Part shown: in pieces, positions 1 to 64,000 of the stretch
Layout of the letters: every line of letters begins with the position of its first letter
Numbering within the stretch: position 1 is the stretch's first letter
Source: a virus
DNA length: 64,000 bases
Reading direction: 5' to 3' (one strand)
IMG/VR virus record: IMGVR_UViG_3300044568_005111
Location: 39,436 to 103,435 of that record
Notes under the pieces: generated by a model
Told to the model about the DNA's origin: nothing
Seen by the model: only the letters and a program-made list of their open reading frames with translations
Database searches by the model: none
Program-made: the position numbers and the translations under genes

Positions 1-78
1 ATACCTCAGGCTTCCTCAAAAGCGATCCACTGTGCGCTATATAAAAAGTCTTGCTTCGGCATGCTACACAGTGGACAA

Positions 79-151
79 CTAGGCATGGGAAAGTTGGTAA
101 TCCGCGTGGTTTGGGACCACGAGACCGCAGGTTCGAGCCCTGCTGCTTAGA
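79..151 (+). tRNA. tRNA-Pro (TGG)
   Basis: The acceptor helix CTAGGCA/TGCTTAG, anticodon arm CGTGG-TTTGGGA-CCACG and T arm GCAGG-TTCGAGC-CCTGC all pair. No CCA is encoded. First tRNA of the array. Confidence 0.9.
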
Positions 152-154
152 CGA

Positions 155-208
155 TATGGCTCATTTAGAAGTATTTTATGGATCAAATACTAGTCTAAAT
201 GAGCCATA
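155..208 (+). other. Long perfect hairpin after tRNA-Pro
   Basis: Positions 155-169 pair with 194-208 (15 bp), and 170-176 with 185-191 (7 bp), leaving an 8-nt loop and two unpaired bases. There is no T-tract, so it is not a typical terminator. It could be a processing or stability element of the tRNA transcript. Confidence 0.7.
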
Positions 209-247
209 AGTAGAAACAAGATGATCCACAAATAAAAAATTAAACTC

Positions 248-466
248 ATGGAGACAACCGTAATTAAAAAAGAGCTTTATAAACAAAAGCCTATTGCAAA
301 ATTAAAATTCATCAGATTAGGAGTAGCTTATTATTCAGCCCCAATTGAACATGAAAGTAAAACAGTAGATATTGAATTTCAAGTTCCAATTACAGACATG
401 GGAGATACTGATTTTTATCCATTAATGGATGCAAAATTATTAAACAGATACATCACAAACCTTTAA
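248..466 (+). CDS. Small hypothetical protein (72 aa)
   Basis: No family is recognised. The ATG follows an A-rich leader (AAATAAAAAATTAAACTC), typical of Bacteroidota-type starts with no Shine-Dalgarno sequence. The N-terminus is lysine-rich and no membrane segment is visible. It lies between tRNA-Pro and tRNA-Lys on the array strand, so it is probably a small phage accessory gene in the tRNA cluster. Confidence 0.55.
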   Translation: METTVIKKELYKQKPIAKLKFIRLGVAYYSAPIEHESKTVDIEFQVPITDMGDTDFYPLMDAKLLNRYITNL

Positions 467-519
467 AAAAATCCAAAGATTATGGAAAGTGACAAGAGCG
501 ACAAGAGTCGCAAACGAGA

Positions 520-594
520 GATCTCGTAGCTCAGTTGGTTTAGAGCACCTCACTTTTAATGAGGGAGTCGTGGGTTCGAGCCCCACCGGGATCA
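520..594 (+). tRNA. tRNA-Lys (TTT)
   Basis: Acceptor GATCTCG/CGGGATC, anticodon loop CTTTTAA between CCTCA/TGAGG, and T arm GTGGG-TTCGAGC-CCCAC. Confidence 0.92.
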
Positions 595-598
595 CACA

Positions 599-717
599 TG
601 GGGAAGAATGCAAAACAATTCGCTCTTTTGCCGTTCTTCAGCAATGATAGTAATTAAAGAGTTTCATCGCAATTAAACAGTAAATTTAATGATTTGGCCC
701 TAAGAAGCCCTTCCCCA
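599..717 (+). ncRNA. Structured RNA candidate A (119 nt)
   Basis: The ends TGGGGAAG (599-606) and CTTCCCCA (710-717) form a perfect 8-bp terminal helix. An internal hairpin GCAAAA/TTTTGC is visible. It fills the gap between tRNA-Lys and tRNA-Val, has no coding potential and matches no tRNA. The same end-paired design recurs at 2601, 3462 and 5185. Its function is unknown; compare the stable RNAs C and D in the T4 tRNA cluster, or Ro60-bound Y RNAs. Confidence 0.5.
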
Positions 718-743
718 CCAATTCAATAAACACAAATTTGTAT

Positions 744-766
744 CAATAAACTAGTCCTGTTTATTG
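744..766 (+). other. Perfect 8-bp hairpin
   Basis: CAATAAAC (744-751) pairs with GTTTATTG (759-766) around a 7-nt loop. It lies between RNA A and tRNA-Val and is probably a processing signal or weak terminator. Confidence 0.45.
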
Positions 767-787
767 TAACAAAAATGAGTTTATTAT

Positions 788-860
788 GCACCTTTAGCTC
801 AGCTGGTAGAGCGCTTGTTTTACATGCAAGATGTCACAGGTTCGATCCCTGTAGGGTGTA
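788..860 (+). tRNA. tRNA-Val (TAC)
   Basis: Acceptor GCACCTT/AGGGTGT with wobble pairs, anticodon loop TTTACAT, and T arm ACAGG-TTCGATC-CCTGT. Confidence 0.9.
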
Positions 861-917
861 CAAAACCTTTTTCGAAAAAAGTTTAAGCAAAAAGTGAAAC
901 TATCAGTTTTTATATTG

Positions 918-930
918 TATAGTATTAATC
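918..930 (+). promoter_or_regulatory. Class (iii) promoter-like motif before the Ro60 gene
   Basis: TATAGTATTAATC about 30 nt before the ATG. It resembles the TAGTATTATAATC motifs at 2836, 42573 and 43819. Confidence 0.4.
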
Positions 931-959
931 ACAAAACAAAAAATTAATTCCTTGTACTA

Positions 960-2588
960 ATGACAAAGTTTAGAAACGACAAACTTCGTTCGACGCTAGC
1001 TGGAATGCAGCCTCAAGCGAATCTGGTAGAAGCGGTGAAAATCCCAAAACCAGACACTAAGAATCGTCAAGGACATGCAGCTTATTCACAAGATAAGTGG
1101 CTTAGACTCTTGACGATGTTAAACACACTAAAGCTAGAAAATCAATTCTATCGTTCTGAGACAGAAACGATGAGGGAGTTGAAAGGACTAGTCGATGAGT
1201 GTGCAAAAGAAGACGCTTACTTCGTAGCTCAATCTATCGTGTATTCACGATGTGTTGGTGAAGGAATGAGATCAATTAACCACCTTGCGGCAAGCTACCT
1301 AGCTCCACACTGTGCGGGTCAAGAATGGGCAAAACGTTTCTATTCCCTATGGAACAAACGTACTCAATCCGGAGGAACATTATTTCGTCCAGATGATATG
1401 GCTGAAATCGTTGCATGCTTCTCAGCATTAAACGGGACTAAAGTCACAAATGCAATGAAAAAAGGATTTGCTGATGCTCTTGAAAACTTAGATGCTTATG
1501 CATTACTAAAATACAAGAGCTCTCTAGTTGACGTAATCAACTTAGTTCACCCAAATCCATCAGCGTCTAGTGCAGTAGCAGAGGTAAATGGAGAAAAAGT
1601 TCCAGTTCTTTCGGCTATCATGAAAGGCTTATCAGTATCTGCGGATACTTGGGAAGTTGCTCAGTCTGATGCAGGTCAAGAAGTTGCGAAAGCAGTTAAA
1701 GAAGGTAAAATCGACAAGTCAGAAGCTGAAACTATCCTAAAGGAAGCTAAGGCTGAAAACTGGGATGCTCTTTTAACTGACGGTAAACTTGGAATCCTAG
1801 CTGCTCTTCGAAATATTAGAAATGTATTGAAGACAGTTAACAAAGGAGACACGGTTACTAAATTGACTGCTCTTTTATCTAGTCCAGATGCAATCCGAAA
1901 AGGAAAGATTATGCCATACCAAATTGACCTAGCTCACGAGGTAACGATCTCAGAATTCTCTGATTCTAATGCTAGAGCGATTGCACAAGCATTACTTAAA
2001 GGATATGAAGCAGCTGTGCCAAACCTTTCAGAGATGCTTCCTGGTAAGACTCTAGTAATGGTGGATTTCTCTGGATCAATGGGTACACCAATGACGGATG
2101 GCGCAAGAAGCGGAAAACGTTATACTAGTCGATGCATGGATAAAGCGGCTTTGATCGCAGCAACCATTGCAAAGGCAACAAATGGAGATGTAATCCGATT
2201 TGGTTCAAGTGCTGAATACGTAAAATGGAACGCTAACTCTGATGTATTCTCTATTGCTAGCGCAATGAAGAGAGATATGGGAGGAACTAACTTATCAGCA
2301 GCATGGGCAGTAGCTCAAATGTCTGGACGTCAGTACGACCGAGTGTTCATCTTATCTGATAATGAGTGTAACCGTGGAAACTCTTACAAAGCATACGAGA
2401 CATACACAAAAGCATGCGGAAGCCCATACGTTTACTCGGTGGATCTAGCAGCTTACGGAACGACTCAACTTGCTGGAGATAAAGTTCGTTTCTACTATGG
2501 ATACGGATACTCAATGTTCGATGATATCGCAAAAAGCGAGTTCAATCCAAATTATCACTTAGAGAAAGTTCGCAAGATCAAAATCTAA
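960..2588 (+). CDS. TROVE/Ro60 family RNA-binding protein
   Basis: A 542-residue protein, the usual length of Ro60/Rsr orthologues. The N-terminal two thirds are a helical TROVE-type region (about residues 25-350). The C-terminal part is a von Willebrand A domain with the MIDAS motif VMVDFSGSMG (Asp369), followed by GGTNLSAA and a later ILSDNE strand. Ro60 proteins form a ring that binds small Y RNAs and misfolded RNA ends; in bacteria they work with exonucleases such as PNPase during stress, and the bacterial Y RNAs can mimic tRNAs. Here the gene lies inside a tRNA array and is directly followed by structured RNAs that could be its partners. The ATG follows an A-rich leader. The family call is strong; the role in infection is inferred. 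Confidence 0.9.
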   Translation: MTKFRNDKLRSTLAGMQPQANLVEAVKIPKPDTKNRQGHAAYSQDKWLRLLTMLNTLKLENQFYRSETETMRELKGLVDECAKEDAYFVAQSIVYSRCVGEGMRSINHLAASYLAPHCAGQEWAKRFYSLWNKRTQSGGTLFRPDDMAEIVACFSALNGTKVTNAMKKGFADALENLDAYALLKYKSSLVDVINLVHPNPSASSAVAEVNGEKVPVLSAIMKGLSVSADTWEVAQSDAGQEVAKAVKEGKIDKSEAETILKEAKAENWDALLTDGKLGILAALRNIRNVLKTVNKGDTVTKLTALLSSPDAIRKGKIMPYQIDLAHEVTISEFSDSNARAIAQALLKGYEAAVPNLSEMLPGKTLVMVDFSGSMGTPMTDGARSGKRYTSRCMDKAALIAATIAKATNGDVIRFGSSAEYVKWNANSDVFSIASAMKRDMGGTNLSAAWAVAQMSGRQYDRVFILSDNECNRGNSYKAYETYTKACGSPYVYSVDLAAYGTTQLAGDKVRFYYGYGYSMFDDIAKSEFNPNYHLEKVRKIKI

Positions 2589-2600
2589 ATAAAAAATAAG

Positions 2601-2690
2601 ATTGCTGGGTGGCAAGTTACAGAGTTACTTCTTTATATCTGAAACATAAAACCAAAATACTCTCGACAGTATTCCCCCAGCAATTTTTTA
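2601..2690 (+). ncRNA. Structured RNA candidate B, directly after the Ro60 gene
   Basis: ATTGCTGGG (2601-2609) pairs perfectly with CCCAGCAAT (2676-2684) and is followed by a T-tract. Inside is a hairpin ATACT-CTCGAC-AGTAT. The 66-nt interior is far larger than a normal terminator loop, so this is either a short RNA with its own 3' end or an unusual terminator of the Ro60 gene. Bacterial Y RNAs are commonly encoded next to the Ro60 gene, which makes it a candidate Y RNA by position only. Confidence 0.5.
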
Positions 2691-2691
2691 T

Positions 2692-2795
2692 AGTCAGGTG
2701 GCGGAATGGTAGACGCTACATTAATGGGTGGATAGTGTGCCATTGGGGAAGAACCATAAAAGTTACACATATGGGTTCGATTCCTGTCCTGACTA
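2692..2795 (+). tRNA. tRNA-like RNA with expanded anticodon/variable region
   Basis: Acceptor AGTCAGG/CCTGACT, a class-II style D region (GGCGGAATGGTAGACGC) and T arm ATGGG-TTCGATT-CCTGT are clear. At 104 nt it is about 19 nt longer than a class II tRNA. No 5-7-5 anticodon arm can be drawn: the best stem ACATT/AGTGT encloses 11 nt, so the identity cannot be assigned. It may be a degenerate Leu/Ser tRNA or a tRNA mimic. Confidence 0.55.
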
Positions 2796-2835
2796 CAAAA
2801 AAATATTAAGAATAATTTTAAACGTAAAAGGATTC

Positions 2836-2850
2836 TTAGTATTATAATCA
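2836..2850 (+). promoter_or_regulatory. Class (iii) promoter-like motif (TAGTATTATAATC)
   Basis: A TATAAT core within TTAGTATTATAATCA, nearly identical to the motif upstream of 42614. It would start a transcript near 2856, just ahead of the tRNA-like RNA at 2893. Confidence 0.45.
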
Positions 2851-2892
2851 AGTAAACAAGTTCTTTGAAAAAAATTAATTATCGGGTAGTAA

Positions 2893-2994
2893 TGCAAAAG
2901 GTTACTTCTTAGCTCAGCGGTTGAGCAATTTTCTTAAACAAAATAGGCCGCGGGTTCAATTCCCGCAGAAGCGCGAAAGCGTTACACCTTTGCA
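2893..2994 (+). ncRNA. tRNA-like module inside an extra terminal helix (Y-RNA-like candidate)
   Basis: Positions 2903-2974 fold as a class I tRNA-like: D stem GCTC/GAGC, anticodon arm ATTTT-CTTAAAC-AAAAT (TAA), T arm GCGGG-TTCAATT-CCCGC, and an acceptor with an A:C mismatch. TGCAAAAGGT (2893-2902) pairs with ACCTTTGCA (2986-2994), with one bulged A, and encloses the whole tRNA fold. A GCGC-GAAA-GCGT hairpin overlaps the 3' acceptor strand. A bacterial tRNA with anticodon TAA should be class II, and a normal class II tRNA-Leu(TAA) is present at 5100. Terminal stem plus tRNA mimic is the layout of YrlA-type Y RNAs. Confidence 0.5.
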
Positions 2995-2999
2995 ACTTT

Positions 3000-3090
3000 C
3001 TCCTGATAAACTTATTAAAGGTAATAGTAATCTAAACCGTTACTTCGTCTGTTAAACGAGAGGTCGTTGGTTCGAATCCAACATGGGGAG
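3000..3090 (+). tRNA. Degenerate tRNA-Asn-like (GTT)
   Basis: Anticodon arm TTCGT-CTGTTAA-ACGAG and T arm GTTGG-TTCGAAT-CCAAC are intact. The acceptor strands CTCCTGAT/ATGGGGAG pair with one mismatch. The D arm is replaced by about 36 nt of AT-rich sequence with no GCTC/GAGC stem. An intact tRNA-Asn(GTT) lies at 4422, so this is probably a pseudo-tRNA or a tRNA mimic. Confidence 0.5.
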
Positions 3091-3093
3091 TAA

Positions 3094-3326
3094 TCTTCAT
3101 TAGCTCAGCTGGCTAGAGCGCTAAAATCTCGGTTGGAAACTTTCTTTACCTTTATCATTTGGAAGATATTCCCTCAGTTATGAGCTAATAGCAGTTTATT
3201 CTAGTTTCCTATAAAACTAGAGGTGCTGTTGACTGGGGCCAGAATCAGTTAATGCCTTTTTAGAGAGCGAAGAGTTTGGAAGCGAAGCTCTACCTTTGAT
3301 CAGATGCTAGCATGAAGATCAAGCAT
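3094..3326 (+). ncRNA. Structured RNA with tRNA-like 5' end (about 230 nt)
   Basis: It starts as a tRNA 5' half: acceptor strand TCTTCAT and D arm GCTCAGCTGGCTAGAGC. The matching acceptor strand ATGAAGA appears 212 nt later (3312-3318), and no T arm precedes it. Inside are clear hairpins TCTAGTTT/AAAACTAGA and AGAGC/GCTCT. It ends at a strong terminator. It is not tmRNA, because the TTCRANNC T loop and 3' CCA are absent. A decayed or interrupted tRNA, or an independent RNA. Confidence 0.4.
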
Positions 3327-3366
3327 AAGAGGCCGGAAGATGGAATGTAAGCCGGCCTCTTTTTTA
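3327..3366 (+). terminator. Strong intrinsic terminator
   Basis: AAGAGGCCGG (3327-3336) pairs with CCGGCCTCTT (3352-3361) and is followed by a T-run. Confidence 0.85.
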
Positions 3367-3378
3367 AAATCAATTTAT

Positions 3379-3459
3379 TGGAGTGTTGAGCATTTGGCTG
3401 GCTCGCTTGACTGTAAATCAAGTCCTAACGGCATGGGGGTTCGAATCCCTTCACTCCAA
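3379..3459 (+). tRNA. tRNA-Tyr (GTA)
   Basis: Class II fold: acceptor TGGAGTG/CACTCCA, anticodon arm CTTGA-CTGTAAA-TCAAG, a long variable arm, and T loop TTCGAAT. Confidence 0.92.
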
Positions 3460-3461
3460 CG

Positions 3462-3598
3462 AAAGATAGTGGCCTTCTCTGTCGATGCTGTCGACAAGCT
3501 AAGCAGATCAAAGAATTTCATCACCCTTTGCTGAGGCCTCATTAAAACTCAGGAAGCAATTAAGATTGGAGCGAGACGGGTACTCCATCACTATCTTT
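3462..3598 (+). ncRNA. Structured RNA candidate C (137 nt)
   Basis: AAAGATAGTG (3462-3471) pairs perfectly with CACTATCTTT (3589-3598), 10 bp. Internal pairings include TCGA/TCGA around TGCTG, and GGCCT with AGGCC. It fills the gap between tRNA-Tyr and tRNA-Asp and has no coding potential. Same design as candidates A and D. Confidence 0.5.
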
Positions 3599-3607
3599 TA
3601 TTTTTTC

Positions 3608-3681
3608 GGTCTGTCAGTCCAGTTGGAGTGGACGCCTGCCTGTCACGTAGGAGATCACGGGTTCGAGTCCCGTACGGACCG
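3608..3681 (+). tRNA. tRNA-Asp (GTC)
   Basis: Acceptor GGTCTGT/ACGGACC, anticodon arm CCTGC-CTGTCAC-GTAGG, and T arm ACGGG-TTCGAGT-CCCGT. Confidence 0.92.
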
Positions 3682-3707
3682 CCGGGAATATTTTGTACCT
3701 TCATTGA

Positions 3708-3722
3708 GATAAATAATCAAAA
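3708..3722 (+). promoter_or_regulatory. Late promoter motif
   Basis: GATAAATAATCAAAA, 13 nt before the ATG of the homing endonuclease. Confidence 0.6.
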
Positions 3723-3734
3723 TGAAGGTACACT

Positions 3735-4391
3735 ATGGCAAGAAAGGAACATCAATATCATTACATTTACAAGACTACTTGTAATGTTACTGGAAGATAT
3801 TACATCGGGATGCACTCGACTTCTAACTTAGAAGATAGATATATTGGAAGCGGGACTAGATTATGGAAGTCACTCAATAAACATGGAAAGGAGAATCATT
3901 CAATTGAAATATTAGAATGGTATTCAGATAGAAATTCATTGAAACTAAGAGAAAAAGAATTAGTTAATGAGGAAACTCTTAATGATCCAATGTGTATGAA
4001 TTTAATGATTGGTGGAGGAGGTGGAAAAATATCAGACGAGCAACAAAGGTCTAGATCAATCACTGGAGGTCGTGCATTTGCTAATAAATTAAAAAGTGAT
4101 CCTGAGTTATTAAAACACGTTCAAATGATTGCATCAAATAACTTGAAAAAATTACATGAGAAAGGAGATTTCAATTATAATACTTTTCAAGGAAAGACGC
4201 ATTCCGATGAGACTAAAAATAAAATTGGAGCAGCAAATTCAATTAAGCAGAGTGGATATAATAATTCACAATATGGAACTTGTTGGATAACTAATGAAAT
4301 TGATTCTAAGAAAATTCATAAGGGCGATCTTATCCCAAGTGGATGGAGATTAGGTCGAAAAGCCCTCAAAATAAGAAGTCGTAACTCCTAG
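3735..4391 (+). CDS. GIY-YIG homing endonuclease (Seg-like)
   Basis: A 218-residue free-standing homing endonuclease. The N-terminal catalytic domain shows HYIYKTTCNVTGRYYIG, then DRYIGSG with the expected Arg, and the catalytic Glu region LREKEL. A NUMOD3-type DNA-binding motif follows (GKTHSDETKNKIGAAN, about residues 152-167), with further helical repeats to the C-terminus. T4 Seg proteins share this design and promote their own spread by cutting related phage genomes. It has its own late-type promoter and interrupts the tRNA array, so it is probably a selfish insertion that could also mobilise the flanking tRNAs. Confidence 0.88.
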   Translation: MARKEHQYHYIYKTTCNVTGRYYIGMHSTSNLEDRYIGSGTRLWKSLNKHGKENHSIEILEWYSDRNSLKLREKELVNEETLNDPMCMNLMIGGGGGKISDEQQRSRSITGGRAFANKLKSDPELLKHVQMIASNNLKKLHEKGDFNYNTFQGKTHSDETKNKIGAANSIKQSGYNNSQYGTCWITNEIDSKKIHKGDLIPSGWRLGRKALKIRSRNS

Positions 4392-4421
4392 TAAAAACCT
4401 AGGCTAATTTCTTGTTTATCT

Positions 4422-4497
4422 GGACTCATAGCTCAATTGGTAGAGCATCGCACTGTTAATGCGAGGGTTGTAGGATCGTGCCCTGCTGAGTCCGCCA
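4422..4497 (+). tRNA. tRNA-Asn (GTT), CCA encoded
   Basis: Acceptor GGACTCA/TGAGTCC and anticodon arm TCGCA-CTGTTAA-TGCGA. The T loop is ATCGTGC instead of TTCRANY, which is unusual. 3' CCA is encoded. Confidence 0.85.
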
Positions 4498-4509
4498 AAA
4501 ATTGAATAT

Positions 4510-4583
4510 ATCCATGTATTTCAGCTGGTTAGAATATCACCCTGATAAGGTGAAGGTCGAAGGTTCAAGTCCTTCCATGGATA
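4510..4583 (+). tRNA. tRNA-Ile (GAT)
   Basis: Acceptor ATCCATG/CATGGAT, anticodon arm TCACC-CTGATAA-GGTGA, and T arm GAAGG-TTCAAGT-CCTTC. Confidence 0.9.
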
Positions 4584-4639
4584 CAAAGGGGAGTAACTTG
4601 CGTGGGTGCCCCAAGTGCTGCAGCATTACCACGCTCTAC

Positions 4640-4731
4640 GGAAATGTGTCAGAGTGGTTTATTGTACTTCCCTGCTAAGGAAGTGGTCGCTGCAAAGAGG
4701 CCCGTTGGTTCGAATCCAGCCATTTCCGCCA
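4640..4731 (+). tRNA. tRNA-Ser (GCT), CCA encoded
   Basis: Class II fold: acceptor GGAAATG/CATTTCC, anticodon arm CTTCC-CTGCTAA-GGAAG, a long variable arm, and T arm GTTGG-TTCGAAT-CCAGC. Confidence 0.92.
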
Positions 4732-4734
4732 AAC

Positions 4735-4804
4735 ATCGTGACTTAGTGGAAAAGAACGAGCTCTCATAAGGCACGTCAAGTGAGTTCGAACCTCACGCAC
4801 GATA
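4735..4804 (+). tRNA. tRNA-Met/Ile2 (CAT)
   Basis: Anticodon loop CTCATAA; acceptor ATCGTGA/GCACGAT with one mismatch; T arm GTGAG-TTCGAAC-CTCAC. The D region is short and the anticodon stem has one mismatch. It could read AUG, or AUA if lysidine-modified. Confidence 0.75.
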
Positions 4805-4822
4805 CTAAAAAATAAAAAAATT

Positions 4823-4978
4823 ATGAAAGTAATAATGACAGGAAATTTCGAATCATCTAAATTGATGCTTCGAGGAAGAGACCCATCGCCCAAAGGACGA
4901 AAGGGATGGCGTAGTCGGGCCGCACAAGTCTGCATCAAGTTTACGAATAAATTGACGAAGGCCAAGTCAATGGTGTAA
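4823..4978 (+). CDS. Tiny basic protein (51 aa)
   Basis: Reads from MKVIMTGNFESSK to AKSMV. It is rich in Lys and Arg (GRDPSPKGRKGWRSR), which suggests nucleic-acid binding. The ATG follows an A-rich leader (AAAAAATAAAAAAATT), and an intrinsic hairpin follows the stop, so it looks like a complete small transcription unit inside the tRNA array. No family is recognised. Confidence 0.6.
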   Translation: MKVIMTGNFESSKLMLRGRDPSPKGRKGWRSRAAQVCIKFTNKLTKAKSMV

Positions 4979-4987
4979 ATCGACTCT

Positions 4988-5009
4988 CCCCACTTACGGA
5001 GTGGGGTTT
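4988..5009 (+). terminator. Hairpin terminator of the 51-aa gene
   Basis: CCCCACT-TACGG-AGTGGGG followed by TTT. Confidence 0.55.
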
Positions 5010-5011
5010 AT

Positions 5012-5087
5012 GGTGGTTGTAGCTCAGTTGGTTAGAGCGCTGGTTTGTGGTACCAGAGGTGGTGGGTTCGAGACCCATCTTCCACCC
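5012..5087 (+). tRNA. tRNA-His (GTG)
   Basis: Anticodon arm CTGGT-TTGTGGT-ACCAG, T arm GTGGG-TTCGAGA-CCCAT, and an extra 5' G. Two U:U mismatches in the acceptor make its efficiency uncertain. Confidence 0.82.
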
Positions 5088-5099
5088 AAAAAACAAAAT

Positions 5100-5182
5100 G
5101 CCTCGATGGTGGAATTGGTAGTCACGTCGTGTTTAAGCCGCGATATCTTTAAGGTGTGAGGGTTCGACTCCCTCTCGAGGTA
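5100..5182 (+). tRNA. tRNA-Leu (TAA)
   Basis: Class II fold: acceptor GCCTCGA/TCGAGGT, anticodon arm TCGTG-TTTAAGC-CGCGA, and T arm GAGGG-TTCGACT-CCCTC. Confidence 0.9.
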
Positions 5183-5184
5183 CT

Positions 5185-5303
5185 AAAGGAATGGTAAGTG
5201 AAGCTGTTAGGTACGATAAGGTTTAATCACCCAAAGCATTAAAAAAAGGGTTTGGAGTAAACGTACAAACCAGAAACCCCGAGAGACCCGAGGCCATTCC
5301 TTT
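5185..5303 (+). ncRNA. Structured RNA candidate D (119 nt)
   Basis: AAAGGAATGG (5185-5194) pairs perfectly with CCATTCCTTT (5294-5303), 10 bp. GTACG/CGTAC and GGTTTG/CAAACC can pair inside. It is exactly as long as candidate A, lies between tRNA-Leu and tRNA-Arg, and is non-coding. Confidence 0.5.
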
Positions 5304-5308
5304 TCTTT

Positions 5309-5382
5309 ACACCTTTAGCTCAGCTGGATAGAGTCTCTGATTACGGATCAGATGGTCGGGAGTTCGAATCTCTCAAGGTGTA
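5309..5382 (+). tRNA. tRNA-Arg (ACG)
   Basis: Acceptor ACACCTT/AAGGTGT, anticodon arm TCTGA-TTACGGA-TCAGA, and T arm GGGAG-TTCGAAT-CTCTC. A34 would need conversion to inosine to read all CGN codons. Confidence 0.9.
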
Positions 5383-5428
5383 CTCTTATAGAATCCGATG
5401 TCGGTCCCGATCTAGGTCGGGCAAATAC

Positions 5429-5501
5429 ACAGACATAGCTCAGTTGGTAGAGCACTGGTCTCCAAAACCAGGTGTCGGGAGTTCGAGCCTCTCTGTCTGT
5501 G
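5429..5501 (+). tRNA. tRNA-Trp (CCA)
   Basis: Acceptor ACAGACA/TGTCTGT, anticodon arm CTGGT-CTCCAAA-ACCAG, and T arm GGGAG-TTCGAGC-CTCTC. Confidence 0.9.
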
Positions 5502-5508
5502 CTCAATT

Positions 5509-5584
5509 GGTGAAGTAGCAAAGCTGGTCTATGCAGCGGACTGAAAATCCGATGATGGCGGTTCGACTCCGTCCTTCACCACCA
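5509..5584 (+). tRNA. tRNA-Phe (GAA), CCA encoded
   Basis: Acceptor GGTGAAG/CTTCACC, anticodon loop CTGAAAA with one mismatch in the stem, T loop TTCGACT, and encoded CCA. Confidence 0.88.
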
Positions 5585-5602
5585 AAAGCCAATATGTTTC
5601 AT

Positions 5603-5672
5603 GGTCAGGCTAGTCGCGGCGGCTAGTTGGTCTGCAAAACCACCGGAGTGAGTTCGACTCTCACCCTGACCT
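5603..5672 (+). tRNA. tRNA-Cys (GCA)
   Basis: Acceptor GGTCAGG/CCTGACC, anticodon loop CTGCAAA, and T loop TTCGACT. Last tRNA of the array; a short T-run follows. Confidence 0.88.
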
Positions 5673-5692
5673 CTTTTTAATATGTCTCCTCA

Positions 5693-5706
5693 GATAAATA
5701 ATAAAA
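5693..5706 (+). promoter_or_regulatory. Late promoter of the kinase/lysis operon
   Basis: GATAAATAATAAAA between tRNA-Cys and the first histidine kinase gene. It predicts late expression of the whole operon. Confidence 0.6.
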
Positions 5707-5718
5707 AGTCTTATTGGG

Positions 5719-7398
5719 TTGGCACCTTTTCATATATTTGCAAAGAAAAATGCAAAGAAACTTTCAAATTTTAAAGTAGGAGTTAGCCTACGAATAAAGA
5801 TAAAATTAGCAATTGCTGCAATTCTAATGATTGCATATATGTGCGTTAAAATTTCAATTCTTGCTGGATTGCGTGAGTCTACTGAGGTTACTCGATGGAT
5901 AGAATTTGTTGGTGTTATTTCATATATTCTAATATCAATCCTATTAATTAAAGACTTTATCAATTTAACTAAACATTCAGTATCTAAGGAATCTATTGAT
6001 AAGATGAGTGAGTTAGAAAATTTCTTAGACTCTTCGTCAATTATATCTAAGGCTGATGCTAAAGGTAAAATTACTTATGTAAATGATAAATTCACTAAGG
6101 TTTCTGGTTACTCACTAGAAGAAGTGCTTGGAAAAGATCACTCTATTGTAAATTCAGGAGATCAACCTGATGGATATTGGGGAAAAATGTATGCTCAAGT
6201 TCTTACTGGAAAAATATGGAATGATGTAGTCACAAATAGAGCAAAGGATGGCTCTCTATATTATGTAGATACTTATATCAAAGCTCAATTTAATCAGCAT
6301 GGTAAGCTTGAAGGATTTATGTCGATTCGCCAAGATGTTACTGAGCTACGAAGAAGGGAGGCTGAGATATCTAATAGAATGAATGCAATTAATAGATCAA
6401 ATGCTGTTATTGAATTTGACCTAGATGGAAATATTAAATTTGCAAACGATTTATTTTTAAAAACATTAGGCTACTCCTTAAATAGTGAAATTATAGGAAA
6501 ACACCATAGTTTATTTGTTGAAGATGAAGTAATAGATACTGATGAATATCGAGACTTTTGGAAAACATTGGGCACTGGCAAATTCTTTATGGGAGAGATC
6601 ACTCGAAAGAAGAAAGACGGATCACTAATCTATCTTCAAGCAACATATAATCCTATTATAGGCACTGATGGAAAGCCATATCGAGTAATGAAAATCGCTA
6701 CTGATATTACTCAAAGTTTTAATCAACAAGCTGAAATTGAAAAGAAGAATACTTATCTTGAGCATGCGGCAAAGATTCTACGGCATGATATGCATAGTGG
6801 AATCAATACCTATATGCCTCGAGGATTATCATCACTAGAACGAAGACTTTCAGATGACCAGATAAAAGAGCTTAAGATTGAAGCTCCACTAAAAATGATT
6901 AAAGAAGGATTACGACACACTCAAAAAGTATATAAAGGAGTTTACGAATTTACTAATCTAGTAAAAAAGGATGTTGTTCTTACTCGCGAAGACTTAAATC
7001 TCAAAGACATACTCGAGGACTATTTGTCCTCGACTGCATATAGACCGCAAGTAATAATCTCAGATCTAGGTCAGTCTAGTGTTAATGAAGCATTATTTTG
7101 TACTTCATTAGATAATCTTATTCGTAATGGTTTAAAGTATAATGACAGTCCTAGTAAACTAGTTAAGATATACCGTATTGATGATATTCTTTATGTTGAA
7201 GACAATGGACGCGGTTTAAGCCAAGAAGATTTTAACCATCTTTCCAAACCATATACACGAAAAGAAGGACAGCAGGAATCAGGAACTGGTCTTGGGCTTA
7301 ATATCTGTATTGCAATTCTTGAAGAACATGGATTCTCTATTACTTGTTCTAAACTTTCACAAGTTGGAACGCAAATGAAAATACGACTAAGCAGATAA
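5719..7398 (+). CDS. Membrane sensor histidine kinase with two PAS domains (HK1)
   Basis: Up to 559 residues. Two membrane segments (about 26-50 and 60-85) are followed by PAS domains at about 105-212 and 225-335. The transmitter has phospho-acceptor His356 in ILRHDMHSGINTY, an N-box near 465 (DNLIRNGLKYND), and ATP-binding boxes VEDNGRGLS and GTGLGLN. Such kinases autophosphorylate and pass phosphate to a receiver; the receiver encoded at 9444 is the obvious partner. The start is uncertain: TTG at 5719 lies just after the late promoter, while the first in-frame ATG (5827) would cut into the first membrane segment. The stop overlaps the next ATG, so translation is probably coupled. Confidence 0.9.
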   Translation: MAPFHIFAKKNAKKLSNFKVGVSLRIKIKLAIAAILMIAYMCVKISILAGLRESTEVTRWIEFVGVISYILISILLIKDFINLTKHSVSKESIDKMSELENFLDSSSIISKADAKGKITYVNDKFTKVSGYSLEEVLGKDHSIVNSGDQPDGYWGKMYAQVLTGKIWNDVVTNRAKDGSLYYVDTYIKAQFNQHGKLEGFMSIRQDVTELRRREAEISNRMNAINRSNAVIEFDLDGNIKFANDLFLKTLGYSLNSEIIGKHHSLFVEDEVIDTDEYRDFWKTLGTGKFFMGEITRKKKDGSLIYLQATYNPIIGTDGKPYRVMKIATDITQSFNQQAEIEKKNTYLEHAAKILRHDMHSGINTYMPRGLSSLERRLSDDQIKELKIEAPLKMIKEGLRHTQKVYKGVYEFTNLVKKDVVLTREDLNLKDILEDYLSSTAYRPQVIISDLGQSSVNEALFCTSLDNLIRNGLKYNDSPSKLVKIYRIDDILYVEDNGRGLSQEDFNHLSKPYTRKEGQQESGTGLGLNICIAILEEHGFSITCSKLSQVGTQMKIRLSR

Positions 7399-8006
7399 TG
7401 ACAAAAATCCTTCACTTATTCTTCTTTCTTTTTTTATCATTTTTATCATACACACAAAATGACTACCCAGTTCAAACTGTTTTGAAAGGTGATTCTGTGG
7501 TAATCTATACAGTTGAGCAAAATAATGATATAGAGTTTCTTTTAGCAAACCAGAGAAACCGTGTAAACTATTTTAAAAATAATATTGCTAGACAAGAAGA
7601 GATTATTGATAGTCTAAATCGGCTAGTACAAAAGCAAAAACTTTTTGCTGACAGTTTACAGCTGATCCTAAACACAAATTCTAGTGATTATGATAGTTTA
7701 TATGCAAAGTATCGCAATACAGAAAAATGGCTTTATAATACAGCAGTTGACAATGCATTTATTTATTATTCATTTGAAAACTCTGCAGTCATGGCTATTG
7801 ATTTAACCTCATATGTTTTAGTAGGTTATAAAAGATCTGGTAATTTTTTATTAGCACGCAGAGGACCAGTGTATGATGATCTGTACTGGAAAGAGTATAA
7901 TCGAAACTACCCAAGTGAGCCTAACAACGATTGGCTTACCTTTTACAAAATACGTTGGAGGCCTTCGTTAGTGCAGTTTCCTTATCGAATAAACCCACAG
8001 CCATGA
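7398..8006 (+). CDS. Secreted or membrane-anchored protein with coiled coil (202 aa)
   Basis: An N-terminal signal peptide or anchor (MTKILHLFFFLFLSFLSYTQ) is followed by a coiled-coil stretch (about 50-95) and an aromatic-rich C-terminal part. No family is recognised. It overlaps the kinase genes on both sides by a few bases (TAATG and ATGA junctions), which indicates coupled expression. Placed between two sensor kinases, it could be a periplasmic ligand-binding or signal-relay partner; this is inferred from position only. Confidence 0.8.
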   Translation: MTKILHLFFFLFLSFLSYTQNDYPVQTVLKGDSVVIYTVEQNNDIEFLLANQRNRVNYFKNNIARQEEIIDSLNRLVQKQKLFADSLQLILNTNSSDYDSLYAKYRNTEKWLYNTAVDNAFIYYSFENSAVMAIDLTSYVLVGYKRSGNFLLARRGPVYDDLYWKEYNRNYPSEPNNDWLTFYKIRWRPSLVQFPYRINPQP

Positions 8007-9451
8007 AAAAACTACTTATCACAGCAATATTAATACTATTTGGTATTAGTTTTACAAGCGCTCAATACTCTGTAAAAGATCAAGAGAAAAAAATTGTTTG
8101 GGTTAGCGGCATACCTACCTGTCCAAGTGATCCACAAATAACGGCCTTAATCGAAAAAGCTGGACTTGAAAACTTAAAAAAGCCTAAAAAAGGAATTACT
8201 AGAGCTGAATCTAATACTTGTCGGGAACTCGGTAAAGTGTTTAACCAAAGGGAAATGTATGAAGGTGCAGATTGGTATCTAGAGAGAGTGAAAGGTTATG
8301 TTGAAGTTATTAATTTAGCACCTGATGCAGTATTTGAAATGCCAAAGGAAATTGAGGAAATGCCATTATCCGAAGATAATGTAAAATCATTAGAGTCAGA
8401 TAAAGCATTCTTAGAAAATCTCCCACAAAGCTACGATGACGTTTCCCCTAATGACATGAAAAAACTTGCTAGTGAAATTGGAAATAAACTAAAAGCTCTA
8501 ATTGCAGAAAAGGAAGCTCTACTCACAAGTCATGCTCCGCAAGAAGTAATCGACGTAAAGGACGCTACTATTGGAACTCTTGGAAAAGAGAAAAAAATTA
8601 TCGATCTATCAATTAAAAAAGATGGATTGGAAGTTGAAGTTGATGACTTAGAAGTTGAAAAGAAAACTTTGACCAAATGGTTATGGTTGTCATGTGCAAG
8701 TATATTAGTCGCTTTCTTAGGGATCATTGCACTACTTCAAAGAAAAACAATTAAAGTAAAAGACGGTGAGATTGAAAGACAGCTGGCAGATATTAATAAA
8801 AAGAATACTTATTTAGAATATGCGGCACGAATCATTCGTCATGATATGCATAGCGGAATCAATACTTATATGCCTCGAGGATTAAGTGGTTTACAAAAGC
8901 GAATTACTCCAGAGATTATTGCCGAACTTAAAATTGGATCCTCTATACAAATGATACAAGAAGGTCTTTTACATACACAAAAAGTTTATAAAAATGTTTA
9001 TGAATTTACTAATCTTGTAAAGGTGAAATCTGAGTTTAATAAAGTGGAAATTGATGCTAAAATCTCATTAGAAAAGTACTTATCAAGCACATCGTATAGT
9101 AAACAAGTAAAGATTTTAGATCTCGGTACACTATTAGCAAATGAACAATTGTTATGTAATGCTATAGATAATTTAATTAAGAATGGACTTAAATATAATG
9201 ACCACACGATCAGAACAATCAAAATATATAAATTAAAAGATTTTATTATTGTTGAAGATAACGGCAAAGGTCTTACCTCTCAAAAATTTGAAGAGTACGT
9301 GAAAAGAGGAGTAGATATTGAAGCTGAAACAGGATTAGGTTTAGGGATTGCGAAAGCAATTATTGAAGAGCATGGATTTAAGCTATCCTGTGAAGAAATA
9401 CCTTCAGGTGGAACAAAAATGAAAATTAAAATAACAAATAATAATGATTGA
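8003..9451 (+). CDS. Sensor histidine kinase with periplasmic sensor (HK2)
   Basis: 482 residues from the ATG at 8003. That start is chosen because it gives a clean signal peptide (MKKLLITAILILFGISFTSA) and overlaps the previous stop. A periplasmic region (about 21-225) with an acidic coiled-coil part has no recognised domain. One membrane segment (226-246) leads into a transmitter nearly identical in motif to HK1: RHDMHSGINTYMPRG with His280, N-box DNLIKNGLKYND, then VEDNGKGL and TGLGLGIA. HK1 and HK2 are therefore paralogous in the transmitter but have unrelated sensors, so they may feed two signals into one receiver. Confidence 0.9.
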   Translation: MKKLLITAILILFGISFTSAQYSVKDQEKKIVWVSGIPTCPSDPQITALIEKAGLENLKKPKKGITRAESNTCRELGKVFNQREMYEGADWYLERVKGYVEVINLAPDAVFEMPKEIEEMPLSEDNVKSLESDKAFLENLPQSYDDVSPNDMKKLASEIGNKLKALIAEKEALLTSHAPQEVIDVKDATIGTLGKEKKIIDLSIKKDGLEVEVDDLEVEKKTLTKWLWLSCASILVAFLGIIALLQRKTIKVKDGEIERQLADINKKNTYLEYAARIIRHDMHSGINTYMPRGLSGLQKRITPEIIAELKIGSSIQMIQEGLLHTQKVYKNVYEFTNLVKVKSEFNKVEIDAKISLEKYLSSTSYSKQVKILDLGTLLANEQLLCNAIDNLIKNGLKYNDHTIRTIKIYKLKDFIIVEDNGKGLTSQKFEEYVKRGVDIEAETGLGLGIAKAIIEEHGFKLSCEEIPSGGTKMKIKITNNND

Positions 9452-9875
9452 TTCAATTTTACTAGTGGATGACGAAAGTTTATTTCACCTAGTTTTCGAG
9501 GATGCATGTAGTCTCCTTGATATCTCTCTTACTTTAGAGAGCATTGACAGTTCAGACGAAGCTGCGAAGCTGTTTGAAGGATGGCAAAAAGATTCAGACG
9601 GTAAACCCGAATGCGTATTTGTGGACCTAAATATTATAGGTTCATCATATGATGGAATTGAACTTATTCGTAAGATTAATTTTGAATACGGTAATAACGT
9701 AGTAATTGGAATTATCTCTTCTTCTGATGAACCGGAAGAGCAGGCAAAAGCAGTTCAATCTGGAGCACAGTTTTGGATTATTAAATCTGACGAAATAGAA
9801 CCTAGATTAGAAGAGTTTAGAAATGACTATGAATCATACCGAAATAGAACAGCTCCATTTAAAATATACAGATAA
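9444..9875 (+). CDS. Stand-alone receiver (response regulator without output domain)
   Basis: 143 residues forming one REC domain: acidic pocket Asp9-Asp10, phospho-acceptor Asp61 (VFVDLNI), Ser92-94 in the Thr/Ser position, and Lys114 (WIIKSD). No DNA-binding or enzymatic output domain follows, so it acts through protein contact, like CheY-type receivers. The gene overlaps the HK2 stop by 8 nt and the next start by one base. Its natural partners are HK1 and HK2 upstream, and the downstream coiled-coil membrane protein is a candidate target. Confidence 0.9.
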   Translation: MIDSILLVDDESLFHLVFEDACSLLDISLTLESIDSSDEAAKLFEGWQKDSDGKPECVFVDLNIIGSSYDGIELIRKINFEYGNNVVIGIISSSDEPEEQAKAVQSGAQFWIIKSDEIEPRLEEFRNDYESYRNRTAPFKIYR

Positions 9876-10528
9876 TGAAGTTTAGTAGAGAAGCTATTGA
9901 TTCAATTATTGCTCTAAAAAAGAGAAACATCTATTTAGAAGGAAATATTATCAAGCTCATTGAGTCAGATGATGAAGATTTCACTCAATATTTAGCTGAA
10001 GCTTTGGCTAAGGATAAAGAGAATCGTAAGCGCCGCCTTGATGTTACTAAACAAATACAGGGACAAAATTCTGAACTACTTAAAAAGAGAGCAGAAAACG
10101 AAAATCTTATGCTTGAACTTAGAGAAACTTTAGCTGAGATGGAGGAATCTAAATCTCAAATAGAATTTCAAAATACTGAACTTGTTCAGTGGAAAGAAAA
10201 GAATGAAATTATTGGAGAAGAGCTAAAGGCCGCACTAGAGCATGCAGAAAAAGCAAAAGATCTTGCTGAAACAGATTTAGACATGCTACAAAAAAGAACT
10301 CAATTTGAATTGATTGGGACAATTGTCAAAGTTGCCTTATACGTTATTATAGGAGTCGGTGCCGTGACTACTGTCATGTATAGTATCGCTCTTTTTGCAG
10401 ATAAGGACACTCAAATTATTGGATCTACGTGGAGTAACATGTTTGGGATATTATTAACTAACGCATTTTCTATAATCGGTACGATTATGGGTGTAAAATA
10501 CGCTAGTGAAAAACCCAAAAAAGAATAA
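9875..10528 (+). CDS. Coiled-coil protein with two C-terminal membrane segments
   Basis: 217 residues. A long charged coiled coil (about 10-145) is followed by two hydrophobic segments (about 147-172 and 190-210) and a lysine-rich tail. It starts within the stop of the receiver gene (TAATG) and precedes the holin-like gene. No family is recognised. The topology suits a cytoplasmic coiled coil that receives the phosphorelay signal and acts on the membrane, for example as a holin or antiholin partner; this is inference from position and topology. Confidence 0.8.
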   Translation: MKFSREAIDSIIALKKRNIYLEGNIIKLIESDDEDFTQYLAEALAKDKENRKRRLDVTKQIQGQNSELLKKRAENENLMLELRETLAEMEESKSQIEFQNTELVQWKEKNEIIGEELKAALEHAEKAKDLAETDLDMLQKRTQFELIGTIVKVALYVIIGVGAVTTVMYSIALFADKDTQIIGSTWSNMFGILLTNAFSIIGTIMGVKYASEKPKKE

Positions 10529-10542
10529 AAAAATAAATTAAA

Positions 10543-10851
10543 ATGGCTGAGAAAAAACAAACAAAGGGAAACTTATTTTTCGGATGGGAAAATATTAAGT
10601 GGTTTATTAAAGAAATTAGAGAAATGTATTCATCAAGTAATTCATATTTTTCTAAAAAGAGAATTGAATCAGGCGTAGCATTTGCAGTAGCTCAATGGGG
10701 AATGATTTTCTTCCTACTTGAGAAGCACACTGAAATGACATCTTCTGATCTTGCAATTTGGGCAGGTATTGAGTTTGCTGTATCTGGATATATCGTTAAT
10801 CAGATCCAAAAGGAGAAGAAAGGGTCTTCAGATGAGTCTGAGAACTCATAA
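10543..10851 (+). CDS. Holin-like small membrane protein (102 aa)
   Basis: A charged N-terminus, then two hydrophobic stretches (ESGVAFAVAQWGMIFFLLE and SSDLAIWAGIEFAVSGYIV) joined by a short turn, and a highly charged Lys/Glu tail. Size, topology and position immediately before the endolysin fit a class II holin, which permeabilises the inner membrane to release or activate the endolysin. No specific holin family is recognised. Confidence 0.65.
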   Translation: MAEKKQTKGNLFFGWENIKWFIKEIREMYSSSNSYFSKKRIESGVAFAVAQWGMIFFLLEKHTEMTSSDLAIWAGIEFAVSGYIVNQIQKEKKGSSDESENS

Positions 10852-10871
10852 TAAAAATAATACAATAACTT

Positions 10872-11699
10872 ATGTTACTAAAGAAAGGATCCTCTGGAGA
10901 GGACGTAAAAAGACTTCAGATAAAATTAGGCCTTACTCCAGATGCGGGTGTTGCACAGTTTGGTCCAAAGACGGAATCCGCTGTTAAATCATGGCAAAAA
11001 GCAAATGGTTTAGAAGATGATGGTATAGTAGGTGATACTACTTGGGGAAAACTATTTGGTGTAACTGATCAGATCACAGATGCAGTTACTCAAGTTCAAG
11101 GTCTTGCTCTAGATAAACTAAAGGGGCATATTGCAGAGGTAGTATTTCAACAAATCGCAGGAGTATGTAAGGCATTTAATATTACAAATAATTTAAGACT
11201 AGCTCATTTTCTTGCACAGTGTTCACATGAATCAGGTGGATTTAAAGCAGTGAGTGAAAACTTAAATTACTCAGCAGATGGACTAAAGAAAATATTTCCA
11301 AAATATTTTCCAGGAAACCTAAATGAGTCATATGCAAGACAACCTGAAAAGATTGCAAGCAGAGTCTATGGCGGTCGTATGGGAAATGGTGATGAGTCAA
11401 CTAAGGAAGGTTACAAGTTTAGAGGTCGCGGATATATCCAATTAACTGGTAAAAGCAATTATGAAACATTTACTAAATTTATTGGCGAAGACTGTATTGC
11501 TAATCCTGACCTAGTTGCAACAAAATATCCATTAGCATCAGCTGCATTCTTCTTTAATAAAAATGGACTATGGTCAATTTGTGATAAAGGAGCAGATGAC
11601 ACGACTGTTACTGCTGTGACTAAAAGAGTAAACGGTGGAACGATTGGATTAGCGGATCGTATTAAACACTTTAAGGAATATTATAATCTACTTAAGTAA
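10872..11699 (+). CDS. Endolysin: peptidoglycan-binding domain plus GH19 lysozyme/chitinase
   Basis: 275 residues. Residues about 5-60 are a PG_binding_1 domain (GSSGEDVKRLQIKLG, DDGIVGDTTWGKL). The rest is a glycoside hydrolase family 19 catalytic domain: AQCSHESGGFKAVSENLNYS carries the catalytic Glu, then VYGGRMGNGDES, and FRGRGYIQLTGKSNY as family signature. It cleaves the peptidoglycan glycan backbone and, with the holin, lyses the host. No signal peptide, so export depends on the holin. Last gene of the operon; a hairpin follows. Confidence 0.92.
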   Translation: MLLKKGSSGEDVKRLQIKLGLTPDAGVAQFGPKTESAVKSWQKANGLEDDGIVGDTTWGKLFGVTDQITDAVTQVQGLALDKLKGHIAEVVFQQIAGVCKAFNITNNLRLAHFLAQCSHESGGFKAVSENLNYSADGLKKIFPKYFPGNLNESYARQPEKIASRVYGGRMGNGDESTKEGYKFRGRGYIQLTGKSNYETFTKFIGEDCIANPDLVATKYPLASAAFFFNKNGLWSICDKGADDTTVTAVTKRVNGGTIGLADRIKHFKEYYNLLK

Positions 11700-11704
11700 A
11701 GAGG

Positions 11705-11713
11705 TATAAATAA
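11705..11713 (+). promoter_or_regulatory. Late promoter motif (TATAAATAA)
   Basis: Exact match to the T4 late core TATAAATA, upstream of the 76-aa gene. Confidence 0.65.
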
Positions 11714-11714
11714 C

Positions 11715-11737
11715 AAAGGGAGAACTGGTCTCCCTTT
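11715..11737 (+). terminator. Hairpin after the endolysin
   Basis: AAAGGGAGA (11715-11723) pairs with TCTCCCTTT (11729-11737). It lies downstream of the late motif, so it also sits in the leader of the next gene. Confidence 0.6.
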
Positions 11738-11753
11738 AAAATAATTCACACCT

Positions 11754-11984
11754 ATGAATAAAGGAGAGCGCTTCATATTCTATGGCAAATCAGGTGTGGT
11801 TAAAGGTATTGTTGCTAACTCTTTTGAAAAAGTGACATATGATCTTAAACACGGAGTAAAAGTCATAACACCCTATATTGTTTCGACTGACGATGAAACA
11901 TATAATGAAAAATTGTGTTTAAAAATTGATTCAGAGATAGGACCAACTTTTTTAAAGAAGTTATTAAACTTCTTTAGTCGGTAA
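11754..11984 (+). CDS. Small hypothetical protein (76 aa)
   Basis: No family is recognised. Starts MNKGERFIFYGKSG and looks like a small beta-rich fold. A late promoter lies 40 nt upstream, so it is probably expressed with virion genes. It overlaps by 11 nt, tail to tail, with the minus-strand gene that ends at 11974. Confidence 0.65.
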   Translation: MNKGERFIFYGKSGVVKGIVANSFEKVTYDLKHGVKVITPYIVSTDDETYNEKLCLKIDSEIGPTFLKKLLNFFSR

Positions 11985-12870
11985 TTTGATCGAGCGCCTT
12001 TTTTATCTCCTTAACTCCACCTACCTCCTTAAGTAGGATTCTAAAATTATCAATTAGAGAATCTGCAGTCAAGTTAGATTCAATATCTTGAGTAGAGGAT
12101 TTAGAAAGAAGATCCTTTTGAAAAGCTAATACTTCTCTTAACTTCTCAGATTTTTCAGTATCTTGTAGAGAACTGAATCCGATTGATTTTACACGTTCAC
12201 GTTTTCCTTTTATATCAGCAGATATCTCTTCAATATTTGGAGTAACTTCAGATACCATAAATCTCTTTAGACTTTCTTTAACTGCAGAATATCGTAAGTA
12301 TTGATTTAAGTTATTTGTAAATTCTTGTTGCTTTTTCTCAATATTTGTAGATTCATCATAGAGAAGATCTAAAAAATCAGATGCATCAATTGTTGGAGCA
12401 TCATCTCCATTTGGTGTAATTCTATTTGTTGCAGCAGTAAGTAGTCCAGTAAGTTCATTTGGTAAAATTGTAAATCGAATAATTTTTGATTCGTTTCGAT
12501 CAATGATCTTCTTAGAATGATGCACGATAGATAGTCGGTCAGCTACTATTTTATTAGAAATGTTTGCGTATCGTCCATAAGAGTAATTAGATGATCCTGG
12601 GGAAGTAAGATATATTTTTAAGTCCTTTGAATCTCCGTATATTGATGATAATAATTCATTTTGAACTGGGCGTAGTGTTAACTCGATTGAGCCTTGTGAA
12701 GAAGTGGATATGATATACATTGACTCTGGAAAAGATGACATAAGAGTAGTCAGAGCATTCATATATTCTTCATCAAGTTCAGTAAGCTGACGTTCTGGAA
12801 TCTCAAAAGAATAATAAGTCTTTTGAGATTCATTTAAAGAGATCCAATATTTAAAGTCAAGTAAATTCAT
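11974..12870 (-). CDS. Capsid-targeted internal protein (298 aa), function unknown
   Basis: The N-terminus LLDFKYWISLNE|SQ matches the capsid-targeting motif shared by about 15 proteins here and by T4 internal proteins; the bar marks the predicted prohead-protease cut. The rest is alpha/beta then helical, with no recognised domain. Its start overlaps the stop of the upstream gene (12870), so the minus-strand genes 15321 to 11974 are probably one late operon read from the promoter at 15338. Confidence 0.75.
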   Translation of the reverse strand: MNLLDFKYWISLNESQKTYYSFEIPERQLTELDEEYMNALTTLMSSFPESMYIISTSSQGSIELTLRPVQNELLSSIYGDSKDLKIYLTSPGSSNYSYGRYANISNKIVADRLSIVHHSKKIIDRNESKIIRFTILPNELTGLLTAATNRITPNGDDAPTIDASDFLDLLYDESTNIEKKQQEFTNNLNQYLRYSAVKESLKRFMVSEVTPNIEEISADIKGKRERVKSIGFSSLQDTEKSEKLREVLAFQKDLLSKSSTQDIESNLTADSLIDNFRILLKEVGGVKEIKKALDQITD

Positions 12871-13229
12871 TAGTAGTTTAAAAAGTCTAATCCGTTTGCC
12901 GCAATGAGATCAAAGAAGGAATCTGCTGAGTCCTCATATACAAGTATTTCACCTAAGCTAAGGAGTGCACGATTTTCATCTATATTAAGTTCAAGTAGAT
13001 ATTTGGAACCACTATAGTTAAACTTGATCTCAATAATTCCATCGCCTACCATTCCTCTCACATTTGATGCACCCGACTCTTCTAAGTATTCTTGAATTCG
13101 ATGAGAGTGATCTAATAATTGGAACTCAGATCCATCTTCATTAGGAGCTTCAAAATCACGAAGCTCACCCGAATCATCGATGTAAGCTTCGTTAATAAAT
13201 TGTTGATATGTCTTTGCTCTTCCTATCAT
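12870..13229 (-). CDS. Capsid-targeted internal protein (119 aa)
   Basis: Starts MIGRAKTYQQFINE|AYI, the closest match in the window to the T4 capsid targeting sequence MKTYQEFIAEA. The remaining 105 residues are an acidic alpha/beta domain with no recognised family. If cleavage follows the T4 rule, the mature protein begins at Ala15. It is 13 nt downstream of the 692-aa gene and overlaps the next. Confidence 0.78.
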   Translation of the reverse strand: MIGRAKTYQQFINEAYIDDSGELRDFEAPNEDGSEFQLLDHSHRIQEYLEESGASNVRGMVGDGIIEIKFNYSGSKYLLELNIDENRALLSLGEILVYEDSADSFFDLIAANGLDFLNY

Positions 13230-13242
13230 TGTACCAAGAGAC

Positions 13243-15321
13243 TTATTTTTTTACACTCTTTATTGCTCGTTTGTATATTGCAAGGTATGTATTAAAATAT
13301 ACTGTTGCTGGGTTGTCGCTACCTATTACATATTTTAGTTCAACTGCAGCTAATGAATCAATTAACCCATTAGCCTTAATGACTGCAAATACTTTACTCC
13401 ATTCTTCTGAATCAAGATCGTCTCTAAGCCAATAACTTAAAGCTATGTCCTGATTTGCAGAGTCTTTCTTAAATGCTGTATGCAAGGCAACAAGATCGGC
13501 TTTTGTCTTTATTTTCTTGTATACACGAACGATTTCAGTAATAACTGTACCTGCGTCATCCATTGCAAGAATTAAATTATGTGCTAGACCAGCCATTGCG
13601 TCCTTACTGATAGTTCCGCCAGCTGAACTAGAAGAAGTTACTCCGCCAATACCATATGTATCAATTAATGGTTTCGGATCATTTACTTTTTCCCAAGCTC
13701 CAACTCCATTTAAACTGACGTTCCATACTTTATTGACTACTTTATATAGGTGCTTGTCTGCTCTAGATGGAACACCACCAGTATTTACGATTTTAATAAA
13801 ATGACCATCAGCAGATGGTGCTTTTTCAATTAATGTTTTTATTGAAGACGGATTAAGAAGTATCGTTAGAGGTCCTTTATCTTTTTTAGAATACCATACT
13901 TTATCTTTTACGAAATAACTATAATCGTTCTTTCCTTGTAAAAAGTAAGCGTTTGAATCTACTTTATTACTATTATTATTTTGAGTATTTAGGTTACGTG
14001 TTGAAGTAGTAGTCGATTTGCTCGGAGCAACTGTCTCTGCGTTTGCAAAATTAAATTCAGATTCAATGATTAGACTCATTCCATCTAATCCAATATAGTT
14101 AGAAACTGACTCATTAACTTTTTGAACCATGTTAACAAATTCAGGTTCAATAACTGAACCATTATTATTAGGATATTTTGGATTCTCTGCAATAATTTTT
14201 AAAAGTTTAACCAGTGCACTAGTTAATGAGCCATAATTTCCAAGGTAACCCTTTGCCCCAGCTTTCTTAAACGCTTGATACGTTGAATGGTTTGCAAGGT
14301 GTCTTGCAAATTTCTTAGCTAATAAATCTTGGAATTTCTTTAATTCTGGATTATTTTGCATACCTTCAATAAATCCAGTAGCCGGAACTTTAATATCTCC
14401 GGTATTTGCTTGTGAACTATTTGCAATACCTAAGAATTCGCCTACATCAAATCCTCTAATTACATCTGACTCTGACTCTACAATTCGAGTAGCAGAAAGA
14501 TCTAAATAAAATTCTTTAGATTCTGCAGTATACGAGATCATATCAACTAGTTTTTGAGTAATCTCGTCGGCTTCAATTTCTCCAGCAAATTCACTATCTG
14601 GAATAGCGAATCCTGCATTTATAGCTTTAATAAATAGCTGTGATGATTGTCCTAATTTCTTAGCACCAGCTTCTGCTCTTACGTTAGCCATAATAGGGGC
14701 AGCCTTTGCTCTAGGCTCAGTTAATATTTTATTGTATGCAAGAATAACAAAACTAATTAATTTAGGATCAGTTGAGTCCATCATTGCAGCAATAGGATAA
14801 GGTAATTTAAAACCAGTAGTACTAGTATTAGATCCTTTTGTTTGACCAGATACAATATTTGAAATTGCTTTAGTATTTAATATTGCTCCGCCTAGTGCTT
14901 GAGCTAATTCGGTTGAGCTAACAAATCTAACTTGTGAATTAATTCCAGGCTGCGTTGGGTCCTGCATCTTAAGAGCATTCTTATTATAGATCTTAAAGAT
15001 AACTACCTGTTTTCTATCATTGTCTTTACCTACTTCGTATACAACAACATTATTTGTGAGATCTTTTAATGCAGAATAGTAACTAATTATTTCACCTTGA
15101 CTTTGTATCCAAGCTAGGAGAGCATCGAAGCCATCGATTGTCATTCTACCGTTACCGTCAATAATATCTGCATCATTAACAATCTTTAGCTTTAACGTGC
15201 TTTTATCAATAGGTATCGCAACGATCTTATTATTTTTATCTCCACTTTCTCTTTCTCTTCCTGGAAGGTCAGCTTCATTTATTTTCTTCCAGTCTCCGAA
15301 TTTTTGAATGATATGGCTCAT
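13243..15321 (-). CDS. Large capsid-targeted protein (692 aa)
   Basis: Begins IIQKFGDWKKINE|ADL, a capsid-targeting motif, followed by a charged linker and a mostly helical body. A Thr/Ser/Asn-rich linker at about residues 429-455 separates N-terminal and C-terminal parts. No enzymatic motif is recognised. First gene of a late minus-strand operon; a strong late promoter lies at 15338-15352. The size is unusual for a packaged internal protein, so it could be an injected multi-domain effector or an internal core component. Confidence 0.75.
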   Translation of the reverse strand: MSHIIQKFGDWKKINEADLPGRERESGDKNNKIVAIPIDKSTLKLKIVNDADIIDGNGRMTIDGFDALLAWIQSQGEIISYYSALKDLTNNVVVYEVGKDNDRKQVVIFKIYNKNALKMQDPTQPGINSQVRFVSSTELAQALGGAILNTKAISNIVSGQTKGSNTSTTGFKLPYPIAAMMDSTDPKLISFVILAYNKILTEPRAKAAPIMANVRAEAGAKKLGQSSQLFIKAINAGFAIPDSEFAGEIEADEITQKLVDMISYTAESKEFYLDLSATRIVESESDVIRGFDVGEFLGIANSSQANTGDIKVPATGFIEGMQNNPELKKFQDLLAKKFARHLANHSTYQAFKKAGAKGYLGNYGSLTSALVKLLKIIAENPKYPNNNGSVIEPEFVNMVQKVNESVSNYIGLDGMSLIIESEFNFANAETVAPSKSTTTSTRNLNTQNNNSNKVDSNAYFLQGKNDYSYFVKDKVWYSKKDKGPLTILLNPSSIKTLIEKAPSADGHFIKIVNTGGVPSRADKHLYKVVNKVWNVSLNGVGAWEKVNDPKPLIDTYGIGGVTSSSSAGGTISKDAMAGLAHNLILAMDDAGTVITEIVRVYKKIKTKADLVALHTAFKKDSANQDIALSYWLRDDLDSEEWSKVFAVIKANGLIDSLAAVELKYVIGSDNPATVYFNTYLAIYKRAIKSVKK

Positions 15322-15337
15322 AGTTATGGGCTTATTA

Positions 15338-15352
15338 TTTTTATTATTTATC
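15338..15352 (-). promoter_or_regulatory. Late promoter motif
   Basis: GATAAATAATAAAAA on the minus strand, upstream of the 692-aa gene. Confidence 0.65.
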
Positions 15353-15691
15353 TGAGTTACCCTCTTCAGTTTGATGTAATTCTTCCCAATATTTATCGGA
15401 TTCTTCCTGTAGAGTTAGCTTTTCCTCATCTGTCAATGGACGTGATTCTTTTTCCCAAATCGATGCTACCATTTCTTGTAGATGATGTGGTAAAAAGTGC
15501 CATGCCATGACGTCTAGTCCATTCTGGTCTAACATGGATTCTAAATATATTCCGGTGTCACAAAACTCCCTTAGTGTCTTGCAAGTATCTCTTCTTACAT
15601 GCTGAGTAAGAATAGTAAATCGTGAATTGTCGTGAATCGAGACTTCCCATTTTTCAAGAAAATCTAGTCTTTTTGAGTCTGTAATTTGCAT
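15344..15691 (-). CDS. Acidic hypothetical protein (115 aa)
   Basis: No family is recognised. It has a Cys in THVRRDTCK, a helical Glu-rich C-terminus (EEKLTLQEESDKYWEEL) and no capsid-targeting start, unlike its downstream neighbours. Its 3' end contains the late promoter of the next operon. It is divergent from the sigma factor gene at 15793, with about 100 nt of AT-rich sequence between them. Confidence 0.65.
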   Translation of the reverse strand: MQITDSKRLDFLEKWEVSIHDNSRFTILTQHVRRDTCKTLREFCDTGIYLESMLDQNGLDVMAWHFLPHHLQEMVASIWEKESRPLTDEEKLTLQEESDKYWEELHQTEEGNSDK

Positions 15692-15792
15692 ATTTTTCTT
15701 TAATTTATTTAAACTCTTAATTTTTTTTTAGTTCTTTAATCAAACTAACAACGTTTAATTATTTAAAAAAGTAAACATTAATTTAAGAAATT

Positions 15793-16677
15793 GTGAGACA
15801 ATTAAAAATTACACCAAACAACTTGACCGGCCGAACTGATAATATCTCAAGATATTTCACAGACGTTTCAAGCTGCACAATGCTTGGTCCAGAAGAAGAA
15901 TTTAGTATTGGACTACGAGCTCAACAGGGTGATGAAGAAGCCATTGAAAAATTAATTTCATCAAACTTAAGATTTGTAGTTTCTGTGGCAAAGCAGTATG
16001 CATCATCTGGTGTCCTATTAGAAGACCTAATCTGTCAGGGAAATATTGGTTTGTGTGACGCAGCTAGAATGTTTGACCCGACTCGAGGATTCAAGTTTAT
16101 TTCATTTGCCGTATGGCATATCAGAAAAGAGATCTTGTCCTACCTAAATTCAGATCACCGAACGGTTAGGATTCCTCAAAATGTACTAAATGATTTAACT
16201 AAGGTTAGACGAGCGGATGAGGTTATTCTTCAGGAAGAGGGCCGATATGGCACAGCTGATGAATTGCAAGAAACTATTTCTAAGACGGGAAAAGATTTTA
16301 CAGTCGATCATATTAAAAGGATTACTAATGCAGACACTCGATCAGTTCCACTAGAATCTGATAAACCGGATGAATATAGCGGACCGCTAGATTGGTTAAG
16401 TAGTGGAAGCACCGCTACTCAATTTACGGATGAATCTGACATGAGTGAGATGGCAAAAATTGTCCTTGCTAAATTAACAAATATTCAAAAGGATATTGTT
16501 ACTCGAAGACTTGGAATAGATGGCTGTGAACCTGAAACCTTTTCAACGATTGCAGGTAGATATGAAAGAACTCCTGAATGGGCACGAGCAATCTATGTTA
16601 AATCAATTAGAGGTATGCGAAGTAGACTAAACAGATCTCACATCACTCGAGATAGAGTAATAAATTGCGAGATTTAA
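15793..16677 (+). CDS. Phage sigma-70 family factor (first)
   Basis: 294 residues with GTG start. Begins MRQLKIT, like Bacteroidota RpoD. Region 2 is complete (NLRFVVSVAKQYASSG, LEDLICQGNIGL, FISFAVWHIRKEIL), then a region 3 and a region 4 helix-turn-helix (FSTIAGRYERTPEWARAIYVKSI). Sigma region 1.1 is absent. It directs host RNA polymerase to a subset of promoters. It is the only plus-strand gene in a late minus-strand block, and late (ATAAATA) promoters flank it, so it may be the late sigma factor; that assignment is inference. It acquired host-like sequence, or descends from a host rpoD. Confidence 0.9.
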   Translation: MRQLKITPNNLTGRTDNISRYFTDVSSCTMLGPEEEFSIGLRAQQGDEEAIEKLISSNLRFVVSVAKQYASSGVLLEDLICQGNIGLCDAARMFDPTRGFKFISFAVWHIRKEILSYLNSDHRTVRIPQNVLNDLTKVRRADEVILQEEGRYGTADELQETISKTGKDFTVDHIKRITNADTRSVPLESDKPDEYSGPLDWLSSGSTATQFTDESDMSEMAKIVLAKLTNIQKDIVTRRLGIDGCEPETFSTIAGRYERTPEWARAIYVKSIRGMRSRLNRSHITRDRVINCEI

Positions 16678-17243
16678 TCCTGATCAAAGTATCCCTTACG
16701 AGTCTTATGTTTAACTGAGAATTCTGGATCTTCTAAATCGACATGATCAAGTATCCATCGCATAGCAACTCGATAAAATTGATCTTCTGGTGTAGAACGA
16801 AGGTCTATAATTCTAATATCCATTGATCCATATCCATATGGCCTTCTACCTCGTACTCCAGTCCATATTCCTTTTGGAGTCATTCGACGAATCACCTTTG
16901 GTCCAGGAAAAAGACCAATTGCATATTTATCATGTGGACGATATCCAGGAAAACCGAAAAGTATTGATCCATTTAATAATTGAGTCTTAGAAGAGACTAA
17001 TTCAAGTCCATGGGATTGAAGTTCAGCATATTCTGGACTGCTTACGATAGCTTGAATCTCCGGAACGTTGTCTATAATTGAAGGGACTCCTCTCTTTCTT
17101 AGAAAAGCCGTGATTTCACGGTCATCGATCATTCCAAGATAAACAAGTTGGCGCAAATCTTCTATTTTTTGGTTTATGTCCTCTTCTGACTCGTTTTCAA
17201 ATACTCTTGACCACTTTCCAAAACCTGTTACAAAATTCTCCAT
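16674..17243 (-). CDS. Capsid-targeted protein with LGMI module (189 aa)
   Basis: The N-terminus VTGFGKWSRVFE|NES is a variant capsid-targeting motif. It is followed by IEDLRQLVYLGMIDDREI, a short helical module found in at least five other late proteins here. The C-terminal domain is rich in Arg, Gly and Tyr (GVRGRRPYGYGS) and has no recognised family. Late promoter at 17252. Its 3' end overlaps the sigma gene by 4 nt, tail to tail. Confidence 0.75.
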   Translation of the reverse strand: MENFVTGFGKWSRVFENESEEDINQKIEDLRQLVYLGMIDDREITAFLRKRGVPSIIDNVPEIQAIVSSPEYAELQSHGLELVSSKTQLLNGSILFGFPGYRPHDKYAIGLFPGPKVIRRMTPKGIWTGVRGRRPYGYGSMDIRIIDLRSTPEDQFYRVAMRWILDHVDLEDPEFSVKHKTRKGYFDQD

Positions 17244-17251
17244 CGCGGTAG

Positions 17252-17267
17252 TTTTTATTATTTATTC
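17252..17267 (-). promoter_or_regulatory. Late promoter motif
   Basis: GAATAAATAATAAAAA on the minus strand. Confidence 0.55.
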
Positions 17268-17269
17268 AA

Positions 17270-17297
17270 AAAGAAAGCCCGAACTCTCGCTCGGGCC
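17270..17297 (-). terminator. Minus-strand intrinsic terminator
   Basis: GCCCGA/TCGGGC around an 8-nt loop, followed on the minus strand by TTTCTTTTT. It ends the 18896-17328 operon. Confidence 0.7.
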
Positions 17298-17327
17298 AAC
17301 CGTAAATCGCCTAGGGTAGCAGACGAT

Positions 17328-17726
17328 TTATAATAATCCTAATTCTTTAAGTAGATCATCAGCACTTCTTTCTTGACGAGTTTCATCATTTGAAAGTTGC
17401 TTATACCTCTTAATTTGCATAATATCATTTTTAGTAAGCTCCCTATTATCCATATTAAGTATAGGATAAATTGATCTAAAATATTTAGCCCATATCATTT
17501 TCATCTTTTTAAAGATTAAACCCTTTAGTGTAGAGTTATCATAAAGATCCATCATGCCATGAAACCAAATCATTAGGTCAGCAGTCTTAAGTTGACCTTG
17601 GGAAGCAGCCTCCTCAAATTCTCTATTTAGGGTGTCAGCGCGATCAGTGATTTGCTGTTCATCCTCATTATTCTCATTTAGTCTAACCCAGTTTCTAAAT
17701 GTTGTTACATACATATGTTGAGCCAT
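17328..17726 (-). CDS. Capsid-targeted protein (132 aa)
   Basis: Starts MAQHMYVTTFRNWVRLNE|NNE, a capsid-targeting motif. The body is helical with a Met/Trp-rich middle (LMIWFHGMMDLYDN) and a basic C-terminal half. No recognised family. AAATAAATAAAAATA just upstream is a probable late promoter. Last gene before the terminator at 17270. Confidence 0.72.
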   Translation of the reverse strand: MAQHMYVTTFRNWVRLNENNEDEQQITDRADTLNREFEEAASQGQLKTADLMIWFHGMMDLYDNSTLKGLIFKKMKMIWAKYFRSIYPILNMDNRELTKNDIMQIKRYKQLSNDETRQERSADDLLKELGLL

Positions 17727-17740
17727 CAGTATCCTAATTT

Positions 17741-17755
17741 TATTTTTATTTATTT
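17741..17755 (-). promoter_or_regulatory. Late promoter-like motif
   Basis: AAATAAATAAAAATA on the minus strand, 15 nt before the ATG of the 132-aa gene. Confidence 0.45.
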
Positions 17756-18108
17756 GCGTAACGTATTAGTAATTCGCCAATCACCTCAATCTTGCCAACA
17801 AGCCTTTGAAACTCGACCTGTTCCAACTTAATCTTACTAGAAGTTCCGCGAGCAAGTTCTTTTACGAGTGAACTTAATTCAGATTGTAGAGATTTAGTAT
17901 CTATCTTGCCAGAGGCTGCCCTCTTGTAATACGGAAGTTTTACAACAAAGTGTTGATACGTAAGTAGAGCAGATCCGCCTTTCTCCTTAGCTGCATTTGA
18001 AATTTTAGTTGCTCCTTCTAGACGAGCTTTTGAAAACTCCTCAAAGGTTAGGTCTTGTGTTTTAGCTTCATTAATGAATAGTGAATACGCTTTAATTAGG
18101 TCTTCCAT
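17746..18108 (-). CDS. Capsid-targeted protein (120 aa)
   Basis: Starts with LIKAYSLFINE|AKT, a near-canonical capsid-targeting motif. The mature part is a basic helical protein, rich in Lys and Ser, that could bind DNA inside the head. No recognised family. Co-oriented with, and close to, neighbouring late genes. Confidence 0.75.
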   Translation of the reverse strand: MEDLIKAYSLFINEAKTQDLTFEEFSKARLEGATKISNAAKEKGGSALLTYQHFVVKLPYYKRAASGKIDTKSLQSELSSLVKELARGTSSKIKLEQVEFQRLVGKIEVIGELLIRYANK

Positions 18109-18122
18109 TGATACAAATTATT

Positions 18123-18320
18123 TTAACTTCCTAGGAATTGGATATTTTCAGGTCGCCATTCAACTACTCCATTTGCCTCGTAAGGGAATGAACCCATGGT
18201 TGCTTTAGCTAACTTATCTAGAGGATCCTCGATCTTAGGAGTAGGCAGGGGCCCATATTGAACTTCACTTTTAGGTGAATCAATATTCTTAATTATCTTA
18301 CCGTTGAATAGTCCGTCCAT
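18123..18320 (-). CDS. Small hypothetical protein (65 aa)
   Basis: No capsid-targeting motif and no recognised family. Proline-rich (YGPLPTPKIEDPLDKL) with the end VVEWRPENIQFLGS. It sits 3 nt downstream of the 190-aa gene in the same operon, so it is probably a small virion or assembly protein. Confidence 0.6.
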   Translation of the reverse strand: MDGLFNGKIIKNIDSPKSEVQYGPLPTPKIEDPLDKLAKATMGSFPYEANGVVEWRPENIQFLGS

Positions 18321-18323
18321 TTT

Positions 18324-18896
18324 CTAATTGTCATTATTTGTCAAGTCACTAACTAGCTCTTGGATAGATTCAGTAATATACCCATTGGATATTTCTATGT
18401 GGCCTAGTACTTCATTTGGGTTAAGTTGCCTCATAATAGGTTCTTTATAATAGTCAAGAATATCTCTATTTCTCGTGGTACCGTCTGACTCTTCCCAAGT
18501 GAGTCTCTGTTCAGGGCCTAGGTCTGGATAGAACATACTCACATCAATCGTGCCATTTAGATATACTTGCCACATAAGTTCAACATTAAATGATTGTGTT
18601 ATATAATCATCAAACGCTTCCTCCTCATTGGGTGAGTCAAATACATATTGAAAGTCTAGTGCTTCATCCTTGACCCATTCTTCAATCTCCTCTTCCAGCT
18701 CTAAATCAAGTAGTGAGATTTCTGACTTACTTAATTTTGTGAGTTTTCCGAGAGATGCCTGAATCTTAATACGATCACGTATCAAATCCTCTGCACTAAT
18801 CATACCAATATCATATAAGTGTTCAATATCTGCAAGTTGACTCTCCCCAGAATATTCAGAGTTTTCATTAATCCATTGAGTAAAGTTTAGTATCAC
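18324..18896 (-). CDS. Capsid-targeted protein with LGMI module (190 aa)
   Basis: Starts MILNFTQWINE|NSE (capsid-targeting motif), then ADIEHLYDIGMISAEDL, the shared helical module. The rest is strongly acidic (EEEIEEWVKDEALDF) with beta-rich segments. No enzymatic motif. 16 nt downstream of the CHAP gene in the same late operon. Confidence 0.75.
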   Translation of the reverse strand: MILNFTQWINENSEYSGESQLADIEHLYDIGMISAEDLIRDRIKIQASLGKLTKLSKSEISLLDLELEEEIEEWVKDEALDFQYVFDSPNEEEAFDDYITQSFNVELMWQVYLNGTIDVSMFYPDLGPEQRLTWEESDGTTRNRDILDYYKEPIMRQLNPNEVLGHIEISNGYITESIQELVSDLTNNDN

Positions 18897-18912
18897 TAGA
18901 TAAATCGTCTTT

Positions 18913-19518
18913 TTATACTTCTTTTCCTCCTCCTAGAGTGGGAGCACTAGTTGATGTCATACTGCTTGCGAGTGAAGCAATACCATTTGAGAGTTCAGGA
19001 TTTTTAAAGTGATCTACGAAACCTAACATATTGGCAATCTTGTAACGATTTAGTTTTACCTGATCTGATGAGTTACCGTCGACCGAGACAAAGGAGTCTC
19101 CCTCAACCTTAACTACAATACCGGTGTGTCCACCGCCAATACGCGACTTGATAAAGATTTGTCCAGGTTTTACTAGTGAAGGGTCAGCCATTGCTGCTTT
19201 AGCATCGATACAACTATCTGGACTCTTCTTTTTGGATTCATTCCAAAAGTTAAGTACTGCTCCTGTCTTATATAGTGGAGTTGCAAGCCCCTTACCTTTA
19301 CAAAATTCTTCAAATATCGCATAGACAAATGCCATACACCAAGGATTACCAGTTCCGAGTCCAATTGACTTAAGAAAACCTTTGACCATCTCACCAGCGT
19401 TATTACCCTCTTCCCGCTTACCAACATACTTTTTAAGTATGCCGACTAGATTACCAGCATCTGCTGGACCGACTGCAATCGTGTCTTCATTGATAAATTC
19501 GCGAAATGATTTTAGCAT
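18913..19518 (-). CDS. Capsid-targeted CHAP-type peptidoglycan hydrolase
   Basis: 201 residues. MLKSFREFINE|DT is a capsid-targeting motif. The body is a CHAP/NlpC-like cysteine hydrolase: catalytic Cys61 in NPWCMAFV, His131 in GGGHTGIV, and Asp147/Asn149 in SVDGNSS. Such enzymes cleave peptidoglycan peptides or the amide bond to the glycan. With no signal peptide but a packaging signal, it is probably carried in the virion and used at entry, unlike the GH19 endolysin at 10872. Late promoter at 19531. The domain call is firm; packaging is inferred. Confidence 0.85.
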   Translation of the reverse strand: MLKSFREFINEDTIAVGPADAGNLVGILKKYVGKREEGNNAGEMVKGFLKSIGLGTGNPWCMAFVYAIFEEFCKGKGLATPLYKTGAVLNFWNESKKKSPDSCIDAKAAMADPSLVKPGQIFIKSRIGGGHTGIVVKVEGDSFVSVDGNSSDQVKLNRYKIANMLGFVDHFKNPELSNGIASLASSMTSTSAPTLGGGKEV

Positions 19519-19530
19519 CAGGGTTGGGTA

Positions 19531-19547
19531 ATTTTTATTATTTATTT
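19531..19547 (-). promoter_or_regulatory. Late promoter motif
   Basis: AAATAAATAATAAAAAT on the minus strand before the CHAP gene. Confidence 0.55.
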
Positions 19548-20162
19548 CTGAAAATGCTTGGCTATTCGATTGCTTAGTCGAACTCTAGGATCTTCCGGAT
19601 CTCTTGATAACACCGCGTATGGTAACATAAAACCAAAACTAAGTAGTATTCTCCTTGACCTAAATGGAGCTGGCGTCCAGTGTTTGTAGAGGCTGGCCTC
19701 AAAACAATACATGTCAGACTGATTGATAGTTAAAGTGTCGGGGTCAATACAAAAATCATAGGGTTCTGCAAGCACACTGATATTACACTTATAGTTGATA
19801 TGACCCTCTACTGCAGCATCATAGTGTTTCTGTACCTCTCCTCCGGTAGACATGTCAATCACTTGTAAAAAACTATTGTCTACTGGTATATTAAGTTGAG
19901 AACTGATCTTTTCCCTAATCGAGTAGATAAATTGAGGTACCTCACTCTGTACTACACTAGATATTGACTGAAACTCGGTGATGTAATTAGTTAGTTCAGT
20001 ATTTGAGAGATCAAACATTGCACTAGTGCCACTTAGAGACTTTGATAATTTATCTAGGTGGTGATTGGGTTTACCTGTACGTGTGACTAGACCCGATGCC
20101 CAATCAACTATTTTAGCGCTCTCCTCCTCATCTATAAAATTTTTAAAGTGCCGGTAACTCAT
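19542..20162 (-). CDS. 2-oxoglutarate/Fe(II) dioxygenase, prolyl-hydroxylase type
   Basis: 206 residues. The double-stranded beta-helix core shows the iron-binding HxD (His113, Asp115 in VQKHYDAA), the distal His161 (LYKHWTP) and the 2-oxoglutarate Arg171 (SRRILLSFGF). The N-terminal FKNFIDEEESAKIV is the usual start of the fold. Such enzymes hydroxylate proteins or nucleic acids. It overlaps the 110-aa gene by 4 nt and lies downstream of an MSFINWG virion protein, an arrangement repeated at 50647-51916. The substrate is unknown; the virion protein is one possibility. Confidence 0.82.
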   Translation of the reverse strand: MSYRHFKNFIDEEESAKIVDWASGLVTRTGKPNHHLDKLSKSLSGTSAMFDLSNTELTNYITEFQSISSVVQSEVPQFIYSIREKISSQLNIPVDNSFLQVIDMSTGGEVQKHYDAAVEGHINYKCNISVLAEPYDFCIDPDTLTINQSDMYCFEASLYKHWTPAPFRSRRILLSFGFMLPYAVLSRDPEDPRVRLSNRIAKHFQK

Positions 20163-20491
20163 TTTCCCCAGCTAGATTTAATTCTCTTTAATCCGTGCTC
20201 TGCTAAGAACTCACTAGGTACCCGATCCTCCCCAATAATAGTATGCATTTGAGAAGCTAGCATGTTTTGGTGCATTGCCTCATTTACGTTAATAAAGCAG
20301 AACCAGTGAGTTGCTGGTAATTCTCCAGTTGAGGAAAGAGGTATTTTTAGGTGATCTAGTGAAATATCTTCACCCTTTTTCTTTTTTAATTCAAGTAACC
20401 CTTCAGTTAATTTAAGTTGCGGTAAAACAGTAGTTGCTCTTTCACGAGCATCGGTGATGTTTGAGTCTTCACATAGTATACATAATCTCAT
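20159..20491 (-). CDS. Hypothetical protein (110 aa)
   Basis: Starts MRLCILCEDSNI with a CxxC pair, and contains THWFCFINVNEAMHQNML. No recognised family. It lies between the MSFINWG gene and the dioxygenase gene and overlaps the latter by 4 nt, so the three are probably one late operon. Confidence 0.68.
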   Translation of the reverse strand: MRLCILCEDSNITDARERATTVLPQLKLTEGLLELKKKKGEDISLDHLKIPLSSTGELPATHWFCFINVNEAMHQNMLASQMHTIIGEDRVPSEFLAEHGLKRIKSSWGK

Positions 20492-20505
20492 ATAATTAAA
20501 TTTTT

Positions 20506-21420
20506 TTAGAAACTGGTGATTGAAAGTATGGCAACATTCTCGGCTGACTCAATAAGTAAATCTTTAACGAAAGTCAAATAATATGGGGTGACAGCTCCGC
20601 CAGTGTCAGTGTCCATTTTAAATAGCCCAATGCTCGAATTATCTTCAGGATCTAACCATGATGCGTCTACATATACTACACCTTTGTGCTCAACTGCTCC
20701 AAATACAGTATCGATTGACTGAATATTTGGTTCGCTTGGTGAAGGCAACAGTACATTACTATAGGTAAACTCGCCAGTCTCAATATTGAATGGGCCAGTA
20801 ATAAATTGTGGTAGCGCATTATCTATTGCAATTGCCCAGGTAGCTCCTTCATACAGGAATAGGTTCCTAAGTAAGTATCCAGTCTCCTCTGGGTCCACTT
20901 CTGAAACTACAGTTGCCGTTGCTTCTGGTAAAAGAGGATCAAGCTCAATTCGAATAATACTACTAATCGCTTTTTTAAAGAAGTTATCCAGGTAGATAAA
21001 GTTTCCTTCCCCTTCATAATAGAGAGAAGAGGCGCCTTTTGCAGCATAGTCTGAAATATCGTTCTCGATAAATTCAAGTTCTCTTGTAGTACGATCAATC
21101 CTTACAAAGGAAACCTCACCTTCAACATCAACAGTCGCATATACTAATCCATCGTCTGTGTTTAGGGTGGCCTGTGTAATATCAGGAAACGGTGCATAAT
21201 TAAAGGACCAGTTTGCCTCGCCTCTACCTAGGCTATATGCAAGACCAGTTGCGGCTACTCCATATAGACCAGCCAATGGATCTAGTCCGCCGGAACCGGC
21301 GGCTGCAGCGGCAGCTACTGCCGCGCTGTATGACATCTGTTCAAACATCATCTGCTCTTCCATCTCTCGACGAATTTTAAGCTGTTCTGGACTCTCTGAG
21401 CCCCAATTGATAAATGACAT
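20506..21420 (-). CDS. MSFINWG virion protein, beta-propeller-like (304 aa)
   Basis: The first 45 residues (MSFINWGSESPEQ, a charged Met-rich helix, then poly-Ala and GSGG) are shared with proteins at 50647, 59144 and 63018. The rest is repetitive beta sequence of about 40-60 residue units (TLNTDDGLVYATVDVEGEVSFV, FIYLDNFF), like a beta-propeller. Late promoter at 21433. The constant start probably anchors the protein to the virion and the variable part faces outward as a fibre, decoration or receptor-binding domain. Confidence 0.75.
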   Translation of the reverse strand: MSFINWGSESPEQLKIRREMEEQMMFEQMSYSAAVAAAAAAGSGGLDPLAGLYGVAATGLAYSLGRGEANWSFNYAPFPDITQATLNTDDGLVYATVDVEGEVSFVRIDRTTRELEFIENDISDYAAKGASSLYYEGEGNFIYLDNFFKKAISSIIRIELDPLLPEATATVVSEVDPEETGYLLRNLFLYEGATWAIAIDNALPQFITGPFNIETGEFTYSNVLLPSPSEPNIQSIDTVFGAVEHKGVVYVDASWLDPEDNSSIGLFKMDTDTGGAVTPYYLTFVKDLLIESAENVAILSITSF

Positions 21421-21432
21421 ACTAAAAAGTTA

Positions 21433-21447
21433 TTTTAATTATTTATC
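21433..21447 (-). promoter_or_regulatory. Late promoter motif
   Basis: GATAAATAATTAAAA on the minus strand, 12 nt from the MSFINWG start. Confidence 0.65.
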
Positions 21448-21448
21448 T

Positions 21449-21976
21449 CTAGTATGAAGTATGTAGAGTTAAGTTAAAAAGATCGTGTATAAATGTCTCC
21501 TCATCATCCGTTGCCTCGTATTTATCAAAAATCACATTAACATCCTTAACTGCTGGATTGAAAGACGTACCATTGACTGTAATGCTTGACCAGTGACCAT
21601 CAACCCAACTGTATTCAAAGATTAGGGTGTCACCAGTTGAAAGTAGTATATTTGCTTGGTAACCATCGTTCCATGCAGTACCGAATACATACAAGGCGAC
21701 TTCTCCTCGAGGACCAGTCCAATTCCTAATCCACTCTCCAACTCGACCATCCACTTCCCAATCACCAGTCTCTTCAATCTCAAAATAATAATCATCAGGT
21801 CGAATCATTGACTCAATTGGGGTGTCAGTCTCTACTGATATCTTAATAATCGCCTCAATTAATTCCTTTTTATCAATTATGCTAAGATCAAATAGGTAAC
21901 GTACATCCTCTAATTTAGAGACGGGTGCAGACTCTGACTCGTGAAGTACTCCTCGATATTTAATGATATGCTTCAT
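21449..21976 (-). CDS. Capsid-targeted-like protein with LGMI-type module (175 aa)
   Basis: The N-terminus KHIIKYRGVLHE|SES is a divergent capsid-targeting motif, then KLEDVRYLFDLSIIDKKEL, the shared module. The C-terminal part is a beta-rich acidic domain with many Trp and Asp. No recognised family. The start is 6 nt downstream of the 113-aa gene. Confidence 0.7.
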   Translation of the reverse strand: MKHIIKYRGVLHESESAPVSKLEDVRYLFDLSIIDKKELIEAIIKISVETDTPIESMIRPDDYYFEIEETGDWEVDGRVGEWIRNWTGPRGEVALYVFGTAWNDGYQANILLSTGDTLIFEYSWVDGHWSSITVNGTSFNPAVKDVNVIFDKYEATDDEETFIHDLFNLTLHTSY

Positions 21977-21982
21977 ATAGAT

Positions 21983-22324
21983 TTATTTACGACGAATTGA
22001 CCAGCCACTTTGTGAAGCTCGTTCCTCCGCCTTTTCCTCTGCTGACATTGCGTTGTATTCTTCCCACTTGCTTTTCATCTCCTTAACCGCTTCCTTCATT
22101 GCCTTTTTAACTTCAGCAATTGTTTTGTATTTAGAGAGACCTGTTTTAAATCTGGATAATATATTAAGCTCATCTAATTCTTTTGCTAAATCCTGAATCT
22201 CGTCCTGGTCCTTTGTTGAAAGTTCTCGATATTGATCGCGTAAACGAGTACTACCTTGAGGTAGTGCATGATAGAATTTCGCCTCATTAATAAATTGACC
22301 AAAGTTTTTTACTACTTGTTTCAT
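21983..22324 (-). CDS. Capsid-targeted protein (113 aa)
   Basis: Starts MKQVVKNFGQFINE|AKF, a canonical capsid-targeting motif nearly identical to that of the neighbour at 22488. The mature part is Lys/Glu-rich and helical, ending in a basic tail (SGWSIRRK), and could bind DNA. Late-type AAATAAATAAAAAA at 22334. Confidence 0.78.
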   Translation of the reverse strand: MKQVVKNFGQFINEAKFYHALPQGSTRLRDQYRELSTKDQDEIQDLAKELDELNILSRFKTGLSKYKTIAEVKKAMKEAVKEMKSKWEEYNAMSAEEKAEERASQSGWSIRRK

Positions 22325-22333
22325 TGTTAAATT

Positions 22334-22349
22334 ATTTTTTTATTTATTT
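22334..22349 (-). promoter_or_regulatory. Late promoter-like motif
   Basis: AAATAAATAAAAAAAT on the minus strand. Confidence 0.45.
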
Positions 22350-22380
22350 CTATTATATGTATGTAGACCAGTCCAAGCGT

Positions 22381-22437
22381 GAGCATCTAGAGCAAGTTGA
22401 TAAATGACATACTAAAAAGTTATTTAGGTTATTTATA
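22381..22437 (-). pseudogene. Relic of an MSFINWG gene start with its late promoter
   Basis: On the minus strand, TATAAATAACCTAA is followed by the same leader as the 21420 gene, then ATG TCA TTT ATC AAC (M-S-F-I-N), then Leu-Leu-stop. About 35 nt match the real copy at 21400-21440. It looks like the stump of a deleted or recombined fifth family member. Confidence 0.7.
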
Positions 22438-22439
22438 CG

Positions 22440-22463
22440 AAAAAAGGCTCCATGAAAGGAGCC
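22440..22463 (-). terminator. Minus-strand intrinsic terminator
   Basis: GGCTCC/GGAGCC stem followed by T6 on the minus strand; ends the 22811-22488 gene. Confidence 0.75.
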
Positions 22464-22487
22464 TCTATCTAATTTAAAGATCTTGGA

Positions 22488-22811
22488 TTAGTAACGACTC
22501 TCACGTGAACGAAAGATCTCGTCCATGTCACTAGGATCGTCGTACTTGTAGCTGTCAGCCGTCTCTCTTTCCAGTGCCTCGATTTGATCTGCAGGTCCGT
22601 GAAGTGTAAAGAATGCCGGTTCGTTTGCATTGCCATTATTCTCTGTTTGGATATCCATGATAATACAGTCAGGCGCAGTCTTGGCGATAATCATTAGGTA
22701 TTCAGCCATCTCAGCTGCACCTATTCCCAATACCATCTCAAGGTGGATCTCCTTGTCAAAGCGTGACCCTTCATTTAAGAACTGACCAAAGTTTTTTACT
22801 TGAGTTTTCAT
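22488..22811 (-). CDS. Capsid-targeted protein (107 aa)
   Basis: Starts MKTQVKNFGQFLNE|GSR. The body resembles a small alpha/beta fold (HLEMVLGIGAAEMAEYLMIIAKTAPDCIIM) with an acidic C-terminus. No recognised family. A late promoter lies upstream at 22823 and a terminator follows. Confidence 0.76.
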   Translation of the reverse strand: MKTQVKNFGQFLNEGSRFDKEIHLEMVLGIGAAEMAEYLMIIAKTAPDCIIMDIQTENNGNANEPAFFTLHGPADQIEALERETADSYKYDDPSDMDEIFRSRESRY

Positions 22812-22822
22812 ATTATTCTACG

Positions 22823-22838
22823 TTTTTAGTTATTTATC
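22823..22838 (-). promoter_or_regulatory. Late promoter motif
   Basis: GATAAATAACTAAAAA on the minus strand, overlapping the end of the upstream 63-aa gene. Confidence 0.62.
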
Positions 22839-23021
22839 AAGGGGGAAATCCTCTGGGTGCTGCTGAACCCTCTCAACCATACGATCAAGCTCTTCGGAGA
22901 TCTCCTGTAAGAGAATATTATGAACGGCTACTCCCCGCTCTTCCCAGCTAATAAAACCCAATTCATGAAGCTGGTTAAGATCCTCCAGCCGGGTATCAAA
23001 TGTATCACTCCACTCCTTCAT
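22830..23021 (-). CDS. Small protein with LGMI-type module (63 aa)
   Basis: MKEWSDTFDTRLEDLNQLHELGFISWEERGV carries the module found after the targeting motif in the longer late proteins, but no targeting motif. The rest is a helical Glu-rich tail. It is preceded by a class (iii) promoter-like motif at 23029. Confidence 0.65.
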   Translation of the reverse strand: MKEWSDTFDTRLEDLNQLHELGFISWEERGVAVHNILLQEISEELDRMVERVQQHPEDFPLDK

Positions 23022-23023
23022 TA

Positions 23024-23042
23024 GATACTATTATACATAATA
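23024..23042 (-). promoter_or_regulatory. Class (iii) promoter-like motif
   Basis: TATGTATAATAGTATC on the minus strand, just upstream of the 63-aa gene. Confidence 0.4.
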
Positions 23043-23983
23043 GCCTGGAGCCAATTAAAAATTCCTGGGGGATTTTTTCCCGGTGGAGAGGGGACACTTA
23101 TCCAAGGGGGCGAGGTCACAAAACTCTTGGTACTCTATAATTATAAGGGGTACACGGGCAGGCATACACGGGGAGATACTTGGGGAGTATACCTGGGGGA
23201 GAGAAACAAGAAACCCTGAGTTAAACTAACCCAGGGTACCTTCTTACCTAAAACCTTTAATAAAAATGAAAAACAGAGGAATTCAAGCTCCGTTATATTG
23301 TTATTATACATAGAGTCTTGGCTGGATTAAAATAGGAGGAGGAAAAAAGGCCAGGAAAGGGCTCCTAGCCATGGGGGATTCTCGGGGCCCGGTGAGGGGA
23401 CGGATTTTCGGGGCCAGGGCGGCCTATAGTCACAAAATTTAACTCGAAATTGCTAGCTAGTCTATCTAGCCTATCTAGTCTATCCTGATAGGCGCTCGGC
23501 CAGGGGCTCCTGGGGGCCTGCCAGGCGGTAAAATGTACCCCTGGGGCTGTCTCCTGGCCGACTGGTCCATGCCTACTGGCCAGACCGGCTCCTGGAGCTG
23601 ATTCCTGCTAGTCTAGCCAGCTAGCTATCGAATAGTCCGGTCTCAGGCGCTCGGCCAGGCGCGGTTCTGGTTCCTAGCTAGGCGAATTATTAATCCAATA
23701 GCGTCTCTGGCTAGGCGAGCTTGACAGGTCTGCCGGTTGTGTCGGCTTGGCTTAATCCATTCGTGTCTCTGCTCGACTCTTGACCTGTGCTAAACCCTAA
23801 GCTAGACTGTTGCTTAGCGTCTCTGTTCGAAAAAGATCTATGCACTCGTGTCTCTAGTAATTTTTAGAGACCGCTTGATCTAGCACAGATCCTGGAAGAA
23901 AACGCTTCTTCTGCGGGTGCTAACACCTTTTCCGGTCTCCCGACTTTTATGCTTGGAAGATTGTCAGGGTTAATATAGATTGG

Positions 23984-23996
23984 TTATATTTACTAT
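23984..23996 (+). promoter_or_regulatory. Early promoter copy without a gene
   Basis: GATTGTCAGG then TTATATTTACTAT, but the AACTTAAAAAC leader and a gene are missing. Confidence 0.5.
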
Positions 23997-24099
23997 CAGG
24001 CTCGGTCCATGGGGAATGAGACTTTTTGCTAAGCTAAATACAACTTGTACTCTCTTGATATTTAATCTAGTAAACGCATTACCGATTGGAACTAATTGG

Positions 24100-24124
24100 T
24101 TATATTTACTATATAACTTAAAAC
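24100..24124 (+). promoter_or_regulatory. Early cassette promoter
   Basis: TTATATTTACTATATAACTT then AAAAC. Confidence 0.7.
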
Positions 24125-24132
24125 ATGAAAGT

Positions 24133-24312
24133 ATGACAACATCAGACATTAGAGCAGAGATCGTAGAGTTAATTAATTCAGGAATCTTAAACGTTCCTAA
24201 GATAGTAAAATACTTTCGTCAGTATCGACCTGAAGCGGATCTAGAGAAGGTCAAGGAAGAGGCAAAAGAATTAGTTGCGCAGGCGAGAGAAACTATTAAG
24301 CGTGGATATTAA
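24133..24312 (+). CDS. Small early protein (59 aa)
   Basis: MTTSDIRAEIVELINSG to AQARETIKRGY; helical, with a Lys/Glu-rich C-terminal half. The ATG at 24133 is chosen because it is in frame and directly follows the early promoter leader. No family is recognised. First cassette of the early array, closed by a terminator. Confidence 0.7.
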   Translation: MTTSDIRAEIVELINSGILNVPKIVKYFRQYRPEADLEKVKEEAKELVAQARETIKRGY

Positions 24313-24318
24313 GTTTAG

Positions 24319-24340
24319 AACCCGAGCAATCGGGTTTTTT
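24319..24340 (+). terminator. Intrinsic terminator
   Basis: AACCCGA-GCAA-TCGGGTT then T-run. The same hairpin sequence recurs at 29297 and, with a changed loop, at 34374. Confidence 0.85.
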
Positions 24341-24409
24341 AGTGCAGACTGGCCATGGGTCTCCAGCTTTTTATTATCCTAATTTCTACCGAGGTTAATA
24401 AAAAAGTAT

Positions 24410-24434
24410 TATATTTACTATATAACTTAATAAC
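24410..24434 (+). promoter_or_regulatory. Early cassette promoter
   Basis: TTATATTTACTATATAACTT, then AATAAC. Confidence 0.7.
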
Positions 24435-24441
24435 AAAGAAG

Positions 24442-24594
24442 ATGAAGATAGTATTATTGTTTATCGCAGTATGTGCAGGTGTATGGACATGGAATCATCC
24501 TTTCCCGCCGAGAGTAAACGACTTTAGCATAGCAGTTTTAGTAACGTTCGGCATTTACAGAGAATTGAGAAAATTAGTAGAAAACGAAAAATAG
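24442..24594 (+). CDS. Small membrane protein (50 aa)
   Basis: Starts MKIVLLFIAVCAGVWTW. A hydrophobic N-terminal segment and a second one (IAVLVTFGIYREL) suggest an inner-membrane peptide. The start follows the early promoter leader. No family recognised; it could alter the host envelope early in infection. Confidence 0.65.
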   Translation: MKIVLLFIAVCAGVWTWNHPFPPRVNDFSIAVLVTFGIYRELRKLVENEK

Positions 24595-24602
24595 AGTAAT
24601 AT

Positions 24603-24839
24603 ATGAAACGAGTAAGTAAGCGTATTGAGTTCGGGAATACCGCGTGTCATGGTCTATTACTACCAGTTAAATGGTTTTTAGATGAGGTAGAGGTAACCGA
24701 AATGGAATACTATGGTATTACACTCCAAACTACGATTGAGGATATAGGCAAGGAGCCTGCAGACATGTTGGACTATCAAGAGTGGCTGATGAAGAGGAGT
24801 CTAATTAGGCATAGAGACGGAGTAGACTTCTTATTTTAG
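24603..24839 (+). CDS. Small early protein (78 aa)
   Basis: MKRVSKRIEFGNTACHGLLLP; a mixed alpha/beta protein ending in a basic-acidic tail. 8 nt after the membrane peptide gene, so in the same transcript. A terminator follows at 24849. No family recognised. Confidence 0.68.
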   Translation: MKRVSKRIEFGNTACHGLLLPVKWFLDEVEVTEMEYYGITLQTTIEDIGKEPADMLDYQEWLMKRSLIRHRDGVDFLF

Positions 24840-24848
24840 GCGAGGTCA

Positions 24849-24876
24849 AGGCGAGCACAGCGGTTCGCCTTTTTCA
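24849..24876 (+). terminator. Intrinsic terminator
   Basis: AGGCGA/TCGCCT stem followed by T5. Confidence 0.75.
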
Positions 24877-24942
24877 TGCAGACAGGCGGAGTGTCTCCCG
24901 ACTTTTATTATTAGAAACGCATTACCGATTAGAATAGATTGG

Positions 24943-24967
24943 TTATATTTAACCATAACTTAAAAAC
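24943..24967 (+). promoter_or_regulatory. Early cassette promoter (variant)
   Basis: TTATATTTAACCATAACTT then AAAAAC. Confidence 0.68.
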
Positions 24968-25117
24968 ATGAAGATTATGAAAAGTTTATTAAATGTAGTA
25001 TTGCTTAGTGTTGGACTTATCCTAGTTGCTTTTGGAAATGATTGGGGATTATTAGGCATGGTGCCAGCCTTCTTTCAGATGTTAAAAGAGGATGTTAAAG
25101 AGGAGATAGAATTCTAG
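24968..25117 (+). CDS. Small membrane protein (49 aa)
   Basis: MKIMKSLLNVVLLSVGLILV opens a single strong membrane segment (about 6-22), followed by an amphipathic stretch and an acidic tail (EDVKEEIEF). The ATG directly abuts the early promoter leader. No family recognised. Confidence 0.65.
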   Translation: MKIMKSLLNVVLLSVGLILVAFGNDWGLLGMVPAFFQMLKEDVKEEIEF

Positions 25118-25119
25118 TC

Positions 25120-25272
25120 ATGGAAGTATTAAACCTGATTACCGTTGAGCTGGCTAGGCTCGCTCTTCGGCTCGTACCTGGGAGGGTAGAGACACGTGGA
25201 TACCTGTTGACTGTTCGTAAGTCGGAACATCGATGCCAAAGAGTCGCCTACAACCGGACACAGAAGAAATAA
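25120..25272 (+). CDS. Small basic protein (50 aa)
   Basis: Starts MEVLNLITVELARLALRL and ends RVAYNRTQKK. Strongly basic, with an amphipathic N-terminal helix. It begins 2 nt after the previous stop and ends just before a terminator, which supports it as the second gene of the cassette. No family recognised. Confidence 0.5.
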   Translation: MEVLNLITVELARLALRLVPGRVETRGYLLTVRKSEHRCQRVAYNRTQKK

Positions 25273-25274
25273 CG

Positions 25275-25302
25275 AAGGCGGGAAATTACTCCCGCCTTTT
25301 AT
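25275..25302 (+). terminator. Intrinsic terminator
   Basis: AAGGCGGG/CCCGCCTT with a T-run. It separates this cassette from the convergent minus-strand gene. Confidence 0.8.
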
Positions 25303-25327
25303 TGGTCTAGTATGTTCAGGTCTCTAC

Positions 25328-26059
25328 TTATGCAAGCAGTGTAATCGCGTAGTCAAGTCCGATAGAGACTGGCTGGATCTCATAGATCACGTGTGGAAGA
25401 ATAGTCATAGTGCTTAGGAAACCCGACTTATCTGTCCATGTAAATGGAATCGATCCTCCGTTGATTGCTGCTCCACGTGCTGGCGAGTAAAGGATAGCTG
25501 TAATTGGAGTGTCTCCCTTGGTCGGTACTTCAGGAGAAGAGAAGGTAATCCTAATACTTTCAAGTCCTAAAGCTCGAAAGAAGTCAGCTCGTAAATATAT
25601 TGTCTCTTCTGTAATCTTATCGATAAACTCGCTGAAGTCACCCTCAGTTACAGCCTTAATAATCTCCATTTCCCAATATTTCCTAATCTTGGCTAGTTTA
25701 GTATCGTCTCCACCTGCATCTTCAATAAACTTTTTAACAGTATCTGCATTGGGTACTAGATTCGATGCAACTGCTCTAACACTAAATAGCTCTGCTCGAG
25801 TCTGCATATCACTAAATCTTTGATATAGAGAAGCGCGTTTAGTCCTTTCGATAGGGAGAAATTCAATAGTCGTAGTTACACCATCCGTTTCTACTTCTTC
25901 TGATACAATATCTAGTGCATAGAAAGTCTCTTGAATCCAGTTGGAAGAAGGAGTAATATTTAACATAGGTTTAAGTCTTGTTGGAGTCTCCTCAGCAGTC
26001 AGTTGGGGATCAGCCGCTGCAATGGGTGAAGGTAATTGGTAAGCTCTAGTATATGGCAT
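25328..26059 (-). CDS. Hypothetical late protein (243 aa), probably virion-associated
   Basis: MPYTRAYQLPSPIAAADPQLT opens an extended Pro/Ala-rich segment, then a helical part (about 85-160), then a beta-rich Gly/Ser C-terminus (SPARGAAINGGSIPFTWTD). No recognised family. It has a late promoter (26070) and is the only late minus-strand gene inside the early plus-strand array, so it probably moved here. Confidence 0.65.
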   Translation of the reverse strand: MPYTRAYQLPSPIAAADPQLTAEETPTRLKPMLNITPSSNWIQETFYALDIVSEEVETDGVTTTIEFLPIERTKRASLYQRFSDMQTRAELFSVRAVASNLVPNADTVKKFIEDAGGDDTKLAKIRKYWEMEIIKAVTEGDFSEFIDKITEETIYLRADFFRALGLESIRITFSSPEVPTKGDTPITAILYSPARGAAINGGSIPFTWTDKSGFLSTMTILPHVIYEIQPVSIGLDYAITLLA

Positions 26060-26069
26060 TCAGTAATAA

Positions 26070-26085
26070 TTTTTTATTATTTATC
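26070..26085 (-). promoter_or_regulatory. Late promoter motif
   Basis: GATAAATAATAAAAAA on the minus strand, back to back with an early cassette promoter. Confidence 0.62.
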
Positions 26086-26155
26086 GGATCTAGTAGATCA
26101 ATCGGGTCTCCCGCTATTTTTATTTAGAAACGCATTACCGATTAGAGTAAATTGG

Positions 26156-26183
26156 TTATATTTACTATATAACTTAAAAACAA
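26156..26183 (+). promoter_or_regulatory. Early cassette promoter
   Basis: TTATATTTACTATATAACTT then AAAAACAA. Confidence 0.72.
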
Positions 26184-26189
26184 CGAGAT

Positions 26190-26333
26190 ATGAAAAGATT
26201 AGAGTTAATTACATTAAGAGCTATGCAAGGATTAACTATTACATTGGGAACAATGGTAGTAATTGCAATTGGTTACGCATTCATTCAGGTTGCAACTGGT
26301 AATATCCACAGTAGCGCAAGTTTCGAGTTTTAG
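26190..26333 (+). CDS. Small membrane protein (47 aa)
   Basis: MKRLELITLRAMQGLTITLG continues into a membrane segment (LTITLGTMVVIAIGYAFIQV) and a short polar tail. The ATG follows the early promoter leader by 7 nt; the longer ORF in another frame is a shadow. A terminator follows at 26364. No family recognised. Confidence 0.65.
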   Translation: MKRLELITLRAMQGLTITLGTMVVIAIGYAFIQVATGNIHSSASFEF

Positions 26334-26363
26334 CGACACCAATCTTCTTGGAAATAGATTACT

Positions 26364-26386
26364 GGCGGGCCTCAAAGCTCGCCTTT
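26364..26386 (+). terminator. Intrinsic terminator
   Basis: GGCGGGC/GCTCGCC with TTT. Confidence 0.65.
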
Positions 26387-26518
26387 CTTGTTTCCATTTA
26401 TTGTAGATAGGTGGAGCGTCTCCTATTTCTACCCACAAAAAAGATGTTACTAAAATTTAGTAACACCGATCTCTTGATAATTATTATTGGAAACGCATTA
26501 CCAGATTGTATAAATTGA

Positions 26519-26544
26519 TTATATTTACTTATAACTTAAAACAC
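26519..26544 (+). promoter_or_regulatory. Early cassette promoter
   Basis: TTATATTTACTTATAACTT then AAAACAC. Confidence 0.72.
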
Positions 26545-26550
26545 AAGACT

Positions 26551-26751
26551 ATGAATCAGATTATTAAAATGGCACTAGAAAATGTTGTACTTTGCAGAGG
26601 TACAAACACAGCGAGTGAATCTTATGATTACGCTAAGCGAATGGAGCGAGTAATTAAAGATAACCTTGTTGAGAGACTTAAAGAGATTGCCCTAAATCCT
26701 GGAACGGCATTGGAAGAACTTGATAATTTTATTACCCAACTAGAAAAATAA
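26551..26751 (+). CDS. Small early protein (66 aa)
   Basis: MNQIIKMALENVVLCRGT; helical throughout, acidic C-terminus. The start after the promoter leader is preferred over an upstream in-frame ATG that would lie before the transcript start. Co-transcribed with the next gene, 6 nt away. No family recognised. Confidence 0.68.
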   Translation: MNQIIKMALENVVLCRGTNTASESYDYAKRMERVIKDNLVERLKEIALNPGTALEELDNFITQLEK

Positions 26752-26757
26752 GAGGAG

Positions 26758-27063
26758 ATGATAAGAAAGAAGAGAGAACAGAAGGAACTAGTAATCGATC
26801 TTACTGGACCAGACGGAAATGTATTTGTGCTAATGGGATACGCTCGTACGCTGAGTCGTCAAATACGAGAGCTGTATGAGGACGAGATGACAACTAATCG
26901 TGAACATAATCAGATTCTACTAAAGCTAGGCATGGCAGATGCTAAAGCTTTTCCTGAAAACTTGGCTGATCGGATCATTGCAGAGATGACATCATCAGAC
27001 TACGAGAACGCGGTGGAAGTATTCGACCGATATTTTGGGAGCTTCGTGATATTGGACCGATAG
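26758..27063 (+). CDS. Early protein (101 aa)
   Basis: MIRKKREQKELVIDLTGPDG; an N-terminal basic strand, then helices. The middle (SRQIRELYEDEMTTNREHNQILLKLGMADA) is amphipathic. Preceded by GAGGAG, one of few Shine-Dalgarno-like sites here. The 3' UTR carries TTGTTTTAAGTT and a terminator. No family recognised. Confidence 0.68.
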   Translation: MIRKKREQKELVIDLTGPDGNVFVLMGYARTLSRQIRELYEDEMTTNREHNQILLKLGMADAKAFPENLADRIIAEMTSSDYENAVEVFDRYFGSFVILDR

Positions 27064-27070
27064 AAGGTGT

Positions 27071-27082
27071 TTGTTTTAAGTT
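27071..27082 (+). repeat. 3'-UTR repeat TTGTTTTAAGTT (copy 1)
   Basis: Complement of the promoter leader AACTTAAAACAA; see finding on UTR complementarity. Confidence 0.6.
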
Positions 27083-27090
27083 GGAGACTT

Positions 27091-27114
27091 GGGGTTGGCT
27101 TGTGCCAGCCCTTT
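27091..27114 (+). terminator. Intrinsic terminator
   Basis: GGGTTGGC-TTGT-GCCAGCCC then TTT. Confidence 0.75.
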
Positions 27115-27121
27115 GTTGTTT

Positions 27122-27131
27122 ACTCCGTAGT
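27122..27131 (+). repeat. ACTCCGTAGT 10-mer (copy 1)
   Basis: Leftmost copy. It is followed by ...TTTTAGATCAAG, shared with copies 2 and 3. Confidence 0.85.
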
Positions 27132-27317
27132 GACAGTTTTAGATCAAGACCTGATCGGGCTGTCTCTAGGAATTCTTGGAGACGGGCTAGCCTGCACAAT
27201 TGCTGTGTACATGACCTGTTGATGACAACTCTTTAAACGGTTGCAAACAACTTTTGTGTCTCCCGCATTTTATTACTTTTTATTTTCGAAAACGCATTAC
27301 CCATCCAAAGATTATAG

Positions 27318-27343
27318 TTATATTTACTTATAACTTAAAAACA
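27318..27343 (+). promoter_or_regulatory. Early cassette promoter
   Basis: TTATATTTACTTATAACTT then AAAAACA. Confidence 0.72.
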
Positions 27344-27349
27344 AAAGAT

Positions 27350-27562
27350 ATGAAAGCTAATGTAAAAGAATTAATGATGAATGCTAAAGAGGCCCTATCT
27401 AAAGGTAATCAAATGGTTGCAAGCGATCACTTAAATAAGGGAATAATCGTCCTCGCTCGATTAACACAAGAGGGAGTGGTAAATACCGAAGGTGCGTCAG
27501 TTGACCGATGGAAAGAGAGATTTTGGTTTGAGTTAGAAGTCAACGATCTCATCGAAGATTAG
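27350..27562 (+). CDS. Small early protein (70 aa)
   Basis: MKANVKELMMNAKEALSKGN; two or three helices, the second holding HLNKGIIVLARLTQEG. The start abuts the promoter leader. A terminator follows 20 nt after the stop. No family recognised. Confidence 0.68.
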   Translation: MKANVKELMMNAKEALSKGNQMVASDHLNKGIIVLARLTQEGVVNTEGASVDRWKERFWFELEVNDLIED

Positions 27563-27582
27563 AGACACTCAAGATCCTTCTA

Positions 27583-27606
27583 AACCCGGTTAATCCGGGT
27601 TTTTTT
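27583..27606 (+). terminator. Intrinsic terminator
   Basis: AACCCGG/CCGGGTT with T-run. Confidence 0.8.
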
Positions 27607-27654
27607 ATGGAACCTACCCTCGATTTGGAGTATATAATAAAAAGGAGACCCGCT

Positions 27655-27846
27655 ATGGAAGAACAAATCGAACGTACCCTAGACCAATATTACGACTGGA
27701 ACAGACCCGAGATAAAAGATCTGCAGATACTTGAAGAGTCTCCTGACTTGGGAATCCTGTGTATCCGATGGAGACACCGTGACAAGACCATTACAGTAAA
27801 GTCGATATTACAAGATACTACACTATTATTAACTGTGTTGAGATGA
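27655..27846 (+). CDS. Small early protein (63 aa)
   Basis: MEEQIERTLDQYYDWNRPE; an acidic helix and a beta-rich C-terminal half (GILCIRWRHRDKTITVKSIL). The ATG at 27655 is preferred because the upstream in-frame ATG (27607) lies in the terminator T-run. AAAGGAG is just upstream. The stop overlaps the next start by 4 nt. Confidence 0.6.
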   Translation: MEEQIERTLDQYYDWNRPEIKDLQILEESPDLGILCIRWRHRDKTITVKSILQDTTLLLTVLR

Positions 27847-28142
27847 TGAAGAAACCTTTTAGAGAATGGGCACGCGATCTAGAAGTGGAGATAATATTGG
27901 ACCGTGATGGAATCAATTTCTTCCAATGGACTCTCGAAGACGAGTACGAGTCTAGACTGAGTGAAGCTCTGGAATATTTCAGTCAGCGCCCCGACTACTT
28001 GAGACAAGAGTGTCAGGAACATCTAATCGAATTAGACCACTTAGAGACTCGCTTTGTCGAGATCGAAGAGTACGAGAAATGTGCCGCCATCCGAGACTTA
28101 CGTATCGATCTCCAATCTAGATATAAGGAATTCTTGGATTAG
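27843..28142 (+). CDS. Early protein with C-terminal UVR-like motif (99 aa)
   Basis: The C-terminus holds EIEEYEKCAAIRDLRIDL, a UVR motif (E.Y..CA..RD) like that linking UvrB and UvrC and seen in other adaptor proteins. Two other proteins here, at 37615 and 39290, carry the same motif. The N-terminal part (MMKKPFREWARDLEVEI) is unrecognised. Role: probably protein-protein contact. Overlaps the upstream gene by 4 nt. Confidence 0.7.
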   Translation: MMKKPFREWARDLEVEIILDRDGINFFQWTLEDEYESRLSEALEYFSQRPDYLRQECQEHLIELDHLETRFVEIEEYEKCAAIRDLRIDLQSRYKEFLD

Positions 28143-28224
28143 CAAGTATCCAAACGTCTCTTGACAAATCTGAAATTATTTAGAAAAAAAGTGTTAAAAA
28201 GTTTTTCCCGTTAAAATAAAATAG

Positions 28225-28250
28225 TTATATTTACTTATAACTTAAAAACA
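28225..28250 (+). promoter_or_regulatory. Early cassette promoter
   Basis: TTATATTTACTTATAACTT then AAAAACA. Confidence 0.72.
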
Positions 28251-28258
28251 AGCACAAC

Positions 28259-28480
28259 ATGAAAAACAAACTAGATATTAAAAGTGATGCTGCTGACATA
28301 GTAGAGATGACTCGACCTTATCTTGAGATCCCTACCAGCATGATTATAACTATTAAAAAGAATCTTAACTCACTTCTTAAAGAGGAGGCAGAGGGCGACC
28401 CAATGGCGATCGCTGCTATTCGTGCCGCATGGCATATGGAGATATTTGATGCGGATGTTGAACTTGTAAAAAGAAATTAA
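28259..28480 (+). CDS. Small early protein (73 aa)
   Basis: MKNKLDIKSDAADIVEMTRP; an all-helical acidic protein. The start follows the leader. Three tiny genes follow in the same transcript. No family recognised. Confidence 0.68.
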   Translation: MKNKLDIKSDAADIVEMTRPYLEIPTSMIITIKKNLNSLLKEEAEGDPMAIAAIRAAWHMEIFDADVELVKRN

Positions 28481-28481
28481 G

Positions 28482-28589
28482 ATGTATAGAAGAAAAAGAG
28501 CAATACTGAAGGACTACGTCTCCTTAATTGTAAAGAGACGTGCACAGTACAGAACAATCCAGACTGTTAACAATGAAGAAGGTTGTTAG
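28482..28589 (+). CDS. Tiny basic protein (35 aa)
   Basis: MYRRKRAILKDYVSLIVKRR then AQYRTIQTVNNEEGC. Very basic; its ATG is 1 nt after the previous stop, and its end overlaps the next start. Operon position supports it, but its length makes it uncertain. Confidence 0.45.
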   Translation: MYRRKRAILKDYVSLIVKRRAQYRTIQTVNNEEGC

Positions 28590-28734
28590 AGACCCGCACA
28601 AGATCAGGCTCACAGCTAGTCGCGAGTCGCAGAAGAGTCAAGGATTCTTCGATGGTAGATTCGTAGCGAGAGCAGAGGAGTCGAAGAAGAGTTATAAACG
28701 TAAACCCAAACACCCAAACGGAGATGAGGACTAA
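28573..28734 (+). CDS. Small basic protein (53 aa)
   Basis: MKKVVRDPHKIRLTASRESQ; Lys/Arg/Ser-rich, ending in KRKPKHPNGDED. Probably disordered and nucleic-acid binding. Overlaps both neighbours by a few bases, indicating coupled translation. Confidence 0.58.
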   Translation: MKKVVRDPHKIRLTASRESQKSQGFFDGRFVARAEESKKSYKRKPKHPNGDED

Positions 28735-28954
28735 AGAGTTATTTGCAGAAGACCTAGGTAATGGTAAGACGAGAGTATTTGGACCGTGTGTCTTTACTGG
28801 AGAAGAATACAGTTGTGAAGTACCTACGCAAGGTCTCGAGAGACACCTAGCAGGGGAGCATGCACAGACCGCAATGCCGTCGGTTAGCGCCGATGACAGA
28901 GAGTTCCTGATCTCGGGAATCTCGCCAGCTGGCTGGAAAAAAACTTTCGGCTAG
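28724..28954 (+). CDS. Small early protein (76 aa)
   Basis: MRTKELFAEDLGNGKTRVFG, then CVFTGEEYSCEVP and QGLERHLAGEHAQ. It resembles a small two-Cys phage protein but no family is recognised. Overlaps the upstream gene by 11 nt. Confidence 0.65.
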   Translation: MRTKELFAEDLGNGKTRVFGPCVFTGEEYSCEVPTQGLERHLAGEHAQTAMPSVSADDREFLISGISPAGWKKTFG

Positions 28955-29008
28955 TCAAGTTTTTAAGTTATCGAAGAAGGGGAGCTCGCAAGGCTCCCTT
29001 TCCGGTTT

Positions 29009-29018
29009 ACTCCGTAGT
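29009..29018 (+). repeat. ACTCCGTAGT 10-mer (copy 2)
   Basis: Intergenic, within CCGGTTTACTCCGTAGT. Confidence 0.85.
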
Positions 29019-29098
29019 GGCTATTTTAGATCAAGACCCGATCAAGGTGTCTCTAGTCTTTTATTACCCAGTATTCTACCAGTGTATAATAAAAATTA

Positions 29099-29123
29099 TT
29101 ATATTTACTTATAACTTAAAACT
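29099..29123 (+). promoter_or_regulatory. Early cassette promoter
   Basis: TTATATTTACTTATAACTT then AAAAC. Confidence 0.72.
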
Positions 29124-29130
29124 AAAGAGT

Positions 29131-29286
29131 ATGACAAAAGGATTTAAAGAGTTACTAAAATTAGCTAAGTCTGCAAAGGTAACAACGTATGATGAATTAC
29201 AAAACTTGGTCTATGAGTGTACCAACGAGATTACTGGAGCCGATTTCGAATGCGTTAGGCAACAGTTAAAGATTAGAATGTTTTAG
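29131..29286 (+). CDS. Small early protein (51 aa)
   Basis: MTKGFKELLKLAKSAKVTTY; helical. The start after the promoter leader is preferred to the upstream in-frame ATG. It is a single-gene cassette closed by a terminator at 29297. No family recognised. Confidence 0.65.
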   Translation: MTKGFKELLKLAKSAKVTTYDELQNLVYECTNEITGADFECVRQQLKIRMF

Positions 29287-29296
29287 ATAATCTTTA

Positions 29297-29318
29297 AACC
29301 CGAGCAATCGGGTTTTTT
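29297..29318 (+). terminator. Intrinsic terminator
   Basis: AACCCGA-GCAA-TCGGGTT with T-run, identical in the stem to that at 24319. Confidence 0.82.
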
Positions 29319-29472
29319 CATGCAGCTTGCTCGCGGGTCTCTGGGAATTCTTAGAGACGAGCCTGATCGGGCAGATGTCTTAGGGGTCCGCGAGTTGTTA
29401 ACGTCGGCTGGCAACTAAATTAGTCTCTTGCTATTTAATTACCCAATCCCTACCAACGTATATAAGAAATTA

Positions 29473-29497
29473 TTATATTTACTATATAACTTAATCC
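29473..29497 (+). promoter_or_regulatory. Early cassette promoter
   Basis: TTATATTTACTATATAACTT then AATCC. Confidence 0.7.
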
Positions 29498-29505
29498 ACT
29501 AGACC

Positions 29506-29811
29506 ATGACAAAGAAGATAAACTGCACAGACGTGTATCAAGCTATTCAGGACTTTCTCGGCGGAGAGAACGGTAGTCCACTAATGAACGAACCTTATCG
29601 TGACTCGGACGGAGACATAGTATTTGCAGATTACAATGGAGTAGAGTTTTACGAGCACGCTCTACTTGATTGGTATCGTTCTCTAGTTGAGGATAAGCTT
29701 ATTGCTGACTCTTTGGAGACAGCCGGTGTCAGCATTGAATTGGTTGACGATTATGATTGGCTGGAATCAGACGACCAATTGGATGACGATGAGGATGAAG
29801 AAGATTATTAA
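29506..29811 (+). CDS. Early protein with acidic aromatic tail (101 aa)
   Basis: MTKKINCTDVYQAIQDFLGG; a compact N-terminal domain, then a tail of Asp/Glu ending DDDEDEEDY. The genes at 30741 and 31311 end in similar tails. A run of acidic residues ending in an aromatic residue is the protein-binding tail type of SSB and T7 gp2.5; whether that applies is untested. Single-gene cassette. Confidence 0.7.
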   Translation: MTKKINCTDVYQAIQDFLGGENGSPLMNEPYRDSDGDIVFADYNGVEFYEHALLDWYRSLVEDKLIADSLETAGVSIELVDDYDWLESDDQLDDDEDEEDY

Positions 29812-29815
29812 AGTA

Positions 29816-29827
29816 TTGTTTTAAGTT
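29816..29827 (+). repeat. 3'-UTR repeat TTGTTTTAAGTT (copy 2)
   Basis: 4 nt after the stop of the 101-aa gene. Confidence 0.6.
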
Positions 29828-29835
29828 AAGAATCA

Positions 29836-29856
29836 GCTCGAGTAATCGGGCTTTTT
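29836..29856 (+). terminator. Intrinsic terminator
   Basis: GCTCGA-GTAA-TCGGGC then T5. Confidence 0.75.
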
Positions 29857-29948
29857 CTTTTTTGGTTGGATTAGGATCAGGCTGGCGAGTCTCTAGACTT
29901 TTATGTAAAAATAGTTACTCAAGAAGTGTACTAATTAATAAATTATAG

Positions 29949-29974
29949 TTATATTTACTATATAACTTAAAAAC
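29949..29974 (+). promoter_or_regulatory. Early cassette promoter
   Basis: TTATATTTACTATATAACTT then AAAAAC. Confidence 0.72.
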
Positions 29975-29981
29975 AAAAAGG

Positions 29982-30137
29982 ATGTACAGTTTAAAATGTG
30001 ATTACTACACAAAGGAGTTCCCAACGCTAGAGGAGCTCATCGATGATGTTATGGCCAGCGGAATGGACCCCAACCATGAGGTGACAAGAGACGGTCGAGG
30101 TACTGGCGAAGATGCCATTGATTTTATCATGTTCTAA
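29982..30137 (+). CDS. Small early protein (51 aa)
   Basis: MYSLKCDYYTKEFPTLEELI; acidic, helical, with DDVMASGMDPNHEVTRDG. The start follows the promoter leader by 7 nt. Heads a three-gene cassette. No family recognised. Confidence 0.65.
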   Translation: MYSLKCDYYTKEFPTLEELIDDVMASGMDPNHEVTRDGRGTGEDAIDFIMF

Positions 30138-30139
30138 TT

Positions 30140-30340
30140 ATGGAGACGTCACTACTTAGCATGTTCCACGAGTTGAATTCATTCGTGCCATGCGCTCAGT
30201 ACTTCAAATCGGCCAGCGACTCTGGAATCACGGTCAGTAATAATAGAAAATTCGCAGGTCTCGTAAGGGAGTGGTCCGCTGGAGACTACGACGAGTGTCC
30301 AGACTTGCTAGTACAGAGATTAACCAACTTAATCCATTAA
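30140..30340 (+). CDS. Small early protein (66 aa)
   Basis: METSLLSMFHELNSFVPCAQ; 2 nt after the previous stop. Helical, with two Cys. No family recognised. Confidence 0.65.
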   Translation: METSLLSMFHELNSFVPCAQYFKSASDSGITVSNNRKFAGLVREWSAGDYDECPDLLVQRLTNLIH

Positions 30341-30343
30341 GCC

Positions 30344-30520
30344 ATGTCAACAAGTGTAAAGTTAATTAGAGGAAATGCAATAGAGATTGAGGTAGGAACC
30401 CGTGTAGAGTTCACAGTCGGCGACGAAGTATTAAGTGATACTATAACCTTTATTGGAGACGACACAATAGAAGGCGAGAAGTTTGACCTAACCCATACTC
30501 GATTCCGAGTAGTAGAGTAA
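30344..30520 (+). CDS. Small beta-rich protein (58 aa)
   Basis: MSTSVKLIRGNAIEIEVGTR, VEFTVGDEVLSDTITFIGDD; short alternating strands suggest a small beta-barrel. 3 nt after the previous stop; last gene of its cassette. No family recognised. Confidence 0.62.
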   Translation: MSTSVKLIRGNAIEIEVGTRVEFTVGDEVLSDTITFIGDDTIEGEKFDLTHTRFRVVE

Positions 30521-30587
30521 CAAAGAGCAGCCTAAGCGAGTGTCTCGGCCGGGTAAAGGTGCCGCCGCCAAGAAAGAGACAGGACAG

Positions 30588-30612
30588 GGGTCAGCGAGAG
30601 CTGGCCCTTTCC
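30588..30612 (+). terminator. Intrinsic terminator
   Basis: GGGTCAGC-GAGA-GCTGGCCC then TTT; same stem at 32541. Confidence 0.78.
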
Positions 30613-30617
30613 GGTTT

Positions 30618-30627
30618 ACTCCGTAGT
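30618..30627 (+). repeat. ACTCCGTAGT 10-mer (copy 3)
   Basis: Directly after the terminator. Confidence 0.85.
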
Positions 30628-30706
30628 AACCGTTTTAGATCAAGGCTGGATCCGAGTGTCTCTAGACTTTTATTTCTGCAGGATTTTTTTATTTAAAAGA
30701 TTATAG

Positions 30707-30733
30707 TTATATTTACTATATAACTTAAAAACA
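30707..30733 (+). promoter_or_regulatory. Early cassette promoter
   Basis: TTATATTTACTATATAACTT then AAAAACA. Confidence 0.72.
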
Positions 30734-30740
30734 AAAAGAA

Positions 30741-31154
30741 ATGAAAGCAGGAAAGTATTTTATTGGTGACCTATGCTATGTATTAGGAGACCGTTGGGAT
30801 GAGGTATGCAGCCTCATTATTATTGACCATAGTTGTTTGGACGGAGAGTTCGAGCTTAGTGATGGGACCAAATTTGCGATCTATGGCACCGCACATGGAG
30901 ATGGCGTATATCCTGATCAGAGAGGCAATGGGTATCCAGTAGATTCGGGTTCGATTGGTTGTGTACTAGTTGATGATATAACAGAGGGAGAATTGGATGA
31001 ATCCCTAGGAAATATCCATGATTTTGAGGAGGACTTTAAGACCGGTGAGGAGAATGGAATAATTAGGATCGGTGATGTTGATATCGATACTCGAGGAGAG
31101 TGTGATGACGAGGACCTAGATGAATATTTTGAGGACGAAGATGAAGATTACTAG
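30741..31154 (+). CDS. Early protein with acidic aromatic tail (137 aa)
   Basis: MKAGKYFIGDLCYVLGDRWD, FAIYGTAHGDGVYPDQ and YPVDSGSIGCVLV are typical of a phage-encoded beta-rich protein of unknown function. The C-terminus is strongly acidic and ends FEDEDEDY. Single-gene cassette with TTGTTTTAAGTT after the stop. Confidence 0.72.
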   Translation: MKAGKYFIGDLCYVLGDRWDEVCSLIIIDHSCLDGEFELSDGTKFAIYGTAHGDGVYPDQRGNGYPVDSGSIGCVLVDDITEGELDESLGNIHDFEEDFKTGEENGIIRIGDVDIDTRGECDDEDLDEYFEDEDEDY

Positions 31155-31158
31155 AGTA

Positions 31159-31170
31159 TTGTTTTAAGTT
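31159..31170 (+). repeat. 3'-UTR repeat TTGTTTTAAGTT (copy 3)
   Basis: 4 nt after the stop. Confidence 0.6.
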
Positions 31171-31177
31171 AAGGGTT

Positions 31178-31201
31178 GGCTCGAGTGATCGGGCCTTTTC
31201 T
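31178..31201 (+). terminator. Intrinsic terminator
   Basis: GGCTCGA/TCGGGCC with TTTT. Confidence 0.75.
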
Positions 31202-31277
31202 TTGTTTAATCCACGAGTGTCTCTAGACTTTTGTGCCCAAAAGTTTCTGCAAGATTTTTTTATTTAAAAGATTATTG

Positions 31278-31303
31278 TTATATTTACTATATAACTTAAT
31301 AAC
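31278..31303 (+). promoter_or_regulatory. Early cassette promoter
   Basis: TTATATTTACTATATAACTT then AATAAC. Confidence 0.72.
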
Positions 31304-31310
31304 ATAACCT

Positions 31311-31547
31311 ATGTCAGTAGCAAAAAACAAAGAAGAATGGTGGAGCCTAGTAAGAAGGGACCTCGCTAAGTGGAATGCAGAGAACCATCCAGAAGATCGC
31401 ATGGGTATTCAAGACTGGATCGGCGAAGTTGGACCTAAGATTCATGGATGGATCGCTTTCAGAGATGATGATGGCGATTGGGATGCTTCGTTGAGCGGAT
31501 TTCCAGAGTACGACGATGAGGACGAGGATGATGATTACAATTACTAA
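31311..31547 (+). CDS. Small early protein with acidic aromatic tail (78 aa)
   Basis: MSVAKNKEEWWSLVRRDLAK, then PEDRMGIQDWIGEVGP; Trp-rich helical body and the tail DDEDEDDDYNY. Third protein in a row of cassettes with this type of tail. No family recognised. Confidence 0.7.
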   Translation: MSVAKNKEEWWSLVRRDLAKWNAENHPEDRMGIQDWIGEVGPKIHGWIAFRDDDGDWDASLSGFPEYDDEDEDDDYNY

Positions 31548-31558
31548 AAAATAAGAGT

Positions 31559-31780
31559 ATGAAAGTATATCAATTACAGCTATGGGCAACTATCTCATAC
31601 ACACCAGGAGGAGTGTGTCTAGAGGTAGGTAAGACTTTTGCCAACCGGGAAGATGCCGACAAGGAACTCGATAAGCTCAATAAGAAACTATCCAGAGAAT
31701 ACGACGAGGACGAGGAATTCCGAGGATTCGAATTGGATTGCGAACCGAACTGGTATATTGAAGAAATAAAAATAAAGTAG
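31559..31780 (+). CDS. Small early protein (73 aa), related to the protein at 50320
   Basis: MKVYQLQLWATISYTPGGVC; strands and a helix with NREDADKELDKLNKKL, ending WYIEEIKIK. The 91-aa protein at 50320 shares the plan (REDA helix, IEEIRIK end). Probably a small ferredoxin-like fold; function unknown. Confidence 0.68.
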   Translation: MKVYQLQLWATISYTPGGVCLEVGKTFANREDADKELDKLNKKLSREYDEDEEFRGFELDCEPNWYIEEIKIK

Positions 31781-31856
31781 CCAAGCCCGCGGCCCGCGTC
31801 TCTTGTAAAACTTTCAAAAAAGTTTCCGCAGAATTGTCAAGATTAAAAGATTATGG

Positions 31857-31883
31857 TTATATTTACTATATAACTTAAAAACA
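31857..31883 (+). promoter_or_regulatory. Early cassette promoter
   Basis: TTATATTTACTATATAACTT then AAAAACA. Confidence 0.72.
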
Positions 31884-31891
31884 TAAAGAGT

Positions 31892-32137
31892 ATGGTATTA
31901 GAACCAATTGCACCAGAAACGTTACGCGCTCGCCTAAGAGAGGGAGTCGTACAGTTCGCTTTCAAGAAAGTGGACGGAACATTGAGAACCGCTGTAGGCA
32001 CCACAAACCTTGCCACGATTCCTGTAGAGAATCATCCAAAGGGCACAGGAACACCTTCCGACAAGTCGGTAAGATTCTTCGACGTGGAGAAGAGAGAGTG
32101 GAGAAGTGTGAGTATCCTACGTGAAATCTATCTATAA
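31892..32137 (+). CDS. SH3-fold protein of DUF2693 type (81 aa)
   Basis: LRARLREGVVQFAFKKVDGT then RTAVGTT, and SVRFFDVEKREWRSVSILRE fit the small SH3-barrel DUF2693 family that is common in Bacteroidota phages and mobile elements. The function of the family is unknown. First of three genes in the cassette; the next start is 1 nt after the stop. Confidence 0.65.
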   Translation: MVLEPIAPETLRARLREGVVQFAFKKVDGTLRTAVGTTNLATIPVENHPKGTGTPSDKSVRFFDVEKREWRSVSILREIYL

Positions 32138-32138
32138 G

Positions 32139-32354
32139 ATGAGCACACTAAAGGTAGGAGACACAGTAATGTGGCGTGGCGGATTCGGGAGTGAACCGCC
32201 GCGCAAAGCAAAAGTGATTGGACTAGAGGTATGCCCAGCCGGAGAAAAGTATGGGGAGAGCAGAGACCATGTTGAGTGGAGCAAGATTCACTCCGTAGTG
32301 GTAGACCTCGATAATGGTCACTGGGCGAAGGGTCATCAAATCTCTCCGCTATGA
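32139..32354 (+). CDS. Small protein (71 aa)
   Basis: MSTLKVGDTVMWRGGFGSEP then RKAKVIGLEVCP. A KOW/SH3-like beta-barrel is likely (GDTV.W start, VDLDNGHWAKGHQI end). The ATG 1 nt after the previous stop is preferred over an upstream GTG. A 10-mer lies inside, coding H-S-V-V. Confidence 0.65.
   Translation: MSTLKVGDTVMWRGGFGSEPPRKAKVIGLEVCPAGEKYGESRDHVEWSKIHSVVVDLDNGHWAKGHQISPL
32290..32299 (+). repeat. ACTCCGTAGT 10-mer (copy 4, within a gene)
   Basis: In-frame codons CAC TCC GTA GTG. Confidence 0.85.
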
Positions 32355-32512
32355 GTATCCTAAGGTTTACAGATGGTGAGAGCTTTGATACTTCAGGGCC
32401 CATCAGAAAGGAGGAACGTTACGATGGATGGTACGTATTAGGAGACGGGAAGATGATTCCTGTAAGGGACGAGGAAGAAGCAGATAAGGTAATCGAGAGA
32501 TTAACTAGATAG
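32351..32512 (+). CDS. Small protein (53 aa)
   Basis: MSILRFTDGESFDTSGPIRK then DGWYVLGDGKMIPV; ATGA overlap with the upstream stop. No family recognised. Last gene of the cassette. Confidence 0.6.
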   Translation: MSILRFTDGESFDTSGPIRKEERYDGWYVLGDGKMIPVRDEEEADKVIERLTR

Positions 32513-32516
32513 GAAG

Positions 32517-32528
32517 TTGTTTTAAGTT
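32517..32528 (+). repeat. 3'-UTR repeat TTGTTTTAAGTT (copy 4)
   Basis: 4 nt after the stop of the 53-aa gene. Confidence 0.6.
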
Positions 32529-32540
32529 AGGGAGACGATG

Positions 32541-32562
32541 GGTCAGCGAGAGCTGGCCCTTT
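32541..32562 (+). terminator. Intrinsic terminator
   Basis: GGTCAGC-GAGA-GCTGGCC then TTT. Confidence 0.75.
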
Positions 32563-32579
32563 GTTGTTCCTATAGGTTT

Positions 32580-32589
32580 ACTCCGTAGT
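32580..32589 (+). repeat. ACTCCGTAGT 10-mer (copy 5)
   Basis: Intergenic. Confidence 0.85.
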
Positions 32590-32741
32590 CCGGTTACCCT
32601 GCCCGTTGAGACCGGTAGAGACCCTCGCTGCCATGGGTGTCGGAGCCCAATCTTAAATCCTACCTTTTTTGAATCACGACCAGTCTAAAGAGTCTCTACA
32701 ACTATTTTTTCTACACGAGTGTCAAGTGTCAATTATTATAG

Positions 32742-32755
32742 TTATATTTACTATA
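32742..32755 (+). promoter_or_regulatory. Early promoter copy without a gene
   Basis: TTATATTTACTATA, then unrelated sequence. Upstream half of a tandem repeat. Confidence 0.6.
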
Positions 32756-32858
32756 GGGCGTCGTCCTGGAAAAGTACGCAAAATAAGTTAGGCTAAAAAT
32801 AAAAAGTAGTCTCTGCAACTATTTTTTCTACATGATTGTCAAGTGTCAATTATTATAG

Positions 32859-32885
32859 TTATATTTACTTATAACTTAAAAACAA
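32859..32885 (+). promoter_or_regulatory. Early cassette promoter
   Basis: TTATATTTACTTATAACTT then AAAAACA; preceded by GATTGTCAAG. Confidence 0.75.
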
Positions 32886-32890
32886 AAGAG

Positions 32891-33190
32891 ATGAAAACTG
32901 TAGTAGAATTAATTATCCCAATTGAATCTCAAAATCGTCACACGGGATATGATGAACCTCGTAAAGCAGAATACTTGGCATGTGATATTCAGTCGATGTT
33001 CGGAATCAAGCCGACATGCCTCTTCTTTACTGGAGAACTTAGGATTCAATTTGACCTTAACCAGTTCGAAAAAATTAAATGGTTTCATGGACGCAAGTGG
33101 AGGTCTAACGTCACTCACGAAGTAAAGAGACACGGTAAGATGAATGGATACTCTCCTAACTTAAGAGGCATGAAAATAATTGAAATTTAA
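32891..33190 (+). CDS. Early protein (99 aa)
   Basis: MKTVVELIIPIESQNRHTGY; a mixed alpha/beta protein with a basic C-terminal half (WFHGRKWRSNVTHEVKRHGK). The start follows the promoter leader. No family recognised. Confidence 0.68.
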   Translation: MKTVVELIIPIESQNRHTGYDEPRKAEYLACDIQSMFGIKPTCLFFTGELRIQFDLNQFEKIKWFHGRKWRSNVTHEVKRHGKMNGYSPNLRGMKIIEI

Positions 33191-33202
33191 TAAGATATAA
33201 CT

Positions 33203-33502
33203 ATGGAGTGTTGGATAGAAAGAGGAGACCTTGTATCCTGGATGGATGCACGTAGGATTCAAACAAGAGTGGTCTCTCGAGACGCAGTTGATGGAGACCT
33301 GAATCAACAGACTGGCGAGTGGTTAGTGGTAAAGAGTGACGGAAGAGTCCAGTCCCTTGATGGGCGACTCTGTATTGTAATAAGAGTATTCTCTCACAGT
33401 GGACTCCGCGCTCGCTGGATTGGAGACCAGGTGCAGGTGCAAGAAAGGGATGGGCGGACCAGAATTTACGATTCCCGCGGATTCTTGCAAAGAGTCTGCT
33501 AG
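33203..33502 (+). CDS. Early beta-rich protein (99 aa)
   Basis: MECWIERGDLVSWMDARRIQ then TRVVSRDAVDGDL; Arg- and Trp-rich strands suggest a KOW/SH3-like barrel. 12 nt after the previous stop. The minus-strand ORFs over it are shadows. No family recognised. Confidence 0.65.
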   Translation: MECWIERGDLVSWMDARRIQTRVVSRDAVDGDLNQQTGEWLVVKSDGRVQSLDGRLCIVIRVFSHSGLRARWIGDQVQVQERDGRTRIYDSRGFLQRVC

Positions 33503-33556
33503 GCCGTGTCTCCATACTTTTATTACCCAATAATTGTCAAGTGTCAATTATTATAG

Positions 33557-33582
33557 TTATATTTACTTATAACCTAAAAACC
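33557..33582 (+). promoter_or_regulatory. Early cassette promoter
   Basis: TTATATTTACTTATAACCT then AAAAACC. Confidence 0.7.
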
Positions 33583-33590
33583 TAAACACC

Positions 33591-33800
33591 ATGACAAAAA
33601 TCAAGTATGACCTTAGCGTGGACAATCGCTACTTACGAAGAGTAAAAAGTTCCCTTAAAAACGATGAAATAAAGATCCTTGAGAAACACGATCTTCCGGA
33701 TTGTGGGACCTTGCTCGTTATCGAAGGGCCCATTGAAGATATCAAGCATTGGTGTCTATGGAACGAGTTTGACTTTAGTGAAACTAACATTATTCAATAG
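33591..33800 (+). CDS. Small early protein (69 aa)
   Basis: MTKIKYDLSVDNRYLRRVKS; an alpha/beta protein with WCLWNEFDFSE. The start follows the promoter leader. No family recognised. Confidence 0.66.
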   Translation: MTKIKYDLSVDNRYLRRVKSSLKNDEIKILEKHDLPDCGTLLVIEGPIEDIKHWCLWNEFDFSETNIIQ

Positions 33801-33805
33801 TGATT

Positions 33806-34048
33806 ATGAAACTAAAGGAATTAAAGAAGGAAAATCTCACTGCACACGATGCTTTGATAGAGATGTGGAGCGAGCTCTCACTGTGTTCGCTAGCGACCGC
33901 TCGACGATACTTGGTAGCGGACATAGGAGACCGCTACCGTTTGGAAAAGACCCTCGATGGTGTCTTTATATTTCATGACTCGGAAGCAGGAGATACGTGG
34001 AAGTATTCCGAGAAATTAAATGGCTGGACCTGGTTGATAAGCTTTTAA
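33806..34048 (+). CDS. Small early protein (80 aa)
   Basis: MKLKELKKENLTAHDALIEM, then SLCSLATARRYLVADIGDRY and DGVFIFHDSEAGDTWKY. The ATG at 33806 is preferred to an upstream GTG. No family recognised; co-transcribed with the 69-aa gene. Confidence 0.66.
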   Translation: MKLKELKKENLTAHDALIEMWSELSLCSLATARRYLVADIGDRYRLEKTLDGVFIFHDSEAGDTWKYSEKLNGWTWLISF

Positions 34049-34110
34049 AGCAGGTCACCGAGTCTCTTGACTTTCTTTTTGGCAGGATTGTACTTATTCA
34101 AAGATTATTG

Positions 34111-34137
34111 TTATATTTACTATATAAACTTAAAAAC
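34111..34137 (+). promoter_or_regulatory. Early cassette promoter
   Basis: TTATATTTACTATATAAACT then TAAAAAC. Confidence 0.7.
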
Positions 34138-34144
34138 AAACAAG

Positions 34145-34369
34145 ATGAAAAAATTATTTTGCGCAGTAGTGTCTGACCCAGACGACGTTTATGGATTAGT
34201 GAGTCCAATCATTTACCATATTAAGGGTAATAACTCGACTCAAGTAGAGGATGCGGTTCGAGAGATGTTGGAAGACGAATATGATTACGAACCGAAATGG
34301 ATTGAACAATTAGATATTTTTACGTTTGAGGTGACTGACGTGGAGATTATTGAATTAGATACACTATAA
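34145..34369 (+). CDS. Small early protein (74 aa)
   Basis: MKKLFCAVVSDPDDVYGLVS; a ferredoxin-like alpha/beta pattern, acidic (EMLEDEYDYEPKWIEQLD). Single-gene cassette with a terminator. No family recognised. Confidence 0.67.
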   Translation: MKKLFCAVVSDPDDVYGLVSPIIYHIKGNNSTQVEDAVREMLEDEYDYEPKWIEQLDIFTFEVTDVEIIELDTL

Positions 34370-34373
34370 GATT

Positions 34374-34396
34374 AAACCCGAGAGATCGGGTTTTTT
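34374..34396 (+). terminator. Intrinsic terminator
   Basis: AACCCGA-GAGA-TCGGGTT with T-run. Confidence 0.82.
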
Positions 34397-34463
34397 CATG
34401 CACTAGATCTAAGTGTCTCTTGACTTTTGTTACCGGAAAATTGTACTATGTCAATTATTATAG

Positions 34464-34489
34464 TTATATTTACTTATAACTTAAAAACA
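34464..34489 (+). promoter_or_regulatory. Early cassette promoter
   Basis: TTATATTTACTTATAACTT then AAAAACA. Confidence 0.72.
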
Positions 34490-34495
34490 AACAGG

Positions 34496-34861
34496 ATGAA
34501 TTTAAACGTAACATTAATAGAGCCTCAAAAGAAAGATTATGAAAGAGTAATCAATTTTGATTGGGACACTACATTCGGTAAGGCAAGTTTCTATGGAAGC
34601 GGTGCTCCTTTCTCTCATAACGCAGAGAAGATGTCTAAGCTCATCAAAGACCCCGTTAAATTAGTACGTAGAGCTAAGGCAGTTGCGGCTGTATGGGGAT
34701 TGAACGACTATCATGGAGGTGTAGGCGGTGGTAATTGGAAAGTCGAGAATGTTTGGACTCCATTTGAGAGAGCTCTACGTTCGATGGGATTTACCCATTC
34801 CCAAATTGCAGAGATCGGTCGTCATGATGTTGATCGAGAATTTATAAGAAGTTTACGCTAG
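34496..34861 (+). CDS. Early protein (121 aa)
   Basis: MNLNVTLIEPQKKDYERVIN, a Gly-rich middle (DYHGGVGGGNWKVENVW) and a helical end. The start follows the promoter leader. No family recognised. No terminator is visible before the next promoter. Confidence 0.68.
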   Translation: MNLNVTLIEPQKKDYERVINFDWDTTFGKASFYGSGAPFSHNAEKMSKLIKDPVKLVRRAKAVAAVWGLNDYHGGVGGGNWKVENVWTPFERALRSMGFTHSQIAEIGRHDVDREFIRSLR

Positions 34862-34886
34862 GATTGTCAAGTATCAAGAATTCTTT

Positions 34887-34910
34887 GTATATTTAACCAT
34901 AACTTAAAAC
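34887..34910 (+). promoter_or_regulatory. Early cassette promoter (variant)
   Basis: GTATATTTAACCATAACTT then AAAAC, preceded by GGATTGTCAAG. Confidence 0.62.
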
Positions 34911-34917
34911 TAAAAAG

Positions 34918-35232
34918 ATGCCAGCATTCACAGAAGGACAAGAGGAGAGAATCCAGCAAGCAGTAAGAACACGGGTTGAAGAATATGTGTCACAGGGCAG
35001 AGACGTTGCGTTCAGCCTAGTAGCATCGACCCATGATAACAGTGACCATATCGTTAGGATCGGCACAAGTATCCTATGTACTCGATGGGGAGTCGGTTAT
35101 CCAGGCGGAAGCTTTGCACAGGCAATCGTTGATAACAACTTGAGCGAGGCATTTGGCCGAGCAGATAGTATTAATGTAAATGCTATCCGATTTTATGTAA
35201 CATTATTATACAATCAAAGTTACGTATCATGA
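34918..35232 (+). CDS. Early protein (104 aa)
   Basis: MPAFTEGQEERIQQAVRTRV; an alpha/beta protein with a Gly-rich loop (TRWGVGYPGGSFAQAI). Overlaps the next gene by 4 nt. No family recognised. Confidence 0.67.
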   Translation: MPAFTEGQEERIQQAVRTRVEEYVSQGRDVAFSLVASTHDNSDHIVRIGTSILCTRWGVGYPGGSFAQAIVDNNLSEAFGRADSINVNAIRFYVTLLYNQSYVS

Positions 35233-35480
35233 GAGCACAGCAAATACACGCACTAATTAATATGGGAGCTGGCGATAGAGTTCGTCAGTATCTCAAGAAG
35301 CTGAGTCTAAAGGATCGCCTACCTGCTCTGCATGACCTTATTCCTTATGTAGACCAGACTCCGGAGAATTTAAAATTCTTTAGAGACCATTTTTCACAGG
35401 AGATCGGCGCCCTGATCTCGGCTAAATACGATTACGTAAAGGCAGAGAAGTTGTATAACACAGCCAAGTTATTAAAATAG
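35229..35480 (+). CDS. Early helical protein (83 aa)
   Basis: MRAQQIHALINMGAGDRVRQ; all-helical, TPR-like pairs of helices (YDYVKAEKLYNTAKLLK). Overlaps the upstream gene by 4 nt. Followed by a 10-mer and a 3'-UTR repeat. No family recognised. Confidence 0.66.
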   Translation: MRAQQIHALINMGAGDRVRQYLKKLSLKDRLPALHDLIPYVDQTPENLKFFRDHFSQEIGALISAKYDYVKAEKLYNTAKLLK

Positions 35481-35483
35481 TTT

Positions 35484-35493
35484 ACTCCGTAGT
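35484..35493 (+). repeat. ACTCCGTAGT 10-mer (copy 6)
   Basis: 3 nt after a stop codon. Confidence 0.85.
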
Positions 35494-35504
35494 AATAAGA
35501 TGTT

Positions 35505-35516
35505 TTGTTTTAAGTT
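35505..35516 (+). repeat. 3'-UTR repeat TTGTTTTAAGTT (copy 5)
   Basis: Exact 12-mer before the terminator. Confidence 0.6.
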
Positions 35517-35526
35517 GTATAGGATT

Positions 35527-35555
35527 GGGCTGGAGAAATCTAGCCCTTCTTTTTG
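35527..35555 (+). terminator. Intrinsic terminator
   Basis: GGGCT/AGCCC stem followed by TTCTTTTT. Confidence 0.65.
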
Positions 35556-35619
35556 TCTGTATCCACCGAGTCTCTAGCTATTTTTATTCCACCCGATTTT
35601 TTATATTCAAAGATTATTG

Positions 35620-35647
35620 TTATATTTACTATATAAACTTAAAGACC
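35620..35647 (+). promoter_or_regulatory. Early cassette promoter
   Basis: TTATATTTACTATATAAACT then TAAAGAC. Confidence 0.7.
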
Positions 35648-36214
35648 ATGGGATTAGATATTAGCGCATTGAGTAATATTAAACGTTCTGAAGTACAGGA
35701 CCCAGAAGATTACGATAGTATTCGTATCTGGAAACAGACCAACTTTCCTGACCACTGTGAATTGGAAGAGGGTTCATATGAAGAGACCGCTGACACTCGC
35801 GGCCACCAGTTCAGAGCTGGTTCCTATTCAGGACATAATACATTTAGAAACGTCCTGGCTCTGTGTACTCTTGGAGTAAAGGCTGAGACTGTTTGGGAAG
35901 CTGATGATATTTTTATGAGTCGACCATTCTTTAACCTAATTAATTTCTCAGACTGTGAGGGTATAATTGGACCTGATTATAGTGCTGCACTATTCGAAGA
36001 CTTTAGAGACAATCGAGAAAGATTCATACGTAACCTTAAGCAAGAAATAGATTTTACTAAGGAGACCGACGACCCGTTATCACTAGAGCCTGAATTTATC
36101 CTTGATGATTTTAACTTGAGTGATATGGATATCGAATATTATATTGAATTATACGACGATTGGACCTTGGCTTTTGAATTGGCAAAGGATGGTGGAATAG
36201 TTCAGTTCCGCTAG
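35648..36214 (+). CDS. Early protein (188 aa), phage family of unknown function
   Basis: MGLDISALSNIKRSEVQDPE and later HQFRAGSYSGHNTFRNVLA recall a widespread phage and bacterial family that starts MGLDI and has the RAGSYSGH motif; its function is unknown. Acidic and helical in the second half. The ATG directly abuts the promoter leader, unlike the longer ORF. Confidence 0.7.
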   Translation: MGLDISALSNIKRSEVQDPEDYDSIRIWKQTNFPDHCELEEGSYEETADTRGHQFRAGSYSGHNTFRNVLALCTLGVKAETVWEADDIFMSRPFFNLINFSDCEGIIGPDYSAALFEDFRDNRERFIRNLKQEIDFTKETDDPLSLEPEFILDDFNLSDMDIEYYIELYDDWTLAFELAKDGGIVQFR

Positions 36215-36281
36215 GCAAGACCAGGCTGGCGAGTCTCTTGACTTTCTTCACCCAAGAATTGTTAAGTGTCAAAAATTATAG

Positions 36282-36306
36282 TTATATTTACTTATAACTT
36301 AAAAAC
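36282..36306 (+). promoter_or_regulatory. Early cassette promoter
   Basis: TTATATTTACTTATAACTT then AAAAAC. Confidence 0.72.
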
Positions 36307-36315
36307 ATAAAGTAT

Positions 36316-36780
36316 ATGAAAACAGTACACAGCATTTGGAACGTATTAGACGGAGATGGTCCGCTAAAAGGGGTTAAGACAAGTATCGGTAATAACTGTA
36401 TCTTATTTGAAGTATCCTGTGATACAGATGATGGTACATATCCAACAGTCGCTTCCTATACTAGAGATGCGAATGCATTGGACAACGAAGGGGCAAGTCA
36501 CTTCCTAAATAGATTGACTAGAAAAAAGGACAAGACTCAACTTGACTATGATGGAGTAAAGATTATCCGAGACTCTAAGTGGGACAGCGAAGCTACACTT
36601 GAGTTTAAGGAGCCAATTGACGTGGTACTTGGATTTGATGGAGACCGTCCTATGATGGTAAAGGTAAAGAAGATTAGAGGCGAGTTTCATCACGAATTTT
36701 TCTGGACCAAGAATGGAAGACAGAATAGGATCGCTAATGGTTATGAGATATGGTTTATAATATCTGAATATTCAGCATAA
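36316..36780 (+). CDS. Early protein (154 aa)
   Basis: MKTVHSIWNVLDGDGPLKGV; beta-rich with charged loops. No family recognised. Its stop shares a base with the next ATG (TAATGG), so it is translationally coupled to the transferase-like gene. Confidence 0.68.
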   Translation: MKTVHSIWNVLDGDGPLKGVKTSIGNNCILFEVSCDTDDGTYPTVASYTRDANALDNEGASHFLNRLTRKKDKTQLDYDGVKIIRDSKWDSEATLEFKEPIDVVLGFDGDRPMMVKVKKIRGEFHHEFFWTKNGRQNRIANGYEIWFIISEYSA

Positions 36781-37115
36781 TGGCAAAGGTGAGACTGTTT
36801 CATGCGACCTCAGCAAGGAATGCGGAGAGCATTAGAGAAAAAGGACTCCTTTCCAAATGGGAAGGAGTATACCTTACTGACTCGGCAGAGAGTGCAGCAC
36901 GTTGGATAGGTTTTAGATTGGCTGCGATGGGAGAACCGCAAATGATCGTAGTTGAGGTAGAGGTAGAGGAGAAGGGATTAGTTGAAGGTTGCGATCACAG
37001 TCCGCTAATGGTGCAGATATTTGGAGTCGGTAAGAGCCTCGTCTCGCCCAAGACGATTCCTCCCAGCAAGATTAAAGGAATAGAGTATTACCAATTAAAT
37101 GAACCGCATAGCTAG
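36780..37115 (+). CDS. ADP-ribosyltransferase/KptA-like fold protein (111 aa)
   Basis: VRLFHATSARNAESIREKGL then VYLTDSAESAARWIGFRLA is the pattern of the small ADP-ribosyltransferase/RNA 2'-phosphotransferase (KptA/Tpt1) fold: a His near the start, then xxGL, then VYLT-xxxxxA. Phages such as T4 use ADP-ribosyltransferases (Alt, ModA, ModB) to modify host RNA polymerase and other proteins. It is short for the family and the third catalytic residue is not certain (candidate Glu in VEVEVEEKG). Activity is not proven. Confidence 0.55.
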   Translation: MAKVRLFHATSARNAESIREKGLLSKWEGVYLTDSAESAARWIGFRLAAMGEPQMIVVEVEVEEKGLVEGCDHSPLMVQIFGVGKSLVSPKTIPPSKIKGIEYYQLNEPHS

Positions 37116-37126
37116 CGGTTCATTTT
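37101..37126 (+). terminator. Intrinsic terminator overlapping a gene end
   Basis: GAACCGC-ATAGCTA-GCGGTTC then ATTTTT. Confidence 0.7.
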
Positions 37127-37202
37127 TGGATCCTATGCCAAGTGTCTCCAGTCTTTTGTGCGGAAAAGTTTCAATAAGATTGTACTAATTCAAACTTTAT
37201 AG

Positions 37203-37228
37203 TTATATTTACTTATAACTTAAAAACA
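37203..37228 (+). promoter_or_regulatory. Early cassette promoter
   Basis: TTATATTTACTTATAACTT then AAAAACA. Confidence 0.72.
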
Positions 37229-37234
37229 AACAGG

Positions 37235-37360
37235 ATGGACAAGACAAAAGAAAAACAGGTTAAGAAGCCTAGGTGCCAGCACACAAGAACCTATGTGGCA
37301 GTGCGTCACCTATCTGGAATATCCCTAGTTAAATGCAGTGAATGCGGACAAGCGATATGA
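37235..37360 (+). CDS. Tiny zinc-ribbon-like protein (41 aa)
   Basis: MDKTKEKQVKKPRCQHTRTY and LVKCSECGQAI. CxH and CxxC pairs about 23 residues apart suggest a zinc ribbon; the N-terminus is very basic. The start follows the promoter leader, and the stop overlaps the next ATG. Heads an operon that also holds the zinc-ribbon protein at 37944. Confidence 0.6.
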   Translation: MDKTKEKQVKKPRCQHTRTYVAVRHLSGISLVKCSECGQAI

Positions 37361-37611
37361 ATTGGGGACCAATCAAAGACCGAGTAGTAGAAGCCAAGAA
37401 CGAGAGAGCTCGGTGCTGGATTAAGCTGGACAGGGAGGGTAAGGTCGTATCTCTTTACGTAAAGACCAGGCCTGAATCAATCTCAAAGTTCTTTCCCGAC
37501 GACGCGTTTGAAGAGACACTGGATGGAGCCAAGCTAAGAGCCGAGATTGAGGTAGAGAGATACTACATGGCTGACGAAATTGCTAAACTTAATAGTAAAA
37601 GGAGAGTATAA
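37357..37611 (+). CDS. Early protein (84 aa)
   Basis: MNWGPIKDRVVEAKNERARC; an alpha/beta protein with a helical end. The ATG overlapping the previous stop (ATATGA) is preferred over the upstream in-frame ATG. No family recognised. Confidence 0.65.
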   Translation: MNWGPIKDRVVEAKNERARCWIKLDREGKVVSLYVKTRPESISKFFPDDAFEETLDGAKLRAEIEVERYYMADEIAKLNSKRRV

Positions 37612-37614
37612 GAT

Positions 37615-37947
37615 ATGATGAAGTTTATTGAAGAATATGATGAAGTGTCGGGAACAACATTTATCATTCCAGAGTTTGAGATTGAGATTGAGGATGCAAC
37701 GGATCTTCAAGGATACGTAGATTCTAACCGGGATCTAGTCACTAAAGCAATTGCTGCAGCGGCTGACCTGATGGTGGAGTTTGAGCTAGACGAGATTCCG
37801 TGCTTTGTAATCAAGAATATTAATACTATATTTAAACTAAATAGAGCTGAGGCGGTTTACTCCGTAGACCAGTGTATACAATATTTCTTGGAGATAGAGG
37901 ACTACGAGAAATGCGCAAGATTAACTAACGTAAAATCAAGATTATGA
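37615..37947 (+). CDS. Early protein with C-terminal UVR-like motif (110 aa)
   Basis: MMKFIEEYDEVSGTTFIIPE, an acidic middle, then YFLEIEDYEKCARLTNVKSR, a UVR-type motif like those at 27843 and 39290. Probably a protein-interaction adaptor. Overlaps the next start by 4 nt. A near-copy of the 10-mer (ACTCCGTAGA, 37859) lies inside. Confidence 0.68.
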   Translation: MMKFIEEYDEVSGTTFIIPEFEIEIEDATDLQGYVDSNRDLVTKAIAAAADLMVEFELDEIPCFVIKNINTIFKLNRAEAVYSVDQCIQYFLEIEDYEKCARLTNVKSRL

Positions 37948-38156
37948 GCAAACAAAGAGCATTAGGCTTTAAGCAATTGGCCTGCAAACTGTGCGGTGAG
38001 ATCGTACACAAAGTAGATATTAACGCGGATGCAATTACCTGTTCTGACTGTGTACAGAAGGAATTGAATGGCGGATTCTCCATGACGGAGGACCAGTATT
38101 GGGAAGCGGTAAGAGCAGGCAGAGTAGTCTCTTGCAAAAGTGACGAGGAGGAGTAA
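37944..38156 (+). CDS. Small zinc-ribbon protein (70 aa)
   Basis: CKLCGEIV (CxxC) and TCSDCVQ (CxxC) about 20 residues apart form a zinc ribbon, as in many small transcription regulators; a helical acidic tail follows (SCKSDEEE). Possibly a DNA- or RNA-polymerase-binding early regulator, located just before the sigma factor gene. Confidence 0.68.
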   Translation: MSKQRALGFKQLACKLCGEIVHKVDINADAITCSDCVQKELNGGFSMTEDQYWEAVRAGRVVSCKSDEEE

Positions 38157-38196
38157 AAATATTTTTGCCAGGATTGTACACTGTCAAGAATTATTG

Positions 38197-38222
38197 TTAC
38201 ATTTACTATATAACTTAAAAAC
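38197..38222 (+). promoter_or_regulatory. Early cassette promoter of the second sigma gene
   Basis: TTACATTTACTATATAACTT then AAAAAC; one change from the consensus. Confidence 0.7.
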
Positions 38223-38231
38223 TAAAAGATT

Positions 38232-38951
38232 ATGAGATTCGAAACATCAGAAAATTTGCCGAAGTATTTTAAGACAATTCAAAAAAGCAAACCATTAACA
38301 GTTGCTGAAGAGGGTCAATTAGTATTAGATATCCAGACTGGAGACTCGCAAGCAGTTGCGGCACTGGTGCAGGCAAACTTAAAGTTTGTAGTAAAAGTAG
38401 CTAATCGACATATGGGACAAGGCGTGCCAATTGATGACCTAATCCAGGAAGGGAACATAGGTTTGATAGAGGCTGCTCAAGCGTTCAAGCCGCGTGAAGG
38501 ACAGAGATTTATTAACTATGCTCAACTGTGGATCAGGAAACGTATCAACGAGTCAGTCGCTAAGACTGGCCGAATCGTTCGCTTACCTCACAACCAAGAG
38601 TACGAGATCTTTAAGTCTAAAAGAAAAGGAGAAGAGGTTGAGGCGCCAACTCGAGTAAGCATTGACAAGAAGATTGGAGATGAGGGCGAGAACACGCTAG
38701 GAGATATTATCCTTAAAACTGGATCTGAAGTAGAGTTTGCAATGGAGATGGACTCAATCAAGTTCAGAGTAAAGCAGGCTCTTAGTGTTCTTAAAGAACG
38801 TGATCGTGGAATTATCATGGACTACTTTGGTATTGAGAGAGAGTACGAGGTGCCAACTGACATGATCGCCGAGAAATACTCAATGACTAATGTTCGAGTG
38901 TGCCAAATCGTAAAGGCATCAGTTGAAAAGATGAAATTAACAATTATATAA
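38232..38951 (+). CDS. Phage sigma-70 family factor (second)
   Basis: 239 residues. Sigma region 1.2 (PKYFKTIQKSKPLTVAEE), complete region 2 (NLKFVVKVANRHMGQG, DDLIQEGNIGLIEA, FINYAQLWIRKRIN), a short region 3 (RIVRLPHNQEYEI) and a region 4 helix-turn-helix (TDMIAEKYSMTNVRVCQIVKAS). It is made from an early promoter and so is present before late transcription begins, a natural candidate for the early-to-late switch. It is more divergent from host RpoD than the first sigma and lacks its N-terminus. Confidence 0.9.
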   Translation: MRFETSENLPKYFKTIQKSKPLTVAEEGQLVLDIQTGDSQAVAALVQANLKFVVKVANRHMGQGVPIDDLIQEGNIGLIEAAQAFKPREGQRFINYAQLWIRKRINESVAKTGRIVRLPHNQEYEIFKSKRKGEEVEAPTRVSIDKKIGDEGENTLGDIILKTGSEVEFAMEMDSIKFRVKQALSVLKERDRGIIMDYFGIEREYEVPTDMIAEKYSMTNVRVCQIVKASVEKMKLTII

Positions 38952-38954
38952 TTT

Positions 38955-38964
38955 ACTCCGTAGT
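38955..38964 (+). repeat. ACTCCGTAGT 10-mer (copy 7)
   Basis: 3 nt after the sigma stop codon and 3 nt before the next ATG. Confidence 0.85.
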
Positions 38965-38967
38965 AAG

Positions 38968-39303
38968 ATGAAGAAGGTAATATTATTCAACGGTGAGGAC
39001 GAAGTAATCGTAACTCCCGAAGAGATTAAAGAGATGGGGAAATGTGCACCAAAAGAATTAGTATCCTACTTCCAGGCAACTACGATCTATAGAGACGTGA
39101 TGAAGGATCTCATCAAGGACTTGGGCAAGGCAGTGTTAAGTGTTAACGATGAAGAGTTAACTGATCTACGTATCCGGATGGTAGAGTCAGGATATCAAAC
39201 TATCGCGGCCGAACTGATTGAAGTATTTGGTGAAGACACTGCTGCCATGATCATGGCTCAAACATATAACGCTATAAACCTAGAGAAAGATGGAAGCATT
39301 TGA
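38968..39303 (+). CDS. Early protein (111 aa)
   Basis: MKKVILFNGEDEVIVTPEEI; helical, acidic. Co-transcribed with the sigma gene; the 10-mer lies in the 16-nt gap between them. Overlaps the next gene by 14 nt. No family recognised. Confidence 0.67.
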   Translation: MKKVILFNGEDEVIVTPEEIKEMGKCAPKELVSYFQATTIYRDVMKDLIKDLGKAVLSVNDEELTDLRIRMVESGYQTIAAELIEVFGEDTAAMIMAQTYNAINLEKDGSI

Positions 39304-39547
39304 TGATCAAGAATTTATCGCTAAATTAGAAGAGTTAAAGGAGAAAGATATCGACGGATTCATGGGTCTAGTTCTTCTTTCTCTAAAAACCCATCCCGAT
39401 GTCGCAGTACAAGCTAATACACCCATTGAGAACAAGGTCACGGCCATGAAGAGGGTACTAAAACATTTCGAAGAGAGGGAGGACTATGAGGACTGTGCCT
39501 TTCTTCGAGACCTACAAAAAAGGATTGAAGATGCAGAGGAGAGATAA
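39290..39547 (+). CDS. Early protein with UVR-like motif (85 aa)
   Basis: MEAFDDQEFIAKLEELKEKD; the C-terminal HFEEREDYEDCAFLRDLQKR is the best UVR motif of the three here. UVR motifs link UvrB to UvrC and occur in adaptor proteins. Together with 27843 and 37615 it suggests a shared binding partner. Confidence 0.7.
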   Translation: MEAFDDQEFIAKLEELKEKDIDGFMGLVLLSLKTHPDVAVQANTPIENKVTAMKRVLKHFEEREDYEDCAFLRDLQKRIEDAEER

Positions 39548-39557
39548 GTATCTTGTA

Positions 39558-39788
39558 ATGAGTAATAAAGATTTAGACCTTGATTGGGAGCAAGCGCTGA
39601 GAGAGACACTCGGCGTTTGTCATACAGTAAAGCAAGCATATCAAATCGCTCTTTTTCTTGGAGAGATAAGCAAGCCTGATTCAAGTTATCGTAAAGTACT
39701 AGAAACTATTAAAGTAAAGGGTGCTTATACTATTCACCAAAAGGGAGGAGATCAGGCTGCGACAATCGTACAAATAAAACACTATTAA
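39558..39788 (+). CDS. Early protein (76 aa)
   Basis: MSNKDLDLDWEQALRETLGV; helical. An alternative start at 39531 adds nine residues (MQRRDKYLV) and overlaps the upstream gene by 17 nt. No family recognised. Confidence 0.62.
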   Translation: MSNKDLDLDWEQALRETLGVCHTVKQAYQIALFLGEISKPDSSYRKVLETIKVKGAYTIHQKGGDQAATIVQIKHY

Positions 39789-39789
39789 C

Positions 39790-39984
39790 ATGGCAAAGAA
39801 AGAAACACCTGAATTACTAGCTCAAGAGAAGCTAGAGCGCGTCTCTACTTTTGTAGAGGACCGCAAAGAGATTTATTTACAAGAACACAGAGACGCAAGT
39901 ACCGATGTCGAGAAATTTATTTGGTCGGAAATGATTGGATTACTTGATGAAATCTCGATGATTACCGAAGCCGAGAGTCTCTAG
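39790..39984 (+). CDS. Small early protein (64 aa)
   Basis: MAKKETPELLAQEKLERVST; a single long charged helix with a second one after it. 1 nt after the previous stop. No family recognised. Confidence 0.66.
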   Translation: MAKKETPELLAQEKLERVSTFVEDRKEIYLQEHRDASTDVEKFIWSEMIGLLDEISMITEAESL

Positions 39985-40025
39985 CTTTTTATTTCTGCCG
40001 GATTGTCATGGTTAGGATTAATTGG

Positions 40026-40050
40026 TTATATTTACTTATAACTTAAAAAC
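40026..40050 (+). promoter_or_regulatory. Early cassette promoter
   Basis: TTATATTTACTTATAACTT then AAAAAC. Confidence 0.72.
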
Positions 40051-40058
40051 TAAAGCAG

Positions 40059-40301
40059 ATGACTAAAGAAGAATTTAAAGCTGGCGTTCTATTTCTACAC
40101 AACGTAAAGAACGATTATCAATTTAATCCTAATGATCCAGGATATTTAGGCTTCCTCAACTGTGGAGAGGATATTACAGACGATCCAGGATTTATGATAG
40201 TCGTCGATAATCAGGAAGAGTTCGAGCCAATCATGGAGGAATTAGGACTTACCACCGAACAAGGCATCCATGCTGAAGAGACAGTATTCACCCTAATCTA
40301 A
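40059..40301 (+). CDS. Small early protein (80 aa)
   Basis: MTKEEFKAGVLFLHNVKNDY; acidic alpha/beta with DPGFMIVVDNQEEFEPIMEE. The start follows the leader. No family recognised. Confidence 0.67.
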   Translation: MTKEEFKAGVLFLHNVKNDYQFNPNDPGYLGFLNCGEDITDDPGFMIVVDNQEEFEPIMEELGLTTEQGIHAEETVFTLI

Positions 40302-40307
40302 GACGAC

Positions 40308-40463
40308 ATGGACTTTTACAAATGTAAACAATCAGGAGACATATTCACTGAGAACGAGATGTTAGACGAAGTAGATGAGGATGATAACTTAGATTCTTTC
40401 TACCACATCGGAGATTTTAAGACACAGGAAGAAGCAGAACAATTTCTAAAAACACTAAGATGA
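40308..40463 (+). CDS. Small acidic protein (51 aa)
   Basis: MDFYKCKQSGDIFTENEMLD then EVDEDDNLDS; resembles a short C2-less zinc-ribbon start followed by an acidic segment and a helix. 6 nt after the previous stop and overlapping the next start by 4 nt. No family recognised. Confidence 0.6.
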   Translation: MDFYKCKQSGDIFTENEMLDEVDEDDNLDSFYHIGDFKTQEEAEQFLKTLR

Positions 40464-40729
40464 CACAAGAACAAGCGCAAGTAGTAGCACAAATCCTAGA
40501 GAGATTTGATTTTGAGAAAGTACTCAAGCACATGCAATCAGTAGATTGGAAGTGGTTCGATGAGGTGCCTGATATGGATGATATTAAAGGTACTGCCACT
40601 CGTCTCCTAGTCGAAGCTCAAATGGATCCGCAAGAGGTGGTATCAATGGGAACAGGAGGATTCAGAGTTTACAAACTTCCTTGGGGAATCGAACTTATCT
40701 TCTCAATCGAAAGAGGAGGAAGCTTCTAG
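40460..40729 (+). CDS. Small early protein (89 aa)
   Basis: MTQEQAQVVAQILERFDFEK; helical N-terminal half, then a beta-rich end (GGFRVYKLPWGIELIFSIER). No family recognised. Confidence 0.66.
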   Translation: MTQEQAQVVAQILERFDFEKVLKHMQSVDWKWFDEVPDMDDIKGTATRLLVEAQMDPQEVVSMGTGGFRVYKLPWGIELIFSIERGGSF

Positions 40730-40794
40730 TCTGGCAGCGGGCCGAGTCTCTTGACTTTTGTTCGAGCCCGATTGTCAAGATTAAAAGGAAATTA

Positions 40795-40810
40795 TTATAT
40801 TTACTTAAGT
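40795..40810 (+). promoter_or_regulatory. Early promoter (diverged leader)
   Basis: TTATATTTACTTAAGT; the AACTTAAAAAC leader is replaced by CAAATCACTAAAAATAAAA. Confidence 0.6.
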
Positions 40811-40831
40811 CAAATCACTAAAAATAAAATT

Positions 40832-41212
40832 ATGGCAACTAGAAGCAGAATTGGAGTAGAATTAAAAGGAGGCAAAGTTATTTCAGTGTATTGTCACCAC
40901 GATGGATACATTACCGGAGTCGGTTTAGATCTCATAAAGAAGTTCCCACTCATGACCGATCCAAAAATCGTAGAGGCCTTTATCAGGGAGGGCGATCGTT
41001 CATCAATCGACCTGTCTTATAAAGAATGGAGAGACGAGAAGTGTCCGCCACAAAAACGTGCATCAGTACCACTATTTTTCAATGGAGATATTGAGGCGTA
41101 TGGATACCTTTACACGGCAGAGGGAGAATGGTTGGTAAAGAAGGCGGGTTCACAAGTAGAACCGGACCCTGTCCCACTAGATTATGTATTAACTGGAATC
41201 ATAAACCTGTAA
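40832..41212 (+). CDS. Early protein (126 aa), phage family of unknown function
   Basis: MATRSRIGVELKGGKVISVY then CHHDGYITGVGLDLIKKFP is a pattern I associate with widespread phage proteins of unknown function (a beta-rich N-terminal unit with a central CH.DGY motif). The start follows the promoter, not the longer upstream ORF. The next gene begins 3 nt later. Confidence 0.7.
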   Translation: MATRSRIGVELKGGKVISVYCHHDGYITGVGLDLIKKFPLMTDPKIVEAFIREGDRSSIDLSYKEWRDEKCPPQKRASVPLFFNGDIEAYGYLYTAEGEWLVKKAGSQVEPDPVPLDYVLTGIINL

Positions 41213-41215
41213 GCT

Positions 41216-41401
41216 ATGTGGTATGAAATCAATGTAAGTAAAGATGGGAAGCACTACTTTGCCACCGATGAGAGATCAATCAGTACAATTGATAAGGCGA
41301 CTGAAATTAGAGACCGACTTAGACTGGCCATGCCAGAAGACGAAGGATTTATGTATACAATTACACAGTGGCAAACATCCGGTGTACAGTTAGAGAATTA
41401 G
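41216..41401 (+). CDS. Small early protein (61 aa)
   Basis: MWYEINVSKDGKHYFATDER; a small alpha/beta protein (strand-helix-strand) like the 31559 and 50320 proteins in size. No family recognised. Confidence 0.64.
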   Translation: MWYEINVSKDGKHYFATDERSISTIDKATEIRDRLRLAMPEDEGFMYTITQWQTSGVQLEN

Positions 41402-41427
41402 ACCAAGGTTCCTGCATTTCCTGGTCG

Positions 41428-41458
41428 GGTCAGCTTCTTAAGGGGCTGGCCTTTTTTG
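41428..41458 (+). terminator. Intrinsic terminator
   Basis: GGTCAGC/GCTGGCC with a 9-nt loop and T6. Confidence 0.75.
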
Positions 41459-41463
41459 GGTCC

Positions 41464-41473
41464 ACTCCGTAGT
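41464..41473 (+). repeat. ACTCCGTAGT 10-mer (copy 8)
   Basis: Just after a terminator. Confidence 0.85.
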
Positions 41474-41548
41474 AAAGTTTCTAATTCCTACAGCACAGCG
41501 TCTCTAGCTTTTTTATTCTGCAGGATTGTCATGGTTAGGATTAATTGG

Positions 41549-41575
41549 TTATATTTACTATATAAACTAATAAAC
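41549..41575 (+). promoter_or_regulatory. Early cassette promoter
   Basis: TTATATTTACTATATAAACT then AATAAAC. Confidence 0.7.
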
Positions 41576-41584
41576 ACGATACCG

Positions 41585-42022
41585 ATGAAATTAAAAATCT
41601 GTAATAATCTTCACCTCATCGATGGAAAGATCATAAGCTATTCAACTACGGTAGGTCGAGTGACTCCAACTGGAATAAAAGTAAATGGTAAATATAGCAG
41701 GTCTACCACTAAGCATGTTGAGAAAATCGCTGGAATATTAGGTATTCCAATAGAGTATATTAGCAAGGAAAACCAATGGTTTGATTGGTACGAACTTGGA
41801 GCTAACGTCGAATACGATGGAGCGATTAGTCAAAAATCAACACTAGTTATCTTATCAAAAATACGAGAGACTGGTTGCAGTCTAGTCAATGCGGCAGTAC
41901 TTGCCTTATCTGAAATAAAAGGAAAGGACCAGCTTAACTGTATAAACCAACTACTTAAAAAAGGAGTTGATCGTCAGAGAATAGATGACATTCTTACGCT
42001 AAGCCAACTTGGATTAATATGA
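41585..42022 (+). CDS. Early protein (145 aa)
   Basis: MKLKICNNLHLIDGKIISYS; beta-rich N-terminal part (VGRVTPTGIKVNGKYSRST), then helices. No family recognised. The start is set by the promoter leader. Confidence 0.68.
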   Translation: MKLKICNNLHLIDGKIISYSTTVGRVTPTGIKVNGKYSRSTTKHVEKIAGILGIPIEYISKENQWFDWYELGANVEYDGAISQKSTLVILSKIRETGCSLVNAAVLALSEIKGKDQLNCINQLLKKGVDRQRIDDILTLSQLGLI

Positions 42023-42087
42023 TCGTTCAGGCACCAGTGTCTCTTGACTTTCTTCACCATATAATTGTCAAGGTTAAAAGATAATGG

Positions 42088-42112
42088 TTATATTTACTCT
42101 ATAACTAATATA
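42088..42112 (+). promoter_or_regulatory. Early cassette promoter (variant)
   Basis: TTATATTTACTCTATAACT then AATATAA. Last member of the array. Confidence 0.65.
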
Positions 42113-42120
42113 AAAAGCAG

Positions 42121-42552
42121 ATGAAAAAGAAACTAATTATTTTTAGATTTGGCTCAGCGATGCCGACCCAAAAAGAGCATGCGATTATTAGCAAAATCAC
42201 AGGCGGTACCGGCGAGGCAGTCGGGTGCTCAACTACGTTTGGTGTATTGTCAATCGTCAACACGAGCATGGCACCCGCTGAGGTGACCGGATTATTTAAT
42301 CGAGTGGCTACCGAAACTGATGATGCCTTACCGACCATCGTCTTTGAAGCGGATGGGCCAGTGGGCTTCAACTTTCACCCAGAATTCTTTGAGCACTTCG
42401 CACAGCTTAACCAGGCATTCGATGAAGAGTACGGCACGCCGATCAATCGATGTGTACTAAGCTTAGACGAGTTACTCGACTTGGTGAAGTCAAAGGGTCT
42501 CGACAATTTCACTGAAGTAGAACTGACAAGACTAAAAGAATTGTCAAGATAG
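42121..42552 (+). CDS. Early protein (143 aa)
   Basis: MKKKLIIFRFGSAMPTQKEH, then KITGGTGEAVGCSTTFGVLS; an alpha/beta pattern with an acidic C-terminal helix. Base composition is more GC-rich than its neighbours. No family recognised. Confidence 0.67.
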   Translation: MKKKLIIFRFGSAMPTQKEHAIISKITGGTGEAVGCSTTFGVLSIVNTSMAPAEVTGLFNRVATETDDALPTIVFEADGPVGFNFHPEFFEHFAQLNQAFDEEYGTPINRCVLSLDELLDLVKSKGLDNFTEVELTRLKELSR

Positions 42553-42572
42553 TTTTAATAGTTCTTCAGTTT

Positions 42573-42590
42573 TTAGTATTATAATCTAGT
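42573..42590 (+). promoter_or_regulatory. Class (iii) promoter-like motif
   Basis: TTAGTATTATAATCTAGT, before the ATPase gene. Confidence 0.5.
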
Positions 42591-42613
42591 CAAACCAATA
42601 AAATATAAGCAGT

Positions 42614-43762
42614 ATGATCGAAATCAAAGGAGGTAGAAAAGAACAGGTAGTTCGACAGTGGTTTAACGACACCCATGATGGGATCGTACCACGAGCAAAG
42701 GTATTAGATATGTTCAACGAGTTTGAGCTAGTACCTAAAGACGAGGATATCTCGTACGGGCTCTTCAATGGAGTAATTAAAAAGATACAGGCAGAGGGCC
42801 ATGGCGCGAGCTCAGCCCAGGCTCAAGAGTCAAGTGGCCCTCGCCTAATTCACTCCGTAGTAGACTGTGAGCCTAATATTATTAACGTGGAGGACATGGA
42901 GTTTCCAAGCTTTGGACTCTTTCCTACTGGCAAGAAGATCGACGATCTCTTCTCAGACCATGAAGCGGGTGGTGGACTCTACGGCGGCACTGTGAATATC
43001 GTAATTGGAGAGTCAGGTGTCGGCAAGAGTACCGTGATGCTGGACCTCTTAGCCTCTATTGTGGACCAGAATCCAGAAGCTAAGATACTCTATATCTCCA
43101 GCGAGATGACTCGTAACGATATCATGTTCTACTATAGAAAGACACCTGCTATTGGCAAGGTGCCTACCCTACTCCTAATGGACTATGTTAAGAACGGTCA
43201 ATTGGCCCAAGTCTTGGAGAAGAGTTTCAATGGGGAGCACGACGTTATCTTATTAGACTCTTATCAAGATGTCTTGGTAAAATTGAAGGAGGTACATGGT
43301 TGGAAGTCAACTAAAGCAGAAAGCTGGTTAACTAACATGATGATTGATGCTGCAGAGAAATGTGGTAATGCCGTCTTGGCAATTCAGCACATGACTAAAG
43401 GTGGTCAGTATGTTGGTTCTACTTATCTTAAGCATGCCACTACCGCGATGTTAGAGATACGTTTCGACTTGACAGGTCAGCGTTATATCGAGTTCTCAAA
43501 GAACAGACGAGGCGGTAGCGGTACTGGTAAGAGACTCTACTACAAGCTTGACGAGACCGGTGCAGTAGTATACGATACCGCTCGCTTTACTGAGACAGAG
43601 GAGATGCGTAACTTTGAGAACGTGGAAACCCTACGCCAACAGGACTTGACAGCCCAGTTCGAGAATATCTTTCTAGGCGGTAATCGACACCTAGACGAGG
43701 ACTCCGTAGAAGAGGAGTCGGGCGAAGTCAAATCGTCAGAGTTCTGGCCAGTTGAAGAATAA
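42614..43762 (+). CDS. RecA/DnaB-superfamily ATPase (helicase or recombinase-like)
   Basis: 382 residues. The N-terminal 90 residues are helical (RQWFNDTHDGIVPRAKVLD) with a linker. The RecA-fold core has Walker A GESGVGKST (about 132-140), Walker B VILLDSY, then LAIQHMTKGGQYVGSTYLKHA and FSKNRRGGSGTGKRLYYKLD. This is the layout of RadA/DnaB-like phage ATPases used in replication or recombination (compare T4 gp41 or UvsX). The exact role cannot be fixed. Followed by a terminator and then the DUF932-like gene. Contains one exact and one near 10-mer. Confidence 0.8.
   Translation: MIEIKGGRKEQVVRQWFNDTHDGIVPRAKVLDMFNEFELVPKDEDISYGLFNGVIKKIQAEGHGASSAQAQESSGPRLIHSVVDCEPNIINVEDMEFPSFGLFPTGKKIDDLFSDHEAGGGLYGGTVNIVIGESGVGKSTVMLDLLASIVDQNPEAKILYISSEMTRNDIMFYYRKTPAIGKVPTLLLMDYVKNGQLAQVLEKSFNGEHDVILLDSYQDVLVKLKEVHGWKSTKAESWLTNMMIDAAEKCGNAVLAIQHMTKGGQYVGSTYLKHATTAMLEIRFDLTGQRYIEFSKNRRGGSGTGKRLYYKLDETGAVVYDTARFTETEEMRNFENVETLRQQDLTAQFENIFLGGNRHLDEDSVEEESGEVKSSEFWPVEE
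42852..42861 (+). repeat. ACTCCGTAGT 10-mer (copy 9, within a gene)
   Basis: In-frame codons CAC TCC GTA GTA in the ATPase linker. A near-copy ACTCCGTAGA lies at 43701. Confidence 0.85.
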
Positions 43763-43770
43763 AATATTAC

Positions 43771-43799
43771 TGGGGAGTTGAAATATTACTCCCCAAATT
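43771..43799 (+). terminator. Intrinsic terminator
   Basis: TGGGGAGT/ACTCCCCA with AAATTTT. Confidence 0.6.
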
Positions 43800-43818
43800 T
43801 TAAAGCTTAGTGCATAAA

Positions 43819-43837
43819 TAGTATTATAGTATTAGTC
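43819..43837 (+). promoter_or_regulatory. Class (iii) promoter-like motif
   Basis: TAGTATTATAGTATTAGTC, then AACTTAAAAAATTTT before the ATG. Confidence 0.45.
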
Positions 43838-43861
43838 AAAACAACTTAAAAAATTTTAACC

Positions 43862-45037
43862 ATGAGAGAAGTATCAAATCAACAGTTCGACCTAATTCGA
43901 GAAACAATGACCGCTAACGAGCATGCTACAAAGCAGGTTCCAATCACGGCAATCAAACTTACCGAGCACTCGTTTGCTAGAAATCAAATCGAGATCGGTG
44001 GTCAACCAGTAAAGGTATCCAATGGATTCTTCTTACGAATGGCAAGTATGCTAAAGATGAATGCATCCTTGACCCGAGAGTTTATCAAGAACGACAATTC
44101 AAAAGTTGCTGCGGCAATGATGAATGCTCTAAACGAGTATCGCCGTTCACAAGGAGGTAAGGACGTCCTAGTCATCGCCAACCCTGAGACCAGAGAGGTG
44201 ATTGATATCTGTGACCCTAAACGTTACAGACGCTTGACTAACGAGTCCTTATTCGACATGACCTCAAAAATCATGAATGAACACCCGTCCCTAATTATAG
44301 AGACAGTAGACCACAGTCCAAGTGGAGGTAATACTTCTATCAACTTCTTGAATTCAGAGGAGGTAGGATTTCCAGGAGCAGGCAATGACGAGTTCTTTAA
44401 GTTCGGCTTCTCCATCACACAGACTTCTAAAGACACTATCGTCGAGACCTACAATACTCGATTGGTATGTTCCAATGGAATGCGTGTAAGCTTTGGAAGT
44501 GGTTCAATCGGTGGTAATCGTGACATACACTTCGAGGAGAGATTTAAACTAGGAGGAACGGAAGCTGATGATATTAGAACCTTCCTTAACCGAGTGGATG
44601 CCATGAAGAAGGCTGGCTTTGTACCTGGAGGATTCCAACACGCTATCCAATCTGCAGTCGGCACTAAGGCAAGTCTAGCCGAGGTCGAGAACGCAATGAT
44701 GTTGGCTCAACGTAAAGTTAGAGAGGACGATCCTCAATTCAAGAAAGGATTTATTGATGCAATCGAACGTAACTACTTCGGCGGTCACCAAGATACCTTA
44801 GCACGTATTATGCAAAAGGGACAAGACCCATACAAATTGAACGACAAGCAGAAAGGATTTATCAAGACAGGCATGTCAGTATGGGACGTAATCAACTCGC
44901 TTACCTACTTAGGTTCAAATAACTCAGGCATTGAGTTGGCTGACAAGTACGAGTTGAAAGCACAGGCAGGAGACTTATTCGCCAAAGGATCGAACTCAGG
45001 TTTTGACCTACAATTCGCTCAGTACGCGCAATTATAA
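43862..45037 (+). CDS. DUF932-like phage protein (391 aa)
   Basis: RLVCSNGMRVSFG followed by a C-terminal SVWDVINSLTYLGS is the signature of the DUF932 family of phage and plasmid proteins, whose function is unknown. It has an N-terminal helical segment, a beta-rich core and a C-terminal helical region. It is highly expressed in some phages; here it has its own promoter and a strong terminator. It lies next to a replication-type ATPase, so a link to DNA metabolism is plausible. Confidence 0.8.
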   Translation: MREVSNQQFDLIRETMTANEHATKQVPITAIKLTEHSFARNQIEIGGQPVKVSNGFFLRMASMLKMNASLTREFIKNDNSKVAAAMMNALNEYRRSQGGKDVLVIANPETREVIDICDPKRYRRLTNESLFDMTSKIMNEHPSLIIETVDHSPSGGNTSINFLNSEEVGFPGAGNDEFFKFGFSITQTSKDTIVETYNTRLVCSNGMRVSFGSGSIGGNRDIHFEERFKLGGTEADDIRTFLNRVDAMKKAGFVPGGFQHAIQSAVGTKASLAEVENAMMLAQRKVREDDPQFKKGFIDAIERNYFGGHQDTLARIMQKGQDPYKLNDKQKGFIKTGMSVWDVINSLTYLGSNNSGIELADKYELKAQAGDLFAKGSNSGFDLQFAQYAQL

Positions 45038-45054
45038 GTTGGTTTGACGACGGG

Positions 45055-45080
45055 AAAGGGAGCTTCGGCTCCCTTTTTTT
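45055..45080 (+). terminator. Strong intrinsic terminator
   Basis: AAAGGGAGC-TTCG-GCTCCCTTT then T-run, with a stable TTCG loop. Confidence 0.9.
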
Positions 45081-45094
45081 GTGCCTAATATTTT

Positions 45095-45104
45095 ACTCCG
45101 TAGT
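45095..45104 (+). repeat. ACTCCGTAGT 10-mer (copy 10)
   Basis: Intergenic. Confidence 0.85.
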
Positions 45105-45345
45105 CCGGGTCTCTGCTATCGCGCGTCGTAACACGCCCGCCCGTACACGGGAGCAGGCCCGGGTCTCTGGTTTTCCCTGCCCGCCGGGGCTCATGACAGC
45201 CTAGTCTACCATGGAGCTCGAGGCCCAATCTAAGGAGGCACAGTTTCCCTTGGCGAGGCTTTGTCACATGACCGGTAAGTTTCTATATAGACGAGAAGAG
45301 GGTCCCTTAGAGAGAGCCTGTTAGACTGATGTCATGAAGTAACTA

Positions 45346-45720
45346 TTAGAAGCCTTTGAATAGACGGTGATGTATGAGTCTATCCATACCTCCTTCACGT
45401 AGAGACTGGAGATCCTGTAAATTAATTAGGATTACCTGGGCAGGAGAGCTACCACCGCCATCGTCAGTATCGTCCATGATCCAGACAGCATTTACCCCAG
45501 GCAGGAGCTCATGCACGCTACTCTCTACCTCGCCACTCTTAGTCAGCGGTAAGATATTATTAAAGGTAGTAAGCATCCCATCAAGCTCGGCCCAGATAGG
45601 ATCCTTCTCGGTGACGGTCACGATTGGAGACTCTATCCGCTTTAAGATCGCGGCACGTTGCCAGTCATAGAGTATCTCGTCTATCTCTTCGGGCAGGTTA
45701 GGTATAGTATAGTGCTTCAT
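45346..45720 (-). CDS. Hypothetical protein (124 aa)
   Basis: MKHYTIPNLPEEIDEILYDW; a helical start, then NAVWIMDDTDDGGGSSPAQV and RLIHHRLFKGF. No family recognised. It ends a three-gene minus-strand operon with the two DUF1566-like genes (3-nt gaps), and all three end in an F-K-(D/G/N)-F-like tail. Confidence 0.67.
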   Translation of the reverse strand: MKHYTIPNLPEEIDEILYDWQRAAILKRIESPIVTVTEKDPIWAELDGMLTTFNNILPLTKSGEVESSVHELLPGVNAVWIMDDTDDGGGSSPAQVILINLQDLQSLREGGMDRLIHHRLFKGF

Positions 45721-45723
45721 AAG

Positions 45724-46083
45724 TTAAAAATCTTTAAATAGGTAGGTTATCGCCGAATTCCCATTAAAGTCCCGAACAGCAAGTAAATAGCGTGGGGTCG
45801 TCTTAACGTAGGCGGGGATATACGTTTCGCCGAAATTGAAGCAGTACATATTGTTGAGGTCATATTCAGTACTACTCCAATAGGATGCAAGTTGCCATTT
45901 GCTGGCTCTAACATTAGGAATCTTTGAGACATTCGGCAGGAGGATCCTTTTAAATTCATCAAGTGTCGGTGCCCTCCAATTTGGACCTAGTGCAGCCATA
46001 GCATCTAGCGCTTCTCCCCAAGTCATCTTGCCAAAATCCTCTGGCCAAACCTGTAAATCCTCTATTATTATCACGTCTTCCAT
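45724..46083 (-). CDS. DUF1566-like (C-type-lectin-related) protein (119 aa)
   Basis: MTWGEALDAMAALGPNWRAP then TLDEFKRI and ASYWSSTEYD, and later VRDF, match the DUF1566/Lcl domain (W-R-L/A-P-T..EF...YWSSTE...R.VR), a C-type-lectin-like fold often seen on bacterial surfaces and in phage tails. Sister of the gene at 46087. It lacks a signal peptide and a targeting motif. Confidence 0.72.
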   Translation of the reverse strand: MEDVIIIEDLQVWPEDFGKMTWGEALDAMAALGPNWRAPTLDEFKRILLPNVSKIPNVRASKWQLASYWSSTEYDLNNMYCFNFGETYIPAYVKTTPRYLLAVRDFNGNSAITYLFKDF

Positions 46084-46086
46084 AAG

Positions 46087-46437
46087 TTAAAAGTTTTTTA
46101 GTAATAAGCCAATCGCAATCTCTCCAGTAATGTCCCGAACCGCACGCACATAAGATGTGGTGAGCTTAAAGTAGTCGTGAGCATTCCCATTGTAGACGTT
46201 GAAGAACCACGCGATGTTGGCGTCACGCTCTGTACTACTCCAATAGTAGGCGAAGGATATAGTTTTTCCAAACAGTTTCTCCCTATTTGGATAGAGTACC
46301 TCCCTAAATTCTTCAATGGTCGGCAGGCGCCAACCTGGACCTAGCTTAGCTACTTCAGCTGTAGCTTCGTCCCAAGTCATCTTACCAAGATCCTCGGGCC
46401 AAATTTCTAACTCCTCTATTATTAGCGCGTCTCTCAT
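46087..46437 (-). CDS. DUF1566-like (C-type-lectin-related) protein (116 aa)
   Basis: MTWDEATAEVAKLGPGWRLP then TIEEFREVL and AYYWSSTERD, then YVRAVRDI. A tandem paralogue of the gene at 45724 (3-nt gap), diverging most in the loop between YWSSTE and VR. That region is hypervariable in DGR-targeted lectin-fold proteins, but no reverse transcriptase or template repeat is present here. Confidence 0.74.
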   Translation of the reverse strand: MRDALIIEELEIWPEDLGKMTWDEATAEVAKLGPGWRLPTIEEFREVLYPNREKLFGKTISFAYYWSSTERDANIAWFFNVYNGNAHDYFKLTTSYVRAVRDITGEIAIGLLLKNF

Positions 46438-46448
46438 AAAGATATTTA

Positions 46449-47234
46449 TTACATTAAGTCGGAAAGATTCTCCTTGCTAGGAGTCTCTGGCTTGTCCTCC
46501 CAATTAGGTGTGATCTTGCCGGGGTGCTCGCGTCTCTGCTTTTTCCTTGGCACAGGTAAGACATCCCCGTCTAGCTTGTCTAACCTGTCTACCCCTGCTT
46601 TAAGTAGGAGATTCGTGAGATCCTTCTCCTGTTCTAACCTATACTCTGGCACCGTGATGGCCGAGTTGATTACCACCACCTCTACCCCATAATATCGGAA
46701 CCAGGCCGGAAAGATCTCCCAGCCTACTCGAGCCAGTCTGTCCGGCGTCTCTACTATAATCACCGACACCTTCTTTTTAATTACATCTTGGATTAGCTCA
46801 TGCAGACCGGGTCTCCAGTCCAGAGAGAAGTCAGTAGCCGGGCACCAGTCGTCGTAGAGCTTTTCCAGAGAGATACCCCGCTGTGCTGACCAGTTTCGGA
46901 CTAGTTGTTGTTGTCTCTGCATGAGGGCTCGGTCGGACTCCGTAGTCCCGGCTACCCTACAATAGGCTACAGCCCAGTTATCTCGCACAAGTCTCTTGCC
47001 GAGTAGAGCATAGATGTCGTCGTCCCAGTACATCTTACGACCTTTGGCGTCTTCGCTATACCTGATCCTACCTTTCTTGGTCCATGACTTTAGGGTGTTA
47101 TAGCTACAGCTGAGTACCTCCATTGCTTCCTTTGCCCACATACTTCGTTTCTTTCGTTTATTTATCCCTCTAGAAGCTATCAGATTTAGGGCTAGTTGCA
47201 AGTAGATACCTTCTCGCATCGGATTGATAGCCAA
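46449..47234 (-). CDS. IS607-type serine recombinase with missing catalytic serine
   Basis: 261 residues. An N-terminal MerR-like helix-turn-helix (MWAKEAMEVLSCSYNTLKSW, RIRYSEDAKGRKMYWDDDIY) is followed by a resolvase domain: WAVAYCRVAGTTESDRALMQRQ, then VSVIIVETPDRLARVGWE with its conserved arginines. The motif normally reads YxRVS with the catalytic Ser; here it is Tyr91-Cys-Arg93-Val-Ala95. No TnpB partner or element ends are visible, so it is probably not transposing; it may be a domesticated DNA-binding protein. A 10-mer lies exactly over these codons. Confidence 0.8.
   Translation of the reverse strand: MAINPMREGIYLQLALNLIASRGINKRKKRSMWAKEAMEVLSCSYNTLKSWTKKGRIRYSEDAKGRKMYWDDDIYALLGKRLVRDNWAVAYCRVAGTTESDRALMQRQQQLVRNWSAQRGISLEKLYDDWCPATDFSLDWRPGLHELIQDVIKKKVSVIIVETPDRLARVGWEIFPAWFRYYGVEVVVINSAITVPEYRLEQEKDLTNLLLKAGVDRLDKLDGDVLPVPRKKQRREHPGKITPNWEDKPETPSKENLSDLM
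46937..46946 (+). repeat. ACTCCGTAGT 10-mer (copy 11, inside the recombinase gene)
   Basis: On the strand opposite the gene; encodes part of G-T-T-E-S just after the catalytic position. Confidence 0.85.
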
Positions 47235-47264
47235 GGTTGATAGCTTGGGGGTTTCCCGTTCGGG

Positions 47265-47274
47265 ACTCCGTAGT
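47265..47274 (+). repeat. ACTCCGTAGT 10-mer (copy 12)
   Basis: Intergenic. Confidence 0.85.
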
Positions 47275-47503
47275 AAACGTAGGTTGCCCTTGCGGCATTA
47301 CGGCTCACTAAAGGGATATCGGGGTGCAGTAGACTGTCACCCGTGGTCGGGGTCATTGGGCTAGGTCTGCTGGTATGTTTGGGGTCTCTGCTATCTATAG
47401 GATCTCTGTTCCTGGGTCTTGATAGGTAGTGTCCACTCTCTAGAGACTCCTATTCTTTTTCTCCCTATTCTGGTTTCTAGGTATTATAGTCACATAGTGC
47501 TGG

Positions 47504-47513
47504 ACTCCGTAGT
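47504..47513 (+). repeat. ACTCCGTAGT 10-mer (copy 13)
   Basis: 9 nt before the late promoter. Confidence 0.85.
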
Positions 47514-47522
47514 GACTAGTAA

Positions 47523-47533
47523 GATAAATAAAA
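47523..47533 (+). promoter_or_regulatory. Late promoter motif
   Basis: GATAAATAAAA, 4 nt before the ATG. Confidence 0.62.
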
Positions 47534-47537
47534 GAGT

Positions 47538-48083
47538 ATGAAGTATATTAAGTTATTTGAGACCTATCAATGGTTAAATAAGGAGAGCTCTGACTCTGAC
47601 GAGAGGGATTTTATCACTACTGTAGAGTCTCTGTTAGACTGGGCAGGTGGTCCTGAATGGAGCAGTGATTGGACCTGGCTCGAGGATATTTTGATGGTAG
47701 ATGACGAACCCTTGGAGGAGGGCGAGGCGATTGGTTACCATGAGTTGCTTAAAAGAGGTAGGGATCAGGAGATAGAGGTTTATTCTCAGCAGGTCGAAGG
47801 TCAGGTAGATAGCAGTTGGACTCTCGATGGGGTAAGCTTTACTCTTATCTCATGGGACTGGCCTTTTACTAGTGACCTAGGTGACCTAACAGATATTGAG
47901 AAAAGGGTAGTGGATCGATTAGTTAAGGAGTTGACTGGGGATCGCGTCATGGACTTGGCGAATCTAGTTGATATTATTGAATACGTCCAGTTGGTGATTA
48001 GAGAGAAGGGCGAGGATCCCGATAAGGTGAACTCAACGGGCTTTAAGAACTGGTATCTCTTACAGAGATCGGGTGCTAACTGA
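47538..48083 (+). CDS. Capsid-targeted-like late protein (181 aa)
   Basis: MKYIKLFETYQWLNKESSDS is a variant of the targeting motif (F..Y..LNKES). The body is acidic and helical, Trp-rich near residue 33-56 (DWAGGPEWSSDWTWLED). No recognised family. It has its own late promoter immediately upstream, with almost no leader. Confidence 0.68.
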   Translation: MKYIKLFETYQWLNKESSDSDERDFITTVESLLDWAGGPEWSSDWTWLEDILMVDDEPLEEGEAIGYHELLKRGRDQEIEVYSQQVEGQVDSSWTLDGVSFTLISWDWPFTSDLGDLTDIEKRVVDRLVKELTGDRVMDLANLVDIIEYVQLVIREKGEDPDKVNSTGFKNWYLLQRSGAN

Positions 48084-48095
48084 CCCTAGAGCCGG

Positions 48096-48105
48096 ACTCC
48101 GTAGT
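48096..48105 (+). repeat. ACTCCGTAGT 10-mer (copy 14)
   Basis: Overlaps the late promoter of the next gene at its edge. Confidence 0.85.
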
Positions 48106-48120
48106 AATAAATAACTAAAA
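48106..48120 (+). promoter_or_regulatory. Late promoter motif
   Basis: AATAAATAACTAAAA before the 166-aa gene. Confidence 0.6.
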
Positions 48121-48133
48121 GGTAGAAGAATAT

Positions 48134-48634
48134 ATGTTAAAGTCATTCTATGATTTTGTTAATGAGTCTCACTCTGATCAAGGGTTAGAGGATGCACGAC
48201 ACCTAATGGAACTGGGTATGATCTCAGCCGGTGATTACTATCGAAAGCTGATTGAGCTTCGTACTGACGATATTAAGAGGTATGCAACTGCAGAATTTAT
48301 AGTCACCTTTACTACTGGTTGGTTGGCTCAAAATGGATCGCGAGAGACTCAAGATTGGATCCTAAGGGAGATACCTAGGGTATTACCCGACGGTTTTCTA
48401 CTCGATCCAGAATCGGTTGGTCTTGACTCTTGGGAAAGGGCTGACTATGAGGACGATTTGAGAGACGGCTTTGATCCAGAGGAGATATATGGAACCTTTG
48501 AAGTTGGGTATCCTGTTTTTGGGGATGAGGATCTTGATGCTAGAGTTGAGGAGAAACTCGATCAGCTCTATCTAGAGATTCATCAAATGGAGGACATGTT
48601 TACTGAAGTCGGCATGGATTCTAATTATAAATAA
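48134..48634 (+). CDS. Capsid-targeted protein with LGMI module (166 aa)
   Basis: MLKSFYDFVNE|SHS is a canonical targeting motif, almost the same as that of the CHAP protein at 18913. It is followed by LEDARHLMELGMISAGDYYR, the shared module, and an acidic alpha/beta domain. No enzymatic motif. Convergent with the next minus-strand gene. Confidence 0.78.
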   Translation: MLKSFYDFVNESHSDQGLEDARHLMELGMISAGDYYRKLIELRTDDIKRYATAEFIVTFTTGWLAQNGSRETQDWILREIPRVLPDGFLLDPESVGLDSWERADYEDDLRDGFDPEEIYGTFEVGYPVFGDEDLDARVEEKLDQLYLEIHQMEDMFTEVGMDSNYK

Positions 48635-48654
48635 CTGGAATAGAGAGTTTAGGC

Positions 48655-49242
48655 TTAGTCGTGACTCCAGTCGCTAGTGTCTTCAATAGTGTCATCATCC
48701 ACTTCCTCATTGAACCCATCAATGATCTCAAGGATATCCTCTACCTTAAGTATTGATATTGGACCGTTATATGACCAGGTAGCATCATACGAGTTTTCAT
48801 CATCTTCGTCTTCATCATCTTCGTCTTCATACCCTTCTTCAAAGTCCCGGTTAGCATAGAGTGCTCTTAGCTCAAGAGAGGAGTCTCCGCCGAGGTAGAC
48901 TACCACGGTTACCGGGTCGTCATACTGCCGCTCATACTCATAATTATTATAGTGGTTCTGTGCCATGTTTACCAGGTCTGAACTAAGTGTAAACTCAATC
49001 GTGTTATAGGGAGTTTTGTAAACTACTGGTTTTCCCCAAATATCAGGTTCTGCAAGGTGTCGACTCTCTAGGTCCTGTAGTAGACTATCTACCCATCCAG
49101 TAGGGTCAATCTTCTTAGCTCCTCTTGTAAACTCAAGAGGATCGATTAGTCCCAAGTCAAGCAGATTTTGTAGGTCACCTGGACTCAGCTGACCTGAGGG
49201 CTCTTCATTTTCGTTTATCCATTCCTGAAATCCTTTAATCAT
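48655..49242 (-). CDS. Capsid-targeted protein with LGMI-type module (195 aa)
   Basis: MIKGFQEWINE|NEE (targeting motif), then PGDLQNLLDLGLIDPLEFTR (module). A run of Asp/Glu at about 137-149 (EDEDDEDEDDENS) and an acidic C-terminus make it one of the most acidic proteins here. No family. Late promoter at 49254. Confidence 0.78.
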   Translation of the reverse strand: MIKGFQEWINENEEPSGQLSPGDLQNLLDLGLIDPLEFTRGAKKIDPTGWVDSLLQDLESRHLAEPDIWGKPVVYKTPYNTIEFTLSSDLVNMAQNHYNNYEYERQYDDPVTVVVYLGGDSSLELRALYANRDFEEGYEDEDDEDEDDENSYDATWSYNGPISILKVEDILEIIDGFNEEVDDDTIEDTSDWSHD

Positions 49243-49253
49243 GACGGGTCTCT

Positions 49254-49271
49254 ATTTTTTTTTTATTTATC
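49254..49271 (-). promoter_or_regulatory. Late promoter motif
   Basis: GATAAATAAAAAAAAAAT on the minus strand. Confidence 0.58.
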
Positions 49272-49511
49272 AACCAGATTGGACCCAGAGTCGGACTCCG
49301 TAGTCCCAGTAGTGGTGTCATGGAAGATCTGACCTAGGTGAAACATGTTTCGTAGGGCAAGTATCCGCTCTTCTCGGGTCTCTACTGTACTCTCTAAGCG
49401 GGTAGCAAGCTCTTCGACTATCATAAGTTCTAGATTAGGCGAGCTGAATCCTTCCATTCGGTGCACGCTCTTTACCAATTCTTCTCCTAGACTCTCCAAG
49501 TTATTTTTCAT
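49263..49511 (-). CDS. Small protein with LGMI-like module (82 aa)
   Basis: MKNNLESLGEELVKSVHRME; helical, with ILALRNMFHLGQIFHD like the shared module. The start chosen overlaps the stop of the upstream gene; a longer start is possible. Its 3' end contains a 10-mer (49295), read as T-T-E-S. No targeting motif. Confidence 0.6.
   Translation of the reverse strand: MKNNLESLGEELVKSVHRMEGFSSPNLELMIVEELATRLESTVETREERILALRNMFHLGQIFHDTTTGTTESDSGSNLVDK
49295..49304 (+). repeat. ACTCCGTAGT 10-mer (copy 15, within a gene)
   Basis: Rightmost copy seen. Confidence 0.85.
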
Positions 49512-50265
49512 GCTCCTTCTTTTTAACCTGTTCAAACCAATCTTTAGGATTTTTATATCCTTGTTCTTTGGATATAAATGCAGTTTCTAAATACTGCTCA
49601 ATGATAGATGGTATTTGTTCCTGTTGCCATTGAGCACCTGCAATCCAGTTATCTGTTTTACAGATGTTCGGGTCTGCAAGATTGGCTGCAACCTCTTCAA
49701 TCGTTTCTTGTTTAGGTTTACATTCCTCACAGTACAGGTCTTCGGTTAGTCCTTCTGAAATGATTACATAACATTTTCCACAAAGTGTTGCTCCTCTACC
49801 ATTATTAAATTTATGTATGGGTTTAGGTTCTTCTTGTGGAATAATTATTTTGTAATCAAAAAATCCTTTAGGATAATCATCTATAAATTCTACAACATGA
49901 TGTCTTTCTTTAAAAACCTCAACTTCTTCACAACTTGGATTATTCACAAACCATTCTAAAAACTCATCATCAATAGCTTGTACACCATCTTTGATAAGGT
50001 CTTGGTCAGTTGTTAGGATAATTACATTTTGCTTTTCTCCGTATTGAGCACCACTAGAGTTCCTTGGTTTATTTAAGTACTTATCTAAATACCATTGGTC
50101 AACTCCTTCTTTAATTTCTTCTAAATTAGTGATGTAGATGTTTTGATTTATATTAAACCCATTTTTTTGTTGTGTAAATTCTATACTTGTAAATGATAAT
50201 TCTTCACTTATATTTCTATACAATATACTTGGTTTGTCTGTTGGTAAAATGTGAATGTTTTTCAT
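49501..50265 (-). CDS. Hypothetical protein with CxxC and shared C-terminal module (254 aa)
   Basis: MKNIHILPTDKPSILYRNIS is typical of small-domain proteins common in Flavobacteria and their phages. It has two CxxC pairs (LCGKC, YCEEC; about 160-182), then AANLADPNICKTDNWIAGAQ, shared with the protein at 52970. The coding sequence is clearly more AT-rich than its neighbours, suggesting recent transfer. Function unknown. Confidence 0.72.
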   Translation of the reverse strand: MKNIHILPTDKPSILYRNISEELSFTSIEFTQQKNGFNINQNIYITNLEEIKEGVDQWYLDKYLNKPRNSSGAQYGEKQNVIILTTDQDLIKDGVQAIDDEFLEWFVNNPSCEEVEVFKERHHVVEFIDDYPKGFFDYKIIIPQEEPKPIHKFNNGRGATLCGKCYVIISEGLTEDLYCEECKPKQETIEEVAANLADPNICKTDNWIAGAQWQQEQIPSIIEQYLETAFISKEQGYKNPKDWFEQVKKKEHEK

Positions 50266-50285
50266 AATATTAGTTTTTGCTTGAA

Positions 50286-50297
50286 TTATTATACTAA
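50286..50297 (-). promoter_or_regulatory. Class (iii) promoter motif
   Basis: TTAGTATAATAA on the minus strand before the 254-aa gene. Confidence 0.5.
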
Positions 50298-50319
50298 AGT
50301 GATACTATATTTTAAAAAT

Positions 50320-50595
50320 CTACTTGATCCTAATCTCTTCGATTGAGCACTGACCAAACTCTTCTAGGTTGCTGTGTGCTGACCACGTATTCAGTGACAG
50401 ATTGTATGTTGGAGAATCCTCGTCATCTGTGTCACTAAATGCTTTGGCAACATGGTCGCTCATGGCTCCAAGAACTCGATTTGCCTTTTTGGCATACTGG
50501 TTAGCGTCTTCCCTTTTATAGAAAGCCTTTAGGTTTCGGGTGTAGTGTGAGTCCCAGCTCGAAAAACTGGCCGTGACTAAAAATATCTTTTCCAT
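50320..50595 (-). CDS. Small protein (91 aa), related to the protein at 31559
   Basis: MEKIFLVTASFSSWDSHYTR; helix with YKREDANQYAKKANRVLG and the end CSIEEIRIK. Same plan and same ending as the early protein at 31559, so the two are probably homologous. Function unknown. Confidence 0.66.
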   Translation of the reverse strand: MEKIFLVTASFSSWDSHYTRNLKAFYKREDANQYAKKANRVLGAMSDHVAKAFSDTDDEDSPTYNLSLNTWSAHSNLEEFGQCSIEEIRIK

Positions 50596-50603
50596 ATATA
50601 GAG

Positions 50604-50616
50604 TTATTATACTAAA
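50604..50616 (-). promoter_or_regulatory. Class (iii) promoter motif
   Basis: TTAGTATAATAAC on the minus strand. Confidence 0.5.
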
Positions 50617-50619
50617 AAA

Positions 50620-50634
50620 GATAAATAACTAAAA
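50620..50634 (+). promoter_or_regulatory. Late promoter motif
   Basis: GATAAATAACTAAAA, back to back with a class (iii) motif. Confidence 0.68.
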
Positions 50635-50646
50635 TAACTTCTAAAT

Positions 50647-51453
50647 ATGTCGTTTATCAATTGGGGCTCAGAGAGTCAGGAACAAAAGGAGATCCGCAAG
50701 AGGATAGAGGAACAGATGCTATATGAACAGGCTGTGTATCGTGCATCACTTGCAGCTACGGCAGCCGTTGGAGGCGGGGGCCAAGCTAATAATCTACCTC
50801 TATCTGGTGATCTTACCCTAGTCTTTACTGACTTTGTGACAGTTGATCTCATCCTAGCTGGTGGATTCGATAGTCTCCCTGACTGGAATACTGCACTTGT
50901 AGATTCAGGCACTCCATATACCTCAATTATTGTTGATGAGCCGAATTTTACAGTATACTTAAGTGGCGGCTCAGGTATAACCCTGACTCCGCATGCTTTT
51001 GATGGAGTGGTTGAAGGGTCTACTGGCCTAGGCGATGATCTAGTCTCAATTGTAGATACGGGTAGTATTATTGCAGCTAGCGGTTGGGCTTTTTATTATT
51101 GTGATCTTCTTCAAACGTGTATCCTGCCTGCCGTGACTACTCTTGGTGATAATGATTTTGAGGGTTGTACTCTACTTAATGAGCTTCTCTTGCCTGTAGT
51201 AACTGAGGTTGGATTCCAATGTTTCTATGGTGCATTTAATACTGCCACATCACCAATCACATTTGACCTGCCGTCGTGTACCTCATTTGGCACCCAAGCA
51301 TTTACTTCGTACGACGGTGAATACTATAGTGGAACTACTGAAGTAGACACACCAACAGTATTGACAGCTACCTTTGCTAGTACCGTGATTGCAAACCCTG
51401 ATGTAGTATTATTCCTTGCACAAAATACTGGTGTAGCGGCAGTGTATGTTTAA
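50647..51453 (+). CDS. MSFINWG virion protein with BspA-like leucine-rich repeats (268 aa)
   Basis: The first 45 residues match the MSFINWG family (MSFINWGSESQEQ, a charged helix, Ala/Gly-rich linker). The second half has BspA-type leucine-rich repeats (CILPAVTTLGDNDFEGCTLL, LLLPVVTEVGFQCF), a fold used for surface binding. So a constant virion anchor carries a different exposed domain than its relatives. It overlaps the AlkB-like gene by 8 nt. Confidence 0.78.
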   Translation: MSFINWGSESQEQKEIRKRIEEQMLYEQAVYRASLAATAAVGGGGQANNLPLSGDLTLVFTDFVTVDLILAGGFDSLPDWNTALVDSGTPYTSIIVDEPNFTVYLSGGSGITLTPHAFDGVVEGSTGLGDDLVSIVDTGSIIAASGWAFYYCDLLQTCILPAVTTLGDNDFEGCTLLNELLLPVVTEVGFQCFYGAFNTATSPITFDLPSCTSFGTQAFTSYDGEYYSGTTEVDTPTVLTATFASTVIANPDVVLFLAQNTGVAAVYV

Positions 51454-51916
51454 GCTAGAGGATCACCTATGGAGAGATATATTCTCGGCAGAAGATGAGA
51501 TCCAATTAGATAGAGCAATACCTGACCTTACCCGAAAGTACAGTCGACAAATCTTACGCTATGGGGTTTCAAAGTATCAGAACAATCTTGTCTCAGTCGA
51601 GGTACCTCAATACCTGCTAGATTTAGCTAGTCGACTTACTCAGTTAGGCATGCTTAAATTTGTTCCACAGGACTATACAATTAATATCTACAAACCAGGT
51701 GATTCAATTGGTTATCATATTGACCTCGGCGACGACGATACAGTTATCCTAAATCTACTCTGCCCAGTCACCTTTAACCTAAAAAAGGGTGCAGAACTGG
51801 TCTCCTTTGAGTTTCCGCAAAGATCTGTTTTTTTGCTGACTGGTGAGTGGAGAAACCTTTGGGAGCACTCGATTGAACCAGTAAAAGACCGCCGATTATC
51901 TATTGTTTTTAGATAG
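51446..51916 (+). CDS. AlkB-like 2-oxoglutarate/Fe(II) dioxygenase
   Basis: 156 residues. YTINIYKPGDSIGYHIDLGD has the iron ligands His91 and Asp93; His141 (LWEHSI) is the third; Arg150 and Arg156 (RRLSIVFR) fit the AlkB signature for 2-oxoglutarate and substrate. AlkB enzymes remove alkyl groups from DNA or RNA; related ones hydroxylate proteins. Translation is coupled to the MSFINWG gene, so modification of a virion protein or of packaged DNA is possible. The family call is good, the substrate is unknown. Confidence 0.82.
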   Translation: MFKLEDHLWRDIFSAEDEIQLDRAIPDLTRKYSRQILRYGVSKYQNNLVSVEVPQYLLDLASRLTQLGMLKFVPQDYTINIYKPGDSIGYHIDLGDDDTVILNLLCPVTFNLKKGAELVSFEFPQRSVFLLTGEWRNLWEHSIEPVKDRRLSIVFR

Positions 51917-51974
51917 TGATAGTAATAAATCACCTAAATAATGTAGGACTAGTCTTGACCGTGTCAGCTTCCAT

Positions 51975-51988
51975 GATAAATAATAAAA
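51975..51988 (+). promoter_or_regulatory. Late promoter motif
   Basis: GATAAATAATAAAA before the kinase-like gene. Confidence 0.65.
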
Positions 51989-52004
51989 ATAGAAGAATTA
52001 TACT

Positions 52005-52949
52005 ATGAACTACCTATTAAATTATAGAAAATGGAGATCTATCTATGAGGCAGAAGAGTCGAGTGAAAGCCAAAAATCCCTTGTGTTACTCTCTGGACCC
52101 AGTGCGTCAGGTAAGACCTACTTTGCAATGAACCGACTAAAGGCAAAACACTGGTATTCTGATCTTACTGCCAAGACAGTGCTGATTGGTACTGATAACT
52201 TTAATGACAATACAATAGGTCCTATCTTTATTAAACTAGTAGAGGATTCAGGTATGCCAGCCCTTGCCAAGATTGCAAGCCAAGTTGACAGTCCTCATAT
52301 CCTTAAGTTATACGATACTGAGTTTGCACAGTGGAGCAAAAGCGCAAGTCCAGAGGAGAAGAGCAAATATGAAGAGCTTGAACGTGTTGCGGGATACGAT
52401 CCAAAAAAGTGCAAGGCAACTGTTAGGAAGCAACAGGGAAAGGATGGTGACGGACGTGTTAGTGCCATGGCATGGGCAGCACACCTATTGCCTGCAACTG
52501 AAATACTTTTTGATGATATCGGCGACGCAATCAAGAACTACTATGCTGAAGGAGAGATCAGTGACGTTCTTCTTTTTACTCCGCTAGACTACTACTTAGG
52601 TAATATAATTTCTCGTAATGGGAGCAGTAATAAGGCAGAGAAGATAGACACATCGAATCGAGACGCAGGTATCTATCAGTATTGTGACTGGTATAGAGCA
52701 GTCGCTGAACCTGACTTAGATGATAAGCAGTATTCTGCTGAGGACATGAAAAGCAAGCTTGAAGCCGCCGGTTACTCAAATTCTGATGAACTTCTTCGAC
52801 TCTTAGGAGTCACTCCTGAACTTGAAGAAGGTTTCTATATTGGATTAAAAGACTGGGTAAAGCCTAATACTATCATTAATTCGCGTGACAAGAGCACCGG
52901 ACGCGCGCAATCAGTCGATGACTTTAATTCTTTCTCAGCTCTTCTATAA
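52005..52949 (+). CDS. Capsid-targeted P-loop kinase (zeta-toxin-like)
   Basis: 314 residues. YLLNYRKWRSIYE|AEE at the start is a targeting motif. A P-loop follows at 31-38 (LLSGPSASGKT) in the style of zeta toxins and polynucleotide kinases, which phosphorylate UDP-sugars or nucleic acids. ILFDDIGDAI (about 168) may supply the Walker B residues. The C-terminal part is helical. If packaged, it would reach the host with the DNA as a ready-made enzyme. Its substrate is unknown. No antitoxin-like gene is adjacent. Confidence 0.75.
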   Translation: MNYLLNYRKWRSIYEAEESSESQKSLVLLSGPSASGKTYFAMNRLKAKHWYSDLTAKTVLIGTDNFNDNTIGPIFIKLVEDSGMPALAKIASQVDSPHILKLYDTEFAQWSKSASPEEKSKYEELERVAGYDPKKCKATVRKQQGKDGDGRVSAMAWAAHLLPATEILFDDIGDAIKNYYAEGEISDVLLFTPLDYYLGNIISRNGSSNKAEKIDTSNRDAGIYQYCDWYRAVAEPDLDDKQYSAEDMKSKLEAAGYSNSDELLRLLGVTPELEEGFYIGLKDWVKPNTIINSRDKSTGRAQSVDDFNSFSALL

Positions 52950-52969
52950 TAAGTTCTAGATTAGGCTAG

Positions 52970-53158
52970 CTAAAACATTCCATTTGCTTTCCACTCTTTC
53001 CAAGTATCGAAGTCCTTGAGTTTTTCAAGGTCCTCTCTGCTGTAAATCTTATCAGTATTCTCAGCATACCATTGGGCTCCAGCTATCCAGTTCTCAGTCT
53101 TGCAGATATTTGGATCTGCTAAATTTGCTGCAGCACGCTCTATCTCTTCCGTATTCAT
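52970..53158 (-). CDS. Small protein with shared AANLADPNICKT module (62 aa)
   Basis: MNTEEIERAAANLADPNICK then TENWIAGAQWYAENTD; the same 20-residue module ends the 254-aa protein at 49501. Here it stands nearly alone, followed by a helix with WKEWKANGMF. Probably a small interaction domain; function unknown. Confidence 0.66.
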   Translation of the reverse strand: MNTEEIERAAANLADPNICKTENWIAGAQWYAENTDKIYSREDLEKLKDFDTWKEWKANGMF

Positions 53159-53159
53159 G

Positions 53160-53399
53160 TTATTTGTCTACTCGATAATAAACTGGCTCCTCTACTCTAA
53201 GATATTTAGGAGGATCCATCTTTCCGCCCGCTTCTATCCATGTGACTAAGGTTGCAAGTAGAATAACTGTTGCGATTGATGTGATGTATAGTGAGATCTT
53301 AAAAGATCTAGGTGTCATATCTCCAAGGGCAGAGATCACTAGTGCAGCGGCGATTGTTGCAGCCGTTGAGAGGACAAGTAAAGTTGTTAAGTATTCCAT
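53160..53399 (-). CDS. Small membrane protein (79 aa)
   Basis: MEYLTTLLVLSTAATIAAAL and ISLYITSIATVILLATLV are two membrane segments; a short polar tail follows (PPKYLRVEEPVYYRVDK). One nt from the upstream gene. Probably an inner-membrane protein of unknown function. Confidence 0.68.
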   Translation of the reverse strand: MEYLTTLLVLSTAATIAAALVISALGDMTPRSFKISLYITSIATVILLATLVTWIEAGGKMDPPKYLRVEEPVYYRVDK

Positions 53400-53404
53400 A
53401 ATCC

Positions 53405-53824
53405 TTATTTTACCTGAATCATTTTAATTGTTTTGCAGTTAAGCCACTTAGTTATTGGTGAACCAATAAAGAGCCCGATATAATCTTCAGTACCAAAGGG
53501 TTCATCTTGTAGAGTCATTGTTAGTCCATCAAAGAATGATGCACCAGATGTCCAAATTGATACATGATAGACTGACCCATCAATCACTAGTCTATATTGA
53601 GATAGCCCTCCCATAAATTGAAAGTCATTAAGGTGTTCTACCTTCACCTTACCTCTACGTAGGAGCCGATAGAGTTTCCAGCGGTTCTTCCAATAGTGAG
53701 GTACAAAGAACATCTCGTATGCTCCCCAAAAAGGTAGGCACATAGTTGGTATCATTAGGATACACGCGATTACTATTCGAAGGGTCGCATTGCCCTCCTT
53801 TACAAAGTGTTTAGTCATTTTCAA
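53405..53824 (-). CDS. Membrane protein (139 aa) ending in MIQVK
   Basis: One N-terminal membrane segment (LRIVIACILMIPTMCLPFWG) follows a short basic start; the rest is a soluble beta-rich domain. The last residues, TIKMIQVK, repeat those of the lipoprotein encoded at 53854. No family recognised. Confidence 0.68.
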   Translation of the reverse strand: MKMTKHFVKEGNATLRIVIACILMIPTMCLPFWGAYEMFFVPHYWKNRWKLYRLLRRGKVKVEHLNDFQFMGGLSQYRLVIDGSVYHVSIWTSGASFFDGLTMTLQDEPFGTEDYIGLFIGSPITKWLNCKTIKMIQVK

Positions 53825-53853
53825 ATTCTCCTTTAATCTTATTTAGTGATTTT

Positions 53854-54108
53854 TTACTTTACTTGAATCATCGTAACACTTTCCACTCCACGATAGATAA
53901 GAATGTGAACAGTATCATCAATAGTTATCTTATATAAACCTTTATAAACTTCTTCAGACAACTTTTCAATCTCTAAACGATTAACGTGATCTGGAGTAGA
54001 GCCGTCAAGTTTCTTAACAGAATTTCCTGGTGACTCTTGTGGAAAACTACATGCCATAAATACTAACGGCAATACTAATAGTAACTTTTTCATATGTTTA
54101 TTATTCAC
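53854..54108 (-). CDS. Predicted lipoprotein (84 aa) ending in MIQVK
   Basis: MKKLLLVLPLVFMACS is a lipoprotein signal peptide with Cys in the lipobox (FMAC). The mature part is acidic, with ITIDDTVHILIYRGVESVTM and the end MIQVK, the same end as the neighbouring membrane protein. A phage lipoprotein can protect the host surface from superinfection; that use is inferred. Confidence 0.7.
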   Translation of the reverse strand: MNNKHMKKLLLVLPLVFMACSFPQESPGNSVKKLDGSTPDHVNRLEIEKLSEEVYKGLYKITIDDTVHILIYRGVESVTMIQVK

Positions 54109-54493
54109 CTTTCAGAGTTTTTAATTGTTCCTCAAGCCTTTTAATTTTAGCTTCATCACTTTCCTTTTTATCCTGATCACGCTTAGCAATATACTTAGCT
54201 ACCTCATCCGGTGTAGATAATCTAAACTCGACTCCATACACTTCTAATTCTTGATGGTCACAGTGCCAATCACATGCAACATAGTTGGCGCCTTTTGAGT
54301 TTAGCTCAACTAGTGTAGAGATAAGCTCATCGATTTTGACAAGACCTGCTTCTAAATAGAGAGCATCTCCAAATGTCTTAGTGTCTGAGTGGATATCCCA
54401 ATCTAATCCTAAGTCTTCTTCTGATCGAGCTACAATGTCTTTGCGCCCAATACTCTTTAAGTTAAAAAATATTTCCTTGCTCATTTGTTCCAA
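54101..54493 (-). CDS. Hypothetical protein (130 aa)
   Basis: MEQMSKEIFFNLKSIGRKDI, then a central YVACDWHCDHQELEVYGVEF with Cys and His pairs, and a C-terminal coiled coil (EAKIKRLEEQLKTLK). The start may be the Met at residue 4. Overlaps its neighbours by 8 and 13 nt. No family recognised. Confidence 0.67.
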   Translation of the reverse strand: MEQMSKEIFFNLKSIGRKDIVARSEEDLGLDWDIHSDTKTFGDALYLEAGLVKIDELISTLVELNSKGANYVACDWHCDHQELEVYGVEFRLSTPDEVAKYIAKRDQDKKESDEAKIKRLEEQLKTLKGE

Positions 54494-55029
54494 TCTATTT
54501 TAGGACAGTACTTATTATATTTAGCCTTGATAAATTCAATAATAATGCTCTGCTTCTCTTCGTATGGTACATAGTCAGGGTTGCGGATATTGTCTCCATT
54601 CTCGTCCCAAATCCACTCACGTTGAGTGTGTCGGCGATTATCTCTTCTCTTTTTATAGAGGTGAAGTATGATAAAAACTATTGAGGAGATGATTGTAATC
54701 ATCCAAATAAGGATTCCAGTTCCTTGCCAAATACGAAATGTTGTATTAGGATTGAACCAGCCCCAAAAGAGGTATGTCACTGGAAATATTGCTAGAAAAG
54801 CAATAAATACTATTCCCCAAAGAACAGCTCCTCCAAGTAGACGCAATGGCCAATCATCAGCCTTTTCTTTAGCCATAACTAATGGCAAGGAGATTAGACC
54901 TACTGGTGCAAGAAATACCCACATGATTACAAGCTTCCAAAAGTATGGACATAGTGTTTGAGGCATATCCTTTGCCATGTAGAACCAGCGATATAACTGA
55001 GCTGAGATACTGTTGTGATTTAATTTCAT
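54481..55029 (-). CDS. Multi-pass membrane protein (182 aa)
   Basis: Three hydrophobic segments (about 33-51, 64-89 and 103-122), then a basic cytoplasmic-type loop (KKRRDNRRHTQ) and a charged C-terminus. No family recognised. Class (iii) motif upstream at 55044. It could remodel the envelope or exclude other phages; inferred only from its type. Confidence 0.68.
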   Translation of the reverse strand: MKLNHNSISAQLYRWFYMAKDMPQTLCPYFWKLVIMWVFLAPVGLISLPLVMAKEKADDWPLRLLGGAVLWGIVFIAFLAIFPVTYLFWGWFNPNTTFRIWQGTGILIWMITIISSIVFIILHLYKKRRDNRRHTQREWIWDENGDNIRNPDYVPYEEKQSIIIEFIKAKYNKYCPKIDWNK

Positions 55030-55043
55030 AATTTATGTTTTTA

Positions 55044-55056
55044 GTTATTATACTAC
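55044..55056 (-). promoter_or_regulatory. Class (iii) promoter motif
   Basis: GTAGTATAATAAC on the minus strand. Confidence 0.48.
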
Positions 55057-55448
55057 TTTATTCTATTCTTTTCTCGGTCGACCTCAACTTTATTTAAAAA
55101 GGCCACGAATTCATGGATAATCAGTTCATCACTCATTCCCTGATGTCTAAGCTCCCAGCCCATCACAAATGCATCGTTAATTTCTCGCTCAGTATATCTA
55201 AGATCCTTTATGAAATTGTATACTTTAGAGTGACTTGGCTTCGCATCCTTATGCTCCTTTGGATAATTCCACTGCTTGCCTTGGCTATCAGTAATATCGA
55301 ACTCGCCATCAATAAATGCATATAACCCATCAATCATAAGAGTTACGCATACTTCACCATATTGATCCTGAATCTCGATCTGATAATTGTTGATTTTTAT
55401 TGCACTTAAGCAGTCACCTTCGTAATTAATTAATCCTAGTTTTTTCAT
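55053..55448 (-). CDS. Hypothetical protein (131 aa)
   Basis: MKKLGLINYEGDCLSAIKIN; a beta-rich N-terminal half, then helices with REINDAFVMGWELRHQGMSD. No family recognised. Its 3' end contains the promoter of the downstream membrane protein gene. Confidence 0.66.
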   Translation of the reverse strand: MKKLGLINYEGDCLSAIKINNYQIEIQDQYGEVCVTLMIDGLYAFIDGEFDITDSQGKQWNYPKEHKDAKPSHSKVYNFIKDLRYTEREINDAFVMGWELRHQGMSDELIIHEFVAFLNKVEVDREKNRIK

Positions 55449-55463
55449 TTCTATTTAGTTATT

Positions 55464-55796
55464 TTATCGTAATTTAATTTCATCAATTGTTGGACTGTTG
55501 ATCTTTGTAGTAGTCGGTGATTTAGTGTTAACCACTTCTGCAATCTTAACGAATTGTAATACCTTTGCCTCCTCAACATTTGGATTTCCACGAAGACTCT
55601 CGATATAGTTAATATGTTTCGACTTGTCTCCACTTTCATGTATCTCAATCTTCCAGTCAAGCCCAACTCTCTTTACTAGAGAAACATAAGTTGCATCAGA
55701 TGGTGGAACAATTGTTTGAACTGGTGATGCACATACTCCGTATGCAGTGTTATAATAACTTGAGTTAAGTGCGCTGCCTCCTATAATTATACTCAT
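55464..55796 (-). CDS. Hypothetical protein (110 aa)
   Basis: MSIIIGGSALNSSYYNTAYG; a Gly/Ser/Tyr-rich start, then an alpha/beta core. Overlaps the upstream gene by 4 nt. No family recognised. Confidence 0.65.
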   Translation of the reverse strand: MSIIIGGSALNSSYYNTAYGVCASPVQTIVPPSDATYVSLVKRVGLDWKIEIHESGDKSKHINYIESLRGNPNVEEAKVLQFVKIAEVVNTKSPTTTKINSPTIDEIKLR

Positions 55797-56443
55797 TGCT
55801 CTAGTGAATTTGGATAATATAATAGTGTTGGATTCTTCTTCTGTATGTCAATATTAGGATACTCCTTCTTAAATGTCATCACATCGAATTTCTTAGTAAT
55901 TAGGTGGTGACCATTTCTAGTTGGAATGATCGCCTCGATCTTTGGTCCAACTTCGTGGCCAATTGGCATTCCTACTTCATCAAATTTGACTTTAGTAAAA
56001 GGCATACATTTATATTCAATAAATGCCATCATCAATGGGCTAGCTTCATGCTGATCATCGACATCAATGATCCACCGCTTCTCTTGAGTCTTGACTTGGC
56101 CTACGACTGAATCGAAGAGTCCTTTTTGATTCTGAACTCCATTTCGGATACGTTCAGCAAGGGCAACCATCATGTTCAGTGAGACTTCCGACTGGTTCTG
56201 TTTTTGCACATGAATATAGGCTCGAGCCTTAAACACTTCGCAGAGCTGCTTGACCTCATCCCAACGTCTCTCTAGGTGATCCATATTCTCGATACAATAC
56301 GTTTTAATGGTTCTGACTGACTGATGATTGTCGCGTTCCCCTTCAGGCTGGTCCTTCTTACGTTTAAACACATAGAGCATATAAAAGTCTCCTGGTTCTG
56401 AGAAGTTAAGTAAGGGTCTTATGAGTTCCAAGTTGTCTATCAT
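55793..56443 (-). CDS. Hypothetical protein (216 aa), possible primase-like fold
   Basis: Contains AYIHVQKQNQ, then RWIIDVDDQHE and TRNGHHLITKKFD. These weakly resemble the DxD and sxH motifs of archaeo-eukaryotic-type primases, but the spacing is not checked. Confidence 0.6.
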   Translation of the reverse strand: MIDNLELIRPLLNFSEPGDFYMLYVFKRKKDQPEGERDNHQSVRTIKTYCIENMDHLERRWDEVKQLCEVFKARAYIHVQKQNQSEVSLNMMVALAERIRNGVQNQKGLFDSVVGQVKTQEKRWIIDVDDQHEASPLMMAFIEYKCMPFTKVKFDEVGMPIGHEVGPKIEAIIPTRNGHHLITKKFDVMTFKKEYPNIDIQKKNPTLLYYPNSLEQ

Positions 56444-56446
56444 AGT

Positions 56447-56460
56447 TATATTATACTAAA
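56447..56460 (-). promoter_or_regulatory. Class (iii) promoter motif
   Basis: TTTAGTATAATATA on the minus strand. Confidence 0.5.
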
Positions 56461-56466
56461 TAATTA

Positions 56467-56480
56467 GATAAATAAAAAAT
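56467..56480 (+). promoter_or_regulatory. Late promoter motif
   Basis: GATAAATAAAAAAT, abutting the ATG. Confidence 0.6.
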
Positions 56481-57029
56481 ATGAAGTACATTAAAATTTA
56501 CGAAGATTATACACCAACGAGTAAAGTCATAGTTGAAGGGTCGTATTCACCAAAGGCTGGAGACTATGATGGTATGCACTCATTCCAATCTAGAAAAAAA
56601 GATGGATTTGGAGGTAAGATGAATACTAAAGTAAATGAAGCACTTCTAAAATTCTATAAGGAGACTCATAAAAATCCTACAATTACTAATATTGAAATTA
56701 AGATGGATGACTCCTCTTGGAAAGTAACATGGAAGGTGACTATCGAAGAGAGCCGAGACGGCAAAGCATGGATAGGATTGACTAGTCGCGGTGGAGCTGG
56801 TAAAAAGGATGGACTTACTGGATCAGTTGAACGAGCTAAACGTCAAATTGATCGAAAGAAGAAAGATCTTGCCTCAGAATTTAGTGACTCTGCACTTGAA
56901 ACCAAAGAGGTAAAGGATTTTGGTTGGCAAGGTAAGGGTGCATATATTCGTCAGATCTTTGTAATATACACTAATCCCGCAAAATACCCTGCAATAAAAC
57001 CGGATACCGATAATAAACAGATTGCTTAA
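56481..57029 (+). CDS. Late protein (182 aa), weak targeting-like start
   Basis: MKYIKIYEDYTPTSK resembles the start of the 47538 protein (MKYIKLFETYQ) but no clear cut site is seen. The body is basic, with MKWKVT-type strands and KRQIDRKKKDLASEFS, and could bind DNA. Late promoter abuts the ATG. Convergent with the acetyltransferase gene. Confidence 0.65.
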   Translation: MKYIKIYEDYTPTSKVIVEGSYSPKAGDYDGMHSFQSRKKDGFGGKMNTKVNEALLKFYKETHKNPTITNIEIKMDDSSWKVTWKVTIEESRDGKAWIGLTSRGGAGKKDGLTGSVERAKRQIDRKKKDLASEFSDSALETKEVKDFGWQGKGAYIRQIFVIYTNPAKYPAIKPDTDNKQIA

Positions 57030-57371
57030 TTACTCTACTATCTTTTCAACATATGTACAGGTCTCACCAACTTCAAATCCTTTTTCAATAAGTAGAGGCA
57101 AGGACGCAGGTTTACACCATGCATAAATCAAATAGCTTTTAAACTTTAGTTGAACATAGTCCCAACGAGCATCCCAAAGCTTTCTAAATATTCCTTTACG
57201 TCGATGATCCTCATGGACCCATGCATCTAGGAATTTAATCTTTGTGTTCTCTTCACGCTCCATGTAAATATGGCCGACTATTTCTCCATTGACCATCGCA
57301 ATCCAGGTCTCAAGTTGTTGTGCATTGCTTTTTAGATGCACAATCTTAATGTCATCAATTATTGTTGTCAT
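57030..57371 (-). CDS. GNAT-family N-acetyltransferase
   Basis: 113 residues, short for the family. AWVHEDHRRKGIFRKLWDAR is the acetyl-CoA-binding motif (RxxGIxxxL), preceded by strands with VNGEIVGHIYMEREE and followed by YAWCKPASLPLLIEKGFEVG. It transfers an acetyl group to a small molecule or a protein. Overlaps the upstream gene by 17 nt. Confidence 0.82.
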   Translation of the reverse strand: MTTIIDDIKIVHLKSNAQQLETWIAMVNGEIVGHIYMEREENTKIKFLDAWVHEDHRRKGIFRKLWDARWDYVQLKFKSYLIYAWCKPASLPLLIEKGFEVGETCTYVEKIVE

Positions 57372-57585
57372 ATTCTATAATTAGTGCGGATTCAAGTCCT
57401 TCAAAGAGACCAACATTTACAAAGAGTCTAGGATGAGAGAACTCATCAACTGATTGAAATTCGACAGTTTGTCCCTCTTTAATTGAGTCAGTTACCTTAA
57501 TAATAGGAATAACTTTGAATCTACCATACGAAGTCAGGTATTCAACCATCAATTCATTATCCTTATTTACGATCCTTCCTATCAT
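57355..57585 (-). CDS. Small protein (76 aa)
   Basis: MIGRIVNKDNELMVEYLTSY; beta-rich. Overlaps both neighbours, so part of the operon 58083-57030. No family recognised. Confidence 0.65.
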   Translation of the reverse strand: MIGRIVNKDNELMVEYLTSYGRFKVIPIIKVTDSIKEGQTVEFQSVDEFSHPRLFVNVGLFEGLESALIIEYDNNN

Positions 57586-57874
57586 CGTCTCCGATTTTTT
57601 GCAAAAAAGTTTTTATCTTCTCATCCACCTCGTTCATCATCTCACCATCACAAGAATTCTTCCACTTTCTAATATTACCGTCTTCCCTTTCAGATTCAAG
57701 GTAGATTTTACCGCGTTCAACCAGGCCATTTGAGTAGCCATATCCACCAAACCCATGCAGGGCAAGTACCTCCTTTAAGAGTTCAGCGGCTTCGTCACCA
57801 TCCATTAAAAACTGTTTGCGCACCGCTCGACCCAATTCCAGGTCGTTCGGATACTTTTTGATTAGGTCTTTCAT
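57563..57874 (-). CDS. Small protein (103 aa)
   Basis: MKDLIKKYPNDLELGRAVRK; helical, basic at the end (IGDDDRKDRK). No family recognised. 2 nt from the upstream gene. Confidence 0.65.
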   Translation of the reverse strand: MKDLIKKYPNDLELGRAVRKQFLMDGDEAAELLKEVLALHGFGGYGYSNGLVERGKIYLESEREDGNIRKWKNSCDGEMMNEVDEKIKTFLQKIGDDDRKDRK

Positions 57875-57876
57875 AG

Positions 57877-58083
57877 TTAAGAGTTATTTGACATACCGAT
57901 TACTGCAATTACCGCAGTCACAACAATCGTGATAATAGCGAGTGTAATATTTGCTTCCCATGTCACAATGGCTAAGATTGCTGGAAAAAGAAGGTTAACA
58001 TCACACTTGTCATGATTATAGACATTGTCAAAGAGACTGAGCAACATTCCGATTAGACTTAAGATCGCGATTGTAATTACCAT
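57877..58083 (-). CDS. Small membrane protein (68 aa)
   Basis: MVITIAILSLIGMLLSLFDN and two further hydrophobic stretches (LLFPAILAIVTW, TLAIITIVVTAVIAVIGM). Class (iii) motif upstream at 58099. No family recognised. Confidence 0.66.
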   Translation of the reverse strand: MVITIAILSLIGMLLSLFDNVYNHDKCDVNLLFPAILAIVTWEANITLAIITIVVTAVIAVIGMSNNS

Positions 58084-58098
58084 AGTATTTTAGTTTTA

Positions 58099-58112
58099 AT
58101 TATTATACTTTA
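58099..58112 (-). promoter_or_regulatory. Class (iii) promoter motif
   Basis: TTAAAGTATAATAA on the minus strand. Confidence 0.5.
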
Positions 58113-58126
58113 ATTCTTAATTAGTT

Positions 58127-59071
58127 TTAACTTCCAAAACCCATCTTTTTATTTTCTTTTACTTTAGGTGCCTTCTTAAGTTCTTCAAGAGAAGCCATAG
58201 TCTCTTCAAATGTTCTGCCCATTACGATAACTGAGACTACTACTTCCTTTAGATGAGAGAGTGACATGCCTTCTGTTCGCTTTACCCATTCATTAAGGTC
58301 AATCTTTGCCAAGTCATCCTCATTTAATTTATTGGTGATATACGCTTGTCTAATTTCAGCATTAGGTAACTCAATCTTATATCGGCGATCAAATCTAGAT
58401 GGTCGATTAGTCACACGTTCCTGTAATTTTTCTGGATAGTTAGTAGTCGCAATGTATACTACTCCCTCAATCTGTTTGACTCCATCTAGGATATTTAAGA
58501 GTTGAGACGTAGAGTATCTGTCCTCACCAGCAAGAGCATCTATATCTTCTAGGATAACAACAAGTGGTCGAGTAGGTTCAATTTTACGAAATGTTGGAAT
58601 AAACTCAATAAAGTAGTCGATATCATTTTGCGACTTGATATTGATTACGATACCATTAAGCTCCATTAGCATGTTAGCTAGGATCTGGATAATACCTGAT
58701 TTACCACAGCCCGGTTCTCCATACATTAGGATACCTCGTTTATGTATAAAGTTATAAGTACGATAGACCTCTGCTCTGGTCCAAAAGTTTTCAATATCTT
58801 TCAGAATATCAATAATCTCTGGTGAAGGCAAGTGATATAGCTCATCGGTCTTGAAGGGTTGCTTCTTTAAGGTATGTGAACCGATCGAGTTATTGTAATC
58901 TATTTCATATACTCCAGCTGGTACCTGGTCAACTGTGATATATGCTGGTGCAAACTCTTCGTTTTTTAAGTTGCTCCAGCAACAGGGCACAGTAAGATCC
59001 TGTGATTCAGGTTCACCATTAAGTTCTTCTCGAATACGGTCGATTTCGTGCACGATATTTCTTTTCTTCAT
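58127..59071 (-). CDS. AAA+ ATPase (BCS1/FtsH-like core)
   Basis: About 314 residues. Walker A YGEPGCGKS (about 117-125), Walker B VVILEDID, and the second region of homology ATTNYPEKLQERVTNRPSRF with two arginine fingers. The N-terminal 75 residues are unique. AAA+ ATPases of this subtype unfold or remodel proteins. The start at 59071 (MKKRN) is preferred to 59077 because a TATAAT box lies only a few bases upstream. In phages such ATPases can help assembly or take over host proteins; which applies is unknown. Confidence 0.87.
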   Translation of the reverse strand: MKKRNIVHEIDRIREELNGEPESQDLTVPCCWSNLKNEEFAPAYITVDQVPAGVYEIDYNNSIGSHTLKKQPFKTDELYHLPSPEIIDILKDIENFWTRAEVYRTYNFIHKRGILMYGEPGCGKSGIIQILANMLMELNGIVINIKSQNDIDYFIEFIPTFRKIEPTRPLVVILEDIDALAGEDRYSTSQLLNILDGVKQIEGVVYIATTNYPEKLQERVTNRPSRFDRRYKIELPNAEIRQAYITNKLNEDDLAKIDLNEWVKRTEGMSLSHLKEVVVSVIVMGRTFEETMASLEELKKAPKVKENKKMGFGS

Positions 59072-59075
59072 GTGC

Positions 59076-59090
59076 ATATTATACTATATA
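59076..59090 (-). promoter_or_regulatory. Class (iii) promoter motif
   Basis: TATATAGTATAATAT on the minus strand, close to the AAA+ start. Confidence 0.52.
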
Positions 59091-59116
59091 GAGATCTATT
59101 TTTAAAATTAGAGTAG

Positions 59117-59131
59117 GATAAATAACTAAAA
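59117..59131 (+). promoter_or_regulatory. Late promoter motif
   Basis: GATAAATAACTAAAA, the same as at 50620. Confidence 0.68.
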
Positions 59132-59143
59132 TAACTTTTAAAT

Positions 59144-61927
59144 ATGTCATTTATTAACTGGGGATCAGAGAGTCCAGAACAAAAGGAAATCCGACGCAGG
59201 ATGGAAGAACAGATGATGTTTGAACAAATGTCATACAGTGCAGCAGTTGCTGCAGCTGCAGCTGCCGGAAGCGGTTCACTGCCTCGAACAAAACAGGGTC
59301 AAACTTCATCGTATACCTATGAATCTGAAACTGGCCAATTCTATATTGGGATAATGGATTTTGAAAAAGGGTCACTTCCTGCAGTATTTAATACTGGTCT
59401 TAATACTAGCGAAGATTGGTATTATGATGATAATAACTATGCTGGAACGTATGTTGTTCAAGATAGTGGTTATCTAATGACCTTTAGTAATAATAGTTCA
59501 GCAGATAGAGTATTCTTCTTCTTTAGTGCAGGAGGTGCACTTATCGAAAAATTAGAGCTCACAACAAACGACACTGACGTATTTGGTGCAAATGGTAATT
59601 TTATTGTAGTATGTGATTGGGATGCATACAAAATATGGTGGTTCGATGGATTAGAAGTAAAGACTTCAGACTTATCAGAAAACACGAATAGTTGGGACTA
59701 TATAGGTGCAAATGTATCAGGATTTTTTATAACTTCGTATACTACTGAAGGAGCTACTGATTTCTACAACGTCTTCTTTATTGATGGATCTGGATTAAAT
59801 CAAATACTTGAAAGAGATGTAACTAGTCCGACTAATTCATATTCACTAGAGGTATATGAAAACGCAAATATCTTTAGACTATTTAATTATAATGATACCC
59901 CTGGTGAATATACCCATATTTATTATTATGATACTGCTGGAGTTGAACTAGCCGATCTTGATGTGTCCGCTGGAAATTATGTTAGCAAATTTATAGATGT
60001 TTTCGGTGCAGGTAAACACGTCGATACTTTCTACAATGCTACTGAGTACTGTATCTGTTATTACGATGAGGCAGTCGGAGACTTATTAACAACTACTCAT
60101 GATAGAGTAGACTATCCTAATTTTATAGTTACAGGTCAATATAGAAATAATGGTAGTCAATTCAATACCTTGACTGAGAATGGATTAATTACTTTCTCAA
60201 GCGACGGTCTTGGGTCGATTAAAGATTTACAAAATGTGACCCATTGTGATTTTATTCGCTTACATGACGGGCTGGCTGACTTAGATCAAATAGTTCCATT
60301 CGCTGATAATGAACCAAAGGCAATCAATTGGAATATTATTAAAGTCGCCGACTCAATATTCGTGCCAAATTGCCCAGACACTGATGCAGTTTCACCTCAA
60401 CTAGCATACTTAACTTTTACTAGCATAGGTACGAACTTTAATACTCTATTAATTTCATTTGATGATTACGATTATTTTAATACTGACATATTAGGTAATC
60501 GATATCTAACTGATGCATGGCTAGACACTGGGCTGGAACCTGGAACCTATTTTATAACAAATAAAACAGGTGCTGATTATTTAGAGTACCAATATGACAT
60601 TCGAGATTCAAATTATCTTGATGATGAAGGAGATGTAGTAGCATGGAGAAACTCAAGTGATACTACTTTTCAATCATATTATTTAACAACAGAAGATCCT
60701 ATACCATTTGAGGCAAGTATATTACCTCCATTTGGGAGAATCCAGACAACTTCAACATATCGTCAAGAGGATAAGCTGTATCCTGGAAATCTCTTGATCC
60801 AGAGCGGAGAAGGTAGTCGATTGTATCTATTTAATGATATTGGTGAAGATAATATAGTATATGGCGGAGATGACATGTATGATGTCGGAAACAAATTAAA
60901 TACTAATCTTATAGTTGAGATAGCATATACGCATACTCAAATGGTGGACACTCCTGAGGATGATGATATAGAAGCTTTACCGAGTATGTTTGAAATGGAC
61001 GGAGAAGTAGTAGACGGTATTACACAATTTGGAGCAGGATCGGAATACTTTACTAACCTATATCCTGGACTATTTACAATGGTTGCTAAGGGCGTAGATA
61101 TCACTGAATTTTTTATAGATGGCAGCACTGGACTTGACAGTAATGGTTATAATACACTTTATTCATATGAAGTAACAGTAGGCGGTCATGATTATACTGC
61201 ATTCCTAAAGACTACTACTGGTGGAGGTAGTGACATGGACGGCGAGTCTGATCCAACTATTAATCAAATCATAATTGTAAATGCACAAGATGTAGCACTA
61301 ATTCAAGAGATCGATGAAACCGTTGATACTAATAATGATTATCATAAGATACTTGGACTAGATACTGCTGGTGTAACTGAAGTACACTACTTATTAATGG
61401 CAACATATAATAAGTCAGTTCAGCACGGATTTACTGAAACAGATTTTACTAATGTGGTTAACCAGTATTTAGATATCGTTGATGGTTTATCAATATCGGC
61501 TACCTTAACTGCACTAAATGAAGATTATTCTCTTATCACTGACCAAATTGAAGACACTGAATCATATACTTTAACTTTAGTTAAAGCAGACGGAACCGTA
61601 CTCGAAAAGGATTCAGTATTCTATAATGAAGGATTGGATTTAGGACCGACTATGTGTGCCTGTGCATACAATAACGCAGATGGTTTTGCATGTGTCGACG
61701 TATACGATATTGACTTAGAGTTAATTTCAACTTATGTATCTAATGAAACTAATGTAAATACCGTTAGAATAATTGATAATCGATTATATATCATAACTAA
61801 CTATTTTGATGAAAATGAGGATGAACATACTGTTATGGCAATAATGCGAGGAACTTCATTTATCAAGAAAGAATACATACACAATAATGACTGGCGAACA
61901 TCCAACGATTATGCAGCTTGGTACTAA
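59144..61927 (+). CDS. Large MSFINWG virion protein (927 aa)
   Basis: The first 45 residues match the family (MSFINWGSESPEQ, charged Met-rich helix, poly-Ala, GSGS). The other 880 are acidic, Tyr/Asp/Asn-rich beta repeats of about 50-70 residues (NIFRLFNYNDTPGEYTHIYY, FYNATEYCICYYDEAVGD), with few Lys and Cys. It is probably a long beta-propeller or fibre-type, solvent-exposed protein. Its size and late promoter fit a receptor-binding or decoration protein; the receptor cannot be inferred. Confidence 0.78.
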   Translation: MSFINWGSESPEQKEIRRRMEEQMMFEQMSYSAAVAAAAAAGSGSLPRTKQGQTSSYTYESETGQFYIGIMDFEKGSLPAVFNTGLNTSEDWYYDDNNYAGTYVVQDSGYLMTFSNNSSADRVFFFFSAGGALIEKLELTTNDTDVFGANGNFIVVCDWDAYKIWWFDGLEVKTSDLSENTNSWDYIGANVSGFFITSYTTEGATDFYNVFFIDGSGLNQILERDVTSPTNSYSLEVYENANIFRLFNYNDTPGEYTHIYYYDTAGVELADLDVSAGNYVSKFIDVFGAGKHVDTFYNATEYCICYYDEAVGDLLTTTHDRVDYPNFIVTGQYRNNGSQFNTLTENGLITFSSDGLGSIKDLQNVTHCDFIRLHDGLADLDQIVPFADNEPKAINWNIIKVADSIFVPNCPDTDAVSPQLAYLTFTSIGTNFNTLLISFDDYDYFNTDILGNRYLTDAWLDTGLEPGTYFITNKTGADYLEYQYDIRDSNYLDDEGDVVAWRNSSDTTFQSYYLTTEDPIPFEASILPPFGRIQTTSTYRQEDKLYPGNLLIQSGEGSRLYLFNDIGEDNIVYGGDDMYDVGNKLNTNLIVEIAYTHTQMVDTPEDDDIEALPSMFEMDGEVVDGITQFGAGSEYFTNLYPGLFTMVAKGVDITEFFIDGSTGLDSNGYNTLYSYEVTVGGHDYTAFLKTTTGGGSDMDGESDPTINQIIIVNAQDVALIQEIDETVDTNNDYHKILGLDTAGVTEVHYLLMATYNKSVQHGFTETDFTNVVNQYLDIVDGLSISATLTALNEDYSLITDQIEDTESYTLTLVKADGTVLEKDSVFYNEGLDLGPTMCACAYNNADGFACVDVYDIDLELISTYVSNETNVNTVRIIDNRLYIITNYFDENEDEHTVMAIMRGTSFIKKEYIHNNDWRTSNDYAAWY

Positions 61928-61946
61928 TTAAAAAAATTAAACACTT

Positions 61947-62225
61947 ATGAAATATTTTATTGACGTTACAATAATAGATTTAAAAACAAATAATGTTGCT
62001 CAGAAAATGAATTACGATGTTAACTGTGCAGAAGATGCAGTAGTAACAATCGAGTCTGTGAAATCTGAATTATCACAATGGGTTACTATTCCTCGGGATA
62101 CGGTCTTGCTAAATGAAAAGGCTAAGATTAAGGGAAGTACGCAAGAAGACTCAGCAGTAGTTAGTGATAAAACTCGAGTTTATTATACTGCACATCTTCA
62201 ACAGAAGGTAAAAGATCAAAAATAA
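61947..62225 (+). CDS. Small late protein (92 aa)
   Basis: MKYFIDVTIIDLKTNNVAQK; beta strands flanking helices, ending in a basic tail (QQKVKDQK). 19 nt after the 927-aa gene in the same transcript, so possibly a chaperone or companion of that fibre-like protein. No family recognised. Confidence 0.66.
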   Translation: MKYFIDVTIIDLKTNNVAQKMNYDVNCAEDAVVTIESVKSELSQWVTIPRDTVLLNEKAKIKGSTQEDSAVVSDKTRVYYTAHLQQKVKDQK

Positions 62226-62966
62226 TTAACTGACGATCGGGATAATTACCCCTTCAACAAACCTTTGCATATCCTCGATACTAATAGTGTCGAGGGTATC
62301 TCGTTTAGTATGGCAATTAAATAACATGTCGTAGTCAAGATAAGATTCTCCCCACTTTACTGGACTTGTGCCCTCATCTAAAATAGGTAAAGGGTTAATC
62401 ACAACTGAGTCGATTCCGTTCCTCCTAAAGATTACTGAGTCATTGAATGGCGTACTAACTATCGGACAACTGAAGATCCCTCTAATATGATCCTGTAATT
62501 TACCAGGATAGTCTCCAATAAAGAAGGTGGAACCTCCGCGACCAGTCAGCTCAAGATTAAGGATCCAGCTAATTTCACCAAACTCTCCAGCATTAATCTG
62601 ATCCGATAAATATTGCGAACCTAATCCACCAACCTCTTCTCCATCTAATAGGACAACTGTAATTTCAGGTTTAAGTAACTTGGTTGCAATCGCATTAATT
62701 ACTGAAGCTGAATTATCGTTTGCATTATCTATATCGGGATTTACGATATCATGATGAGCAGTGATAATCCTATTTGAACTTCCTCGAAGAACAATATTAA
62801 ACCCACTATTCTCGCGATCTACTTCGAATTCATGCAGTTCGGGGTTTAGTCCAAGGTCGTCAGCCAGGTCCATTAAGAATCTTACTCGAGGAGATCTTTC
62901 GAGTCCGTTAGAGTAGATCGAACCTGAGTTACGAGCTTTACACAAATCATATATCTTGTCATACAT
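62226..62966 (-). CDS. M28-type zinc aminopeptidase-like protein
   Basis: 246 residues. Metal ligands and catalytic residues of the M28 family are visible: TAHHDIVN (His71, Asp73), DNANDNSAS (Asp84), DGEEVGGLGS (Glu110-Glu111), LNLELTGRG, and a late NCHTKRDT His. No signal peptide, so probably cytoplasmic. It would remove N-terminal residues or act on small peptides. Class (iii) promoter upstream; not a late gene. Confidence 0.84.
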   Translation of the reverse strand: MYDKIYDLCKARNSGSIYSNGLERSPRVRFLMDLADDLGLNPELHEFEVDRENSGFNIVLRGSSNRIITAHHDIVNPDIDNANDNSASVINAIATKLLKPEITVVLLDGEEVGGLGSQYLSDQINAGEFGEISWILNLELTGRGGSTFFIGDYPGKLQDHIRGIFSCPIVSTPFNDSVIFRRNGIDSVVINPLPILDEGTSPVKWGESYLDYDMLFNCHTKRDTLDTISIEDMQRFVEGVIIPIVS

Positions 62967-62968
62967 GA

Positions 62969-62985
62969 TTATATTATACTATATT
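62969..62985 (-). promoter_or_regulatory. Class (iii) promoter motif
   Basis: GAATATAGTATAATATA on the minus strand. Confidence 0.52.
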
Positions 62986-62991
62986 CATTAA

Positions 62992-63006
62992 TATAAATAA
63001 CTAAAA
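62992..63006 (+). promoter_or_regulatory. Late promoter motif
   Basis: TATAAATAACTAAAA; exact T4 late core. Confidence 0.7.
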
Positions 63007-63017
63007 TAGTATAGAGT

Positions 63018-63218
63018 ATGTCATTTATTAATTGGGGAGAAGAATCACAAGAACAATTAGCTGCTCGTAAAAGAATGGAAGAGATTATGATGTTTGAACA
63101 AGCTGCGTTTAATGCAGCAACTGCAGCGGCTGCAGCCGCTGGATCAGGTGGATCAGGTGGAATTAAATCTAATAAATACGTCGTTAATGGATATGTTGAG
63201 GATGGATATTTTGAATAA
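63018..63218 (+). CDS. Short MSFINWG virion protein (66 aa)
   Basis: MSFINWGEESQEQ, a charged helix, poly-Ala and GSGGSGG, then only a 17-residue tail (KSNKYVVNGYVEDGYFE). It is the family anchor almost without a payload: either a minimal form or a truncated one. The fibre-like gene that starts 23 nt later could supply the exposed part as a separate chain. Confidence 0.75.
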   Translation: MSFINWGEESQEQLAARKRMEEIMMFEQAAFNAATAAAAAAGSGGSGGIKSNKYVVNGYVEDGYFE

Positions 63219-63241
63219 TCATTAAAAAATAAAACAATAAT

Positions 63242-64000
63242 ATGGGAATTACAACAAGAGACTTTGGACCTAATGCAAAAGGTTCCAAGTTGTCTATCGA
63301 AGAGATGGATGAAAACTTTAACTATCTTTATGATTTGGCATCAGAAGGTGGCGGTTTAGGAGCATTACCTTTGTCTTTTACTGAGTTAACTGATTTAATA
63401 TCAACTAGTTCATTTGTAATAGGTAAATATTATTTAATTACTGATTATCAAACAATTTATGATCAACCAGATTATGATAATGCAGGTCTTCCAAAGACAG
63501 TTGTTTCAACACTAACTGGTATAACAGAACCTTTGATTGTTACTGCGGTAAGTAATAATGAGATATCAAGTCAAGTTTATTCTTCATTATTTCCTAATGA
63601 TATATTAGAGTATGACATTACATTTACTTCTACTGAAATAATGAATGCTCCTGCTAAAGGAAGAATTACAAGCAGAACAGATGATAATAAAAATATTACT
63701 AACTATGATAATAGAGCTGTATCTTTTAAAAGATATGAAACTATTTCTGGTAGTGGTATCTATGATTCATATAAAGATACTGGATTTAATAGCAATGCAA
63801 ATATTAAAACTTTTCAACCCAATAGCTGGAATAATAATTTAGAAAATTTCTACACAACAGACAGTTCAGCAATTCAAGATTTTATTTTACCTAATAATGT
63901 CTTTGGAGAATACACTTATGATAATAAATTTGGTAACTACTTTATCAATAATACATTTGGCGATTTTACTTATGATAATGAGATTAATGAAGAATGTTAT
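63242..64000 (+). CDS. Tail-fibre-like protein, partial at right edge (at least 253 aa)
   Basis: Reads open from MGITTRDFGPNAKGSKLSIE (ATG at 63242) to the window end. The N-terminal 40 residues (MDENFNYLYDL, then a Gly-rich linker) and the later GKYYLITDYQTIYDQPDYDN recall tail-fibre or adhesin proteins of Bacteroidota phages. Rich in Asn, Tyr, Thr and Asp, with repeated TYDN/FGNYF-type strands at the end (a beta-helix pattern). Co-transcribed with the 66-aa anchor gene. The C-terminus is not in the window. Confidence 0.72.
   Translation, partial: MGITTRDFGPNAKGSKLSIEEMDENFNYLYDLASEGGGLGALPLSFTELTDLISTSSFVIGKYYLITDYQTIYDQPDYDNAGLPKTVVSTLTGITEPLIVTAVSNNEISSQVYSSLFPNDILEYDITFTSTEIMNAPAKGRITSRTDDNKNITNYDNRAVSFKRYETISGSGIYDSYKDTGFNSNANIKTFQPNSWNNNLENFYTTDSSAIQDFILPNNVFGEYTYDNKFGNYFINNTFGDFTYDNEINEECY

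Follow-up and report, generated by a model that had tools for sequence, protein, structure and literature searches.

What would require a short sequence to be repeated many times in one part of a viral genome, always on the same strand and irrespective of the genes around it? In the window, by which we mean the whole 64,000-nucleotide stretch analysed, the 10-letter sequence ACTCCGTAGT occurs 15 times on the plus strand and never on the minus strand, against an expectation of about 0.05 per strand under an order-3 Markov model. Our recount returned the same 15 positions as the initial annotation. The copies and the genes to which we refer are as follows, in window coordinates.

27122-27131, plus: motif copy 1, ACTCCGTAGT; intergenic, past a terminator
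29009-29018, plus: copy 2; intergenic, past a terminator
30618-30627, plus: copy 3; intergenic, past a terminator
32290-32299, plus: copy 4; within a small plus-strand gene (32121-32354)
32580-32589, plus: copy 5; intergenic, past a terminator
35484-35493, plus: copy 6; directly past a stop codon, with a copy at the same place in the relative G004
37859-37868, plus: variant copy, ACTCCGTAGA; within gene 37615-37947
38955-38964, plus: copy 7; 3 nt past the sigma gene, whose 3' end is also adjoined by a copy in the relatives G018, G019 and G020
41464-41473, plus: copy 8; intergenic, past a terminator
42852-42861, plus: copy 9; in the ATPase gene, at codons HSVV of the variable linker, and retained in nearly all relatives
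43701-43710, plus: variant copy, ACTCCGTAGA; in the C-terminal tail of the ATPase (DSVE), retained in class I relatives
45095-45104, plus: copy 10; past gene 43862-45037, opening a conserved noncoding element
46937-46946, plus: copy 11; within the TnpA-like gene and antisense to it
47265-47274, plus: copy 12; lies 125 bp upstream of the TnpA-like start, with most relatives having a site at 123-143 bp
47504-47513, plus: copy 13; 364 bp upstream of the TnpA-like start; gene 47538 follows after 25 bp
48096-48105, plus: copy 14; upstream of gene 48134
49295-49304, plus: copy 15; the final copy of the array
38232-38951, plus: phage sigma-70-like factor, a conserved neighbour
42614-43762, plus: RadA/DnaB-like ATPase, a conserved neighbour with two motif sites inside
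43862-45037, plus: conserved neighbour gene without a Pfam match, present in 15 of 16 blocks
46449-47141, minus: IS607-TnpA-like protein with an N-terminal HTH_17 and a resolvase fold, lacking the catalytic serine; candidate binder of the motif
47142-47537, no strand: noncoding stretch upstream of the TnpA-like gene that is rich in GC and dense in motif sites in every relative

Number, direction and placement of the copies

The copies span a 22-kb stretch. The 103,435-base record from which the window is taken contains the identical 15 copies, no reverse copy, and none in the rest of its length; a second, 128.5-kb assembly of this phage (G001), which is identical wherever the two were compared, continues for 47 kb beyond the record without adding one. 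The claim that the motif is absent outside this interval and from the opposite strand holds beyond the window. When one mismatch was allowed, only three further matches appeared in the window (2.6 expected), of which two, at 37859 and 43701, are the near-copies that had been pointed out before. Both are ACTCCGTAGA, a T-to-A change at position 10 that is the sole common variant of the motif and that, in eight genomes, is found 13 times on the motif strand and never on the opposite strand; these near-copies are real variants.

Three of the 15 exact copies lie within genes, at 32290 and 42852 on the strand of the gene and at 46937 antisense to the recombinase-like gene. The remainder are intergenic, frequently placed directly past a terminator or 3-4 nt past a stop codon. 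The motif is nearly palindromic (ACT-CCGT-AGT), yet its direction is strictly uniform, and apart from one ACTACGTAGT in the reference genome no palindromic intermediates were found. Even spacing of the sites is weakly supported (P 0.01-0.44). A hairpin built from the ACT...AGT arms and their flanks was rejected, as the extension is not significant and 27 of 61 copies have none. Rfam detected only tRNAs in the window, and nothing in the GC-rich noncoding element that is conserved at 45105-45290. A text search of the literature for ACTCCGTAGT gave, among the matches listed, none that concern phages.

Conservation, base switch and a flipped relative

Within a lineage of uncultivated jumbo phages, the motif is ancient and under strong selection. 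It is found exact and on one strand in relatives with ATPase identities of 87, 78, 69, 64, 63 and 53%, and the one-strand rule seen in the whole record extends to the relatives, save for one reverse copy in G004. Some copies are kept at identical places in relatives, coding sequence included, and the motif codons of the ATPase fall inside otherwise fast-changing stretches. In a more distant sister clade, nearly all sites have switched to ACTCCCTAGT, which differs at position 6, with 4-14 per record and none on the other strand; a 253-kb record has all of its 12 copies inside 11 kb, and a complete circular genome of 271 kb has all of its 10 inside 8.2 kb. Overall, the motif domain occupies 8-27 kb of records of 100-271 kb, or 3-20% of the genome. 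The ATPase, which served as the search bait, and the TnpA-like protein are the sole families present in all 16 blocks; the sigma factor is present in 15, the one block without it being truncated. No close cultured relative was found in 50,697 phage records. The genome G002 (87% terminase, 0 copies) was rejected as a counter-example, since its contig does not reach the block.

Strict polarity that is independent of gene direction could also mark a recombination or motor signal of the Chi or KOPS kind, read by a translocating enzyme of host or phage. Such signals are genome-wide, however, whereas this motif is confined to a few kilobases and covaries with the phage clade, the one-base switch included. 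The 10-mer is also missing from the Bacteroidetes MAG that contains the relative G046, although this MAG may not be the host. We consider this explanation very improbable. More generally, the Chi-like or genome-wide replication or packaging role put forward in the initial annotation fits poorly, because the copies are limited to a small part of the genome, next to a single gene for a DNA-binding protein.

In one relative, G023, the genes are conserved and collinear, and all 16 copies lie on the other strand with respect to them, the ATPase-linker site and the one directly upstream of TnpA among them. Inversion of the gene block was rejected as the source of this flip, given that the genes of G023 are collinear with the reference. 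A flip en bloc indicates that the copies must share direction among themselves. There is no good evolutionary explanation for such a flip within the clade, either under the TnpA model set out below or under any other.

As the copies in G023 are all antisense to the same genes, codon, promoter and RNA readings are contradicted. A codon effect was rejected, the motif being mostly intergenic, and antisense both in G023 and in the TnpA-like gene; the earlier view of a strand-specific signal thus stands. A transcription or RNA signal, such as a promoter element, an antitermination, RNA-processing or ribosome-binding site, would be in keeping with the many copies past terminators and with most of the surrounding window genes being on the motif strand. 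In G021, an unrelated phage of 327 kb, the motif's reverse complement is indeed an extended Shine-Dalgarno sequence, and G021 and G024 were rejected as relatives on finding that it is a ribosome-binding site there. Against a signal of this type stand the whole antisense set of G023, the window copy antisense within a minus-strand gene, the lack of any second element at a fixed distance, and the hairpin result, all of which make it highly unlikely here.

A TnpA-like protein as candidate reader

Every relative with enough flanking sequence encodes the adjacent IS607-TnpA-like protein, whose synteny with its neighbours is conserved. Pfam assigned it a Resolvase domain (E 2e-11), with HTH_17 below its cut-off, and its best PDB and Foldseek matches are IS607 TnpA proteins; the arrangement of an N-terminal helix-turn-helix followed by a resolvase-type fold is that of IS607 TnpA. 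The catalytic serine, expected after the first beta strand (YxRVS), is replaced by A, P, D, G, N or another residue in 20 of 20 aligned homologs, although small insertions at this position of the alignment leave room for a displaced serine. Judging from these sequences, the protein is apparently a disabled transposase. In IS607 itself, S72 is needed for transposition. There, TnpA molecules bind cooperatively to several short motifs, in units of about 10 bp; they build a filament and capture a second DNA, and their DNA-binding domain was modelled on RacA (PMC6188088).

The sites are concentrated at this gene. Their density is 6.6 per kb in the 400 bp preceding the TnpA-like start, 1.5 per kb in the gene and 0.69 per kb in the rest of the block, making them about ninefold denser directly upstream. 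In most genomes, a distance of 123-143 bp separates the first upstream site from the start, and in class II the upstream arrays are phased at exactly 57-58 bp, with the motif alone conserved. A 484-kb phage that has the ATPase (32% identity) and no TnpA-like gene showed no motif cluster near the ATPase in a search run with positive controls. Joint absence of TnpA and motif comprises this one clear genome plus one weak, distant genome.

We infer that the TnpA-like protein, having lost its catalytic serine, was domesticated for DNA binding and reads the sites. That ACTCCGTAGT/ACTCCCTAGT form a directional, centromere-like array read by this putatively domesticated neighbour is a plausible reading, for and against which the case is about evenly poised. 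The motif would be a double-stranded DNA recognition site with the same direction throughout one 8-27 kb domain. By binding the sites upstream of and within its own gene, the protein would control its own expression, and it would also bind the dispersed surrounding sites. As IS607 TnpA does on the short motifs of transposon ends, it may assemble into directional cooperative complexes that join distant sites in parallel; parallel joining requires that all sites point one way, and which way is indifferent. The likeliest purpose, which is the least certain step, would be to draw together or tether this segment of the genome, like RacA at ram or ParB at parS. More tentatively still, a dead IS607 transposase might have turned into a sequence-specific architectural protein that serves as the reader of a polar centromere or genome-domain system. 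In such a system, the sites would have to share a direction that is free relative to genes, and the entire set could switch base or strand at once.

Several observations weigh against the TnpA-like protein. The sigma factor or an unseen factor could read the site instead, and a general intergenic preference accounts for part of the enrichment upstream of TnpA. A dimeric binder has no obvious need of strict direction in a near-palindromic motif, and known IS607-end motifs are clustered, not spread across 20 kb.

A 9-nt core with one-strand placement is also typical of nick systems, and nick sites are the main rival of the TnpA-binding model. In localized nicking of the T5, phiKMV or tf type, one strand is cut at each site in virion DNA by a nickase of the phage, and ligase closes these nicks once the DNA has entered the cell; placement on one strand would avoid double-strand breaks. 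Phage tf has 14 nicks at TACT/RTGMC, on one strand and mostly in the early region, extending into opposite-strand genes, and its relatives have similar positions with the main site one base different (PMC3517423). Our recount of the tf site gave 14 on the plus strand and none on the minus strand, and the copies described here are likewise on one strand irrespective of genes, with the single exception in G004. The window phage has a gene for an ATP-dependent DNA ligase, and the phiKMV consensus CGACxxxxxCCTA/CTCCGG has ACTCCG in common with the motif, though this overlap is short and post hoc. However, known nick sets cover most of the genome rather than 3-20% of it, nicking does not predict that the densest sites are evenly phased at one DNA-binding-protein gene, and searches of phiKMV and tf turned up relatives of neither the TnpA-like protein nor the ATPase. 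We regard nicking as rather unlikely. Of the nicking or modification role suggested initially, the former remains a serious rival; nothing specific speaks for the latter.

A part in replication control appears improbable. The sites could be iterons for a TnpA-derived initiator at an origin, or Ter-like barriers in a polar fork-control zone, with direction following the fork. The phased, iteron-like array adjoining the TnpA-like gene, the RadA/DnaB-like ATPase adjacent in all blocks, the conserved GC-rich noncoding element and the collective flip in G023 are all consistent with this, but iterons are not usually scattered over 20 kb or within genes, and the noncoding element has no Rfam match. 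GC skew at fourfold sites, in two long genomes, gave no clear origin signature at the block, a result we consider uninformative.

Comparison with known systems

The earlier interpretation is partly supported; the TnpA-like gene, the en-bloc switch and the flipped relative were absent from it. If the TnpA-like protein reads the motif, this would be a clear instance in which a transposase has become an architectural or segregation protein of a virus, and it would provide a testable model of jumbo-phage genome organisation. If the motif is instead a nick site, it is relevant to the long-standing question why certain phages have nicked genomes. To our knowledge, no phage system has been described in which a strand-coherent set of sites is limited to one small domain and has undergone both an en-bloc base switch and, in one lineage, an en-bloc flip.

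Chi and KOPS are likewise short polar sequences whose sense is set by a DNA process and not by genes. They are read genome-wide by host motors, whereas the present motif is local and specific to a phage clade, with no genome-wide over-representation and no copy elsewhere in the phage. The single-strand interruptions of T5, the phiKMV group and tf share strict, conserved sites on one strand and a base change between relatives, but theirs extend over most of the genome, in contrast to the confined domain centred on one gene here. IS607-family TnpA proteins share the domain order (N-terminal HTH, resolvase-fold C-terminus) and the fold, and bind short motifs, such as are also present here, cooperatively; the differences are the catalytic serine lost in 20 of 20 homologs and sites spread over 8-27 kb. 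Transposases of this family belong to mobile elements whose ends are flanked by GG and which often carry an orfB. RacA/ram of Bacillus subtilis and ParB/parS have in common with this array short, strict, dispersed sites that are dense in one genome part. The RacA helix-turn-helix is the model for the IS607 TnpA DNA-binding domain, and ram sites are dense near the origin. parS sites also occur within genes and near the gene for the binding protein, and here too the sites are concentrated around the gene of the candidate binder (6.6 versus 0.69 per kb), some of them in genes. Unlike the palindromic sites of these systems, which are usable either way, the viral sites are near-palindromes of uniform direction on one strand, and their candidate binder is a relative of serine recombinases.

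The motif array and its conservation

The initial annotation had placed 15 exact plus-strand copies of a 10-mer, ACTCCGTAGT, at 27122-49304 and none elsewhere; their positions and strand are correct, the minus strand holds 0 copies, and no further copy occurs in the rest of the 103,435-base virus record, whose bases 39436-103435 form the window. An order-3 Markov model predicts about 0.05 copies per strand, against the 15 observed on the plus strand. A second assembly of the same phage (G001) is identical over the 21 kb compared, carries the same 15 copies, and has none in its additional 47 kb. Matches with one mismatch stand at chance level, ACTCCGTAGA excepted. As the ACTCCGTAGA copies in eight genomes are split 13 to 0 in favour of the motif strand, and no other single-base variant is common there, the recognised unit is ACTCCGTAG followed by T, less often A.

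The block that contains the array is rich in small genes, which have promoter-like repeats of their own. It also codes for a sigma-70-like factor, a RadA/DnaB-like ATPase and a conserved protein of unknown function; the gene for an IS607-TnpA-like protein runs on the opposite strand.

Landmark genes of the block
38232-38951, plus strand, sigma factor
42614-43762, plus strand, ATPase
43862-45037, plus strand, conserved neighbour (gene 43862)
46449-47141, minus strand, TnpA-like protein

To find relatives with ACTCCGTAGT, the analysis searched with the TnpA-like protein, with the ATPase and with a motif pair; every relative is a metagenomic contig, many of these contigs are incomplete, and there are near-duplicates among the loci (L123-L126 and L133). 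The same 10-mer is kept although ATPase identity runs from 87% down to 53%.

Copies of ACTCCGTAGT in related records (motif strand/other strand)
G018, 8/0
G004, 13/1 (one reverse copy)
G005, 9/0
G003, 6/0
G019, 14/0
G020, 15/0
G022, 11/0
G023, 16/0

Several site positions recur between relatives. In the ATPase gene these are the linker (codons HSVV/DSVV), where the surrounding stretch is otherwise variable, and the tail (SVE); others are the sigma gene's 3' end, the interior of the TnpA-like gene and a position roughly 125-140 bp upstream of the TnpA-like start. Judging from these in-gene sites, protein sequence is evidently shaped by the DNA word.

Base change and strand flip of whole arrays

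Scanning with an alignment of eight ATPase sequences yielded 32 loci, picked independently of the motif. In a sister clade at 51-55% ATPase identity (class II), ACTCCGTAGT copies are few or none, and k-mer counting gave ACTCCCTAGT as a top strand-pure word, with 4-14 copies per record on a single strand throughout; a minority of sites are G-type, and one genome (G032) is G-dominant. All 12 copies in a 253-kb record fall inside 11 kb; a circular genome of 271 kb, with a terminal overlap of 127 bases, has all 10 of its copies inside 8.2 kb and 0 elsewhere. That a single base is altered at most sites of the set implies a sequence-specific reader acting in trans. A separate strand-pure word, GAGTTTACC, is found in one class II relative (L130, record G044), with 26 copies in 21 kb and 0 reverse.

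In G023, 16 of 16 copies sit on the other strand from the ATPase, the sigma factor and their neighbours, yet these genes are collinear with, and point the same way as, the remaining genome, as in the reference. The ATPase-linker site and the one directly upstream of TnpA are kept, both reversed, and the sister lineages are not flipped. Since the whole set is reversed against collinear genes, motif direction is set by neither genes nor transcripts; the copies must agree in direction with one another.

The phage and other features

The large terminase is T4-like (phrog_2 and phrog_5989 matches), and its relatives, in 2,530 phage records, are all below 60% identity. The near relatives, IMG/VR contigs with lengths of 100-271 kb, include no cultured phage; a contig of 254 kb inside a Bacteroidetes MAG is a class II relative.

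An early-promoter-like repeat, GTTATATTTACT(TA)TATAACTTAAAAAC, has more than 20 copies at 24090-42115, all of them on the plus strand, and a GTCTCT element and a terminator stand in front of many. A noncoding GC-rich element at 45105-45290 (GTCTCTGCTATCGCGCGTCGT...GTACACGGGAGC...CCCTGCCCGC) shows strong conservation across G018, G004 and G003, no Rfam match and little covariation, and is a possible origin or RNA. Many window proteins, and those of relatives, start with the peptide M-x-x-F-x-x-F/W-I/L-N-E, whose sequence resembles the capsid-targeting sequence of internal head proteins. Three paralogues with differing bodies have a common N-terminus, MSFINWGSESPEQ(L)KEIRRRMEEQM, possibly a targeting or assembly tag. 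Fifteen tRNA genes occupy 79-5673.

Other genes of the window
960-2588, TROVE/Ro60-like protein, among the tRNA genes
3735-4391, GIY-YIG homing-type endonuclease, among the tRNA genes
17746-18108, 18324-18896, 18913-19518, 21983-22324, 22488-22811 and 48655-49242, minus strand, M-x-x-F-x-x-F/W-I/L-N-E start
47538-48083 and 48134-48634, plus strand, same start
20506-21420 (minus), 50647-51453 (plus) and 59144-61927 (plus), paralogues

In a 444-aa thymidylate synthase (L002:12543-13877), the family match takes residues 1-341 to cover 250 profile positions, an excess suggestive of an insertion. In an unrelated 327-kb phage (L071-L072, record G021; L078, record G024), about 16 genes start 8-9 nt after an extended Shine-Dalgarno sequence formed by the motif's reverse complement, ACTACGGAGT.

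A candidate reader of the array

Motif sites span 8-27 kb. Only two families, the ATPase and the TnpA-like protein, occur in 16 of 16 blocks, the universality of the ATPase not being evidence because it served as search bait; the sigma factor and gene 42121 are missing from a truncated locus only, and the 43862 family from G022 only. Sites are densest in the 400 bp that precede the TnpA-like start, at 6.6 per kb, compared with 1.5 per kb inside the gene and 0.69 elsewhere in the block. This upstream region is GC-rich relative to its surroundings, and in class II it holds 2-5 motifs in exact 57-58 bp steps, the motif alone being conserved between units. A phage of 484 kb encodes an ATPase homologue; a protein search whose positive controls matched found no TnpA-like gene in it, and no motif lies within the 50 kb examined around the ATPase, making this the one clear genome (n=1) of joint absence.

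As the simplest joint reading, we infer that the TnpA-like protein reads the array. It would control its own gene, and would assemble on the array and join sites in a fixed relative direction, which would explain why the sites share one direction although the absolute direction is free, why they are confined, and why an operator-like region is so dense in them. Among rival readings a nick system comes first: the nick sites of phage tf follow the same one-strand rule and differ by one base between relatives (PMC3517423), our re-count of the tf sites gave 14/0, and the phiKMV nick consensus has ACTCCG in common with the motif, but the array's confinement and its phased, TnpA-centred layout oppose nicking. 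Replication control is a possible third reading. For an array read by the TnpA-like protein, the most natural candidate purpose would be segregation, anchoring or compaction.

Both the sequence of the TnpA-like protein and its predicted structure (pLDDT 78) match IS607 TnpA specifically, and the catalytic serine, needed for IS607 transposition (PMC6188088), is replaced in 20 of 20 aligned homologs. IS607 TnpA binds cooperatively to several short motifs, each unit being about 10 bp, and captures a second DNA; its DNA-binding domain was modelled on RacA (PMC6188088). RacA itself binds the centromere-like ram sites, whose density is high near the origin (PMC6593407).
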